Below the pieces are notes generated by a model. It was not told the origin of the DNA. It worked only from the letters and a program-made list of their open reading frames with translations, and ran no database searches. Position numbers and translations under genes: made by a program. From a virus: DNA of 34,976 bases. Position 1 is the first letter of the stretch, and each line of letters starts with the position of its first letter. Positions 1 to 34,976 of this stretch are shown here, piece after piece. Location: positions 1 to 34,976 of IMG/VR virus record IMGVR_UViG_3300046028_006089, one strand, 5' to 3'.

Positions 1-1
1 A

Positions 2-67
2 GATCAACTAGATAAAGAAGCAAACGAAGTAGAAAATCAATATAAAGATTTAGATAAAAAAGATTAA
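2..67 (+). CDS. C-terminal end of a charged protein (partial)
   Basis: Open frame entering from the left edge and ending at TAA 65-67. The visible 21 residues are almost all Asp, Glu, Lys, Asn and Gln, as in the end of a coiled coil. Function cannot be judged from this fragment. Confidence 0.55.
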   Translation, partial: DQLDKEANEVENQYKDLDKKD

Positions 68-85
68 TTCATATAGTATATATGA

Positions 86-184
86 ATGGTAGATATTGTT
101 ATAGGTGTGACTTTAGGTATTATAATTAATACAATTATAGCTGGAATTTGTTATTTATTTTATTTAGACTTGCGTAAATTTTAA
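86..184 (+). CDS. single-helix membrane peptide, 32 aa
   Basis: ATG at 86 opens a 32-codon frame whose residues 2-28 are nearly all hydrophobic (Val, Ile, Leu, Gly, Ala, Tyr, Phe), followed by the charged end DLRKF. One transmembrane helix with a cytoplasmic basic tail is the simplest reading. It lies between a truncated frame and the deaminase-like gene and has no clear Shine-Dalgarno. Many similar tiny membrane peptides occur in this window, which supports it. Function unknown. Confidence 0.5.
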   Translation: MVDIVIGVTLGIIINTIIAGICYLFYLDLRKF

Positions 185-204
185 ATTTAAATTAAATTTA
201 GATC

Positions 205-618
205 GTGAACTTTAACAAAATTATTGAGGTTAGTTATGCTCTAATCAATAAGCATAACGCTGATCTTCGTTGTAGACATTTTAGTTTTATTCTGGACAGA
301 AATCGTATTATAAGTATTGGATTAAACTCCCCGAAAACTCATCCTCTTAATCTTAAATACAATTATGTTAATAAAAATAACGAAAAGATTTCAAATATTG
401 TTGGAACTCATAGTGAATTAAGTGCAGTTATTAGACTTGGCGAAGAAGATTGCTCTAAATTAACTCTCGTAAATACAAGGATTAATAGAAATAATATGCT
501 AGATTTTTCTGCTCCTTGTAATGGATGCTGTGATATGATTAAGCAATTAAATTTCAAGAATGTATATTTTAGTAATGTTCAAGGCAAATTCGATAAATTA
601 AATTTGACAAATAGTTAA
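205..618 (+). CDS. CMP/dCMP deaminase-like protein
   Basis: 137-aa protein with the two zinc-site motifs of the cytidine/deoxycytidylate deaminase fold: HSE at residues 69-71 (Zn-binding His plus catalytic Glu) and PCNGC at 104-108 (two Zn-binding Cys). The order and spacing fit the family. In phages these enzymes usually deaminate dCMP or related nucleotides to supply dUMP, but substrate cannot be read from the sequence and a nucleic-acid or secondary-metabolite deaminase is possible. It is short for dCMP deaminase. The start is GTG at 205. A TAAATT box at 193-198 lies exactly 6 nt upstream, matching the leaderless layout seen elsewhere, although the -35 is weak. Confidence 0.72.
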   Translation: MNFNKIIEVSYALINKHNADLRCRHFSFILDRNRIISIGLNSPKTHPLNLKYNYVNKNNEKISNIVGTHSELSAVIRLGEEDCSKLTLVNTRINRNNMLDFSAPCNGCCDMIKQLNFKNVYFSNVQGKFDKLNLTNS

Positions 619-632
619 ATATCAATTAATAT
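604..632 (+). promoter_or_regulatory. promoter for gene at 641
   Basis: TTGACA at 604-609, 17-nt spacer, TAATAT at 627-632, then 8 nt to the ATG at 641. The -35 lies inside the end of the deaminase-like gene. Predicted to give a leaderless or nearly leaderless mRNA. Confidence 0.55.
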
Positions 633-640
633 TAATAATT

Positions 641-817
641 ATGGCAATTAGACCCAAAACATACTTCGTTAAGATGACTGATAATACTGATGGCACATTT
701 ACCATCAGCGAGACAAAGGTTCTTGACAAGGTTAATCAACACGCTCGTCATTGGAGATCATTCGATAAGCGTAGATTGACCAGCAAGCTCCGTAATTCAG
801 TCCTCGTCACGAAATAA
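641..817 (+). CDS. small basic protein, 58 aa
   Basis: 58-residue frame from ATG 641 to TAA 815-817. The N-terminal half looks like a beta-hairpin (KTYFVKMTDNTDGTFTISE) and the C-terminal half is strongly basic (HARHWRSFDKRRL...KLRNS), which could bind nucleic acid. Codon use is richer in G and C than its neighbours. Not recognised. About 170 bp without a gene follow, holding only the promoter of the next gene. Confidence 0.6.
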   Translation: MAIRPKTYFVKMTDNTDGTFTISETKVLDKVNQHARHWRSFDKRRLTSKLRNSVLVTK

Positions 818-937
818 GTATCATACGATTCACCCTTAATTTGGTAGAAATACCGAGTTATGGGTGTAATCTATTTTGTTATGAAGTCTAATAATTATAA
901 TAGGAGTTTCGTAGTCGCCAGAAGAAGTTAATCTGGC

Positions 938-966
938 TTGACATTTTTCCCAATTTAAATTAAATT
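938..966 (+). promoter_or_regulatory. sigma70-type promoter for 3D-domain gene
   Basis: TTGACA at 938-943, 17-nt spacer, TAAATT at 961-966. Unlike most promoters here it is followed by a good ribosome-binding site (AGGAGG, 974-979) 7 nt before the ATG at 987, so this gene has a short conventional leader. Confidence 0.7.
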
Positions 967-986
967 TAATTCTAGGAGGACAAGTT

Positions 987-1466
987 ATGCAAATACTATG
1001 CAGATTAATACTGATTAGCGTTGTTTCGTTGGGATTATTCCGCAACGAAATTAAGGCTCCATCTTTTTCTGGCGATCAAGTAATTCAAAGATGCGTTAAG
1101 ACTGAACGCTTTGTAAAGGCTAATATTCCTAAAAAAGAGATTAAGGTTCGATTAACAGCTTATTGGGCAAAAGGTGGCGATACTGATAGTTGGAGTGCAA
1201 AACGCCAAAGCTCTACTGGTGTTAGACTTAAACCTAATATTTCAGTTGCCGTAGACCCAAAAGTTATACCTTATTTTAGTAGAGTTTATATACCTAATCT
1301 TGGATTTAGATATGCTCACGATACTGGAACAGCAGTTATTAATAAGAAGGCTAGTGGTGGTAAATATCCTGTTATTGATATTTTCTTTTTGAATAAAAAA
1401 GATGCTATAAGGTTCGCAAATACTCATCCAAAGATTGTAAAAGTAAAAGTTTTTGATAGAATATAG
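987..1466 (+). CDS. 3D-domain cell-wall lytic protein, exported
   Basis: 159 aa. Residues 1-23 form a hydrophobic signal or anchor segment. From about residue 54 the sequence follows the 3D domain (double-psi beta-barrel related to the MltA/RlpA catalytic core): LTAYW, AVDP with Asp90, IP..SRVYIP, HDTG with Asp112, and IDIFF with Asp131, which are the three aspartates that name the family. Members cleave or bind peptidoglycan, so a role in cell-wall entry, remodelling or lysis is likely. AGGAGG 7 nt before ATG 987 fixes the start. It is the first of two candidate cell-wall enzymes in the window (the other is at 21862-22239). Confidence 0.8.
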   Translation: MQILCRLILISVVSLGLFRNEIKAPSFSGDQVIQRCVKTERFVKANIPKKEIKVRLTAYWAKGGDTDSWSAKRQSSTGVRLKPNISVAVDPKVIPYFSRVYIPNLGFRYAHDTGTAVINKKASGGKYPVIDIFFLNKKDAIRFANTHPKIVKVKVFDRI

Positions 1467-1469
1467 TAT

Positions 1470-1853
1470 ATGATTATTGATGATAGCGTCAGTTTCTTTG
1501 GCGTATATTATCATAATTGTGTTTTTCATTTAAATTTATCAAAAGAATTTTCTGATATTTACTCTAAAGAAAAATATAAAAATGTTCTTTTATGTCAAAA
1601 AGATGAACATAATGGCTATCTTTTAACTCAAAGTATAATGACCGATAAAAGCAAAAATCCTTATATGCAGAGTTATTATTACAGAGATAAAGAAGAATTA
1701 AAGAAAGGATTTAGGAAAATATCTGATAAGATAGAATCCTCAGAAAAAACATTTTATCTTTTAAGAAGTAATAAATATTATGATGTTGCAGATACAGAAA
1801 ATATTGTTAAGATATGGAAAAGAGAGGTAAAAAATGCCACCAAAGAAAATTAA
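1470..1853 (+). CDS. hypothetical protein, 127 aa
   Basis: Starts 3 nt after the 3D-domain stop, so probably cotranscribed. Rich in Tyr, Lys, Ser and Asp with no signal peptide or clear motif. The central part (residues 65-105) is charged and likely helical. Its 3' end overlaps the next gene by 20 nt. Not recognised. Confidence 0.6.
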   Translation: MIIDDSVSFFGVYYHNCVFHLNLSKEFSDIYSKEKYKNVLLCQKDEHNGYLLTQSIMTDKSKNPYMQSYYYRDKEELKKGFRKISDKIESSEKTFYLLRSNKYYDVADTENIVKIWKREVKNATKEN

Positions 1854-2037
1854 AATCCAATTCCTTTCAGAGCATATCGCTAGTTTAAATCATTGGCGAG
1901 ATGAGCTATTAAAATTAGATAAAACTTATTTTCATAAAGATCACGAAAAAGAACGCACTATTAAAAATATGATTAACAAATATCTAGATGATGTTCTAGA
2001 GTATAATAAAAAATCCAAGGAAAAGGTTAAAAATTAG
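1834..2037 (+). CDS. small basic helical protein, 67 aa
   Basis: ATG 1834 is preceded by the purine-rich site AGAGAGG inside the end of the previous gene, indicating coupled translation. The product is Lys/His-rich and predicted all-helical. It might be a small DNA- or RNA-binding or structural accessory protein, but no family is recognised. Confidence 0.6.
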   Translation: MPPKKIKIQFLSEHIASLNHWRDELLKLDKTYFHKDHEKERTIKNMINKYLDDVLEYNKKSKEKVKN

Positions 2038-2059
2038 GTGTAATAAAAAGTAAGAATAT

Positions 2060-2125
2060 ATGGAACTTTTAATTATTTCCGCTTGTTTTATCCTCGGTAG
2101 TATTTTTGGAGTTAGGTTCGTATGA
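2060..2125 (+). CDS. membrane peptide, 21 aa
   Basis: ATG 2060 to TGA 2123-2125 encodes a 21-residue, almost wholly hydrophobic peptide (MELLIISACFILGSIFGVRF). Its stop overlaps the next start as ATGA, the same coupling used by other gene pairs here, which is the main reason to believe it. Function unknown. Holin-like or signalling micropeptides are possible. Confidence 0.45.
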   Translation: MELLIISACFILGSIFGVRFV

Positions 2126-2331
2126 ACTGGCTATTAAATATTTTTGATTCAGTTAAGTGGAAAATTGAAGATGCAGTTTGGGCAATCCAAGATAAGATTA
2201 AACTATCAAAAGAATTAAAAGAGATTGATGCTCAATGGGATAACATAGAAGAAGTAGAAGAAATTGAAGTTAAACCAAAGAAAAAGAAAGCCAAAAAGAA
2301 AAGTGCTAAAAAGGCTAAAAAAAGCGTTTAA
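2122..2331 (+). CDS. protein with Lys/Ala-rich histone-like tail, 69 aa
   Basis: N-terminal 50 residues form an amphipathic, acidic-then-charged helix starting MNWLLNIFDSVKW. Residues 51-69 are a Lys/Ala/Ser tail (repeats of KKAK) like histone-H1-type or nucleoid-associated tails. DNA or RNA binding or membrane-surface association is plausible but unproven. ATGA overlap with the upstream micropeptide. Confidence 0.62.
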   Translation: MNWLLNIFDSVKWKIEDAVWAIQDKIKLSKELKEIDAQWDNIEEVEEIEVKPKKKKAKKKSAKKAKKSV

Positions 2332-2338
2332 GTGGTTG

Positions 2339-2398
2339 TTGGGTATTAAATTAGGTTGTGGCTGTTCTGCTTGTAATTGTAAAAATAACTTGATCTAA
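2339..2398 (+). CDS. possible Cys-rich micropeptide, 19 aa
   Basis: A TTG-started frame (TTG also at 2336) directly after the Lys-rich gene encodes a peptide with four Cys in a tight cluster (CGCSACNC). Such spacing suggests metal binding. There is no good ribosome site, and the same +1 frame remains open a short way back into the upstream gene, so a frameshift extension of that gene is an alternative. Confidence 0.22.
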   Translation: MGIKLGCGCSACNCKNNLI

Positions 2399-2410
2399 AT
2401 TTTAAATTCA

Positions 2411-2426
2411 GTTAGTATATACTAAC
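2411..2426 (+). promoter_or_regulatory. 16-bp perfect palindrome next to a start codon
   Basis: GTTAGTATATACTAAC is a perfect 16-bp inverted repeat ending 1 nt before the ATG at 2428. It overlaps the region where a -10 box would lie, so an operator overlapping the promoter is the most natural reading. As RNA it would form a hairpin touching the start codon. Confidence 0.5.
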
Positions 2427-2427
2427 T

Positions 2428-2607
2428 ATGGCACTATCAAAAGAAGAACTAAAAGAAGTCCGCAAGATTGCATCTACTATTAAAAATAGCGGTATGAATC
2501 CTTGGGGAAATACTAAAAAAATTAAATTTAAATCCAAAAAGCCTATCTTCAACAGAGAAGATGCTGATGACCAAGGCGATATGGAAAAATTTAAGAAAAA
2601 TCAATAA
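2428..2607 (+). CDS. small basic protein, MALSK-type N-terminus, 59 aa
   Basis: The N-terminus MALSKEELKEVRKIAS closely resembles that of the gene at 3275 (MALSKQELIEINEALK), so the two share a short helical module with different C-termini. The rest is Lys/Asn-rich, probably disordered, with NPWGNTKKIKFKSKKP in the middle. Function unknown. A 16-bp palindrome abuts the start. Confidence 0.6.
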   Translation: MALSKEELKEVRKIASTIKNSGMNPWGNTKKIKFKSKKPIFNREDADDQGDMEKFKKNQ

Positions 2608-2613
2608 TATATA

Positions 2614-2642
2614 TTGACATTATCTCAAATATATATTAATAT
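2614..2642 (+). promoter_or_regulatory. leaderless-type promoter for gene at 2649
   Basis: TTGACA 2614-2619, 17-nt spacer, TAATAT 2637-2642, then 6 nt to the ATG at 2649. The predicted transcription start is the A of the start codon. Confidence 0.65.
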
Positions 2643-2648
2643 AACAAT

Positions 2649-2810
2649 ATGAATACAACTCAAAACCAATACACTTGGTCAGTAAAAGCTACCAACGGAC
2701 AAGTAGTTGTGGCTCCAAAGAGCTACCCTACCCTTCGTGGTGCAAAGATCGCCAGTAAGCGTTTCGCTAACAAAACTGGTGGTCAAGTAGTTTCTGTCTC
2801 GACCAAGTAA
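2649..2810 (+). CDS. small basic protein, 53 aa
   Basis: 53 residues, basic, with beta-type N-terminus (YTWSVKATNGQVVVAPKSYP) and a Lys/Arg-rich middle. G/C-richer codon use than neighbours, like the gene at 641. Forms its own unit: a promoter ends 6 nt before ATG and a strong intrinsic terminator follows. Such an isolated, strongly bounded unit suggests high expression. Function unknown. Confidence 0.65.
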   Translation: MNTTQNQYTWSVKATNGQVVVAPKSYPTLRGAKIASKRFANKTGGQVVSVSTK

Positions 2811-2817
2811 TTAATAA

Positions 2818-2857
2818 TAGGGCATTGGGCTAATCCCCGATGCCCTATTTATTTTTT
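2818..2857 (+). terminator. intrinsic terminator
   Basis: Inverted repeat TAGGGCAT...ATGCCCTA with inner GGG/CCC pairing, followed by a T-rich tract at 2847-2857. It lies 7 nt after the stop of the gene at 2649-2810. Confidence 0.85.
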
Positions 2858-2900
2858 CAAAAGACTTGCAACAAGTATAAAACTAATATAAAATAAAAAT

Positions 2901-3047
2901 ATGTGGTCGCCAATAGATATATTCTTCATAGCTTGGTTTTGTAATTTTTCTCCTTGTCAAGAAGCAAGGTTAAGTGTTGCAGAAATTATCGAAGCAAAAG
3001 AGAACAAAGTAATTCGTCAAACGATTGGATTAAGAGATGATGTTTAA
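2901..3047 (+). CDS. small protein with hydrophobic N-terminus, 48 aa
   Basis: ATG 2901 follows TAAAAT by 6 nt, with TTGCAA 17 nt further up, so leaderless translation is likely. Residues 1-18 are hydrophobic (MWSPIDIFFIAWFCNF) and the rest is an amphipathic helix. Its end overlaps the start of the lipoprotein gene, suggesting coupling. Function unknown, but cotranscription with a lipoprotein suggests an envelope role. Confidence 0.55.
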   Translation: MWSPIDIFFIAWFCNFSPCQEARLSVAEIIEAKENKVIRQTIGLRDDV

Positions 3048-3273
3048 TCTTCGTAGAGCAGTTGCTTTTGTTATGGTGGTAATTGCTTGGATTCTTCTTA
3101 CATTCTTTTTTATTGGATGTGCGAGCGTAGATAAAGTCCAAGAAAAAGAAGGTTGGTTTCCTGTTGGTATGGAAGAAGATAACCAAAGTTTTTATAATAG
3201 TAAATATAATATGATGGATAATGGTCAAGACGACCCTAATGCTAATGTAAAAGTTTTTAGAAAGGAATTTTAA
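3037..3273 (+). CDS. small lipoprotein, 78 aa
   Basis: Basic N-terminus (NLRR), hydrophobic core of about 18 residues, then a lipobox ending FIGC with Cys28 as the predicted lipidated residue. The mature part is about 50 residues, acidic and Asn/Asp-rich. Two adjacent ATGs (3037, 3040) are possible starts. In phages, small lipoproteins are often outer-membrane spanins or superinfection-exclusion proteins, but no inner-membrane spanin partner is obvious and the role is unproven. Confidence 0.65.
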   Translation: MMFNLRRAVAFVMVVIAWILLTFFFIGCASVDKVQEKEGWFPVGMEEDNQSFYNSKYNMMDNGQDDPNANVKVFRKEF

Positions 3274-3274
3274 T

Positions 3275-3463
3275 ATGGCACTATCAAAACAAGAATTAAT
3301 TGAAATAAATGAAGCACTAAAGCGTATCGAGGATAAACTCGATCAAACTCTCGCTTTGATGCAAAAGCCACTTCCAAAATTAAATATCAAAGGTTATCCA
3401 GCCAAAAACTTTGATTGGACTAGCAAAATCTTTTCTTTTAAGACTAAAGGTAATTCTGAATGA
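3275..3463 (+). CDS. small coiled-coil protein, MALSK-type N-terminus, 62 aa
   Basis: Residues 1-30 form a heptad-like helix (LIEINEALKRIEDKLDQTLAL) with the same MALSK.EL opening as the gene at 2428. The C-terminal half is basic and aromatic. Begins 2 nt after the lipoprotein stop and overlaps the next gene (ATGA). Function unknown. Confidence 0.62.
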   Translation: MALSKQELIEINEALKRIEDKLDQTLALMQKPLPKLNIKGYPAKNFDWTSKIFSFKTKGNSE

Positions 3464-3645
3464 GTAATTGGCGAATTACCCCAGAACTTCATCAGTTAGG
3501 TTCTGATGATAAAATATCATTGATTTATGCTATTGATATGGCATTAAGAAATGTAGACAATCCTATCATAATTAAAAAATTTGAAAAGATGCGTAGCAAA
3601 TTACTATTGACAAAAGATGGAAAACAGAGGAAGATAAAAGTGTGA
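3460..3645 (+). CDS. hypothetical protein, 61 aa
   Basis: ATGA overlap with the upstream gene and GTGA overlap with the downstream gene place it in a coupled operon. Sequence suggests a small helical domain with a basic C-terminus (KDGKQRKIKV). Not recognised. Confidence 0.6.
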   Translation: MSNWRITPELHQLGSDDKISLIYAIDMALRNVDNPIIIKKFEKMRSKLLLTKDGKQRKIKV

Positions 3646-3836
3646 ACCAAAAATTTACATTTTCGCATACATTTAAAGATGCAAATGGTAAAGAGATCAA
3701 TAATACTCTTGAAACTAATGACTTTGTTCTTGAAGATATTTGTGAGAGATTTACAGACTTTCTTCGTGGATGCGGTTTTCATTTAGATAGAGTAGAAGCA
3801 TTTACAGAGGAGGAAAACTATGAAAACAAAAATTAA
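3642..3836 (+). CDS. hypothetical acidic protein, 64 aa
   Basis: GTG start at 3642 overlapping the previous stop (GTGA). A beta-hairpin-like N-terminus (KFTFSHTFKDANGKEI) is followed by a helix with Cys residues (LEDICERFTDFLRGCGFHL). Resembles small phage accessory proteins in general form only. Its tail overlaps the next gene and supplies that gene's ribosome site. Confidence 0.6.
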   Translation: MNQKFTFSHTFKDANGKEINNTLETNDFVLEDICERFTDFLRGCGFHLDRVEAFTEEENYENKN

Positions 3837-4056
3837 AGACTCTAACTATCTTAAAATCGGTAAGTTTAAGAAGAAAAATGTTTATGATGTTGATGTGGAT
3901 ATGAGCGAACATAATAGAGCTTACTTTCTTGATCTCGGAAAGCAAGTTATTACCGATGACCAGTTTATTAATATTGGATTTAATTATGCACTAATTAAAG
4001 GATTAGAACTTGCAGAAGAAATCGCTGAAAAGAACAAGAAAAAGAAGAAGAAATGA
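3820..4056 (+). CDS. hypothetical protein with poly-Lys tail, 78 aa
   Basis: Strong site GAGGAGG just before ATG 3820 fixes the start. The middle is a compact alpha/beta stretch and the last ten residues are nearly all lysine. GATGACC overlap with the MazG-like gene suggests cotranslation. Unknown function. Confidence 0.62.
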   Translation: MKTKIKDSNYLKIGKFKKKNVYDVDVDMSEHNRAYFLDLGKQVITDDQFINIGFNYALIKGLELAEEIAEKNKKKKKK

Positions 4057-4388
4057 CCTTCAATAACTATCAGACTAATGCTAGTAGAACTGCTTTCTAC
4101 CCAAGAGTATTTCCAAATCAAGGACTTTATTATACAGCACTAGGACTTGCTGGTGAAGCTGGCGAAGTTGCTAACAAAGTCAAGAAAATAATGAGAGATA
4201 ACGGAGGGAAGTTAGAGGAAATCCATAAAGCAGACCTCTATGCTGAACTTGGAGATGTTCTATGGTATTGTGCAACTATGGCAGATGAACTTGGTGTTAA
4301 TCTTGAAGATGTTGCGATTTCTAATATAAATAAACTTGCAGACCGATTAAAAAGAGATAAAATAAAAGGAAGTGGAGATAACCGATGA
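4053..4388 (+). CDS. MazG-like nucleotide pyrophosphohydrolase
   Basis: 111 aa all-alpha protein with the MazG signature: ExxE at residues 35-38 (in GLAGEAGEVANKVKK) and ExxD at 65-68 (ELGDVLWY), the acidic residues that hold Mg2+. Family members hydrolyse (d)NTPs to (d)NMPs and PPi, and phage versions are thought to tune nucleotide or alarmone pools in the infected cell. Length fits the small single-domain class. Starts by ATGA overlap with the upstream gene and ends by ATGA overlap with the next. Substrate not predictable. Confidence 0.85.
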   Translation: MTFNNYQTNASRTAFYPRVFPNQGLYYTALGLAGEAGEVANKVKKIMRDNGGKLEEIHKADLYAELGDVLWYCATMADELGVNLEDVAISNINKLADRLKRDKIKGSGDNR

Positions 4389-4636
4389 ACGCAAACCCTT
4401 TAGACTATGATGCGAAATACCCTCAAACCGCTGATACTCATACCAATGATGAGGCAAAGATTGAGATAATGGAAAGAAATATCGGCAAGGAAGTTATGTT
4501 TCAGCTTCAAGACACTCAATTCTATGGTAAGATTGCGGGTGTTCCAAACTCTGAACATTATTGTGTTGTCGTAGGAGAGAATTGGGATTGGTATATTAGA
4601 GAAGAAGCTATACATTTTGTAGAAAATATCTATTAG
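4385..4636 (+). CDS. hypothetical protein, 83 aa
   Basis: Coupled to the MazG-like gene (ATGA). After a disordered N-terminus, residues 33-80 look like a small beta-barrel (VMFQLQDTQFYGKIAGVPN, then CVVVGENWDWYI). No family recognised. Confidence 0.62.
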   Translation: MNANPLDYDAKYPQTADTHTNDEAKIEIMERNIGKEVMFQLQDTQFYGKIAGVPNSEHYCVVVGENWDWYIREEAIHFVENIY

Positions 4637-4641
4637 CATAG

Positions 4642-4806
4642 TTGAAAACAAAAACTTTAACTCTTAACGAAGAACAATTTAATATAGTTTTTAGAGCATT
4701 AAAAGACTATTACCATCATCACCCATCAGAAAGTTTTGCAAAAGAGATTGACCAAGTAATAAAATTGCTAGATACTATACCCTATAACGAGGAGATAAAC
4801 CAATGA
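4642..4806 (+). CDS. small helical protein, 54 aa, TTG start
   Basis: An in-frame TAG at 4639 leaves TTG 4642 as the only reasonable start, 5 nt after the previous stop. Two helices joined by a His-rich turn (YYHHHPSESF). Ends with an ATGA overlap with the next gene, which argues that it is translated. Function unknown. Confidence 0.5.
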   Translation: MKTKTLTLNEEQFNIVFRALKDYYHHHPSESFAKEIDQVIKLLDTIPYNEEINQ

Positions 4807-5027
4807 CCAAAACTAAAAAATTCAAAAATCTAAAAGAATATATGCAAACTCTTAACGAAGATGAGCAAGAGTATATTTATAGCTTATACTATCATAGCTC
4901 TGTTAGCGATCTAGTAGATTTGCTATTTGAATATATGCCAGCAGATGATACTATCACAGAAATTGAAGATTATAGGCGTGAGGTAGCAGAAGAAGCTGAA
5001 ACCTTGCACGAAGGCGAACAGGATTAG
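4803..5027 (+). CDS. acidic helical protein, 74 aa
   Basis: ATG 4803 preceded by CGAGGAGA. Very acidic, Tyr- and Glu-rich, mostly helical, with the C-terminus ending EGEQD. Small acidic phage proteins often act as DNA mimics or host-protein inhibitors, but that is only an analogy. Confidence 0.6.
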   Translation: MTKTKKFKNLKEYMQTLNEDEQEYIYSLYYHSSVSDLVDLLFEYMPADDTITEIEDYRREVAEEAETLHEGEQD

Positions 5028-5052
5028 ATATTAGGCTTGGGCGAGGCTAAAA

Positions 5053-5184
5053 ATGGCTAAATTTAAAAAGAAAACCAATAAATTGAGTAAATCAGAAAAG
5101 CATTATCTCTTTGCGGTCTTGGGTAATATTCTTAAATTTGGCTTTTCAAAAAAGGATATTAAGGATATTCTAAAGAAGATATGA
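5053..5184 (+). CDS. small basic protein, 43 aa
   Basis: ATG 5053 to TGA 5182-5184. Lys-rich N-terminus (MAKFKKKTNKLSKSEKHY) and amphipathic C-terminal helix. First of four genes joined end to start in a set of tiny, partly membrane-bound products. Unknown function. Confidence 0.5.
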   Translation: MAKFKKKTNKLSKSEKHYLFAVLGNILKFGFSKKDIKDILKKI

Positions 5185-5258
5185 ATGAACTAACTACCAT
5201 TATTAGTTTGGCTCTTGGTCTTTCTTCGGTATTAGCTTTTAACTACCTAAATAAATGA
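5181..5258 (+). CDS. membrane peptide, 25 aa
   Basis: ATGA overlap at 5181 with the basic 43-aa protein. The product is one hydrophobic helix (TTIISLALGLSSVLAF). Second in a coupled chain, and likely inserted in the inner membrane. Confidence 0.45.
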   Translation: MNELTTIISLALGLSSVLAFNYLNK

Positions 5259-5332
5259 ATACTATTCAATTTATAATAGAAGCCTTTGCGGTTATGTTTA
5301 TTATATCTTTTCTTATAGAGTTTAAGGACTAA
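5255..5332 (+). CDS. membrane peptide, 25 aa
   Basis: ATGA overlap at 5255. Hydrophobic helix (FIIEAFAVMFIISFLIEF) closed by KD. Same size as the peptide before it but different in sequence. Together they could be a two-component membrane complex. Confidence 0.45.
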   Translation: MNTIQFIIEAFAVMFIISFLIEFKD

Positions 5333-5333
5333 T

Positions 5334-5495
5334 ATGTATATTTACTTTGGTTCTAGCATAGAAGGAACAATTATCCTGTTAGTGGTATCCATCGCCCTTA
5401 CTGCACTAATAGTGGGTATTTTGGGGCTATCTGCATATATTCTTGTTGTTTTAAATAAGATAAAGAGGTATATTAAGCGTAGAGGAGATAAATAG
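5334..5495 (+). CDS. membrane protein with basic tail, 53 aa
   Basis: One long hydrophobic segment (residues 10-40) followed by a strongly basic tail (NKIKRYIKRRGDK), the layout of small holins and of membrane anchors with a cytoplasmic basic end. Starts 1 nt after the previous stop. Confidence 0.5.
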   Translation: MYIYFGSSIEGTIILLVVSIALTALIVGILGLSAYILVVLNKIKRYIKRRGDK

Positions 5496-5517
5496 AAAGG
5501 ATATATTAAAAAGGGGT

Positions 5518-5742
5518 ATGAAAAATCAAATACGATCTTTGTTAGGTATAGAAATGGCATTAGGTAAGAGGGAATTTAAGCCTTTTCTATTGTTAATTGG
5601 AGTATTATTGTTCTTATTAATGGTAATTCCTATTGGATTATCTTTAGCTTATTATAAATTTAAATATACTCTGTTAAATAGTTGGGGAGAGATAAAGAAA
5701 GGTAATAAATTAGTTAAATATAAGGGTGTTAAAGGGGTTTGA
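5518..5742 (+). CDS. single-pass membrane protein, 74 aa
   Basis: Residues 22-47 form a strong transmembrane helix (FLLLIGVLLFLLMVIPIGLS). Both flanks are basic. It closes the run of membrane peptides at 5181-5742 and is followed by a TTGACT-bearing gap. A holin or membrane-anchored early protein is possible, but no family was recognised. Confidence 0.5.
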   Translation: MKNQIRSLLGIEMALGKREFKPFLLLIGVLLFLLMVIPIGLSLAYYKFKYTLLNSWGEIKKGNKLVKYKGVKGV

Positions 5743-5768
5743 CTATATTTTCTTTATACAAATAAGTC

Positions 5769-5818
5769 AAGAGAAAAATTAATAATATATTTTCTTTTTT
5801 TCTCTTATCTACTATAAT
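5769..5818 (+). promoter_or_regulatory. 10-bp inverted repeat plus -10 box before gene at 5825
   Basis: AAGAGAAAAA (5769-5778) and its exact complement TTTTTCTCTT (5797-5806) can form a stem, and the T-rich arm is followed at once by TATAAT (5813-5818), 6 nt before ATG 5825. The repeat may be a weak terminator for the upstream operon, an operator, or both. The -35 is poor (TTTCTT, 5791-5796). Confidence 0.5.
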
Positions 5819-5824
5819 AGTGTT

Positions 5825-6250
5825 ATGGATGATATGGATAAGATATATGATACCTATAAAATCAACAAAAATAAACTAAAAATAGATGATTGGGTTGTTG
5901 TAGATGAGTATTTCTACTACAAATATAAAGATAATATAACTATAAATAGCTTAACTCTATATCACGGCGAAAACGAACTAACTAAAAGAAAAGAAAGATA
6001 TGTAGTAGCAGAATCTAAAAAGGAATATATCCTATTAAAATATAATAGTAATTTTCTTGCGGTAAATATATGTGAAAGAGAATATGATCTAACTAAAAAT
6101 ATAACTCTTGTTATGATAAATAAGAATAGTGTTCATAATATTGAAAATAATACAGGCGAAGTGCCAGATATTAAATATATATGTAAGATTCTAGGCTGGA
6201 AGATAACCCGCAAAGCTATTAAAAATTTAGAAGAAATTGAAGATATTTAA
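5825..6250 (+). CDS. hypothetical protein, 141 aa
   Basis: Tyr/Lys/Asn-rich protein that looks like a mixed beta fold (DWVVVDEYFYYKYKDNI, RYVVAESKKEYILLKY). ATG 5825 is exactly 6 nt after TATAAT, so leaderless. Not recognised. No signal peptide or catalytic motif seen. Confidence 0.62.
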   Translation: MDDMDKIYDTYKINKNKLKIDDWVVVDEYFYYKYKDNITINSLTLYHGENELTKRKERYVVAESKKEYILLKYNSNFLAVNICEREYDLTKNITLVMINKNSVHNIENNTGEVPDIKYICKILGWKITRKAIKNLEEIEDI

Positions 6251-6269
6251 CCCTATTTGCGACATTTTG

Positions 6270-6383
6270 TTTGCATAATAAGATATTTAGATTATAATAG
6301 AATAAGCCGTGAAACCCAAGGTTAGTGGTGAACCTGTAATCTTTTAGACCCCTTCCAGATTGCGAAAACCACCTCTTTAAATA
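6270..6383 (+). ncRNA. promoter with structured 5' leader (about 80 nt)
   Basis: TTGCAT-16 nt-TATAAT gives a start near 6302, but the next ATG is at 6384, making this one of the few long leaders in the region. The leader can fold: AGGTT/AACCT hairpin, AATCT/AGATT hairpin, and a GTGGT/ACCAC closing pair around 6331-6373. A cis-acting RNA (riboswitch-like or autoregulatory) or a small stable RNA would fit. I cannot match it to a known class. Confidence 0.4.
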
Positions 6384-6620
6384 ATGATAACAACCAACCA
6401 AATAAAAGCTATGACAGAAAATGAATTAGCTTATCTTTATTATTGTTTAGATACTGAATGGAATAGTTTAAATATGGGCTATCCTATGAACCTAAATATT
6501 ATGAAAACCTTTAAAAATAATAGTATTCAATATCTTTTAAATAAATATAGTTCCAACTTGACAGACGAAAATAAAAACATTATTATGGATATACTAAATA
6601 AACTAGAAGAATATGTCTGA
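6384..6620 (+). CDS. hypothetical helical protein, 78 aa
   Basis: Helical, Asn/Leu-rich protein (TENELAYLYYCLDTEWNSL) preceded by the structured leader and overlapping the nuclease-like gene by 8 nt. May be regulated together with that gene. Not recognised. Confidence 0.6.
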   Translation: MITTNQIKAMTENELAYLYYCLDTEWNSLNMGYPMNLNIMKTFKNNSIQYLLNKYSSNLTDENKNIIMDILNKLEEYV

Positions 6621-7125
6621 TATAAAAGTTAATTTTGATTATTTTGATCTTTTAAGCATATTAGGTATTGCTGAAAGACGAAATATTATTAAACAAGTAT
6701 ATGGCGTAAAAAGCCAAAGATATGATAAGAATCAAACTGATTTTTTAACTCATATTAATGGAGTAATGGGCGAAGCGGCTGTTGCTAGATTTCTTAATAT
6801 CAAATTAGATAAAAACATTTCACTTAGTGGCGATGATAAAATAAAAGACTTAGTAAAAGATAATAAAACAATTCAAGTAAAAACTAGCATCAAAGAACAA
6901 AATAAGCATTTGCTATTTAATGATAAAAGTTTATTTAAAGCAGACTTAGCGGTTTTTGCTTCGGTTATATCTATCACAGAAACTATTATCCGAGGCTGGA
7001 TTACTAAAGAGGAATTCTTAAATAAAGCAGAACCCAAGGATTTTGGATATGGTCAGAGATGGACAATTCCATTTGACAAATTAAATAATCCAAATAAACT
7101 AAAAGAATACTTTGGAGCAAAATAA
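6613..7125 (+). CDS. predicted PD-(D/E)XK-type nuclease
   Basis: 170 aa. GVMGEAAVARFLNI (Glu54) is followed by KDL...TIQVKTS, in which Asp79 and the Q-V-K motif at 88-90 would form the metal-binding core of a PD-(D/E)XK restriction-endonuclease-like fold. The later stretch KADLAVFASVISI and IRGWI fits the beta strands that follow in such folds. Possible roles are host-DNA breakdown or resolvase/repair. Q in place of D/E in the central motif occurs in some lineages. Activity is an inference from motif order only. Confidence 0.55.
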   Translation: MSDIKVNFDYFDLLSILGIAERRNIIKQVYGVKSQRYDKNQTDFLTHINGVMGEAAVARFLNIKLDKNISLSGDDKIKDLVKDNKTIQVKTSIKEQNKHLLFNDKSLFKADLAVFASVISITETIIRGWITKEEFLNKAEPKDFGYGQRWTIPFDKLNNPNKLKEYFGAK

Positions 7126-7126
7126 T

Positions 7127-7396
7127 ATGAACCAACTATATGCTTATTTGTTTTTGTTTACTTTGATAGTCTCGGCGGCTATTCCTATTATTGGTTATAT
7201 TAGGTCTAAATATTATTATATTGATACAAAGCCTATTCACTATTGGCTAAATAAGAAACAAAAAATAAAGAAAAGATATAAGACTTTTAAGAAGCGAAAT
7301 AAGAAGTATTTGTCTGTAAATAAGATTAATAGAGTAGGATCTTATAATAAATTCAACTATTTAAGAAAGTGTAATAATATATTATGGAAAACATAA
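7127..7396 (+). CDS. membrane-anchored basic protein, 89 aa
   Basis: ATG 7127 comes 1 nt after the nuclease stop. An earlier in-frame TTG at 7112 is less likely. One transmembrane helix (residues 5-27), then a long basic region with many Lys, Arg and Tyr that could touch DNA, RNA or phospholipid. Overlaps the next gene by 13 nt. Confidence 0.55.
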   Translation: MNQLYAYLFLFTLIVSAAIPIIGYIRSKYYYIDTKPIHYWLNKKQKIKKRYKTFKKRNKKYLSVNKINRVGSYNKFNYLRKCNNILWKT

Positions 7397-7629
7397 ATCA
7401 AAGCAATAACGAATCAACTATCTCTGAGCCTTATTCAAATAGACACCTCGAAGATCCAAGAATCAATTTTTTAGAAAAATTAAATTCTATAGAACAAATA
7501 TTAAAAACCGCAGAAGCTAATGAGTCTAATGAAAATAAGAAGAAAGAAATTCAAGAAGCATTATCATTTATAGAACTTAGAAAAACTATAAGAAAACAAA
7601 GAGAAGCTTCAGATCTAAATAATATTTAA
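7384..7629 (+). CDS. helical charged protein, 81 aa
   Basis: Ser/Asn-rich N-terminus, then a probable coiled coil from residue 28 (INFLEKLNSIEQILKTAE and following). Possible scaffold or adaptor. No family recognised. Confidence 0.58.
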   Translation: MENINQSNNESTISEPYSNRHLEDPRINFLEKLNSIEQILKTAEANESNENKKKEIQEALSFIELRKTIRKQREASDLNNI

Positions 7630-7658
7630 TTGACTAAACTAAATAAGTAAAATAAACT
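7630..7658 (+). promoter_or_regulatory. leaderless-type promoter for gene at 7665
   Basis: TTGACT 7630-7635, 17-nt spacer, TAAACT 7653-7658, 6 nt to ATG 7665. Confidence 0.55.
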
Positions 7659-7664
7659 AATCTT

Positions 7665-7835
7665 ATGAACCAAAATAACCTATCGTTAGAAGATTGGAGA
7701 TTAATTCAAGATTGTATTGTAGACAAGATTTTTACTCTTAGAGCCAGAGACAACTTTAGTTACGAAGATGTGGTTGATCAATTGGAAATTGTTCTAGATA
7801 AGATTCGTGTGAAAGGATTAACACCAAGGGTTTAA
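7665..7835 (+). CDS. small helical protein, 56 aa
   Basis: ATG set by the promoter 6 nt upstream. Compact helical sequence (LSLEDWRLIQDCIVDKIF) with a basic C-terminus. Not recognised. Confidence 0.58.
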   Translation: MNQNNLSLEDWRLIQDCIVDKIFTLRARDNFSYEDVVDQLEIVLDKIRVKGLTPRV

Positions 7836-7839
7836 ATAT

Positions 7840-8019
7840 ATGATATCTATTATAACTGAAAAATTAATTGAAAGCTCTGAAATAAGAGTCTTAGGATTAG
7901 CTTTGGTACTTTGGATATCGATGTATAGCACTTATTGGGTATGCGGTAAGTTGTTTGATTATAAGTGTGATATCTTTAATATCTTTAAGAAGAAAAAGAA
8001 AAGTCGCCGTAGGTCTTGA
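7840..8019 (+). CDS. membrane protein with very basic tail, 59 aa
   Basis: One transmembrane helix (VLGLALVLWISMYSTYWV) and a C-terminal KKKKKSRRRS tail. Starts 4 nt after the previous stop. Its TGA (8017-8019) lies inside the -35 box of the next promoter. Confidence 0.55.
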   Translation: MISIITEKLIESSEIRVLGLALVLWISMYSTYWVCGKLFDYKCDIFNIFKKKKKSRRRS

Positions 8020-8043
8020 CTAGGTTTTAGTTTGTGGTATGCT
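8016..8043 (+). promoter_or_regulatory. leaderless promoter for DUF6878-like gene
   Basis: TTGACT 8016-8021, 16-nt spacer, TATGCT 8038-8043, 6 nt to ATG 8050. It decides the start: an in-frame TTG at 8032 lies between the -35 and -10 and would not be transcribed. Confidence 0.75.
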
Positions 8044-8049
8044 CTTCTT

Positions 8050-8550
8050 ATGAGCAAATCCAAAAAAATTAAATTACCAAAGATGGACGACATCTATCAA
8101 AAGATCGCAGAAGAGCGTTTAACTAAAGGCGAAGCAGTCAAGCGTAATGCAAAAGCATTATTTGATTTCTTGCAAGAATCAAGAATATCTACTATCAATG
8201 CAACATTTGATGGTTGTGGCGATAGTGGACAGATCAATAATGTAGAGTATCTTGACCATAGGGGCAAAGATATGACTACTCCAGTTGGCGAAGTTCCTAA
8301 TTCACGACTAGAAGCTGGATACCAGTGGAACGATAAGAAGAAGAAGATGGAAGAAATGCCTCCTCGCCAAGGTTGTGTTGAAGAGCTTGTTCACGAGATA
8401 TGCTATGATAAGTTAGGTTCAAAGCATATGGGTTGGGAGATCAACGAAGGTTCCTACGGCACATTCAGCTTTGATGTTCTTAATCGCAAGATTAGTCTTG
8501 AGTTTAATGAGCGTATCGAAAGCGTGAATACTACCGAGGAAACATTCTAA
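8050..8550 (+). CDS. DUF6878-like protein
   Basis: 166 aa. After a basic N-terminus and a helix, the sequence ATFDGCGDSGQI, then EINEGSYGTFSFDVLNRKI and EFNERIES, matches my recollection of the DUF6878 pattern (D-G-x-G-D-S-G near the start of the domain and G-x-F-D-V near its end). The family occurs in bacteria, plasmids and phages without known activity. It is leaderless and joined (TAATG) to the DUF6915-like gene, so the two are probably made together. G/C-richer codon use than genes to the left. Confidence 0.7.
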   Translation: MSKSKKIKLPKMDDIYQKIAEERLTKGEAVKRNAKALFDFLQESRISTINATFDGCGDSGQINNVEYLDHRGKDMTTPVGEVPNSRLEAGYQWNDKKKKMEEMPPRQGCVEELVHEICYDKLGSKHMGWEINEGSYGTFSFDVLNRKISLEFNERIESVNTTEETF

Positions 8551-8900
8551 TGGCTAATCCTTACCATCATTCTGTATCTTCAGCAAAGAAATGGGGAGGA
8601 ACGCCCGAAGATTATCAGAAGATTCACGATTGGTTCGATGAATCAAAGATGATGATGGCAGACTTTAGACATCGTGCGTTGCGTCATCACGCCGAGGGCA
8701 TCTTTATGTGTGAGAGGATATTTGGTCACACGATCACATTATCCAACGGCAAAAAGATTCCTACTCGCTGGATTGGCGAACAGCACGTTATTGAAGATTT
8801 GGGTCGTATTCCTTCGATGCAAGACTGGTTCAAACATATTATGCCCGAAAGTTGGATGGGCAAAACCAAGAAACTTGACATCGAACTAGAATTGGTCTAA
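8550..8900 (+). CDS. DUF6915-like protein
   Basis: 116 aa. The N-terminus NPYHHSVSSAKKWGGTPEDY, the block DFRHRALRHHAEGIFMCERI and the ending RWIGEQHVIEDLGRIPSMQDW match the highly conserved DUF6915 pattern. Conserved His, Arg, Asp and Glu suggest an enzyme or metal site, but no function is established that I know of. Its start overlaps the stop of the DUF6878-like gene (TAATG). Start and length both fit the family. Confidence 0.8.
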   Translation: MANPYHHSVSSAKKWGGTPEDYQKIHDWFDESKMMMADFRHRALRHHAEGIFMCERIFGHTITLSNGKKIPTRWIGEQHVIEDLGRIPSMQDWFKHIMPESWMGKTKKLDIELELV

Positions 8901-8930
8901 AGTAGACAAAGATTTGTTGTGTGAGGTGAT

Positions 8931-8995
8931 GGTGAGGTCATCGGTGGTCGCTTCCGTAATAAGCGAATCGTTTGGGGGTATCGTAAACCCTCGCC
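8931..8995 (+). ncRNA. tRNA-like fold before tRNA-Asn
   Basis: GGTGAGG (8931-8937) pairs with CCTCGCC (8989-8995), a 7-bp acceptor-like stem. CGCTT/AAGCG closes a 7-nt loop containing GTA, and GTTTG/TAAAC forms a third stem. There is no proper D-arm, position 33 is C instead of T, and the third loop lacks TTC, so it is not a normal tRNA. It could be a decayed tRNA-Tyr, a mimic, or part of the leader of the adjacent tRNA. A T5 run follows. Confidence 0.3.
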
Positions 8996-9000
8996 GTTTT

Positions 9001-9072
9001 TGCCTAATAGCTCAATGGTAGAGCGTACCGCTGTTAACGGTATGGTTATAGGTTCGAGTCCTATTTAGGCAG
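9001..9072 (+). tRNA. tRNA-Asn (GTT)
   Basis: TGCCTAA/TTAGGCA acceptor stem, GCTC/GAGC D-stem, TACCG/CGGTA anticodon stem with loop CTGTTAA (anticodon GTT), ATAGG/CCTAT T-stem with loop TTCGAGT. Discriminator G. CCA is not encoded. Confidence 0.93.
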
Positions 9073-9124
9073 AATAAAAAATATTTGTTCTACAAAATAT
9101 TGTATTTGATGTATAATAGGTTGT

Positions 9125-9277
9125 ATGAGCAAAAAACAATTCGAGGAGAACTTAAACTATGGCGATTGCAATAATATTTTCTGTTTTTTCGGTAATCTTT
9201 TGGAGGGCGTGTGCGAGGGAGTAGAAAATACTATTATAGAAACTAAAAAGATAGTTGACAAGTCTCTAAAAAAATAA
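9125..9277 (+). CDS. small protein, 50 aa
   Basis: ATG 9125 is 7 nt after TATAAT (9112-9117), so again probably leaderless, though the -35 is weak. Cys/Phe-rich middle (YGDCNNIFCFFGNLLEGVCEG) and an amphipathic helix at the end. Its last codons contain the -35 of the structured RNA that follows. A second frame nested inside it is listed separately. Function unknown. Confidence 0.5.
   Translation: MSKKQFEENLNYGDCNNIFCFFGNLLEGVCEGVENTIIETKKIVDKSLKK
9159..9224 (+). CDS. possible nested membrane micropeptide, 21 aa
   Basis: In the +1 frame within the 9125 gene: GAGGAGA at 9143-9149, then ATG 9159 and a 21-residue hydrophobic peptide (MAIAIIFSVFSVIFW plus a basic end). It has a far better ribosome site than its host frame. 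Either could be the true product, or both. Confidence 0.3.
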   Translation: MAIAIIFSVFSVIFWRACARE

Positions 9278-9283
9278 TAATAT
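9255..9283 (+). promoter_or_regulatory. promoter of the structured RNA
   Basis: TTGACA 9255-9260, 17-nt spacer, TAATAT 9278-9283. The predicted start (about 9290) is the first base of a long-range stem, and no start codon follows at the usual 6 nt. Confidence 0.6.
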
Positions 9284-9289
9284 ATATAG

Positions 9290-9637
9290 ATACAGGGCAA
9301 ACTCTCGGGTGCGAGAGGATGTAATGAAAGATATGTTGAGGTTGATCTCTTGATGGTCTTTCGTTCCCTGTATGTTCTTTGATATCAATGGGGGCTTAAT
9401 TAAAGGGTTATCCAACCCAAACCAAGGAATAACATCGCCTCGTAATTGGCGAGCCGTGGATTGTCCCTCAAGAGAAAATGGTTGAACTAACCGAATCACT
9501 ATGGCGAGTCTAATCCTTTCGGGGCTCGATGCGTGTTAGGACGCTGAAATCCTAGTGGAAAGTTTTCCGCATTAGATCACAGATTGGATGTTGTTGCAAA
9601 GCGGAACCCTGCTACAGCCATATATCCTGTGAGCGTT
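9290..9637 (+). ncRNA. large structured non-coding RNA, class unknown
   Basis: About 350 nt without a plausible gene but dense in complementary segments: ATACAGGG 9290-9297 with CCCTGTAT 9366-9373, enclosing CTCTCG/CGAGAG (9302-9317) and GAAAGA/TCTTTC; GGGTT/AACCC near 9405-9417; CGCC/GGCG near 9437-9450; CGAGCC/GGCTCG near 9450-9528; GGTT/AACC near 9480-9492; a three-way junction with ATGC/GCAT, TAGGA/TCCTA and GGAAA/TTTCC (9529-9573); and TCACA/TGTGA (9577-9632). It ends in a T6 run. It does not match tmRNA, RNase P RNA or 6S RNA as I know them. Being close to a phage tRNA recalls other large phage RNAs. Confidence 0.6.
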
Positions 9638-9642
9638 TTTTG

Positions 9643-9897
9643 GTGTCGCCGAAACCATATTTTTTTATTTTGAGATATAAATTATACGACATAATCTACA
9701 AGCAACCAAATGGTATTATTAATGGTGTTTTACCAAATACTATTTATGTTGATTTAAGTAAATATCAAGCGGACAAAGGCTTTGGCAATTTGAATTGTAG
9801 GGGTGGTCAAGCAATAAAAGATGTCACAGGATTCGAATGTGAAAGCTTCAAAGCATCATTGATAAGTCGTTATCCTGGAACAGATCATAGAGATTGA
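9643..9897 (+). CDS. hypothetical protein, 84 aa
   Basis: Start GTG 9643 is uncertain (TTG 9640 also in frame), with no clear ribosome site. Hydrophobic/aromatic N-terminus, then GIINGVLPNTIYVDLSKY and a C-terminal part with Gly, Cys and His (LNCRGGQAIKDVTGFECE). Its TGA lies in the next -35 box. Not recognised. Confidence 0.5.
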   Translation: MSPKPYFFILRYKLYDIIYKQPNGIINGVLPNTIYVDLSKYQADKGFGNLNCRGGQAIKDVTGFECESFKASLISRYPGTDHRD

Positions 9898-9921
9898 CAA
9901 AATATAAATTTACCATATATT
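9894..9921 (+). promoter_or_regulatory. leaderless promoter for gene at 9928
   Basis: TTGACA 9894-9899 (contains the upstream TGA), 16-nt spacer, TATATT 9916-9921, 6 nt to ATG 9928. Confidence 0.75.
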
Positions 9922-9927
9922 AATTGA

Positions 9928-10194
9928 ATGACTAAAACATTCAAGATTGGCGAGTATGCTGTTGGAGGAAAGATCAAGGTATCTATTCCTAAAACCTTAA
10001 CTACTATTAAAATAGATGTGCTTGATAGCAATTACGGCACAGGCAAATTGGTTAATCAATATATCTATTATAGCTTTGATAGGATTAGGATTGAGCGTGA
10101 CCTTTGGCAGATTACTACTACTTATTATACTGATATGATTACTAGCTGGATTAACAAGAACTGGAAAGTAGAATTAATTAAAAATAGTATTTGA
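9928..10194 (+). CDS. hypothetical protein, 88 aa
   Basis: Beta-rich N-terminal half (FKIGEYAVGGKIKVSI, LTTIKIDVLD) and an aromatic helix at the end. Single-gene leaderless unit. Not recognised. Confidence 0.6.
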   Translation: MTKTFKIGEYAVGGKIKVSIPKTLTTIKIDVLDSNYGTGKLVNQYIYYSFDRIRIERDLWQITTTYYTDMITSWINKNWKVELIKNSI

Positions 10195-10218
10195 CTATAT
10201 TAAAAAATACATTATAGT
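10191..10218 (+). promoter_or_regulatory. leaderless promoter for gene at 10225
   Basis: TTGACT 10191-10196 (contains the upstream TGA), 16-nt spacer, TATAGT 10213-10218, 6 nt to ATG 10225. Confidence 0.75.
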
Positions 10219-10224
10219 AGACCT

Positions 10225-10437
10225 ATGAGCGACACCTTAAAAAAATATACCATAACAATTCAACGAAACCAAATTGCCGAGGCTGAAATCGAAGTCGAGG
10301 CAGAGAGCCAAGGAGAAGCAGAAGAGATGGCCCTTAACAGGGCAGAAGATTGTGATGCTAACTTCGAGGAAGTGGATTATAACTTTGATATTATTCACAT
10401 TGAAACCGATGAGGACGAAGAAGATGAAAACAGCTAG
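10225..10437 (+). CDS. DpnD/PcfM-like small acidic protein
   Basis: 70 aa. KYTITIQRNQIAEAEIEVEA followed by a Glu/Ala helix is the beta-beta-alpha layout of the DpnD/PcfM-type small domain. The end is very acidic (TDEDEEDENS). The 41-aa product at 11065 has a shortened form of the same pattern. Family members are found near plasmid, phage and restriction genes, with unclear function. Leaderless. Its end overlaps the start of the next gene. Confidence 0.55.
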   Translation: MSDTLKKYTITIQRNQIAEAEIEVEAESQGEAEEMALNRAEDCDANFEEVDYNFDIIHIETDEDEEDENS

Positions 10438-10684
10438 AACTACCGAAGATATTATCAATAAAATCTATGATAGAATTGGTAGATGCACACAAGAAATTGA
10501 TAAGAAGTCAGCATGGCAAACCAAGATGTTACTTGGAATTCCTTTGGGCGAAAACGAAAAGCAGGAAGAGCCAAAAGAATTAGAAGCAGTAGTTAACGAA
10601 TTAGAAGATATTATAGATTGGATTGAAGGCAACGAGCCTAGAGAGGGTAGTCTATGGACTTCCGAGGAGTGGGCAAATGATTAA
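10424..10684 (+). CDS. acidic helical protein, 86 aa
   Basis: ATG 10424 lies inside the end of the previous gene, with the purine run GAGGACGAAGAAG upstream acting as ribosome site. Helical, charged (EELEAVVNELEDIIDWIEG-like middle), no motif. Coupled at its 3' end to a membrane peptide. Confidence 0.58.
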   Translation: MKTARTTEDIINKIYDRIGRCTQEIDKKSAWQTKMLLGIPLGENEKQEEPKELEAVVNELEDIIDWIEGNEPREGSLWTSEEWAND

Positions 10685-10757
10685 AATTATTACTGATATT
10701 CTTATGTTAATTGCATTTGGCTTTGTTATTGTAGGATTAATATTGCCGTTTGTATGA
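10677..10757 (+). CDS. membrane peptide, 26 aa
   Basis: Starts 8 nt before the upstream stop. One hydrophobic helix (DILMLIAFGFVIVGLILPF). Its TGA overlaps the next ATG, so two such peptides are made in tandem. Confidence 0.45.
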   Translation: MIKIITDILMLIAFGFVIVGLILPFV

Positions 10758-10831
10758 TCACAGGAGACACAATAGTTGCCTTTCTTATCATAACTTTCAC
10801 GGCTATTTATATTTATCTTAATCATTATTGA
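10754..10831 (+). CDS. membrane peptide, 25 aa
   Basis: ATGA overlap at 10754. Hydrophobic helix (TIVAFLIITFTAIYIYL). The stop (10829-10831) is inside the next -35 box, TTGACA. Same tandem arrangement as the peptides at 5181-5332. Confidence 0.45.
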   Translation: MITGDTIVAFLIITFTAIYIYLNHY

Positions 10832-10855
10832 CAAAAATAGAATTTAATATAAGCT
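10828..10855 (+). promoter_or_regulatory. leaderless promoter for gene at 10862
   Basis: TTGACA 10828-10833, 16-nt spacer, TAAGCT 10850-10855, 6 nt to ATG 10862. Confidence 0.7.
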
Positions 10856-10861
10856 AAATAG

Positions 10862-11065
10862 ATGCACTACACTATTCAAAAAGTCATAAATAGAAACCCT
10901 TATTTATTTGGCGGCGGTTACGAGCGTGGGGAGTATCTTGGCAAGCCAGTCTACATGGCTAAATATGATGGATGTCATCCCATAGAAACACTATATTTCC
11001 CTAAATTAAAAGAATGCAAAGCTTGGTTAAATAAAATAAAAGCTACTTATACTAGGGTTAAATAA
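10862..11065 (+). CDS. hypothetical basic protein, 67 aa
   Basis: Small alpha/beta protein (MHYTIQKVINRNPYLFGGG) with aromatic core and basic C-terminus. Leaderless. Its TAA overlaps the ATG of the next gene. Unrecognised. Confidence 0.6.
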   Translation: MHYTIQKVINRNPYLFGGGYERGEYLGKPVYMAKYDGCHPIETLYFPKLKECKAWLNKIKATYTRVK

Positions 11066-11190
11066 TGAAATACATTATACAAGTCACCAAATCTTGCTCT
11101 GCGACTCTTGAAGTAGAAGCAGAAACATTAGAGGAAGCAAAAGAGAAAGCTGATTATCTTAAATATAATATGAATTTAGATTGGAAATAA
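11065..11190 (+). CDS. short DpnD/PcfM-like protein, 41 aa
   Basis: TAATG overlap. YIIQVTKSCSATLEVEAE plus a Glu/Ala helix repeats the beta-beta-alpha pattern of the protein at 10225, in shorter form. Confidence 0.5.
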   Translation: MKYIIQVTKSCSATLEVEAETLEEAKEKADYLKYNMNLDWK

Positions 11191-11217
11191 CTATTGACTA
11201 AATAATAAATAGATGAT

Positions 11218-11274
11218 ATGGAAATACTAATACCTATTATTATTGGACTTATTATTGCAATAAAAGCCCCTTGA
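11218..11274 (+). CDS. membrane micropeptide, 18 aa
   Basis: ATG 11218 to TGA 11272-11274, residues MEILIPIIIGLIIAIKAP. TTGACT at 11194 lies upstream but the -10 match is poor. Its TGA lies in the next -35 box, a feature shared with accepted genes. May be real but is at the size limit. Confidence 0.35.
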   Translation: MEILIPIIIGLIIAIKAP

Positions 11275-11298
11275 CATAGAATTAATTTGTATTATAGT
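11271..11298 (+). promoter_or_regulatory. leaderless promoter for gene at 11305
   Basis: TTGACA 11271-11276, 16-nt spacer, TATAGT 11293-11298, 6 nt to ATG 11305. The -10 lies inside any longer version of the frame, so 11305 is the start. Confidence 0.8.
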
Positions 11299-11304
11299 TA
11301 TCCT

Positions 11305-11481
11305 ATGACCATAAACACATTTTACAAAACACACTGGAAGGACACATATTTAATTGTTCAAGAGCTTAAGGCTCGTATAATATCATTAGATAAGTTCAAC
11401 AATCCTAAAGCGGTTCAAGTTAAAGAAGATCTCAAAGATTTACTATGCTGGATAACAGATAATCAAGTAGAATTTAATTGA
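11305..11481 (+). CDS. small helical protein, 58 aa
   Basis: Helical, mixed charge (THWKDTYLIVQELKARI). Start fixed by the promoter. Unrecognised. Confidence 0.6.
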   Translation: MTINTFYKTHWKDTYLIVQELKARIISLDKFNNPKAVQVKEDLKDLLCWITDNQVEFN

Positions 11482-11505
11482 CACTAAATTAATTTGTATT
11501 ATTAT
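11478..11505 (+). promoter_or_regulatory. leaderless promoter for metalloprotease-like gene
   Basis: TTGACA 11478-11483 (contains the upstream TGA), 16-nt spacer, TATTAT 11500-11505, 7 nt to ATG 11513. The spacer resembles that of the preceding promoter (ATTAATTTGTAT in both), suggesting duplication. Confidence 0.75.
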
Positions 11506-11512
11506 TGAGTTT

Positions 11513-11965
11513 ATGAAGCTCATTAATACTACCTCATATTGCTCTGATAAACTAAAAGAAATTATTAAATGGTGTCTCCCTCAAGGATTGCACCTTAAAG
11601 ATATTAGAAAAATAGATTTTGGTAATACTAAATTAGGTTGGCATGGTAGGGCTTGGTATAGTGGTCGTGTGCATATTGGAGTTCCAGCTTATTCTAAGTA
11701 TGTTAAACCATATATTAGTGGAGGCGAGAGGGGATATTTACCTCTTAAAACATATAATTGGGAAGAGTCTTTGGTTGATATTATAGCCCATGAAGTAAGA
11801 CACCTATGGCAATATAAAAAGAATAAATTTTATCATGGTATTAAAAAGATAAGAAAATACAACATGGGAACTAAAGCTAAATTAAGTGAAGTAGATGCTA
11901 CATTATATGCTATAAGGAAAGTAAGAGAGTATAGAAAGAGTAATATTAAATTTCAATTGACATAA
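11513..11965 (+). CDS. HExxH metalloprotease-like protein
   Basis: 150 aa. HEVRH at residues 93-97 supplies two zinc-binding His and the catalytic Glu; SEVDATLYA around Glu126 is the likely third ligand, as in gluzincin-type small zinc peptidases. No signal peptide, so cytoplasmic. Substrate unknown: phage versions may cut host or virion proteins, or may be degenerate domains bound to other roles. Leaderless unit, and the last gene before the repeat-rich region. Confidence 0.6.
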   Translation: MKLINTTSYCSDKLKEIIKWCLPQGLHLKDIRKIDFGNTKLGWHGRAWYSGRVHIGVPAYSKYVKPYISGGERGYLPLKTYNWEESLVDIIAHEVRHLWQYKKNKFYHGIKKIRKYNMGTKAKLSEVDATLYAIRKVREYRKSNIKFQLT

Positions 11966-12037
11966 GTTGTTGATTATTATATAGTTAGGGCGGCGGGCTC
12001 CCCGCGCGCGCAAGTCGTTGATAATCAAGGTGTTACG
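11962..12037 (+). repeat. composite palindrome repeat, copy a
   Basis: Left palindrome (degenerate) 11962-11987, GC-rich hairpin core 11988-12010 (GCGGGCTCCCCGC can pair with itself), right palindrome 12011-12037 beginning CAAGTCGTTGATAATCAAG. First copy of a repeat found only between 11.96 and 22.95 kb. Confidence 0.8.
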
Positions 12038-12109
12038 TATGATAGTATTTATTTTTAACAGGATAGGCAACCCGCTGGCTAGCAGTATCTTATGAGATGA
12101 AAAAAGTTC

Positions 12110-12137
12110 TTGTCACAAGTTAAAAGTATGGTATGAT
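12110..12137 (+). promoter_or_regulatory. leaderless promoter for DUF932 gene
   Basis: TTGTCA 12110-12115, 16-nt spacer, TATGAT 12132-12137, 6 nt to ATG 12144. Confidence 0.75.
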
Positions 12138-12143
12138 TATTTT

Positions 12144-13001
12144 ATGGCAAGACAAACCAAACCCGCTCAAAGTGTATACGATTTCGATGTACACCAAGAG
12201 CCACTCCTCACAACTGACGGCAAGAGGACAGGATACTTCGGCATGGTGCGCCGTGACACCGCCGAACCCATTACACTCGGAGTTTGCACCGAGCAGTATG
12301 GTGTGGTGAAAAATGCAGACCTCATCGAGATGGTGGAAACCAACCTCGCCAATCATGACAAACTCTCGAATTTTACCTCGAAGAAGTTCGTCGTGCGTGA
12401 CGGCGCTCGTTTCTACGCTTCCTACGACTTCACCGATTTCAAAACGGAATTGAAGCCCGTGGGCAAGCGAGCCAAGGGTGACATTCTTGGGTTGCGGCTG
12501 GTCGTTAACAACAGTTATGACCGCTCAACTCGTGTTTCGTTGTCTCTCGGCTTCCTTCGTCTCATCTGCGAGAACGGTATGACCTCGCTTACCAAGGAGT
12601 TCAGCATGACGAAGCGCCACACGCTTGCTGTCAATCTCGACTTCGTTGGTGATGCATTGGCTCATGCTTGTGACAGCGTAGAATCTTCGGCGCAAGTTTT
12701 CAATAAACTGGCGCAGAAGGCTCTCACTAACGAACAGGGCTTGAACCTGCTCACCAAGCTGGAAGAGAAAGACATTATCTCCGGCAAGGTGCGTGAGGGG
12801 ATCGAGGCTGTTTGGCGCAATCCCGCTTATGAGGAGGATACGGATCGCAATCTGTATAACCTTTATAATGCGGCAACTCAGTTCCTGACTCGCAATGTCT
12901 CGCAAGAGCGCTACGAGTACAGCGAGCGTGTCAACCGTGACCTGCTCAAAGTCTTCAGCGGCAAGACCCGTGACGAAGACCTCTTGAAACTGGTCGCCTA
13001 A
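12144..13001 (+). CDS. DUF932-family phage/plasmid protein
   Basis: 285 aa. The order QPLLTTDG-like N-terminus, VVKNADLIEMVE, ARFYASYDF, LGLRLVVNNSYDRSTRVSLSLGF and LRLICENGM is typical of DUF932 proteins, which are common on plasmids, phages and integrative elements, with no settled function (links to replication or anti-restriction have been suggested). It is plainly richer in G and C and in GC-ending codons than the AT-rich genes to its left, a sign of transfer. Single leaderless unit between repeat copies a and b, with its own terminator. Confidence 0.85.
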   Translation: MARQTKPAQSVYDFDVHQEPLLTTDGKRTGYFGMVRRDTAEPITLGVCTEQYGVVKNADLIEMVETNLANHDKLSNFTSKKFVVRDGARFYASYDFTDFKTELKPVGKRAKGDILGLRLVVNNSYDRSTRVSLSLGFLRLICENGMTSLTKEFSMTKRHTLAVNLDFVGDALAHACDSVESSAQVFNKLAQKALTNEQGLNLLTKLEEKDIISGKVREGIEAVWRNPAYEEDTDRNLYNLYNAATQFLTRNVSQERYEYSERVNRDLLKVFSGKTRDEDLLKLVA

Positions 13002-13025
13002 ACTAAAACCAAAACCTTAACCGAG

Positions 13026-13052
13026 GCGGGGGTAAATCCCCCGCTTCTTTTT
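13026..13052 (+). terminator. intrinsic terminator after DUF932 gene
   Basis: GCGGGGG (13026-13032) and CCCCCGC (13038-13044) with loop TAAAT, followed by TTCTTTTT. A textbook terminator 24 nt after the stop. Confidence 0.95.
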
Positions 13053-13070
13053 GTCTAAATTCGATGAGTT

Positions 13071-13145
13071 GTAAGTTGTTGACTATCAAGGATTTACGGT
13101 GCGCGGGACCCCGCCGTTGTAAGTCGTTGACTATCAAGCACTTAT
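13071..13145 (+). repeat. composite palindrome repeat, copy b
   Basis: Left palindrome 13071-13097, core 13098-13118 with CGGGACCCCG, right palindrome 13119-13145. The right palindrome ends 5 nt before the TTGACA of the next promoter. Confidence 0.9.
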
Positions 13146-13150
13146 AAACC

Positions 13151-13178
13151 TTGACATTTATAGAATTTATCTTATAGT
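13151..13178 (+). promoter_or_regulatory. leaderless promoter for gene at 13186
   Basis: TTGACA 13151-13156, 16-nt spacer, TATAGT 13173-13178, 7 nt to GTG 13186. Confidence 0.8.
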
Positions 13179-13185
13179 TAAGGGA

Positions 13186-13524
13186 GTGAAAGCAAAACAC
13201 AAAGTCTATTATAACTTACATAAACATTGTTTGAGTATTATGCTTAAAGGCAAAGTCCTCCAACATAGCTCAGAGTTCTTTTTGAAAGATGTTGAGTTTC
13301 GTGTGAGTCAAGCTGGCAGAAACCGAGTCTTAAAAGAAAAGCGTAAGAATGTCCACGCTTTTGTGTGTGGCACACCAGACGAAGGTTGGCCTATTCATGG
13401 AGAGCGGCAAGTAACCTATAATCCCTATAAGTATCATAGTTTTGTTTATGCTGACACCAAGCGTCCTGTATATAAAGCTAAATGGGCTGGCGTTATTGGT
13501 CGTGAAATTTTTGTCTTGAATTAA
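13186..13524 (+). CDS. hypothetical protein, 112 aa, GTG start
   Basis: Begins KAKHKVYYNLHKHCLSIMLK, a beta-rich basic protein with RVSQAGRNRVLKEKRKNVHAF (compare phage proteins of the same outline that I have seen, but cannot name). The promoter fixes GTG 13186 as start. Its final codons contain the TTGAAT -35 of the next gene. Confidence 0.65.
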   Translation: MKAKHKVYYNLHKHCLSIMLKGKVLQHSSEFFLKDVEFRVSQAGRNRVLKEKRKNVHAFVCGTPDEGWPIHGERQVTYNPYKYHSFVYADTKRPVYKAKWAGVIGREIFVLN

Positions 13525-13543
13525 TCTAAAAGTATACTATAAT
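13516..13543 (+). promoter_or_regulatory. leaderless promoter for gene at 13550
   Basis: TTGAAT 13516-13521, 16-nt spacer, TATAAT 13538-13543, 6 nt to ATG 13550. The -35 overlaps the last codons of the upstream gene. Confidence 0.7.
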
Positions 13544-13549
13544 TATCAT

Positions 13550-13705
13550 ATGAACATCACTAAAGTAAAGAAGCTGGCTGAAGGTGGCTATGCTATTTAC
13601 GCTACTGACCCTAAAACTAAAACCGAAACCCAAGTTGGTTATATTGGGGAAAACCTTGACCCTAAAAACTGGCTTCCAGCGGGAACTAAAATTGAAAATT
13701 CTTGA
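13550..13705 (+). CDS. small protein, 51 aa
   Basis: KKLAEGGYAIYATDPKTKTE followed by GYIGENLDPKNWLP: a compact beta domain with Thr/Lys-rich loop. Leaderless. Overlaps the next gene by 14 nt. Unrecognised. Confidence 0.58.
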   Translation: MNITKVKKLAEGGYAIYATDPKTKTETQVGYIGENLDPKNWLPAGTKIENS

Positions 13706-14051
13706 AGAATCTTTTACTTCTAAAGGATTCAAACTTCAGCAGGTAAAGCGTGATGGCGACATCGCTATCTACAAAAAACAACTCGATGACCCCGAATGTG
13801 AAAACTATCATTATGAAGTTATCGCAATCAAGCGTCACAATGGTTATGAGATCGCTGGCGTAAAGATGCCTCCCGCTGAAATGTATCCTAGCGATAGTCA
13901 ATGGGGCGATTGGGCTTTCACTTGCACTAGCATCGAAGATGCCAACAAGCGTTTCGGTGAATTGCAGGAGAAACTAACAAACTATAATGCAACATCAATT
14001 CTGCCTAGCGGTGAAAAGCGTGGTCGTGGTCGTCCTCGCAAAATCGCTTGA
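13692..14051 (+). CDS. protein with C-terminal AT-hook, 119 aa
   Basis: TTG 13692 is the likely start, inside the end of the previous gene. Most of the protein is an alpha/beta domain (EVIAIKRHNGYEIAGVKMPP, WGDWAFTCTSIEDANKRF). It ends in KRGRGRPRKIA (residues 109-119), a canonical AT-hook that binds the minor groove of AT-rich DNA. A DNA-binding regulatory or architectural role is inferred. Its TGA lies in the next -35 box. Start is the least certain point. Confidence 0.6.
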   Translation: MKILEESFTSKGFKLQQVKRDGDIAIYKKQLDDPECENYHYEVIAIKRHNGYEIAGVKMPPAEMYPSDSQWGDWAFTCTSIEDANKRFGELQEKLTNYNATSILPSGEKRGRGRPRKIA

Positions 14052-14075
14052 CAGAATAAAAAAACATATTACAAT
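14048..14075 (+). promoter_or_regulatory. leaderless promoter for gene at 14083
   Basis: TTGACA 14048-14053 (contains the upstream TGA), 16-nt spacer, TACAAT 14070-14075, 7 nt to ATG 14083. Confidence 0.75.
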
Positions 14076-14082
14076 CACAACT

Positions 14083-14313
14083 ATGACCTATCATTGTGCA
14101 GTAAGTGGAGAGGCGATCCCTCCAGAGAGAGTTGAGGCTCTGCAAGTCCTCGGCGTTCCAGAGAGTCAATGGACTAAAAAAGAGTATAGTCAAGTAAAGA
14201 AACTTCGTGCCGTGTATGCTGGTGATGATGGCAGTAATGACATCGTTATCTGCGACAAGGTTGATGGTGGCTCACTATTTGATAATGAAATCGCCGTGGA
14301 GGTAGAAGAATGA
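14083..14313 (+). CDS. small DksA/TraR-finger-like protein, 76 aa
   Basis: YHCAVSGEAIPPERVEAL resembles the C-x(2)-x-G-E-x-I-P-x-x-R part of the DksA/TraR zinc finger, but only one Cys of the usual four is present there, so zinc binding is doubtful. The rest (ESQWTKKEYSQVKKLRAVYA) is charged. Possible remnant or relative of an RNA-polymerase-binding protein. Leaderless. Coupled to the next gene. Confidence 0.45.
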   Translation: MTYHCAVSGEAIPPERVEALQVLGVPESQWTKKEYSQVKKLRAVYAGDDGSNDIVICDKVDGGSLFDNEIAVEVEE

Positions 14314-14480
14314 ATTTAAGATATATCGTTCTGCGTGATGGTATTCGTGTTAGCGAGGATATGCACTCTGACCTAAAGGAAGCTGAAGCAGAAGCTGAAT
14401 TTTGGCGGAAGGTTATTCGTGCATGGCCTGATGGCACGAAGGTCGTAATCAAAAAGATTGGCTCGGAAAAGAAAGCCTAA
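14310..14480 (+). CDS. small basic protein, 56 aa
   Basis: ATGA overlap at 14310, with GGAGGTAGAAGA just upstream. A beta-alpha-beta pattern (LRYIVLRDGIRVSED, a Glu/Ala helix, KVVIKKIG). Unknown function. Confidence 0.58.
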   Translation: MNLRYIVLRDGIRVSEDMHSDLKEAEAEAEFWRKVIRAWPDGTKVVIKKIGSEKKA

Positions 14481-14516
14481 AGATCGGAGGCTGACACTAG
14501 CTACGGGCTAGGTGAT

Positions 14517-14610
14517 GCGAGGGTCGTCTAACTGGTTAAGACCCCACACTTATAATGTGGTCGCTCTAGATTTGGGCAAAATGCAGGTTCGAATCCTGCC
14601 CCTCGTACCA
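14517..14610 (+). tRNA. tRNA with anticodon TAT (Ile, AUA) and long variable arm
   Basis: GCGAGGG/CCCTCGT acceptor stem, GTCT/AGAC D-stem, CCACA/TGTGG anticodon stem with loop CTTATAA (anticodon TAT at 14551-14553), variable region of about 22 nt containing GCTC/GGGC, GCAGG/CCTGC T-stem with loop TTCGAAT, discriminator A and encoded CCA. The anticodon reads AUA (Ile). Ile tRNAs normally have short variable loops; the long arm is typical of Leu, Ser and Tyr tRNAs. Charging is therefore uncertain. Confidence 0.85.
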
Positions 14611-14622
14611 ATCTTATTATAT

Positions 14623-14649
14623 GTAAATCGTTGATATTCAACCAATTAT
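14623..14649 (+). repeat. palindrome repeat, copy c (single)
   Basis: One palindrome (GTAAATCGTTGATATTCAACC...) without core or partner, ending 5 nt before TTGACT of the next promoter. Confidence 0.8.
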
Positions 14650-14654
14650 TTTTG

Positions 14655-14682
14655 TTGACTATTTATCAAACTATTGTATATT
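14655..14682 (+). promoter_or_regulatory. leaderless promoter for gene at 14689
   Basis: TTGACT 14655-14660, 16-nt spacer, TATATT 14677-14682, 6 nt to ATG 14689. Confidence 0.8.
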
Positions 14683-14688
14683 AAACCT

Positions 14689-14916
14689 ATGACAAACAAA
14701 ACCTCAAACTGGGAAGCTCCTAAGTGGACTCCTTACTATACCAAGATGATCTTTGGTGAGCGTAGGGCTTACATTATGGATGCTCGAATCCGTGAAGCAA
14801 CCAAACAGAACACATACAGCTTGCAGGATCTTTACAGGATCAGCAAGGCTTTTAATGTGGCCTTCAAGCTCGTTCCAGAGCCTAGTGAATTTCCAACGGA
14901 GATTTCAGCGGCTTAA
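14689..14916 (+). CDS. hypothetical protein, 75 aa
   Basis: Start set by the promoter. Aromatic N-terminus (NWEAPKWTPYYTKMIFG) and helix-turn-helix-like middle (ARIREATKQN, SLQDLYRISKAFNVAF), which might be a DNA-binding fold; evidence is weak. Followed 6 nt later by the tRNA-Met gene. Confidence 0.58.
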   Translation: MTNKTSNWEAPKWTPYYTKMIFGERRAYIMDARIREATKQNTYSLQDLYRISKAFNVAFKLVPEPSEFPTEISAA

Positions 14917-14922
14917 TTTATT

Positions 14923-14995
14923 GGGCTTGTAGCTCAACGGTTAGAGCAGAGGACTCATAATCCTTTGGTTATAGGTTCGAATCCTATCAGGCCCA
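14923..14995 (+). tRNA. tRNA-Met (CAT)
   Basis: GGGCTTG/CAGGCCC acceptor (one G-T pair), GCTC/GAGC D-stem, GAGGA/TCCTT anticodon stem with loop CTCATAA, ATAGG/CCTAT T-stem. CCA not encoded. It may be elongator Met or an Ile tRNA matured by lysidine; sequence alone does not decide, though a TAT tRNA nearby makes the latter less needed. Confidence 0.9.
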
Positions 14996-15003
14996 AGACT
15001 TTC

Positions 15004-15076
15004 GGATCGTTAGCTCAATTGGTAGAGCAGTTGGCTTTTAACCAATAGGTTGTAGGTTCGAGTCCTACACGATCCA
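15004..15076 (+). tRNA. tRNA-Lys (TTT)
   Basis: GGATCGT/ACGATCC acceptor, GCTC/GAGC D-stem, GTTGG/CCAAT anticodon stem with loop CTTTTAA, GTAGG/CCTAC T-stem with TTCGAGT. CCA not encoded. Lies 8 nt after tRNA-Met. Confidence 0.95.
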
Positions 15077-15095
15077 AAAAAGTTTAAGAAAACCC

Positions 15096-15123
15096 TTGAC
15101 AAAAAAGCAAAACCTGTTAAACT
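15096..15123 (+). promoter_or_regulatory. leaderless promoter for gene at 15131
   Basis: TTGACA 15096-15101, 16-nt spacer, TAAACT 15118-15123, 7 nt to ATG 15131. Confidence 0.75.
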
Positions 15124-15130
15124 AAAAACA

Positions 15131-15310
15131 ATGAAACAAACTTATGACATTATTAAGGATAGCCACCTTGTCGCACCCACTTATCATTGGATGCTTAATG
15201 GCTATGCAAAACATACAGAATTGACAGAAGAAGATATTAAGGCATACTTCAAAGCAAGAGCAGAAAACAAAAGGAGAATCAGAAAAAATGAGACAAATCA
15301 AATTATATAA
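15131..15310 (+). CDS. small basic protein, 59 aa
   Basis: Helical with basic C-terminus (KARAENKRRIRKNETN). Overlaps the next gene by 23 nt. AGGAGAATC in its end serves as that gene's ribosome site. Not recognised. Confidence 0.6.
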   Translation: MKQTYDIIKDSHLVAPTYHWMLNGYAKHTELTEEDIKAYFKARAENKRRIRKNETNQII

Positions 15311-15683
15311 ACAAAACCTCGGCGCTCATTGGGTTATTGGAATTAAAGGTTCCAAGGATAAAATCGAGCAGTTCCATAATCGTGTCTATAATTGGGGTGG
15401 AACAAACGGCGAGCTTCAATGGATGGCAGATGACTTTGCTTATTTCTGGATTACCTTTGAGAAGTTGGAGCGAGTGATGTTTAAGTATGTTATGAATGGT
15501 ATGACAGATAAGTTTGGTTTGAAATTCCGCAATCGTAAAGGTGGAATGAAAGAAGTTGTTATGAATCGTGTGCGGAATACAATCAGCAAGATTCCTGTTG
15601 AGAATTTTGTTCGCACCGCACAGATCGAACCAACTTATACGCTTGGAGAAGTTTCGGCTGAAAAGTTAGATACTGACAGCTAA
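15288..15683 (+). CDS. hypothetical protein, member 1 of a three-gene family
   Basis: 131 aa. IKGSKDKIEQFHNRVYNWGGTNGEL, then FAYFWITFEKLERVM aligns by eye with the leftward genes 19813-20178 and 22241-22660 (shared core: x-F-H/Y-N-x-x-Y-N-x-x-x-T-N-x-x-L, and A-F/Y-x-F). The C-terminal VSAEKLDT also resembles the ITAEKPSD end of the third. Family unknown. Small alpha/beta domain with conserved Asn, Tyr, Gly and Thr. Confidence 0.65.
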   Translation: MRQIKLYKQNLGAHWVIGIKGSKDKIEQFHNRVYNWGGTNGELQWMADDFAYFWITFEKLERVMFKYVMNGMTDKFGLKFRNRKGGMKEVVMNRVRNTISKIPVENFVRTAQIEPTYTLGEVSAEKLDTDS

Positions 15684-15690
15684 AACAATC

Positions 15691-15766
15691 CGCCTAGTAG
15701 CCCAATGGCAGAGGCAAACGACTTAAAATCGTTATAGTGTCAGTTCGAGTCTGACCTAGGCGACCA
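15691..15766 (+). tRNA. tRNA-Leu (TAA), short variable loop
   Basis: CGCCTAG/CTAGGCG acceptor, anticodon stem AACGA/TCGTT with loop CTTAAAA (anticodon TAA), 5-nt variable loop ATAGT, GTCAG/CTGAC T-stem with TTCGAGT, discriminator A and encoded CCA. The anticodon reads UUA (Leu), yet bacterial Leu tRNAs carry a long variable arm and this one does not. Confidence 0.88.
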
Positions 15767-15768
15767 TC

Positions 15769-15842
15769 GCTTTCATAGCTCAATTGGATAGAGCAACGGA
15801 TTTCTAATCCGTAGGTTGCAGGTTCGATCCCTGCTGAAAGCG
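15769..15842 (+). tRNA. tRNA-Arg (TCT)
   Basis: GCTTTCA/TGAAAGC acceptor, GCTC/GAGC D-stem, ACGGA/TCCGT anticodon stem with loop TTTCTAA, GCAGG/CCTGC T-stem. CCA not encoded. Reads AGA, a common codon in AT-rich phages. Confidence 0.93.
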
Positions 15843-15884
15843 AGAATTTTTCCCAAAAGATTTTTTCTTATGTAAAGTTTCTAT

Positions 15885-15998
15885 GTGAGATGGTTTGAAA
15901 GAAATTTTTGGTGGATTTTTCTTGTTATGATTTGTGGGAGTATATCGTGGGGAGTATTGATAGAGCTTTCGAAAATTATAATTACACATCTAAAATAA
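15885..15998 (+). CDS. possible membrane peptide, 37 aa
   Basis: GTG 15885 is 6 nt after a TAAAGT box (15873-15878), but no -35 is visible. RWFERNFWWIFLVMICGSIS is a basic N-terminus plus a transmembrane helix. An ATG at 15927 is an alternative, shorter start. Confidence 0.33.
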   Translation: MRWFERNFWWIFLVMICGSISWGVLIELSKIIITHLK

Positions 15999-16033
15999 CT
16001 TTTCCCAATAATTATCATAGCATAAATAAAATA

Positions 16034-16062
16034 TTGAAATAATCTACATGCTACTGTAAAAT
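16034..16062 (+). promoter_or_regulatory. leaderless promoter for gene at 16070
   Basis: TTGAAA 16034-16039, 17-nt spacer, TAAAAT 16057-16062, 7 nt to ATG 16070. Confidence 0.6.
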
Positions 16063-16069
16063 AGTATAT

Positions 16070-16231
16070 ATGAAGCCCGAGAATAGAATCAGCAAGATAT
16101 TAGAGAAAAGAGTTCTCAAAGACGAAGATCCTAAACTCATTGCTCAAATAGAAAAATATTTGGCAGAGTTGGAAGTTGTTTTCGTTAAGTGGGCTAAAGC
16201 GCATCCCAATTGGAAAGAATCAGAAGAATAA
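16070..16231 (+). CDS. small helical protein, 53 aa
   Basis: Charged helices (RISKILEKRVLKDEDPKL, then YLAELEVVFVKWAKAH). Leaderless. Unrecognised. Confidence 0.58.
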   Translation: MKPENRISKILEKRVLKDEDPKLIAQIEKYLAELEVVFVKWAKAHPNWKESEE

Positions 16232-16240
16232 TTTAACTTT

Positions 16241-16316
16241 TGTAAGCCTTTGATTATCAAGTAGTTACATCGGCGGGGACTCTCGCCGCGTAAGTCGTTG
16301 ATAGTCAACGAGATAT
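16241..16316 (+). repeat. composite palindrome repeat, copy d
   Basis: Left palindrome 16241-16268, core with CGGCG...CGCCG hairpin 16269-16289, right palindrome 16290-16316 (GTAAGTCGTTGATAGTCAAC...). It ends 5 nt before the next -35. Confidence 0.9.
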
Positions 16317-16321
16317 TTTTC

Positions 16322-16349
16322 TTGCAGTAAAACGAAGTTATGGTATGAT
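16322..16349 (+). promoter_or_regulatory. leaderless promoter for gene at 16356
   Basis: TTGCAG 16322-16327, 16-nt spacer, TATGAT 16344-16349, 6 nt to ATG 16356. Spacer end TATGG and -10 TATGAT match the DUF932 promoter, pointing to shared origin. Confidence 0.75.
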
Positions 16350-16355
16350 TATCTT

Positions 16356-16622
16356 ATGAACAAAATCAAAAATGCAATCGTATATGCAGTCACCTACATC
16401 AAGTATCTTGTCCTATTTATTTTGGGACAGAGGTATCTAATCGAATACAAACCCTACGGCGGTGAACAGGTTTTCACCTACATCATCAGCAAGCCTAGTT
16501 CTTTTAGGACGAGTAAGGCTGGCAACAAACTCTTTACGAGCTTTTGCTTCTCTGGTCGTATGGATTCTGGCGTGCGTCAGTTCCGTTATGATCGGATCGC
16601 TGGAGGTCTCTCGCCAGTTTAA
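16356..16622 (+). CDS. membrane-associated hypothetical protein, 88 aa
   Basis: Residues 6-25 are hydrophobic (AIVYAVTYIKYLVLFILG), then a basic soluble part with Gly, Arg and Tyr (FCFSGRMDSGVRQFRYDRI). Own promoter and terminator, so a monocistronic cassette. Unrecognised. Confidence 0.6.
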   Translation: MNKIKNAIVYAVTYIKYLVLFILGQRYLIEYKPYGGEQVFTYIISKPSSFRTSKAGNKLFTSFCFSGRMDSGVRQFRYDRIAGGLSPV

Positions 16623-16646
16623 CAACAGAGAGATACTTATAGAAAG

Positions 16647-16674
16647 GGCGAGGAGTAAAATCCTCGCCTTTTTT
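16647..16674 (+). terminator. intrinsic terminator
   Basis: GGCGAGGA (16647-16654) and TCCTCGCC (16661-16668) with loop GTAAAA, followed by T6. Confidence 0.95.
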
Positions 16675-16676
16675 AT

Positions 16677-16838
16677 TTGACAAAATAGTAATTTATTATA
16701 GGATAGTGGAAGTTCTTTCCGCAAGGAGTGAGGATGACTTCCTCCATAAGAGCCCTTGAAGCCCCAATGCCCAGAGTCTGAGGCAATTAAAGGTGGGAAT
16801 ATATTCTCTTTGATTCTAGAGCAGAGAGAGCGGAAGAA
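16677..16838 (+). ncRNA. promoter-driven small RNA candidate
   Basis: TTGACA 16677-16682, 16-nt spacer, TAGGAT 16699-16704 has the same layout as the leaderless promoters, but no start codon follows. The transcribed stretch from about 16711 can pair: GGAAGT with ACTTCC, CTTT with AAGG, and an AG-rich 3' part with CTCT/AGAG. It runs up to the 3' end of the leftward gene at 16839. A small phage RNA, possibly acting on that gene or in trans, is inferred. Confidence 0.45.
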
Positions 16839-17021
16839 TTATTTATTACGCCAGCCGTTTCTGTGATTGAAGTTCCAATCTAATAGAGCCCATTCAAAAC
16901 CAACATCGTGTCCAGCTTTCTCACTTTCAAGCCATTTATGTTTTAATATCTCTTCTCGTTCTTTGAGGAATTGTTTATATAATGCAGATGATTCTAATAG
17001 ACCGCTGACTTTTGAGTTCAT
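16839..17021 (-). CDS. small conserved-looking protein, 60 aa
   Basis: Lone leftward gene between rightward ones. KHKWLESEKAGHDVGFEWAL followed by a basic WNFNHRNGWRNK resembles a short conserved bacterial protein family with K-W-x-E-S-E-K-A-G-x-D-x-G. I cannot name it. Promoter: TTGCTA, 17 nt, TAGAAT, 6 nt, ATG 17021. Confidence 0.6.
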   Translation of the reverse strand: MNSKVSGLLESSALYKQFLKEREEILKHKWLESEKAGHDVGFEWALLDWNFNHRNGWRNK

Positions 17022-17105
17022 ATCTAAATTCTAAATTAGATTACACAAAATAGCAAATAATAATTGCTAAATAGCTAAATACTTAATATAATAATACTAC
17101 ATATT

Positions 17106-17177
17106 GGGGCTATCGTCTAATGGTTAGGACTCCTCGCTTTCAATGAGGGTGTATCGGTTCGAATCCGTTTAGCCCTA
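17106..17177 (+). tRNA. tRNA-Glu (TTC)
   Basis: GGGGCTA/TAGCCCT acceptor (first pair G-T), GTCT/GGAC D-stem, CCTCG/TGAGG anticodon stem with loop CTTTCAA, T-stem ATCGG/CCGTT with one mismatch. CCA not encoded. It overlaps the start of repeat copy e. Confidence 0.88.
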
Positions 17178-17249
17178 AGTCTTTTAGTATCAAGCACTTA
17201 CAGAAGCGGGGTCCCTGCGGTTCTAAATCGTTGATATTCAATGAGATTC
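17176..17249 (+). repeat. composite palindrome repeat, copy e
   Basis: Left palindrome 17176-17201 (its first bases are the last bases of tRNA-Glu), core 17202-17222 with GGGGTCCC, right palindrome 17223-17249. It ends 5 nt before the -35 of the ArdC-like gene. Confidence 0.85.
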
Positions 17250-17254
17250 TTTTG

Positions 17255-17282
17255 TAGACAAAAAGATAATTTCTGATATATT
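17255..17282 (+). promoter_or_regulatory. leaderless promoter for ArdC-like gene
   Basis: TAGACA 17255-17260, 16-nt spacer, TATATT 17277-17282, 6 nt to ATG 17289. Confidence 0.75.
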
Positions 17283-17288
17283 TAAACT

Positions 17289-18128
17289 ATGAAAGTTAAC
17301 GAAATCATCACAGAAAAATTCATTGAAGCCCTCAACAAAGGCGTTTGCCCTTGGCAGAAACCTTGGAAAGTTTTTGATCTTTGCAACGGCGTTTCCAAAA
17401 AGAATTATCGGGGCATCAATCAGTTTTTGCTTCGGATGGTTTCATCGGATGATTTTTTCTTTACCTTTAATCAGATTAAAGAACTTGGCGGAAAGATCAA
17501 AACTGGGGCAAAGTCGCATATGGTAGTTTATTACAAACTATTGAAGTCTGAGAAAGACAATGAAACCAAAAGCTTTCCGATGATGCGTTATTACAGAGTC
17601 TTTGGTTTGAGCGATGTCGAGGGGCTAAAGTGGAAACAGCCCGAAGTTAAGAAGCTGGAATTTTCTCCAGTAGAAGAAGCAGAGAAGTTGATAAACAAGT
17701 GCATTATCAAGATCAAGTATGGTGGAAGCCGTGCCTGCTATTACCCGCAGGAACATAAGATTGATCTGCCCGAGAAAGAAAACTTCAACAGCGTTGAGGA
17801 GTATTATTCCACAGCGTTTCACGAAATTGGTCACGCTATGCACAAGGCAACCAATGATGATATCAAAAATGGATTTGGTTCAGAGAATTATAGCAAAGAG
17901 GAATTGACCGCAGAGATTTTTGCGAGTCTTTGTCTTAACTTTTGTGGGATTGATTCTGAAAAATGTTTCAACAATTCTGCGAGCTATCTTTCGAGTTGGC
18001 TCCAAGTTTTGAAAAAAGATATGAACTTTATTATTTCGGCTTCGAGCAAAGCTCAAAAAAGATTTGACGCTTTCCTTGGTAAAAAAGAAACCGAAGAGAT
18101 TCCAGAAGAAGAAACTGTAACTGCTTAA
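17289..18128 (+). CDS. ArdC-like antirestriction protein
   Basis: 279 aa. The N-terminal domain (CPWQKPWK at 20-27, KKNYRGINQFLL at 37-48, FNQIKELGGKIKTGAKSHMVV to residue 80) matches the ssDNA-binding ArdC domain. The C-terminal domain has HEIGH at 178-182 (zinc-binding His pair and catalytic Glu) with Glu residues in EELTAEI near 205-209 as third ligand. ArdC proteins of plasmids and phages protect incoming DNA from restriction. Flanked by repeat copies e and f as a single-gene cassette. The protease activity of the C-domain is not established. Confidence 0.85.
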   Translation: MKVNEIITEKFIEALNKGVCPWQKPWKVFDLCNGVSKKNYRGINQFLLRMVSSDDFFFTFNQIKELGGKIKTGAKSHMVVYYKLLKSEKDNETKSFPMMRYYRVFGLSDVEGLKWKQPEVKKLEFSPVEEAEKLINKCIIKIKYGGSRACYYPQEHKIDLPEKENFNSVEEYYSTAFHEIGHAMHKATNDDIKNGFGSENYSKEELTAEIFASLCLNFCGIDSEKCFNNSASYLSSWLQVLKKDMNFIISASSKAQKRFDAFLGKKETEEIPEEETVTA

Positions 18129-18191
18129 GTCTCAACAACTTAGGCAAGCGGGGCCCTTACGGTTGTAAGTCATTGATACTCAACGAGATTT
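18125..18191 (+). repeat. composite palindrome repeat, copy f
   Basis: Left half reduced to TAAGTCTCAACAACTTA around 18125-18142, core with GGGGCCC 18145-18164, right palindrome 18165-18191 ending GAGATTT. The right palindrome lies 15 nt (5 + 10) before the next -35. Confidence 0.8.
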
Positions 18192-18206
18192 AACTGCAAA
18201 AAAAAC

Positions 18207-18234
18207 TTGTCACAAGAAAAAAAACTGATAAAGT
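18207..18234 (+). promoter_or_regulatory. leaderless promoter for GP88-like gene
   Basis: TTGTCA 18207-18212, 16-nt spacer, TAAAGT 18229-18234, 6 nt to ATG 18241. The TTGTCACAAG opening is shared with the DUF932 promoter. Confidence 0.75.
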
Positions 18235-18240
18235 AATTTT

Positions 18241-18876
18241 ATGTTCAAAAACAAAAAGCAAGCCGAAGCTATTGTCGGCACACTATCTAAACCCTCGAAG
18301 ATGCCAGGTTATGCTTATTCAACGCCAGCGAAGCGTTGCATTATCGGGCAAAAAATGCGTCAGGTTGCGGGAAGCATTTGTGCTTTCTGCTATGCTCTTA
18401 AAGGGCGTTATGTTTTCCCCAATGTTCAAGCTGCGATGGAAAAGCGTTTTGCTTCTCTTACTCACGATCTTTGGGTGGATGCGATGACTTACCTTATTGG
18501 TAAAGCAAACAACCCTCACTTCCGTTGGCACGATTCGGGAGATTTGCAAGGTATTTGGCATCTCGAAAAGATTGTCAAAGTTGCAAAGAATCTTCCGCAT
18601 ATTTCTTTTTGGTTGCCTACTCGTGAATACTCTTTCGTTTCAGAGTATATAGCCAAGGGCGGTGAAGTTCCTTTTAATCTTACCATCCGTCTCTCTGCTC
18701 TTATGATGAATGGCCCCGCACCGGTTGGGTTAGCAGAACGCCTTGGCCTTTGTGTTAGCGGTGCGAGCAACAAGGGAGAATTTAATTGCCCTTCATCGAA
18801 ACAAGGAAACAAGTGCGGTTCGTGCCGTGCATGCTGGCATAAGAATGAGTTTGCAATTAACTACAAAAAGCATTAA
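18241..18876 (+). CDS. phage GP88-like protein
   Basis: 211 aa. SICAFCYALKGRY (Cys47, Cys50), then RWHDSGD at 95-101, VAKNLPHISFWLPTRE and a C-terminal Cys cluster (CPSSKQGNKCGSCRACW) match the GP88-type phage domain found in mycobacteriophages and others. The Cys pattern suggests a metal- or iron-sulphur-binding protein. Function is not known. Some relatives look like radical-enzyme-type proteins, but that is uncertain. Single cassette with the following small gene between copies f and g. Confidence 0.72.
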   Translation: MFKNKKQAEAIVGTLSKPSKMPGYAYSTPAKRCIIGQKMRQVAGSICAFCYALKGRYVFPNVQAAMEKRFASLTHDLWVDAMTYLIGKANNPHFRWHDSGDLQGIWHLEKIVKVAKNLPHISFWLPTREYSFVSEYIAKGGEVPFNLTIRLSALMMNGPAPVGLAERLGLCVSGASNKGEFNCPSSKQGNKCGSCRACWHKNEFAINYKKH

Positions 18877-18877
18877 G

Positions 18878-19096
18878 ATGTCGTCTTATGCTTTTAACAA
18901 TTCTAACCTCGGCGATAATTCTAACATTAATCCTAAACAAACAAAAATGAACATCGAAAAACTATTAAACGAAAATCTTGAAACTTTTTATCCGTGGAGC
19001 GATAACGATAATCCTCCTCTAGATTCAAACAAAACTTTTTTGCAAAAAGAAAGAGAGATAGATGAATTTTTTGAGGGTTGGCGAGCGTCTATGTAA
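18878..19096 (+). CDS. hypothetical acidic protein, 72 aa
   Basis: Starts 1 nt after the GP88-like stop (ATG 18878; ATG 18947, reading MNIEKLLNE, is an alternative preceded by AAACAAAAA). Asn-rich N-terminus and acidic helical C-terminus (EREIDEFFEGWRAS). Unknown. Confidence 0.55.
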   Translation: MSSYAFNNSNLGDNSNINPKQTKMNIEKLLNENLETFYPWSDNDNPPLDSNKTFLQKEREIDEFFEGWRASM

Positions 19097-19108
19097 AACT
19101 TAATCTTC

Positions 19109-19183
19109 GTAAGTCTTTTGTAGTCAGGGACTTACGAGGGCGCCCTCCCCGCCGCCGTAAGTCGTTGATAGTTAACTACTTAC
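19109..19183 (+). repeat. composite palindrome repeat, copy g
   Basis: Left palindrome 19109-19135, core with GGGCGCCC 19136-19156, right palindrome 19157-19183. It sits between converging genes. The last codon and stop of the leftward gene at 19176 lie inside its right palindrome. Confidence 0.9.
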
Positions 19184-19292
19184 GCTTACGCTCCCAAAGC
19201 CAGAGGCCAAAGTTAATAAGGGTTTCTAATAGAGCTAGAGCAAGGAAAAAAATTCCAAGTCCAGCGATTGCGAGTATATATTTTTCAATCAT
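19176..19292 (-). CDS. single-pass membrane protein, 38 aa
   Basis: GGAGA 7 nt upstream of ATG 19292. One hydrophobic helix (YILAIAGLGIFFLALALLETL) and a basic end (WLWERKRK). Last gene of a leftward three-gene unit starting at 19793. Confidence 0.6.
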   Translation of the reverse strand: MIEKYILAIAGLGIFFLALALLETLINFGLWLWERKRK

Positions 19293-19294
19293 AA

Positions 19295-19567
19295 TTATTC
19301 TCCACAAATTTCTGGATCACCAGCCCAACCGAAGTCTTCCATCTGGTAGCACCCGCCACCATAGTCTTCGTCTGTGCCGTGACCTGCAGAAGCCATAGCA
19401 GAATCGAAGTCGCCATCCATCGATTCGTCCACATCCGAGAGGTTAGATTGAGAAGATGCGAGGATGCGCTCGTCATCACGCGTCATCTCGTTAAGGATGT
19501 CGCGCACATCTAACCGAGTCAGCATGTGCTGGTTCATCCACTCCTTGAGAGAGGCTTTGTAGTCCAT
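19295..19567 (-). CDS. acidic hypothetical protein, 90 aa
   Basis: Start ATG 19567, set by GGAGGT 9 nt upstream (longer versions of the frame lack one). Asp/Glu/Gly-rich, with DARIL-type helix first and a low-complexity acidic end (MASAGHGTDEDYGGG). G/C-rich codon use. Confidence 0.65.
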   Translation of the reverse strand: MDYKASLKEWMNQHMLTRLDVRDILNEMTRDDERILASSQSNLSDVDESMDGDFDSAMASAGHGTDEDYGGGCYQMEDFGWAGDPEICGE

Positions 19568-19568
19568 G

Positions 19569-19793
19569 TTATTTGACCTCCATTGCATTCTGACAGGTGA
19601 GGCGAAAAGGAACAGCCTTAGCGCCAAAGAAGTTGGTGACCTCGGTATCCCTCTCATCGTAAGAGGGAGCCATCTTGTCGAGCATCTCGTTGATGGCATC
19701 AGCGGAGTTGATGTAATCGAAGAATGCTTCCGCATCAGCAAAGGCTTCGGTGCAGTTAATCGAGGCTAGGTAGGATATGTCGTTTTGGTTCAT
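19569..19793 (-). CDS. acidic helical protein, 74 aa
   Basis: Leaderless start at 19793. Short helical domain (TEAFADAEAFFDYINSADAI) and C-terminal basic strand. G/C-rich codon use. Its stop lies 1 nt from the next start. Unknown function. Confidence 0.62.
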   Translation of the reverse strand: MNQNDISYLASINCTEAFADAEAFFDYINSADAINEMLDKMAPSYDERDTEVTNFFGAKAVPFRLTCQNAMEVK

Positions 19794-19799
19794 ATAGGT

Positions 19800-19827
19800 A
19801 ATGTATCACAGATTACGATTCTGTCAA
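19800..19827 (-). promoter_or_regulatory. leaderless promoter for leftward gene at 19793
   Basis: On the minus strand: TTGACA (19827-19822), 16-nt spacer, TACATT (19805-19800), 6 nt to ATG 19793. It lies in the end of the upstream gene. Confidence 0.75.
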
Positions 19828-20178
19828 AGATTTTCTGCAAGAATATTCCATTGAATGACAACGCCTTACAAAAGTTGCTGGTTTTATTTCTGAAATTATT
19901 TGATCTGCCAATGCTTCTGCGTGAGAGTTCCAATCACCTTGAGCAAAAGATGATTCGAGATTCGTGGCGAGTGCGAGAGATAAAGCCCTGCGAAACTTTG
20001 CTGGTTCGGCATAAAAGTAAAACGCTTTTCCGCTTCCACGATCTTGTAATTTATAATTGGTTCCGCCGAAATTGTAAATTGCATTATAGAATCTTTCAGC
20101 AGATGGGAAATCTGCTTCGATTAAATAGGCGAGGTTAGGGCCAAAAGGTTCCATAAAGATTTTTATTTTATTCTGCAT
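19813..20178 (-). CDS. hypothetical protein, member 2 of a three-gene family
   Basis: 121 aa. ADFPSAERFYNAIYNFGGTN, then LQDRGSGKAFYFYAEPAKF align with the genes at 15288 and 22241. Shares GKAFYFYA with the latter, so these two are the closest pair. Function unknown. Its own leaderless promoter lies 6 nt from repeat copy h. Confidence 0.65.
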   Translation of the reverse strand: MQNKIKIFMEPFGPNLAYLIEADFPSAERFYNAIYNFGGTNYKLQDRGSGKAFYFYAEPAKFRRALSLALATNLESSFAQGDWNSHAEALADQIISEIKPATFVRRCHSMEYSCRKSLTES

Positions 20179-20184
20179 AAAAAG

Positions 20185-20212
20185 AGAATAGCAAAAATTT
20201 TCTTTTTGTCAA
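20185..20212 (-). promoter_or_regulatory. leaderless promoter for leftward gene at 20178
   Basis: Minus strand: TTGACA (20212-20207), 16-nt spacer, TATTCT (20190-20185), 6 nt to ATG 20178. Confidence 0.75.
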
Positions 20213-20218
20213 GCTTAT

Positions 20219-20293
20219 GTAAGTCGTTGATAGTCAAGGACTTGCGCGGGGGGCTTCCCTTCGTCTGTAAGTCGTTGATGCTTAGAGACTTAC
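20219..20293 (+). repeat. composite palindrome repeat, copy h
   Basis: Left palindrome 20219-20245, core 20246-20266 with GGGGGCTTCCC, right palindrome 20267-20293. The left one lies 6 nt from the -35 of the leftward gene at 20178. The stop of the gene at 20290 touches the right edge. Confidence 0.9.
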
Positions 20294-20427
20294 AATAGGT
20301 CTCGGAGATTCAAGCAACTCGCAGAAACATAGTAGAAAAATCTTTCACGCAAAAAGTTTTTCTTTTCGCCGTGAGAAACTGCGAGACGAAAAGTTTTTTT
20401 ATTTATTTGGAAAAGAATCTTTTTCAT
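20290..20427 (-). CDS. small basic protein, 45 aa
   Basis: Start ATG 20427, preceded by GGAG (10 nt). Basic (KKILFQINKKTFRLAVSHG, then KNFLRERFFYY). A longer in-frame version would overlap the upstream gene. Unknown. Confidence 0.5.
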   Translation of the reverse strand: MKKILFQINKKTFRLAVSHGEKKNFLRERFFYYVSASCLNLRDLL

Positions 20428-20431
20428 TTTT

Positions 20432-20722
20432 TTAGACTCCTTCTGCTTTGGCGATGTCTCTGCCAATTTCAACCGAGAGGTTGAGTTGATCCAAGAGATG
20501 TTTATTCGTTGCGAGTTTCGTGATGGTCACAGCGTTTTCGGTTGCCCAATCCCAGCGAGAGGAATATCCTGCACCTTGGCTAACGCTGATTTTGATGAAG
20601 GTGTTTTCGTCTTTCACATAAAGGATTTCTTCGGGCTGAAGCCAAGGAGTTTTCGTCCTGTCATTGGTCAAGAGGTAGAAGGTTCCGATTTCGGGTTGCA
20701 TTGTTTTGTTCTTATCTTTCAT
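20432..20722 (-). CDS. hypothetical protein, 96 aa
   Basis: Beta-rich core (PEIGTFYLLTNDRTKTPWL, EEILYVKDENTFIKISVS) with a helical C-terminus. Leaderless from 20722. The same general layout as the protein at 20767 (ligand-strand-type beta domains). Not recognised. Confidence 0.62.
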   Translation of the reverse strand: MKDKNKTMQPEIGTFYLLTNDRTKTPWLQPEEILYVKDENTFIKISVSQGAGYSSRWDWATENAVTITKLATNKHLLDQLNLSVEIGRDIAKAEGV

Positions 20723-20728
20723 ACTTTT

Positions 20729-20756
20729 ATCCTATCAGATTTTTTGATTTTGTCAA
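20729..20756 (-). promoter_or_regulatory. leaderless promoter for leftward gene at 20722
   Basis: Minus strand: TTGACA (20756-20751), 16-nt spacer, TAGGAT (20734-20729), 6 nt to ATG 20722. Confidence 0.75.
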
Positions 20757-20766
20757 CTTTTATTTC

Positions 20767-20961
20767 TTATTGAGCATCAACGGCTTGAATACCCTTGCGA
20801 AGATAAATGGTAGTCCATTTACCCTTATCAGGGCCATCCATAATTTCAGCGGTTGCGGTTCTTGTTTTCCAACCAATCGTAGAAGGGAATATTTTGACTA
20901 GCATTCCTTCGTAGATGTAGAGGTCTTTGTTTTCGTATAGTTCGGGATTTATTGTTATCAT
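20767..20961 (-). CDS. small beta-domain protein, 64 aa
   Basis: Start ATG 20961, with AAAGGAT as ribosome site. IYEGMLVKIFPSTIGWKTRTA, then GPDKGKWTTIYLRKGIQAV suggest a small SH3-like or KOW-like barrel. Function unknown. Coupled to the upstream coiled-coil gene (4 nt apart). Confidence 0.6.
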   Translation of the reverse strand: MITINPELYENKDLYIYEGMLVKIFPSTIGWKTRTATAEIMDGPDKGKWTTIYLRKGIQAVDAQ

Positions 20962-20965
20962 TTTT

Positions 20966-21112
20966 TTATCCTTTCTTAAGAGTTTCGATTTCGTCCATTT
21001 TGACGATGATTTTTTCCATCCGTTTTGCGGAATCTTGATAGCCTTTGGAAATTTCCTCAAGGCGTTTGATTGTTTCATTGATGTCGAATTTGATTTTGAT
21101 TTTTGTTTTCAT
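20966..21112 (-). CDS. small coiled-coil protein, 48 aa (paralogue of 22700)
   Basis: ATG 21112. FDINETIKRLEEISKGYQDS, then a Lys/Glu helix. Aligns with the 54-aa protein at 22700 (x-x-ETI-R-L-x-x-I-x-x-GY-x-x-SA-x-R). Promoter TTGCGA, 16 nt, TAGATT, but here about 20 nt of purine-rich sequence (AGAAAGAAAGAAG) were inserted before the ATG, turning a leaderless gene into one with a leader. Confidence 0.6.
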   Translation of the reverse strand: MKTKIKIKFDINETIKRLEEISKGYQDSAKRMEKIIVKMDEIETLKKG

Positions 21113-21138
21113 TTTTTTTCTTCTTTCTTTCTACCTTT

Positions 21139-21166
21139 AATCTATCACATTTTTCATTTTTCGCAA
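21139..21166 (-). promoter_or_regulatory. promoter for leftward gene at 21112
   Basis: Minus strand: TTGCGA (21166-21161), 16-nt spacer, TAGATT (21144-21139). The GTGATAGATTAA stretch is shared with the promoter of the paralogue at 22864, but the start codon is about 26 nt downstream here, not 6. Confidence 0.6.
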
Positions 21167-21181
21167 GAAAAATCTTCATTT

Positions 21182-21254
21182 AAATTTCATTGACCATCAA
21201 CGAGTTACAACGCAAGGGAGGCCCTCCGTTCAAGTAGTTGATAGTCAACGCTTT
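21182..21254 (+). repeat. composite palindrome repeat, copy i
   Basis: Left palindrome 21182-21208, core with GGGAGGCCCTCC 21209-21230, right half 21231-21254. The left palindrome lies 15 nt from the -35 of the leftward gene at 21112. Confidence 0.85.
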
Positions 21255-21283
21255 CGGTTTTCTGCGTTTAAGACTCAAAGTTG

Positions 21284-21306
21284 AAAAGATCAGACATTGA
21301 TCTTTT
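21284..21306 (+). terminator. possible two-way terminator
   Basis: AAAAGATCA/TGATCTTTT, a 9-bp stem with loop GACAT, in the gap between repeat copies i and j (21255-21340, which holds no gene). T run only inside the stem, so weak. Confidence 0.35.
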
Positions 21307-21340
21307 GCATTCCATCAGGTTTTGTTCCAAGATCAGCATT

Positions 21341-21417
21341 CGCAAGTGATTGATTATTAGGCACTTATAAAGACAGCCCCCCCGCCCCACGTAAGTCGTT
21401 GATACTGAACAACTTAC
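21341..21417 (+). repeat. composite palindrome repeat, copy j
   Basis: Left half 21341-21368 (degenerate), core rich in C (AGCCCCCCCGCCCC), right palindrome 21391-21417. It follows the stop side of the leftward gene at 21429. Confidence 0.85.
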
Positions 21418-21428
21418 GGAGGCTGCTT

Positions 21429-21824
21429 TTAGAATGGTGTGATTTTTATTTTTAGAGATTCTTCTAAAGTTTTTTTGGAGGGTTTAAAGAAGATGACTTT
21501 GTCGTTTATTTTTTCGACTGAAACTTTTTCTGGCAGAGATGCAAAGTCTCCTTCGTCATCTGTTGCAACGATCAGAGCTTTTCCAGCGAAAGGTTGCGAA
21601 GCGATGCCAAACTTAAAGTATGCTTGGTTCTCGCTGTCTTTTAGCAAGCCTTCGTCATCTAGAATCATATCAATTCCATTTGCAAGGCCTGTCATAGTTA
21701 TCACATCGCATCCCAAGAGTGCGTAGATAGTTTGGATTTTAGTGTCTACCATCTTAACCTCTATGATGGTTTCGGTGAATGGATCGATGAGGATCGCTCG
21801 TTTGATTGGATTATTGTTTGTCAT
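21429..21824 (-). CDS. DUF3846-like protein
   Basis: 131 aa. ILIDPFTETIIEVKM, then IYALLGCDVITM, GIDMILDDEGLLKD and a late TDDEGDF follow the DUF3846 pattern (I-D-x-x-x-x-T-I-x-E-V, LLGCD, DDEGLL). Common in phages and conjugative elements, function unknown. Leaderless. Its stop is 12 nt from repeat copy j. Confidence 0.68.
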   Translation of the reverse strand: MTNNNPIKRAILIDPFTETIIEVKMVDTKIQTIYALLGCDVITMTGLANGIDMILDDEGLLKDSENQAYFKFGIASQPFAGKALIVATDDEGDFASLPEKVSVEKINDKVIFFKPSKKTLEESLKIKITPF

Positions 21825-21830
21825 ATCTTT

Positions 21831-21858
21831 AGCTTATCATACCTTTCGTTGTTGTCAA
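21831..21858 (-). promoter_or_regulatory. leaderless promoter for DUF3846-like gene
   Basis: Minus strand: TTGACA (21858-21853), 16-nt spacer, TAAGCT (21836-21831), 6 nt to ATG 21824. No palindrome adjoins this one. Confidence 0.7.
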
Positions 21859-21861
21859 GTC

Positions 21862-22239
21862 TTACAAGCGGTAAAACTTGTGATTCTTAATTACTGCGAC
21901 AGTCTGCTCTCCTCTTGACCACTTGGGCGACACTTGGAAGGTGTGGTAGTGGTTCGCACCCTGCACAACATCGGGCATTCGTTTCTCTGCTACAAGTTTA
22001 GCGAGACGGATGGCGTTGGGTGCTTGAGGGTTCTTTAGAAGCTCCTGCTTCTTCGCCTCACTCACTCCACCATTCCAGAAGCTGAATTGCTTTGGTGCAA
22101 GGCAGACTTGTGTGGGCGTTTGCTTTCGCTCGATGGCTCGTGTCTGAATGACAGACGCAACACCCGCCATTCCCTCAAAGCCTTCGCCTCGTGCTTCGCC
22201 AAGGATGGTCAAAGCTATAACAAGAATCTCTGCGGTCAT
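21862..22239 (-). CDS. SleB-type cell-wall hydrolase
   Basis: 125 aa starting ATG 22239, with GGGGAGAG upstream. LTILGEARGEGFEGMAGVASVI has the Glu15-x-x-x-Glu19 pattern of the SleB/Hydrolase_2 family (spore-cortex lytic and phage endolysin domains), and PNAIRLAKLVAEKRMPDV, NHYHTF, then SPKWSRG fit the rest of the fold. No signal peptide is evident. A hydrophobic start (MTAEILVIALTIL) could serve as a weak anchor. Likely cuts peptidoglycan glycan strands. Ends just before the next promoter. Confidence 0.78.
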   Translation of the reverse strand: MTAEILVIALTILGEARGEGFEGMAGVASVIQTRAIERKQTPTQVCLAPKQFSFWNGGVSEAKKQELLKNPQAPNAIRLAKLVAEKRMPDVVQGANHYHTFQVSPKWSRGEQTVAVIKNHKFYRL

Positions 22240-22240
22240 T

Positions 22241-22660
22241 TTAGTCTCTCCCCGCACTGATCGCACCGCAGTAGTCAGAGGGTTTCTCTGCGGTGATGCT
22301 TCCAAGGTTAAAGACATCGGTGCTGATGCTGGTGCGAAGGAATCGCCCATCTTTAATCGCATCGAACTTGTCTTGGGCTTTCTGCCTTGCAAGGGCGAGC
22401 AACCCACCCTTCATCCCTTTAGCTTTGATCTTATTGCATAGAGCATAGAGAGCCACTTTAGTCATCGCTTCTAGCACGGCTTCTGGCTGTGCGTAGAAGT
22501 AGAACGCCTTGCCGTTGCCCATATCGTGCAACTCGCCATTGGTTGCACTATGGTTATACATAGCGTTGTGGAAGTTTTCGATCTGGCTCTTGTTGCCTTC
22601 CAAGAGGAAAGCGGTAGTGTTGCCGAAGGTTTGTTTGGTGATGGTGATTTGGTTTTTCAT
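22241..22660 (-). CDS. hypothetical protein, member 3 of a three-gene family
   Basis: 139 aa from ATG 22660 (an upstream in-frame start at 22696 would lie in the promoter). EGNKSQIENFHNAMYNHSAT, then GKAFYFYAQPEA and ITAEKPSD match the genes at 15288 and 19813. Followed at once by the SleB-like gene, whose ribosome site is in its last codons. Promoter TTGACG with an imperfect -10 (CAATAT) and 7 nt to ATG. Confidence 0.65.
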   Translation of the reverse strand: MKNQITITKQTFGNTTAFLLEGNKSQIENFHNAMYNHSATNGELHDMGNGKAFYFYAQPEAVLEAMTKVALYALCNKIKAKGMKGGLLALARQKAQDKFDAIKDGRFLRTSISTDVFNLGSITAEKPSDYCGAISAGRD

Positions 22661-22699
22661 ATAGCTTATATTGCTTTCTGGTTTGATTTTCGTCAAGGG

Positions 22700-22864
22700 T
22701 TATTTGGTTTCGCCCATATACTTTTTGTGGGCTTCATCCTTCTTCGCTTGGGCTTCTGCCACGATGTTGTCGAGGCGTTGGGCAGAGGCTTTGTAGCCTT
22801 CTGCGATAGCGTTGAGTCTGCGGATGGTTTCGTCTAGGTTGAACTTGTTTGCTTTAACTTTCAT
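22700..22864 (-). CDS. small coiled-coil protein, 54 aa (paralogue of 20966)
   Basis: FNLDETIRRLNAIAEGYKAS, then a long charged helix ending in GETK. Paralogue of the 48-aa protein at 20966. Leaderless. No function known. Confidence 0.62.
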   Translation of the reverse strand: MKVKANKFNLDETIRRLNAIAEGYKASAQRLDNIVAEAQAKKDEAHKKYMGETK

Positions 22865-22870
22865 ACTCTT

Positions 22871-22898
22871 AATCTATCACACTATTACGATTTGTCAA
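22871..22898 (-). promoter_or_regulatory. leaderless promoter for leftward gene at 22864
   Basis: Minus strand: TTGACA (22898-22893), 16-nt spacer, TAGATT (22876-22871), 6 nt to ATG 22864. Confidence 0.8.
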
Positions 22899-22924
22899 GC
22901 GATGCTAGGCTTTTTATTGCATTT

Positions 22925-22951
22925 AAATTTCATTGATTATCAACGACTTAC
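22925..22951 (+). repeat. palindrome repeat, copy k (single)
   Basis: AAATTTCATTGATTATCAAC... is the reverse complement of the usual promoter-side palindrome. It lies 26 nt (5 + two helical turns) from the -35 of the leftward gene at 22864. Last copy in the window. Confidence 0.85.
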
Positions 22952-23232
22952 AGAACATAGCTAAAAAATTTTAAGATATATACCCCCATTTTTGAAAATC
23001 GTTAAACCATTTCTAGCTCAACATGGCCGTGGGGGTATTAACATCATTCTCCCCAACTATATAATACTATTTATCCATATATTCTTATCTATACCCCCTT
23101 TTTCTAAATCTATAAAAAAGAATTTAAATTCATTTATCTCTTAAGGTAAAAAAATCCCGGCGGCTATTTTTGTTATAAACCCCTTTTAATATGCTTGTTT
23201 TTAATATAAAAGTATAGTATAGTAGTAATATT
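22952..23232 (+). other. non-coding divide with C5/G5 hairpin
   Basis: With repeat copy k and the leftward promoter, this gives about 370 nt without a gene between the leftward accessory genes and the rightward late block. ATACCCCCAT (22980-22989) can pair with GTGGGGGTAT (23029-23038), forming a long hairpin with a 39-nt loop. Further TACCCCCT and AACCCCTT stretches lie at about 23092 and 23178. TATAGTATAGTAG just before 23233 may hold the -10 of the next gene. Possible roles: terminator, origin or regulatory divide. Confidence 0.45.
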
Positions 23233-23514
23233 ATGATTAGCTTAGTAGTTAATCTTGTTTTAACTTATTTTGCATTTAAGTTTGTTTTATGGTTATATGG
23301 TTTCTTTAAAGATAAGGATGAATCACAATTATTGATTATTAATAAATCTGACGAAAAAATTGACCCCAAGCCTTTAGATTTACCGCCCGACCCCAAAATT
23401 AACCTATCATTAGATAACATAAATAAGATAAAAGATACTAATTTCAAGAATCTCCTAGTTAAACATAAACCAAAAAGAAAGAATCACCTAGTAGTTAGTG
23501 TAAATTATGTGTGA
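23233..23514 (+). CDS. membrane-anchored protein, 93 aa
   Basis: N-terminal transmembrane helix (VVNLVLTYFAFKFVLWLYGF), then a Pro/Asp-rich soluble part with a basic end (KHKPKRKNHLVV). Overlaps the next gene (GTGTGA), so the two are probably made together as membrane partners. Confidence 0.6.
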   Translation: MISLVVNLVLTYFAFKFVLWLYGFFKDKDESQLLIINKSDEKIDPKPLDLPPDPKINLSLDNINKIKDTNFKNLLVKHKPKRKNHLVVSVNYV

Positions 23515-24512
23515 ATATATTTAATGGCTTATTAGGATTAAGCGCCCTTTTTGTAGCAGCTTGTGGTGGATTCTTCTCGGTTAAAGGCATAGGGTTGCTG
23601 TTCTCTGGTAGTTTTTGGGCCACAATAGTAATGGCTAGTAGTCTTGAATTTGGTAAGATAATGGCTACAAGCTTTCTTTATAGATACTGGAATAAAATCA
23701 ATAAATTATTAAAAGTTTATTTAATTAGCGCCGTTGTTATACTTATGGGCATAACTAGCCTTGGAGTCTTTGGTTTTCTTTCCCAAGCCTTTTATGCAAC
23801 AAAAGCTAATATAGATTCAATAGAGTCGCAGGTTTCTCTTCTAGAAGCAAAGAAGAACTCCTTAAGTACTCAAATATCTAGTAATACAGAAAGAATTAAA
23901 ACTCTTATAGACACAAGAAAAGAACAAGAATCTAATCTAAGTAAAGCCCTTAATCAATCTACAACGACTACGGTTACAAAATCTAGCGGACTCTTTGGCG
24001 GTGATAAGCAAGAAACAGTAATAGATAAGAGATCAGTAGAATTAAAAAGCCAAACTTTGAATACTATGCAAGGAAATATAACAAATCTAGAGTCTAATAT
24101 AGAAAAAATTAATAATATTAATAACAATTTAAATTCAGAGATAAATAACCTAGATAATCAAATAATAGAATTAAAAAGACAAGTAATTAGTTCAGATATA
24201 GGTACTTATAAATTTATAGCCGAAGCCTTTAATGTTCCCATCGAGACTGTAGTTAAATGGTTTATATTATTTATAGTAGTAGTATTTGATCCTCTAGCGG
24301 TCTGTCTCGTGTTAGCTTATAATATAGCTTCTAATAGAAAACCAAATGAGACAATTGTAGAAAAGATCGTTGAGGTTGAAAAACCTATAGAAAAAATAGT
24401 AGAAAAACCAATTAAAATTATAGAAAGAATATACTCCAACTATAAGCGTGGCACTAAAAAAGCCCACAATCCAGATCTTGCAGATCCAAATTTAAAATGT
24501 AATTTAGACTAA
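23511..24512 (+). CDS. multi-pass membrane protein with long coiled coil, 333 aa
   Basis: GTG 23511 start (GTGA overlap). Hydrophobic helices at about residues 5-30, 33-55, 64-90 and 245-272 surround a long Ser/Asn/Leu/Glu coiled coil (about 100-225), and the tail has Glu/Val/Lys repeats (EKIVEVEKPIEKIVEKPIK). Membrane-embedded, coiled-coil, probably oligomeric. It could be a virion, injection or host-membrane-remodelling protein. I do not recognise a family. Confidence 0.65.
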   Translation: MNIFNGLLGLSALFVAACGGFFSVKGIGLLFSGSFWATIVMASSLEFGKIMATSFLYRYWNKINKLLKVYLISAVVILMGITSLGVFGFLSQAFYATKANIDSIESQVSLLEAKKNSLSTQISSNTERIKTLIDTRKEQESNLSKALNQSTTTTVTKSSGLFGGDKQETVIDKRSVELKSQTLNTMQGNITNLESNIEKINNINNNLNSEINNLDNQIIELKRQVISSDIGTYKFIAEAFNVPIETVVKWFILFIVVVFDPLAVCLVLAYNIASNRKPNETIVEKIVEVEKPIEKIVEKPIKIIERIYSNYKRGTKKAHNPDLADPNLKCNLD

Positions 24513-24785
24513 AGCGTAACCCTTTTTGAATTTTAGATTTAATTCAAAAGAGTTTACGGCTTGACCACGATCAAATCTTTTAATAAAGTTAGTTCCAATC
24601 TTTGGCATCTCTGCTACGAACATCTTTTTATCCATCTCAAGAGTAACTTGAGTTGGTAGAACGGATACATTAGTAATCTTTTTCCTCATTTTACTTTTTA
24701 TAGCTCTAGCTATAGCGCAATTTTGAGGATTAGCTTTTTCTCCTTCTAATATATTCTGATTTGTTACTTTTATCGTTTGCTTCAT
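24504..24785 (-). CDS. hypothetical basic protein, 93 aa
   Basis: Leftward gene whose end overlaps that of the membrane protein by 9 nt. NPQNCAIARAIKSKMRKKIT suggests a nucleic-acid-binding surface. GGGAG lies just upstream of ATG 24785, and its start overlaps the end of the gene at 24782. Unrecognised. Confidence 0.6.
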   Translation of the reverse strand: MKQTIKVTNQNILEGEKANPQNCAIARAIKSKMRKKITNVSVLPTQVTLEMDKKMFVAEMPKIGTNFIKRFDRGQAVNSFELNLKFKKGYALV

Positions 24786-25429
24786 TTCATATCTCCCATT
24801 TGATTTATAGTATATTCATAATTGTCAGAATCTTCTGTTACCCACTTAGGACAGTTTTCGACAGTATAAATATGACTATTAACTTGCCTTTGAATAAGAT
24901 TTTGCCCTTGTTTAGTTACAAAATTAGGATCATATAATCTTAATCTATTATTAGGTTGTATTGCATAGTTTCCATTATCTAATTGTAATACATGACCACA
25001 TTTATGTTGGCCTGGATTTTCACTAAATCCAAAATTTAATTCATTAAAATCACTATGCGCCCAATCTAAAGTAAATAAATATGTACCAAAATATTCTTGA
25101 CCATTCCTAGCAAGGAACTTTAGTTTTTTATTTTGTAGTATAGAAAATTTAGTTACAGCTACGTGATAACTAAAACTATCCCAAAGTTCTAATTCATGTA
25201 GATCTTGTTCTGGAGTTCCTTCTTTAGAGGTAAATGCACTAATAGGTGCATGCCACCAGATTCCACCATCTTCCATAATAAAATTAAAAAGTGGAACTTG
25301 CCCAGGCAAAGATGTGACACCAAAAACTAGAGCTTGAAAGTATTTGTCATGGCTATCTTTTTGATCTCGGAGATAGTTTCCTCTTACATAACATTCTATG
25401 GGAGGTATGTTTGCGTTTAGAAATGCCAC
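24782..25429 (-). CDS. conserved hypothetical protein, 215 aa
   Basis: GTG 25429 start. MAFLNANIPPIECYVRGNYL, LPGQVPLFNFIMEDGGIWWH, ELELWDSFSYHVAVT, LFTLDWAHSD, PGQHKCGHVLQLDNGNYAIQPNNRL: a compact pattern that I have seen in phages and some bacterial genomes without known function. Conserved Cys, His, Trp and Asp suggest a structured domain. Diverges from the PhoH-like gene across a shared inverted repeat. Confidence 0.6.
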   Translation of the reverse strand: MAFLNANIPPIECYVRGNYLRDQKDSHDKYFQALVFGVTSLPGQVPLFNFIMEDGGIWWHAPISAFTSKEGTPEQDLHELELWDSFSYHVAVTKFSILQNKKLKFLARNGQEYFGTYLFTLDWAHSDFNELNFGFSENPGQHKCGHVLQLDNGNYAIQPNNRLRLYDPNFVTKQGQNLIQRQVNSHIYTVENCPKWVTEDSDNYEYTINQMGDMK

Positions 25430-25438
25430 AGCTAATTT

Positions 25439-25469
25439 ATTTACACTAAATTAAAAATATGGTGTAAAT
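25439..25469 (+). promoter_or_regulatory. inverted repeat ATTTACAC/GTGTAAAT between divergent genes
   Basis: ATTTACAC (25439-25446) and GTGTAAAT (25462-25469) are exact complements on either side of a 15-nt AT-rich spacer. Each arm points GTGTAAAT toward a start codon (GTG 25429 leftward, 9 nt away; ATG 25485 rightward, 15 nt away). GTGTAATA also occurs 12 nt before the portal start (31246-31253). A late-promoter element or a two-sided operator is possible. Confidence 0.45.
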
Positions 25470-25484
25470 TATCATGTAAGTATA

Positions 25485-26207
25485 ATGTCTAAAAAGAATA
25501 AACGTAAACAAGAAGATAAGTCACCAGTAGTTCCTCAAAGAGATAAAATTGAAGGTTTCTTGGATATTCGTGAATTACAATGGACAGATAATCAAAAGAA
25601 ATTTATAGAACTTATACAGAATAAAGAAACAAAAATAGTATTCTGTAAAGGTCCAGCAGGAACAGCCAAAAGCTTGTTATCTGTATATTCTGCTTTAAGA
25701 TCTTTAAATGATAAAAAAATAGGTGAAATATTTTACATTCGTAATCCAGTTGAAAGTTCTACTCATAATTTAGGTTTCCTTAAAGGTGACTTACATAGCA
25801 AATTAGATCCTTATTTGCAACCATTAATGGATAAATTACATGAATTATTACCAAAAAGTCAAGTAGAAAGATTATTAAAAGAAGAGAGAGTAAAAGGTTT
25901 ACCAGTAGGATTTTTAAGAGGTTTAAGTATAAATGCTAGTTATATTATATGTGACGAAGCTCAAAATTTAAGTATACATGACCTTTTATTAATTACTACA
26001 AGAATGGGAAGATTTAGTAAATTAATATTAATTGGAGATATACGTCAATCAGATATTAAAAATAGTGGATTTGAAAAGATATATAATCTATTCGATGATA
26101 AGAAAAGCGCAGATAAAGGAATAGTTACTTTCAAATTTGGCACAGATGATATTATGCGAAATGATATTTTAGCTTATATTATTGAGAAATTTGAACAACT
26201 AAAATAG
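25485..26207 (+). CDS. PhoH-like ATPase
   Basis: 240 aa. Walker A GPAGTAKS (residues 56-63) and Walker B YIICDEAQN (153-161), with NPVESS at 88-93 and GDIRQSD near 193, are the PhoH-type P-loop signatures. PhoH proteins are RNA-linked ATPases/helicase relatives. Phage versions are common in large and marine phages, with role unclear. Starts a set of late genes. Short Lys-rich N-terminus precedes the core. Confidence 0.92.
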   Translation: MSKKNKRKQEDKSPVVPQRDKIEGFLDIRELQWTDNQKKFIELIQNKETKIVFCKGPAGTAKSLLSVYSALRSLNDKKIGEIFYIRNPVESSTHNLGFLKGDLHSKLDPYLQPLMDKLHELLPKSQVERLLKEERVKGLPVGFLRGLSINASYIICDEAQNLSIHDLLLITTRMGRFSKLILIGDIRQSDIKNSGFEKIYNLFDDKKSADKGIVTFKFGTDDIMRNDILAYIIEKFEQLK

Positions 26208-26213
26208 TTGATA

Positions 26214-26236
26214 TTTTAATTAAATTAAAGTATAAT
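26214..26236 (+). promoter_or_regulatory. -10 region for zinc-ribbon gene
   Basis: TATAAT ends 7 nt before ATG 26244, and TTGATA lies 17 nt further up, overlapping the end of the PhoH-like gene. Same leaderless design as the small genes, here in the late block. Box edges are approximate to 1-2 nt. Confidence 0.5.
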
Positions 26237-26243
26237 TAGTATT

Positions 26244-26702
26244 ATGCTTAAAATATATTGTACAGAATGTGGTAATCCAACTACTTATACTTCCGCTAAA
26301 CCTAAATTTTGTAGTTCATGCGGAACACCATTTGACAAGTTAATTGTTAATAAAGTTTTATTACAAAAACCTACAGCAGATCAACCAAAAACACCAAAAA
26401 GAATCTTACCAAAACTAGAAAGAAAAGCTGAAGTTGAAGATTATGATGACGAAAATGACGATGAATTTACAGATGTAAATCATGTTCCAAACATTGGTAG
26501 TCTAGATATAGAACTTCAAGAAAATCCTGTCCCTAAAAAAACAAAGATTGGAGATATTCTTGGAAGTGCAAAATCTGGAGCAAAAAGAGAAAAGATAAAA
26601 GGAAAACCTTCAACGAAGACAGATCGCAAAAAGTTTCTAGAAGACTTCAAGAGAGAAGCTGGAGCAATTCGTCCATCCTCAAGAGGAAGACAAGATGGCT
26701 AA
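26244..26702 (+). CDS. zinc-ribbon protein, 152 aa
   Basis: Cys6-x2-Cys9 and Cys23-x2-Cys26 form a zinc ribbon (YCTECG, then FCSSCG) of the type used in transcription-related and DNA-binding proteins. The rest is disordered: acidic (YDDENDDEFTD) then Lys-rich (KREKIKGKPSTKTDRKKF). Overlaps the sigma-like gene by 8 nt, so likely a partner in late transcription. Confidence 0.7.
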   Translation: MLKIYCTECGNPTTYTSAKPKFCSSCGTPFDKLIVNKVLLQKPTADQPKTPKRILPKLERKAEVEDYDDENDDEFTDVNHVPNIGSLDIELQENPVPKKTKIGDILGSAKSGAKREKIKGKPSTKTDRKKFLEDFKREAGAIRPSSRGRQDG

Positions 26703-27375
26703 AAAGCCCTCATTCGAAAGCTTAATTGACGTAATAAATTCCGAAATAATTAAAAGAAAAAGTAAGTGGAATTTAACAGCGATAAACTGGATGGATTTTA
26801 GTGATGTATCTCAGATACTAAGAATACATATTTATAAAAAATGGCATCTTTATGATCATAAAAAACCATTAGCCCCTTGGGTTAATCGTATTATCAGTAA
26901 CCAAATTAAAAATTTAATAAGAAATAATTATAGTAATTTTACTCGCCCATGTCTTAAATGTGCAGCAGCAGAGAGCGAAGAAGGCTGTTCAATTTACGGA
27001 CAGCAATGTAATGCGTGTCCTCTATACGCTAATTGGGAAAGAAGTAAGAAAAGCGCGCACGATACAAAGTTGACACTTAGCATAGAGAATCACTCTCAAG
27101 AAATCAATGATATGCCAACTAATAATTTTAATATGGAAGAAACTGCTCAGAATATACATAAGAAGATGGAGAAAGTTTTAAAACCGATTGAATGGAAAGT
27201 TTATAAATATTTATATATTGAAGGTAAAGATGAAGAGCAAACTGCAAAATTAATGGGTTATAGAACAAGTGAGAAGAATAGAATTGCTGGATATAAACAA
27301 ATTAAAAATATAAAAAAGATAATTATAGTTAAAGTAAAAAAACATTTATATAATGGCGATATAGATATTCATTAA
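26695..27375 (+). CDS. sigma70-family-like factor with zinc-binding insert
   Basis: 226 aa. MDFSDVSQILRIHIYKKWHLYD, then PWVNRIISNQIKNLIRNNY (residues 34-79) resembles sigma region 2; Cys86, 89, 98, 105 and 108 (CLKC, C, CNAC) form a likely zinc site; EWKVYKYLYIEGKDEEQTAK near 180 and the following helix look like region 4. Phage sigma factors of this size direct late transcription. Placed between the zinc-ribbon gene and the packaging genes. Function inferred, not shown. Confidence 0.68.
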   Translation: MAKKPSFESLIDVINSEIIKRKSKWNLTAINWMDFSDVSQILRIHIYKKWHLYDHKKPLAPWVNRIISNQIKNLIRNNYSNFTRPCLKCAAAESEEGCSIYGQQCNACPLYANWERSKKSAHDTKLTLSIENHSQEINDMPTNNFNMEETAQNIHKKMEKVLKPIEWKVYKYLYIEGKDEEQTAKLMGYRTSEKNRIAGYKQIKNIKKIIIVKVKKHLYNGDIDIH

Positions 27376-27376
27376 T

Positions 27377-28471
27377 ATGAACGATAATTTACCAACTCTA
27401 ACTAAAGAACAAGAATTAAAACTTTTAACGGAATGGAATAATCGTCCAGATAATCCGCCATCACTTGTAGAATTAGTAAGATTAGCTTTTAATAGAGACG
27501 ATTTAGACGGAAGAAGCAAAGAGGGCAAAGCAGTTAAAGAATTTTTAGCTTCAAGACAAATAAAACCAAAGAAGAGTCACGAATATCAAGCAAAAGGATT
27601 AATTGAATTAAATCTAGAACAAAAAGAATACATCGGTAATAATTGTTCAACAATGACTGGATTAGAGATCGCTAAAATTTTATTTAAAAACGAAGAACTC
27701 ACTAATCTTTCTCAAGAAACCCGTAGCGTTTTAGAATACATTAAAACATTACCAACAAATATAAAATATAATAATCAAGAAAATGAAAATCTTTCTACAG
27801 AAGAATATCGTCCACCAAAAAGTGAAGATAGAATGATAGCAAAGATTAATAGATACATTATGGATGGAGTTGATAAAAATAAATTAACTCATAAACATAA
27901 AAAAGATATCTCTTCACTAATAGGATATATGAATACTTTTAGATTTATTCATCAGATTAATTTGTACAGCGATGAAAGAGATCGAGAACTTTTTGAAAGC
28001 AGTTTTGTTCGTTATACCTATGATAAAAGTGATCTAACTCAAGAAGAGGTGGATCAATATATTGTTCTGTCTACAGAAGTTGTGATTTCATCAAATATTC
28101 AACAAACAATTAATGCGCTTCAAAATCAAATTGATATTTCTATGGAAGCTGACGGAAAGATACCAATGGCTGTTGTTGAAGCTAGTAATACTGCACGTAA
28201 AGAATATAATGACTGTGTTAATCGCCAACAAAAACTTCTTAATGATCTTAAAGTAAAAAGAAGCGAGAGATTGAGCAAGCAAGTCAAAGAAACTGCTTCG
28301 ATTATCAATCTCGTGCAAATGTGGAAAGAAGAAGAAAGCAGAGCTAAACTTCTAAAGATGGCAGAGATGCGAAAACAAGTTGTTGAAAAAGAAATCGATA
28401 GACTTACTACAATGGATGAATTAAAATGCAAGATATTAGGCATATCTAAAGATGAGATTTTAAATGGATGA
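27377..28471 (+). CDS. helical protein upstream of terminase, possible small terminase, 364 aa
   Basis: Starts 1 nt after the sigma-like stop. Helical, charged, with a helix-turn-helix-like stretch at MTGLEIAKILFKNEEL near residue 93 and a long coiled-coil C-terminal half (about 250-350). Position just before nuclease and large terminase suggests the DNA-recognition (small) subunit of packaging, but no motif proves it. Longer than most small terminases. Confidence 0.5.
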   Translation: MNDNLPTLTKEQELKLLTEWNNRPDNPPSLVELVRLAFNRDDLDGRSKEGKAVKEFLASRQIKPKKSHEYQAKGLIELNLEQKEYIGNNCSTMTGLEIAKILFKNEELTNLSQETRSVLEYIKTLPTNIKYNNQENENLSTEEYRPPKSEDRMIAKINRYIMDGVDKNKLTHKHKKDISSLIGYMNTFRFIHQINLYSDERDRELFESSFVRYTYDKSDLTQEEVDQYIVLSTEVVISSNIQQTINALQNQIDISMEADGKIPMAVVEASNTARKEYNDCVNRQQKLLNDLKVKRSERLSKQVKETASIINLVQMWKEEESRAKLLKMAEMRKQVVEKEIDRLTTMDELKCKILGISKDEILNG

Positions 28472-29403
28472 GCGTAATATGTAAAGTAGATGGTAAGGAA
28501 TTTAAAGATGAAAAAAGTCTTCATCTTGCGCTTAAAGGCTATGGTTTAAATAAAGTAAAATACTATCAAACTTATTATGAGCGTCGCGATCTACTTACAA
28601 ATGAATTAATAAATTTTAAAACTAAAGAACAGTATCTTAATAGCGATTTTAATGATAAAAATAATATGAAAAAATGGCTGAAAGAACAGCCAACAGAAAG
28701 ATCAAGAGAATATTGCAAGGAATTATTAATTAAAAGAAAAGAATCAAAAAATTTAATATATTCTCCGACTCAAGTAGAGCTAAGAACAATAATGGCGCCA
28801 TCAATCATATTTTATAATAAAATATTTAAAGATTATTACAATGTCTGTTCTTCGATTGGATTAGAAAATAAATTTATTCATCCTAATTTAATTGGAGATA
28901 ATTTTAAAAATAGATTGACACAAAAAGATATAATTTATGTAGACACAAGAGAACAAAGTTGGCTTAAATTTAACACACCATTTGAAATTAAGACCTTATC
29001 ATTTGGAGATTATGCCTGTTCAAATGATAATTGTGGATGTTTTATAGAAAGAAAAAGTCTTAGCGATTTCATAAGCACACTAAGCGTTAAGAACTATGAT
29101 CGTTTTAAAAATGAAATAGAAAAAGCCAGAAAGAATAATTCTTATGTTATTGTTATGGTAGAAGAAGTACTTACGAATGCCTTAAGTTTTCAATATCTTC
29201 CTCATATAAGTAAAAAAATAAAAGCAACCCCAGAGTACATATTTCATAATGTAAGAGAACTTTTACAAAGCTATGATAATTTACAATTTTTATTTGTTGA
29301 TGGTAGAAAAGAGATGACTAGATTAATCGAGGCTATATTTGCTAGTAAATGTTTTTATAAAAAAATAGATTTACAACTAGCATATGATATGAAAATTATA
29401 TGA
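28468..29403 (+). CDS. ERCC4-type nuclease
   Basis: 311 aa. VDTREQ (158-163), GDY (180-182) and IERKS (193-197) with later KNYDRFKNEIEK form the ERCC4/XPF nuclease core (G-D-x(n)-E-R-K-x-x-x-D). The first 150 residues are a separate, unrecognised helical region. XPF-type nucleases cut branched DNA, and a role in replication or in trimming packaging substrates next to terminase is inferred. ATGA overlap with both neighbours. Confidence 0.85.
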   Translation: MSVICKVDGKEFKDEKSLHLALKGYGLNKVKYYQTYYERRDLLTNELINFKTKEQYLNSDFNDKNNMKKWLKEQPTERSREYCKELLIKRKESKNLIYSPTQVELRTIMAPSIIFYNKIFKDYYNVCSSIGLENKFIHPNLIGDNFKNRLTQKDIIYVDTREQSWLKFNTPFEIKTLSFGDYACSNDNCGCFIERKSLSDFISTLSVKNYDRFKNEIEKARKNNSYVIVMVEEVLTNALSFQYLPHISKKIKATPEYIFHNVRELLQSYDNLQFLFVDGRKEMTRLIEAIFASKCFYKKIDLQLAYDMKII

Positions 29404-31244
29404 TCTTTTGTCCAGAGAAATATTTTAAAGAAATTAAAGATGTTAATGCAGAATTATCTGAATTAAAAGGATTTCTTAATGATAGGGAAGCAAAAATTAG
29501 TTTAGCTAAGTTTTTAAGAGCTAATATTGGGTTTACAGTTGAATTAATTAGTGGAGTTAAACTTGCGGCTTATCAGGAGATTCATCTTAAAGCTATGATG
29601 AACAGAAATTTTAATATGTGCGTATTTGGTCGTGGTTGTGGAAAATCCTTTATGGCCGCAGTATTTTGTTTTCTTCAATGTATATTTGAACCAAACACGA
29701 AAATTCTTATAGCTGGTCCAACATTTAGAACTGCAAGATTTATTTTTAATAATTTAGAAAAAATCGTACAAAGTCCTGGAGCAGAATTACTTTCTCAATG
29801 TTTTGGAGCGAAAGCAAAAAGAAATGATCAATTTGAATGGCAAATTAATAATGGAAGCATTGTCGCAATTCCTCTTAATGGAGAAAAAATTCGAGGTTTT
29901 CGAGCAAATATTCTTGTGCTTGACGAGTTTCTTTTATTACCAGAAGAAATTATTAAGAACGTATTAATGCCATTCTTAGTTGCTCCACAGAATATGAAAG
30001 AAAGAATGGAGATCCGTGAGTTTGAAGATAAATTGATATCAGAAGGAGTAATGCAAGAAAAAGATAGAATGGTTTTTGAAAATACAAGTAAAATGATAGC
30101 TCTTTCATCTGCAAGTTATACATTCGAAAATCTTTATAAAACTTATAATGAATGGTGTGAAAAAATAAATAGTCAAGAAAAGGGAGAAGCAACTTATTTT
30201 GTTAGCCAAATGAGTTACGAGGCTTTACCAGAAGAAATGATAGATAAAACAATTATTGAAGAAGCCCAAGCTGGTGGATCAAGTCATAGTGGATTTTTAA
30301 GAGAATATTGCGCTCAATTCACCGATGGAAGTGATAGCTATTTTAATGCTAAAAAGATGGAAGAATGTACATTAAAAACTGGAGAAAAGCCCCACACATT
30401 AATGCGAGGAGATCCGAAGAAAAAATATATTCTTGGAATCGATCCTAACATGAGTGATAGTCCAAATGCAGATTATTTTGCTATGGCTGTTATGGAATAT
30501 GACGAAGAGAGAAAACAAGGAGTTTTAGTTCATACATATGCTGGTCTAGGTAATCTTAAAAATCATGTTAATTATCTATATTACATAATGAAAAATTTTA
30601 ATATTGTTTTCATGATTATTGATAATGCTGGTGCTGATACATTTTTATCCGCATGCAATGAATCTAATTTATTTAAACAAGATAGAATTGAAATTAAGAC
30701 ATTAGATTTCGATTCAGATCTTGAAGGTGCAGATTACGATATGATGGTTAGAAACATAAAGAATCAATATAATTTGGAAAATAAAAGAATTGCATTTAAT
30801 CAAGTTTTTACCAGCAGTTTTATTCGTAAGGCGAATGAGTATCTTCAAGCATGTATTGATTATAAAAGAGTATGGTTTGCTAGTCGTACAGCCTCAGATG
30901 AAGCATCATTTAATGAAACAATAGCATTAAATGTTCCCTTAGAATTGATGAAAACAGATGATAAGAAAGATTGGACAGTATTAGATTTTATTGAGAATCA
31001 AGATGATTTTATATATCAAACGAAAAAACAATGCGTTTTAATAGAACATTCTACCACTAGTCGAGGAACCCAAAGCTTTGACTTACCTCAACATTTAAAG
31101 AGAAGCGCTTCTGCTAATAAAGCTAGAAAAGATAATTATTCCGCATTTATGTTAGCGAATTGGGCTGTAAAGTGCTATAATGATATAATGACAACTCAAA
31201 TAGTTGAAGTACAACCTACTTTTTCGCCTATTATGATCAGATAA
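29400..31244 (+). CDS. terL: terminase large subunit
   Basis: 614 aa. Walker A GRGCGKS (77-83), Walker B ILVLDE (171-176), and a C-terminal nuclease domain starting ILGIDPNMSDSPNADYFAM (about 347-365) with further acidic positions (IIDNAGAD). It cuts and pumps genome DNA into the prohead through the portal. ATGA overlap with the nuclease gene. Length and domain order are complete. Confidence 0.95.
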   Translation: MIFCPEKYFKEIKDVNAELSELKGFLNDREAKISLAKFLRANIGFTVELISGVKLAAYQEIHLKAMMNRNFNMCVFGRGCGKSFMAAVFCFLQCIFEPNTKILIAGPTFRTARFIFNNLEKIVQSPGAELLSQCFGAKAKRNDQFEWQINNGSIVAIPLNGEKIRGFRANILVLDEFLLLPEEIIKNVLMPFLVAPQNMKERMEIREFEDKLISEGVMQEKDRMVFENTSKMIALSSASYTFENLYKTYNEWCEKINSQEKGEATYFVSQMSYEALPEEMIDKTIIEEAQAGGSSHSGFLREYCAQFTDGSDSYFNAKKMEECTLKTGEKPHTLMRGDPKKKYILGIDPNMSDSPNADYFAMAVMEYDEERKQGVLVHTYAGLGNLKNHVNYLYYIMKNFNIVFMIIDNAGADTFLSACNESNLFKQDRIEIKTLDFDSDLEGADYDMMVRNIKNQYNLENKRIAFNQVFTSSFIRKANEYLQACIDYKRVWFASRTASDEASFNETIALNVPLELMKTDDKKDWTVLDFIENQDDFIYQTKKQCVLIEHSTTSRGTQSFDLPQHLKRSASANKARKDNYSAFMLANWAVKCYNDIMTTQIVEVQPTFSPIMIR

Positions 31245-31265
31245 TGTGTAATATTTACAAGTAAA

Positions 31266-33212
31266 ATGTCCAAAAAATCAAAAAAACAAGAAAAAATTAC
31301 TAAAAGTAACGAAATTCAACCTCTTATGGTTTCGGATGCGTCTACAAATTATCAGATACAAGCTGCTGTAGCTGGTTCAGACTCGGGCGATTCCTCTCAT
31401 ACTCAAACTAGGAGAAATGCTGCCGCAGATATTACTAGAACTAATAGATATAAAAATATTGATGATGGATTAATTCCTTTTAGATATTCCACTGGCATAT
31501 CGAATGGCTCGAATATGAATGTTCGAGACGCAGTTATCTTATGTCAAAAATGTTACTATAATTTCGCTATATTCAGAAATACCATTGATCTAATGACAGA
31601 GTTTTCTTGTAGTGATATTTATTTTAAAGGCGGTAGTCAAAAGAGTAGAGATTTTTTTAGCGCATGGTTAAAGAAGATTAACATGTTTGATCTTCAAGAT
31701 CAATTTTTTAGAGAATATTATCGTAGCGGAAATGTATTTATATATCGTTTTGATACGAAGATTCAACCAGAAGACGTAAGTAAAATTACTCAGACTTTTG
31801 GTTTATCTTCAAAAGCTGCAAATATTATGCTACCAGCAAGATACAACATAATTAATCCTGCAGACGTTCAAATTGGCGGAACAATTAATTTTTCCGTTGG
31901 AAGATATTATAAAATTTTAACAGATTATGAACTTGAAAGATTGAAGGCTCCAAAAACCGAAGAAGATCTTGAAGTATTAAAGAGTCTACCTCCAGAAACT
32001 CAAAAACTTATTACAAAAACTAGAGTTGGAATTCTAACTCTTCCTCTTGACCGCAATAGGCTTTGCGCTGTATTTTATAAGAAACAAGATTACGAACCAT
32101 TTGCGGTTCCTATGGGCTTTCCAGTACTCGAAGATATTAATTGGAAAGCAGAAATGAAAAAGATGGACATGGCCGTAGCGCGTTCATTACAGCAAATTAT
32201 TCTATTAGTCACGATGGGCACAGAACCAGAGAAGGGCGGAATTAATCAGAAGAATTTAGAGGCAATGCAATCATTATTTACGAATCAAAGCGTTGGTCGT
32301 GTTCTTATTGCAGATTATACAACTAAAGCAGAATTTATTATTCCAAACATAGGTAATCTAATGGGCCCAGAAAAATATCAGATCGTTGATCGCGATATTC
32401 AAATTGGTTTAAATAATATCTTAATCGGAAATGAAAAATTTGCGAATGAAAGCATAAAAGTACAAGTATTTATTGAAAGACTAAAACAAGCTCGCGAATC
32501 TTTTATAAATAATTTCTTATATCCAGAGATTCGTAGAATTAGTAAAGAACTTGGATTTAAAAATTATCCAACACCTTATTTTGAAGATATTGATTTAAAA
32601 GATGATATTCAATATTCAAGAGTATATACAAGATTGATAGAGCTAGGAATTTTAACTCCAGAAGAAGGAATTACAGCAATTGAAACCGGTAAACTTCCAG
32701 ATCCAGAAAGTTCAGTCCAATCTCAACAAAAACTTAGAGAATTAAAAGATCAAGGATATTATCAACCACTTATTGGTGGCGCAAAAATGGGTGAGCCTGG
32801 TAGACCAGCTGGATCTACTGGAATTCCTCAAACAACTAAAAATGTTAAACCAGTTGGTGAGGGAAGACAGGCTAGAGCCGCACTATTTGATATAGAGAAA
32901 ATTAAAGATAATTTTATTCTTGCATCAAGATTACAAGAAAAGGTTGAAGCTTCTCTTAGGGAAAAGCATTCTTTAAGAAAATTATCAAAACAACAAAAAG
33001 ATGTTGCATTTGAAATAGTTAAAATTATTGCTTCAAATGAATCTCCAGAGAATTGGGAAAATGTTATAGCAGAATATTTAACAAATCCTAAAGATAAAAA
33101 TCCAAATACAATAAATGAAATTGAAAGTATTGCCGTGGAACATAGCATTGATAGTTATGTAGCAAGTATTCTTTATCATAGTAAAAAGATTGAGGATATA
33201 AAAAATGGCTGA
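31266..33212 (+). CDS. portal protein
   Basis: 648 aa following terminase. Fits portal layout: disordered basic N-terminus, MTEFSCSDIYFKGG, FFREYYRSGNVFIYRF, the stretch IGLNNILIGNEKFANES at about 380-396, and a C-terminal helical part. The portal ring is the head vertex through which DNA moves. A GTGTAATA element lies 12 nt before the ATG. Identification rests on position plus general pattern, not on a catalytic motif. Confidence 0.85.
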   Translation: MSKKSKKQEKITKSNEIQPLMVSDASTNYQIQAAVAGSDSGDSSHTQTRRNAAADITRTNRYKNIDDGLIPFRYSTGISNGSNMNVRDAVILCQKCYYNFAIFRNTIDLMTEFSCSDIYFKGGSQKSRDFFSAWLKKINMFDLQDQFFREYYRSGNVFIYRFDTKIQPEDVSKITQTFGLSSKAANIMLPARYNIINPADVQIGGTINFSVGRYYKILTDYELERLKAPKTEEDLEVLKSLPPETQKLITKTRVGILTLPLDRNRLCAVFYKKQDYEPFAVPMGFPVLEDINWKAEMKKMDMAVARSLQQIILLVTMGTEPEKGGINQKNLEAMQSLFTNQSVGRVLIADYTTKAEFIIPNIGNLMGPEKYQIVDRDIQIGLNNILIGNEKFANESIKVQVFIERLKQARESFINNFLYPEIRRISKELGFKNYPTPYFEDIDLKDDIQYSRVYTRLIELGILTPEEGITAIETGKLPDPESSVQSQQKLRELKDQGYYQPLIGGAKMGEPGRPAGSTGIPQTTKNVKPVGEGRQARAALFDIEKIKDNFILASRLQEKVEASLREKHSLRKLSKQQKDVAFEIVKIIASNESPENWENVIAEYLTNPKDKNPNTINEIESIAVEHSIDSYVASILYHSKKIEDIKNG

Positions 33213-33948
33213 CAATCTAATTAGATTAAAACAAATAAATAGAAATGAACTTGACGCGGCTATTAGCGGAACAGTCAATAATTTACCAATTACAGGATTA
33301 GCTAATGTTTATAATGAATTTTTAAATCTATATGCTCCAGGAGATTCATTTAAATTAATACATCTAACTTCTTTAAAGACCCAGTTTGAAAAACAAGTTG
33401 ATACCACAGGAATAAGAAATAATAGTGTTATAAATATAATTGGTACAAATGGTTCTGACAAAAATTATACGTATACAAGTAAAAGTTATCTGTTAGCATC
33501 TGGGATAATAACGCCTTCAAGAGGTATAAACTTAACATCTGGTCTATATAGTGGTTATACACTCTCTCAGATGAGAACTCATTCTACGTTTAGAAATAAT
33601 TTTGTTAGAATAACTGGACTACAAACACCAGGCGCTGCTCAATGGGTAAAACCAAAAGTTAGATTTTTAGAAACTATAGTTAATATAGATGTTCCAAGTG
33701 GATATGGTCCAGTTATACCATTAGCATTTCAAGGACCAGGAACAAATCTTACAAATGATCCTATATTGACTTTAAGATTTAATTTTGCTGCGGATGATGC
33801 TCCTAGACTTGTAAGCGGATTTGACGGACCAAATACAGTTATGACAATAACTGGGGCAAATTACGATTTTACACAAGTAGAAAGATTTGTTTATCATGCT
33901 GGTGGAGGTGCAGAATATGGAAAAGATTATGGATTTATTAAAATTTAA
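33205..33948 (+). CDS. structural or head-tail protein, 247 aa
   Basis: Overlaps the portal stop by 8 nt. Ser/Thr/Gly/Asn-rich, beta-type (RNELDAAISGTVNNLPITGL, ITGANYDFTQVERFVYH), as in phage head-decoration, tail or adaptor proteins. Likely virion component from position and composition only. Confidence 0.55.
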   Translation: MADNLIRLKQINRNELDAAISGTVNNLPITGLANVYNEFLNLYAPGDSFKLIHLTSLKTQFEKQVDTTGIRNNSVINIIGTNGSDKNYTYTSKSYLLASGIITPSRGINLTSGLYSGYTLSQMRTHSTFRNNFVRITGLQTPGAAQWVKPKVRFLETIVNIDVPSGYGPVIPLAFQGPGTNLTNDPILTLRFNFAADDAPRLVSGFDGPNTVMTITGANYDFTQVERFVYHAGGGAEYGKDYGFIKI

Positions 33949-33962
33949 CATACAAGGTGAAT

Positions 33963-34058
33963 TGACAAGGCGCGGCGGTGGAATCCCGCAGCCCAGTGGC
34001 CGGTGCATGGTTTGTTCTGGCCCAGTGGCTACCCCATGGGTTGGGGCAGCCCTGTCAG
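33963..34058 (+). other. GC-rich structured island between virion genes
   Basis: About 96 bp of strikingly GC-rich DNA in an AT-rich block. TGACAAGGC (33963-33971) pairs with GCCCTGTCA (34049-34057) with one mismatch, enclosing two copies of GCCCAGTGGC (33991 and 34020) and CCCC/GGGG around 34032-34046. It lies between the 33948 stop and ATG 34079, with GGAG at 34064 as the next ribosome site. A short frame crosses it (33887-34072), but in a different frame from its neighbours. Insertion, structured RNA or recombined fragment are possible. Confidence 0.5.
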
Positions 34059-34078
34059 TTCATGGAGTATAAAATATT

Positions 34079-34558
34079 ATGAGTGATCTTAGAATTCAAA
34101 CATCATATCTTCAGGTCTTCAAAAGTGGAGAATTTAATAAAGCTTCATTTAATGAAGTTAATTTAAATAATGTTGATAATCTAAATCTTTCTGGAGTTGA
34201 TGTAACAATACAAAATGCGACTGTAGATTTAAATAATTCTGTACTAGTAAATGCAGTTCCACAATTTGTCAATGAAGCAACGAATTTTATTATATCTGGA
34301 AATGATAATGGACGAGTCATTTTAGCTAATTCGCAGAATCAAATTACTGGAACAATTGTAAGTGGAAATGTAATTGGATTTAATACAACAATAATTCAAA
34401 TAGGAGCTGGTCAAATTTTTGTTACAGGAAGCGGATTTAATGCCGCAATTCCTATATTAAGCTATAATAATCAATACAGAACAGCAGGATCAGGAGCATC
34501 AATTTCACTTCTTCACACGGGAAATAATAGATATATAATGTATGGAAATACAATATGA
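34079..34558 (+). CDS. tail-fibre-type protein with beta C-terminal domain, 159 aa
   Basis: N-terminal beta-helix-like repeat (Asn/Leu/Val strands, DLNNSVLVNAV), then GRVILANSQNQITGTIVSG, GFNTTIIQIGAGQI, NNQYRTAGSGASISLLHTGN, YIMYGN: a pattern I know from C-terminal domains of phage tail and host-binding proteins. Probably a small adhesion or tail component. Overlaps the next gene (ATGA). Confidence 0.65.
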   Translation: MSDLRIQTSYLQVFKSGEFNKASFNEVNLNNVDNLNLSGVDVTIQNATVDLNNSVLVNAVPQFVNEATNFIISGNDNGRVILANSQNQITGTIVSGNVIGFNTTIIQIGAGQIFVTGSGFNAAIPILSYNNQYRTAGSGASISLLHTGNNRYIMYGNTI

Positions 34559-34976
34559 TAATATTGCCATCTGTTTCGAGTGGAATAATTTCAAGTTCTT
34601 TTAGTCCTACGCGTATTCCAGGATTGAAACTTTGGGTTAAAGCTGATGCGGATGTAACTGTGAGTGGTGGTGTTGTTACTTCTTGGAAAGATCAGAGTGG
34701 AAATGTAAATAATTTATCTAATCAAACAGCTAATTCTGTTCTTGAGTCTAATATTATAAATGGGAATCCCGCGATTAAATTTAATTCTGGAAGACTCAGA
34801 GGAAATAATATTGTTACAGCTAAAACAATCTACGCTGTTATAAAAACTTTAGCATCTCAACCAAGTCAATACGCGGCAATTCTAGAAGCTACTGGTGGTA
34901 GCTTATATAGCGCAATTTTAGGAAATACTTGGGGATCTTACTTTAACATTGAAAGAGCAGCAAATACTACTATTGC
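34555..34976 (+). CDS. lectin-like virion protein (partial, cut by window edge)
   Basis: ATG 34555 (ATGA overlap), open to the right edge. PGLKLWVKADADVTVSGGVV, then SWKDQSGNVNNLSNQ and NPAIKFNSGRLRGNNIVTAK are typical of concanavalin-A/LamG-like beta-sandwich domains in phage tail and capsid-decoration proteins, which bind sugars. C-terminus not visible. Confidence 0.7.
   Translation, partial: MIILPSVSSGIISSSFSPTRIPGLKLWVKADADVTVSGGVVTSWKDQSGNVNNLSNQTANSVLESNIINGNPAIKFNSGRLRGNNIVTAKTIYAVIKTLASQPSQYAAILEATGGSLYSAILGNTWGSYFNIERAANTTI

Follow-up and report, generated by a model that had tools for sequence, protein, structure and literature searches.

T4-type phages reportedly possess mobile regulatory cassettes, the PeSLs (promoter early stem-loops), which Arbiol in 2010 and Comeau in 2014 are said to have described. 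Such an element joins a promoter to a stem-loop terminator (see also PMC4503421). Phages bearing clusters of integron attC sites, i.e. CALINs, which have no integrase gene, have likewise been described (PMC9892861). On Acinetobacter plasmids, pdif is one 28-bp site for XerC/XerD, of which each arm takes up 11 bp and the centre 6 bp (PMC6449649; see also PMC13141974), and in Campylobacter group II phage CP21 four repeat regions of 1-2.9 kb, composed of 72-86-bp units, accompany modules of 28-55 kb (PMC4546147). Here we analyze IMGVR_UViG_3300046028_006089, positions 1-34,976 (34,976 nucleotides, hereafter the window), the array section of which spans 11,962-22,951.

An earlier note on this DNA had reported eleven copies of a composite repeat confined to 11.96-22.95 kb, and both the number and the confinement are borne out: elements a to k start at 11962, 13071, 14623, 16242, 17175, 18117, 19109, 20219, 21182, 21342 and 22925, with none elsewhere in the window. 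The layout usually given for a copy, two palindromes around a core, is that of nine elements, in which two 27-bp dyads (TAAGNNNTTGA-NNN-TCAANNNCTTA; 12-bp arms, 3-bp centre) flank a GC-rich core; c and k have one dyad each, and in i the second dyad scores weakly. The core measures about 14-26 bp and the whole element about 70-80 bp, with one element per cassette. Half-site GTAAGTCGTTGA, allowing at most 2 mismatches, matches the window 25 times versus 2.13 expected, a count reached by 0 of 100 shuffles, and 23 of the 25 matches fall within the array section. A 27-bp weight matrix at a score of at least 12 recovers 20 dyads, all inside that section, against a mean of 0.06 over 200 letter shuffles (largest 2), a window count that is partly circular because the 143 training sequences include the window. 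An independent control drew on 80 relatives, whose sequences downstream of the terminase (504,360 bases) contained 0 dyads. An extra scoring dyad at 19843 (score 14.2), inside a predicted ORF, is probably a chance match. The elements, the cassettes between them and the conserved block outside the array are as follows.

11962..12036, plus strand: element a; weak dyad 11962-11988, second dyad 12010-12036, GC-rich core between
12037..13070, plus strand: cassette a-b; DUF932 / TIGR03299-like gene 12144-13001; GC 0.49
13071..13145, plus strand: element b; dyads at 13071 and 13119, core between
13146..14622, plus strand: cassette b-c; small ORFs; tRNA-Ile(TAT) 14517-14610
14623..14649, plus strand: element c; lone dyad, no partner scoring at least 8
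14650..16241, plus strand: cassette c-d; ORFs; tRNA-Met, -Lys, -Leu and -Arg
16242..16316, plus strand: element d; dyads at 16242 and 16290; terminator-like match 16295-16311
16317..17174, no single strand: cassette d-e; ORF 16356-16622 (plus), ORF 16839-17021 (minus), tRNA-Glu 17105-17178
17175..17249, plus strand: element e; dyads at 17175 and 17223; cassette gain/loss junction relative to L009, L102, L114 and L080
17250..18116, plus strand: cassette e-f; ArdC-like gene (ArdcN + MPTase-PolyVal) 17289-18128
18117..18191, plus strand: element f; dyads at 18117 and 18165; together with e encloses the ArdC cassette, absent from L009
18192..19108, plus strand: cassette f-g; GP88 family gene 18241-18876 plus additional sequence
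19109..19183, plus strand: element g; dyads at 19109 and 19157, core between
19184..20218, minus strand: cassette g-h; leftward ORFs
20219..20293, plus strand: element h; dyads at 20219 and 20267
20294..21181, minus strand: cassette h-i; leftward ORFs
21182..21256, minus strand: element i; dyad 21182-21208, its partner 21230-21256 being weak (score 11.8)
21257..21341, no strand: mini-cassette i-j; 85 bp, below the length for listed ORFs (50 aa)
21342..21417, plus strand: element j; dyads at 21342 and 21391, spacing 49, core between
21418..22924, minus strand: cassette j-k; DUF3846; cell-wall hydrolase (PF07486, SleB-type); ORF 22241-22696
22925..22951, minus strand: element k; lone dyad, right end of the array
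25485..31244, plus strand: conserved block outside, and close to, the array; PhoH, zinc-ribbon-like, sigma70_r2 protein, unknown 364-aa protein, ERCC4 nuclease, terminase

The final codons of the ArdC-like gene extend into element f, and L009 has an additional small cassette at the place of element h (L009:3462, L009:3621). Pfam searches returned no match for ORF 19813-20178 in cassette g-h or for ORF 22241-22696 in cassette j-k. A portal gene follows the conserved block at 31266, and the virus encodes endonuclease VII-like and RuvB_C proteins. The boundaries had also been said to coincide with changes of GC content and of strand, which holds in part. GC is 0.36-0.49 in the window cassettes versus 0.30-0.31 outside, so that the island differs from its surroundings as a whole, with no step at each boundary; across all array loci, where the median cassette length is 0.9 kb, strand changes are commoner between neighboring genes across elements (76/263 pairs) than within cassettes (53/406), without defining the cassettes.

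Among 143 viral sequences chosen by the pattern (window included), 99 have at least 3 elements. The earlier note had proposed searching related phages and bacterial chromosomes for the repeat, which proved to be present in further viruses and scarce in host genomes: in IMG/VR 34 stretches hold the exact 19-mer, and in 257 Gb of bacterial and archaeal sequence 7 do, two of the latter (L044 and L047) being array-like and probably viral in origin. A common host genomic repeat of the REP/MITE type is rejected on this count, and the objection that a common host element would undo the cassette reading fails with it. Carriers have a terminase in common (36/40 records), which points to one uncultivated clade, and we consider it likely that this clade of tailed phages keeps accessory genes in the stretch as an array of cassettes. 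Each of six long genomes holds one dyad island; stray dyads outside it (G018:69111 and G034:80367) are weak and lie within ORFs. Elements sit between genes: ORFs of at least 100 aa contain 68 of 1328 dyads in full and another 94 in part, with 52.5% of the sequence coding. In arrays with at least 4 dyads, the core-genome genes for PhoH (31/31), the zinc-ribbon-like protein (27/27) and the sigma-like protein (26/26) are outside, and DUF932 (36/40) and GP88-like genes (30/33) inside. Related phages with the same gene order in which the repeats are absent or scattered inside genes had been named as evidence against the cassettes. One relative, G064, goes part of the way: it has two of the cassette gene families but lacks any dyad, which means that these genes can be carried without the element. 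Eleven gene families present in 6/6 long genomes make up a terminase-side block, six of which recur in G064, the relative without an array, on a contig that stops shortly afterwards. Among families common to the 6/6 genomes, a search for a conserved dyad-binding gene gave no stand-out candidate.

The proposal that accessory genes are shuffled as modules at the repeats agrees well with comparisons among relatives. Cassette order is mostly conserved, with the same element and order kept in 597 of 773 element-by-genome comparisons; in the remaining 176, which amount to cassette gain, loss or swapping, cassettes joined at one element in one genome lie at two different elements in the other, with the point of changeover falling at the element, in the region of its core. 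When 44 de-duplicated junctions were scored for likeness to the left versus the right parent, ties left out, the left arms favored the left parent (outer 32:5, inner 22:8), as did the left half of the core (19:8), and the right half of the core (9:21) and the right arms (inner 6:21, outer 7:29) favored the right one. In these junctions the left dyad usually stays with the left cassette and the right dyad with the right, the changeover falling in or near the core. The gradient over these junctions is itself close to that expected for crossovers spread evenly over the element. Gene neighbors are retained in 0.47 of 576 cases across an element versus 0.71 of 936 within a cassette, a modest difference, and alignment ends are 2.2-fold enriched near dyads (19.0% vs 8.5%; 3506 non-independent ends). 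Genes of 88-94% DNA identity are common to viruses with 62-64% terminase identity and different core types, the alignable part mostly stopping tens to hundreds of bases before the dyads. As judged by sequence comparison, the cassette boundaries are confirmed as real and the mapping of recombination to the core is supported; cassette trading at dyad fences looks like a previously unnoticed route of phage gene exchange.

The two parts of the element seem to have different allegiances. Within one genome, cores agree at 0.76 versus 0.49 for random pairs and arms at 0.71 versus 0.68, and the modal spacing has a share of 0.92 versus 0.42 when dealt at random. Conversely, in 21 cases in which a homologous cassette edge adjoins cores differing in length by at least 2, identity is 0.92 in the outer arm, 0.84 in the inner arm and 0.60 in the 8 core-adjacent nucleotides, over a random-pair baseline of 0.68, 0.75 and 0.41, respectively. 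In other words, the arms track the locus or cassette, and core length and sequence track the virus, a split that places a strong and unusual constraint on the mechanism. The same cassette pair can also keep its order around a different core (L029/L136; L100/window).

What the dyads do can be approached through their symmetry. Across 562 elements the complementarity of the arms equals that of shuffled pairing (0.704 vs 0.702 and 0.738 vs 0.739), and it is the core halves that are self-complementary (0.524 vs 0.382 shuffled), not the dyad arms. In a separate analysis the 42-type core covaries and its arms hardly do. Arms that do not covary make the dyads look like duplex protein-binding sites rather than hairpins. 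On the favored reading, a cassette consists of a single gene or a handful, has a 27-bp dyad at each end and frequently a promoter-like site at its inner edge, adjacent cassettes being joined via a short, usually GC-rich core of a length and sequence typical of the virus. A protein dimer may bind each dyad as duplex DNA, hold two elements together and steer the exchange of strands, or the repair of a break, within the core between them, and the same exchange could homogenize the cores within a genome. The exchange itself might be performed by a dedicated, unrecognized recombinase or by general phage recombination.

The bolder version of this scheme, to which we hold only tentatively, is a dedicated phage system in which an unrecognized recombinase or recruiting protein reads the paired dyads as duplex and exchanges cassettes in the core, the length and sequence of the latter acting as a virus-specific compatibility tag that would be rewritten to the recipient type once a cassette has moved. 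Ordinary homologous recombination comes close to an even chance in our estimation. As has been proposed for the PeSLs of T4-type phages, repeats retained for some other purpose would simply supply the homology, the dyads being sites, operator or architectural, for a DNA-binding protein of the phage or its host. It suits the results of the enzyme search, in which tyrosine recombinases (PF00589) were found in 0/47 records, many of them fragments, and serine recombinases (PF00239) and Y1 transposases (PF01797) each in 0/48; it also suits the endonuclease VII-like and RuvB_C genes and the mapping of exchange to the cores, which vary least within a genome. In addition, an unrelated plasmid, L159, has a dyad matching the consensus at 24/24 arm positions upstream of a mobilization gene, which shows that dyads can have uses apart from cassettes. 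However, where genes 88-94% identical occur across core types, little is shared but the dyads, which are about 70% alike between unrelated elements, and there the alignments stop short even of these; nor would operators explain elements between convergent genes (47/264) or a core specific to the virus. New CRISPR spacers duplicate a CRISPR repeat, and a dyad-ended cassette could by analogy enter the core and duplicate it as a target site, as a transposon would. Such insertion, which we think unlikely, would account at once for dyads that belong to cassettes and cores that belong to genomes, and for the constant core length within a virus, but it sits poorly with the lack of PF01797 and of any transposase among the Pfam matches listed for G001 and G018, and with cassette pairs that keep their order around different cores.

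The elements could instead be transcription insulators, or terminators and promoters between units, a suggestion that we find as unlikely as insertion. They are close to start codons, at a median of 90 bp, and to stop codons, at a median of 71 bp; strand switches are enriched at them; and in the window element d contains a terminator-like match, while a promoter-like one (11/12) overlaps element a. Yet the 264 elements scored lie between 189 tandem, 47 convergent and 28 divergent gene pairs, i.e. in all four orientations, which speaks against the main role as a transcription-boundary element that the earlier note had offered; in the 130 bp just outside the elements, promoter-like sites occur on 25% of 310 gene-start sides and 2% of 364 gene-end sides; the window's best terminator-like hairpin (13023-13047, in cassette a-b) precedes element b; and the virus-specific cores would go unexplained. 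With one promoter-like match overlapping an element of the window and one terminator-like match inside another, a boundary function might be a second role. Finally, an integron-like array, a CALIN whose attC sites are worked by a host integron integrase, would share the cassette logic, the paired symmetric sites with a variable GC-rich centre between them and the arrayed accessory genes, and phages with attC clusters have been published, as noted above. It is nonetheless highly improbable, as RYYYAAC...GTTRRRY stands at the outer ends of 1/608 elements (0 after letter shuffling), genes occur in both orientations, PF00589 was absent from the records searched, and the arms do not covary, as those of attC, recognized as a folded single strand, should.

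How single accessory genes are traded between phage relatives is an open question, and here the cut points are visible. With a conserved two-part boundary, cassettes can be listed by searching for the pattern and donors can be matched to recipients, exchange could be assayed with one short DNA, and the island marks where the clade keeps its accessory genes, among them members of the ArdC, DUF932 and GP88 families. Should a dedicated enzyme stand behind the exchange, it would be a new tool for DNA recombination, and the system a counterpart of the integron in function without any known integrase; if not, it is still a plain example of phages that maintain common cut points at which genes are exchanged.

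Set beside the known systems, the arrays resemble those of integron attC sites in that cassettes are separated by paired symmetric halves around a variable centre, as in a CALIN lacking the integrase gene, and differ in their near absence of attC motifs, in apparent duplex rather than folded-strand recognition and in cassettes of both orientations. With dif/pdif modules they have in common accessory genes that shuffle between short two-fold symmetric sites; the dyad was rejected as such a site, being 27 bp with 12-bp arms and a 3-bp centre rather than 28, 11 and 6, two of them flank a core of about 14-26 bp, and its best identity to E. coli dif is 10/27. The CP21 repeats also split a phage genome into modules whose order and orientation differ between relatives, but here a single element of about 70-80 bp serves each cassette of median 0.9 kb. 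A near-identical dyad lies upstream of the mobilization genes in IncW oriT regions of the R7K/R388 type (PMC3264647, in which the half-site letters searched for do not occur), agreeing with the consensus arms at 23/24 positions in R7K and 24/24 in plasmid BPP5P1; there it is a single copy with no cassettes seen, in contrast to the many elements of the arrays. PeSLs, finally, are short repeated intergenic phage elements proposed to let accessory genes shuffle among relatives, and shuffling of this kind at a repeat is what the 176/773 comparisons and the 44 junctions record, here with two dyads not selected as hairpins, a virus-specific core and genes of every orientation.

The array in the window, an IMG/VR virus record of 34,976 bases, spans positions 11,962-22,951, where the earlier note had placed eleven copies of one composite repeat and saw none elsewhere. 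Both claims are borne out. The half-site GTAAGTCGTTGA, allowing at most two mismatches, has 25 matches in the window against 2.13 expected, and 23 of these fall within the array; a 27-bp weight matrix for the dyad, a two-fold symmetric site with 12-bp arms and a 3-bp centre, finds 20 dyads scoring at least 12, all inside the same stretch (shuffled sequence, 0.06), and these group into 11 elements, a to k. Nine elements are composite: a GC-rich core sits between two dyads whose starts are 48 or 49 bp apart. Of these nine, element i has a weak second dyad; elements c and k are single dyads. The intervening cassettes are 85-1592 bp long, with a GC content of 0.36-0.49 (flanking sequence on either side, 0.30-0.31), and carry DUF932, ArdC-like, GP88, SleB-type hydrolase and DUF3846 genes as well as six of the window's seven tRNA genes; an Rfam search of the window returned tRNAs only. 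The tRNA-Glu gene (17105-17178, within the stretch 17105-17201) shares four bases with the first dyad of element e, which begins at 17175. In G001, an 84.6-kb record of the same virus, 20 dyads occupy a single 11-kb stretch and none lies elsewhere.

The conserved positions of the dyad read TAA...TTGA-NNN-TCAA...TTA. Its arms are no more complementary to each other (0.704 and 0.738) than arms dealt at random within a genome (0.702 and 0.739, respectively; n=562), which speaks against selection for a cruciform or hairpin and argues that selection acts on a two-fold symmetric duplex site. The cores have a mean GC content of 82%, the loci one of 40%, and core halves are self-complementary (0.524 versus 0.382 from composition); the 42-type core covaries, a signal that cores present in both orientations (as in locus L020) would equally yield. 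Since cores of 48-62% GC occur in 9 of 95 loci, high core GC is usual, not required. Dyad spacing hardly varies inside one virus (the modal spacing has a share of 0.92, versus 0.42 when dealt at random, and the spacings of a locus differ by at most 1 bp in 59 of 76 loci), differs among viruses (41/42, 46, 48, 50, 52, 53) and clusters on the terminase tree, with 7 changes versus 15.1 after shuffling.

Relative to ORFs of at least 100 aa, called by a simple longest-ORF script, 68 of the 1328 dyads counted in viral sequences lie fully inside and 94 partly, where 52.5% of the sequence is coding and repeatedly sampled viruses are included. Genes flanking elements are arranged in tandem (189), convergently (47) or divergently (28), and promoter-like sites, scored in the flanks just outside elements, accompany 25% of 310 gene-start sides and 2% of 364 gene-end sides, all these counts pooling related, non-independent viruses. 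As a main role, the transcription boundary suggested in the earlier note is not supported, and an element acting as a promoter alone is rejected: elements separate genes of all orientations, and promoter-like sites in the flanks are rare at gene ends. A secondary role of this sort is possible; one promoter-like match in the window overlaps element a, and element d contains a terminator-like match.

Across IMG/VR, the exact 19-mer GTAAGTCGTTGATAGTCAA was found in 34 stretches and the composite pattern in at least 119. Seven of the exact-19-mer loci (L016, L018, L024, L034, L038, L040 and L042) have one partial dyad only, six of them with identical 27 letters, and look unrelated to the arrays. 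Bacterial and archaeal genomes yielded only seven stretches with the exact 19-mer in 257 Gb, a scarcity that rules out a common host-genome repeat, as the search of bacterial chromosomes proposed in the earlier note was to decide; two of the seven, the MAG contigs L044 and L047, each hold more than one pair of dyads and probably come from viruses. By matrix, 143 viral sequences (1.28 Mb, window included) contain 1328 dyads versus 1 in shuffled sequence, with at least one dyad in 138, at least three elements in 99 and at least five in 66, although selection and training are circular here, the sequences having been fetched by the pattern and the matrix trained on the same loci. As an independent control, the sequence following the terminase on its downstream side was scanned in 80 relatives, and its 504,360 bases contained 0 dyads. 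When a consensus element was compared by BLAST with 50,697 phage records, nine matches appeared (E 2-6), none convincing. Five plasmid records matched, with a long match in three (R7K, an uncultured-bacterium plasmid and BPP5P1), and in both plasmids inspected the match lies upstream of mobilisation genes: the dyad of IncW plasmid R7K (L158:6002-6028) agrees at 23 of 24 arm positions and that of Bordetella plasmid BPP5P1 (L159:5002-5028) at 24 of 24, and both adjoin a GC-rich hairpin. Literature searches by sequence or concept listed no account of the present element among the papers covered; of three hits in one such search, one is a primer and the other two were judged by title.

A homologue of the window's terminase is present in 36 of 40 records tested (39-100% identity) and absent from G011, G013, G028 and the 140-kb G038; to cultured phages the terminase is at most 30.1% identical among the best 25 of 72 matches. 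The carriers thus look like one uncultivated clade. In the genomes with listed dyad places (five of 16 in one set and six in another, G010 and G016 being common to both), the dyads form one island of about 4-17 kb, with record G018 counted across contig ends. Stray dyads occur at G022:104400, G018:69111 and G034:80367; the latter two are weak (scores 12.7 and 12.0) and lie inside ORFs, which disfavors lone dyads as operators of a binding-protein gene. Among gene families common to all six long genomes (gene sets from the same longest-ORF script), a conserved recombinase or binding-protein gene was sought, and only the terminase-side block was recovered: 11 families, all within the PhoH-terminase-portal-capsid block. 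The virus of G001, whose terminase is without a close cultured relative, encodes a RuvB_C AAA protein, a GyrB/HSP90-type ATPase, a UvdE nuclease and endonuclease VII-like and rIIB-like proteins (L163:14075-15010 and other proteins), genes that are in part T4-like. It also encodes a short PurA/PurZ-like adenylosuccinate synthetase (L164:6085-7077) and, elsewhere, IMPDH/GMP-reductase-like and MazG-like genes. As the best NCBIfam models for the PurA/PurZ-like protein are adenylosuccinate synthases matched below their cut-offs, modified DNA in this virus is only a possibility.

The earlier note had named relatives that keep the gene order with the repeats absent as evidence against its reading, and one relative is partly of this kind. 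The 38.7-kb record G064, with a terminase 71% identical, shares the PhoH-to-terminase block and has GP88 and DUF932 genes upstream of it, and 38,000 bases scanned contain no dyad even at score 9; a virus can therefore have these two families and lack the element. In the GP88/DUF932 stretch, which precedes PhoH (G064:19001-38000, L309), there are many AATAAT-rich repeats, with ORF overlap possible, as if another repeat family stood in place of the dyads. Among the 80 terminase relatives, two or more upstream dyads occur in 5 of the 24 whose upstream sequence reaches 8 kb or more and in 1 of the 17 with 5-8 kb, counts that are lower bounds because the start of an island can be over 10 kb away on the upstream side (in G061, 16 kb). 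A whole-record pattern search of 15 longer relatives matched four and gave no match in 11, one of which, G052, has three matrix dyads near a contig end. Four contigs terminate in or beside an island, starting or ending inside the array or at its first element:

G053:209, contig start or end at the array
G056:38764, contig start or end at the array
G059 (L314:372-1726), contig start or end at the array
G052 (L311:16256-17366), contig start or end at the array

This suggests assembly breaks caused by repeats or by mixed cassette content in the population.

That cassettes are shuffled at the repeats, as the earlier note proposed, is supported by comparisons among genomes. A hand list first removed 10 loci of viruses sampled more than once. 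The remaining loci gave 773 cases in which the two flanks of an element each have a homologue in another genome, and these homologues meet at one element in 597 and lie at two different elements in 176. Locus L009, for example, is without the ArdC cassette that lies between elements e and f of the window but carries an additional short cassette at the position of element h. In 44 de-duplicated junctions whose flanks are 80% alike or more, the element at the join was compared with its left and right parents, and the parent followed changes around the core: the outer left arm follows the left parent in 32, the right in 5 and neither in 7 (ties), the inner left arm the left in 22 and the right in 8, the inner right arm the right in 21 and the left in 6, and the outer right arm the right in 29 and the left in 7, with 8 ties. 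Where core lengths are equal (33 events), each half of the core sides with the parent on its own side, 19:8 on the left and 21:9 on the right. Compared with crossovers spread evenly over the element, the gradient steepens slightly at the core, but the numbers are small. Of 3506 alignment ends (non-independent, repeatedly sampled and related viruses included), 19.0% lie no more than 20 bp from the centre of a dyad, versus 8.5% expected, and gene neighbours are kept in 0.47 of 576 comparisons when an element lies between them versus 0.71 of 936 within a cassette, again pooling related, non-independent viruses.

Genes that are 88-94% identical in DNA over 312-744 bp are also common to viruses whose terminases are 62-64% identical and whose cores are of different types, in the following pairs of loci (L082 and L136, the latter compared below, belong to the same record):

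L119 with L037
L119 with L156
L020 with L084
L082 with L156

By their identity these pairs show transfer rather than the cut point, because the alignments mostly stop tens to hundreds of bases before the dyads.

What stands out as most unusual is that the two components of the element behave differently: judged by sequence identity, dyads go with the cassette and cores go with the virus. Among elements within one genome, arm identity is 0.71 (random, 0.68) and core identity 0.76 (random, 0.49). Between orthologous elements, arm identity falls from 0.98 to 0.80 as flank identity drops from >95% to 70-80%, and core identity declines faster, from 0.98 to 0.68; L029 and L136, for instance, have flanks about 96% alike on both sides and nearly identical dyads, but different cores. 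At homologous cassette edges where core lengths differ by at least 2 (21 cases, several sharing an element), identity is 0.92 for outer and 0.84 for inner arms (random pairs, 0.68 and 0.75) and 0.60 for the adjacent core (random pairs, 0.41).

In the reading that we favour, the dyads are probably bound by a protein dimer that draws elements together, and the core would be the site at which DNA is exchanged and made uniform. Ordinary phage recombination would account for the exchange as well, and it is still a serious rival because our searches returned no enzyme dedicated to the task: tyrosine recombinases were found in 0 of 47 records, and serine recombinases and Y1 transposases each in 0 of 48, which disfavors a virus-encoded enzyme of these kinds. 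Nor did Pfam report an integrase or transposase among the best 25 of 29 families for 61 of 90 listed G001 ORFs, in all 11 families for 51 G018 proteins, or among the best 25 of 34 families for a further 57 G018 proteins (together 108 of 161 listed ORFs); with PHROGs, the analysis of those 61 proteins of G001 covered the best 25 of 64 families. Ordinary phage recombination is weakened as a rival by the movement of genes between viruses of different core type.

The present array works like integron arrays, pdif modules (PMC6449649) and the PeSLs of phages, and repeats are also described for phage CP21 (PMC4546147). Clusters of attC sites occur in phages (PMC9892861); attC core motifs, however, are present in only 1 of 608 elements here, and the arms pair no better than random ones, so that identity with attC is rejected. 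Identity with Xer dif is likewise rejected, the dyad matching E. coli dif at 10 of 27 positions at best. By these sequence tests the array appears to be a member of neither integron arrays nor pdif modules. Of the PeSL features (PMC4503421), shuffling is found here too. A promoter and a stem-loop would be possible further parallels: promoter-like sites lie just outside elements and one match overlaps element a, and the core halves, unlike the dyad arms, are self-complementary (0.524 versus 0.382), with one terminator-like match in element d. Taken together, we argue that repeat-bounded cassette shuffling is of a known kind, that the boundary element is new, and that the machinery behind the shuffling is possibly new as well.
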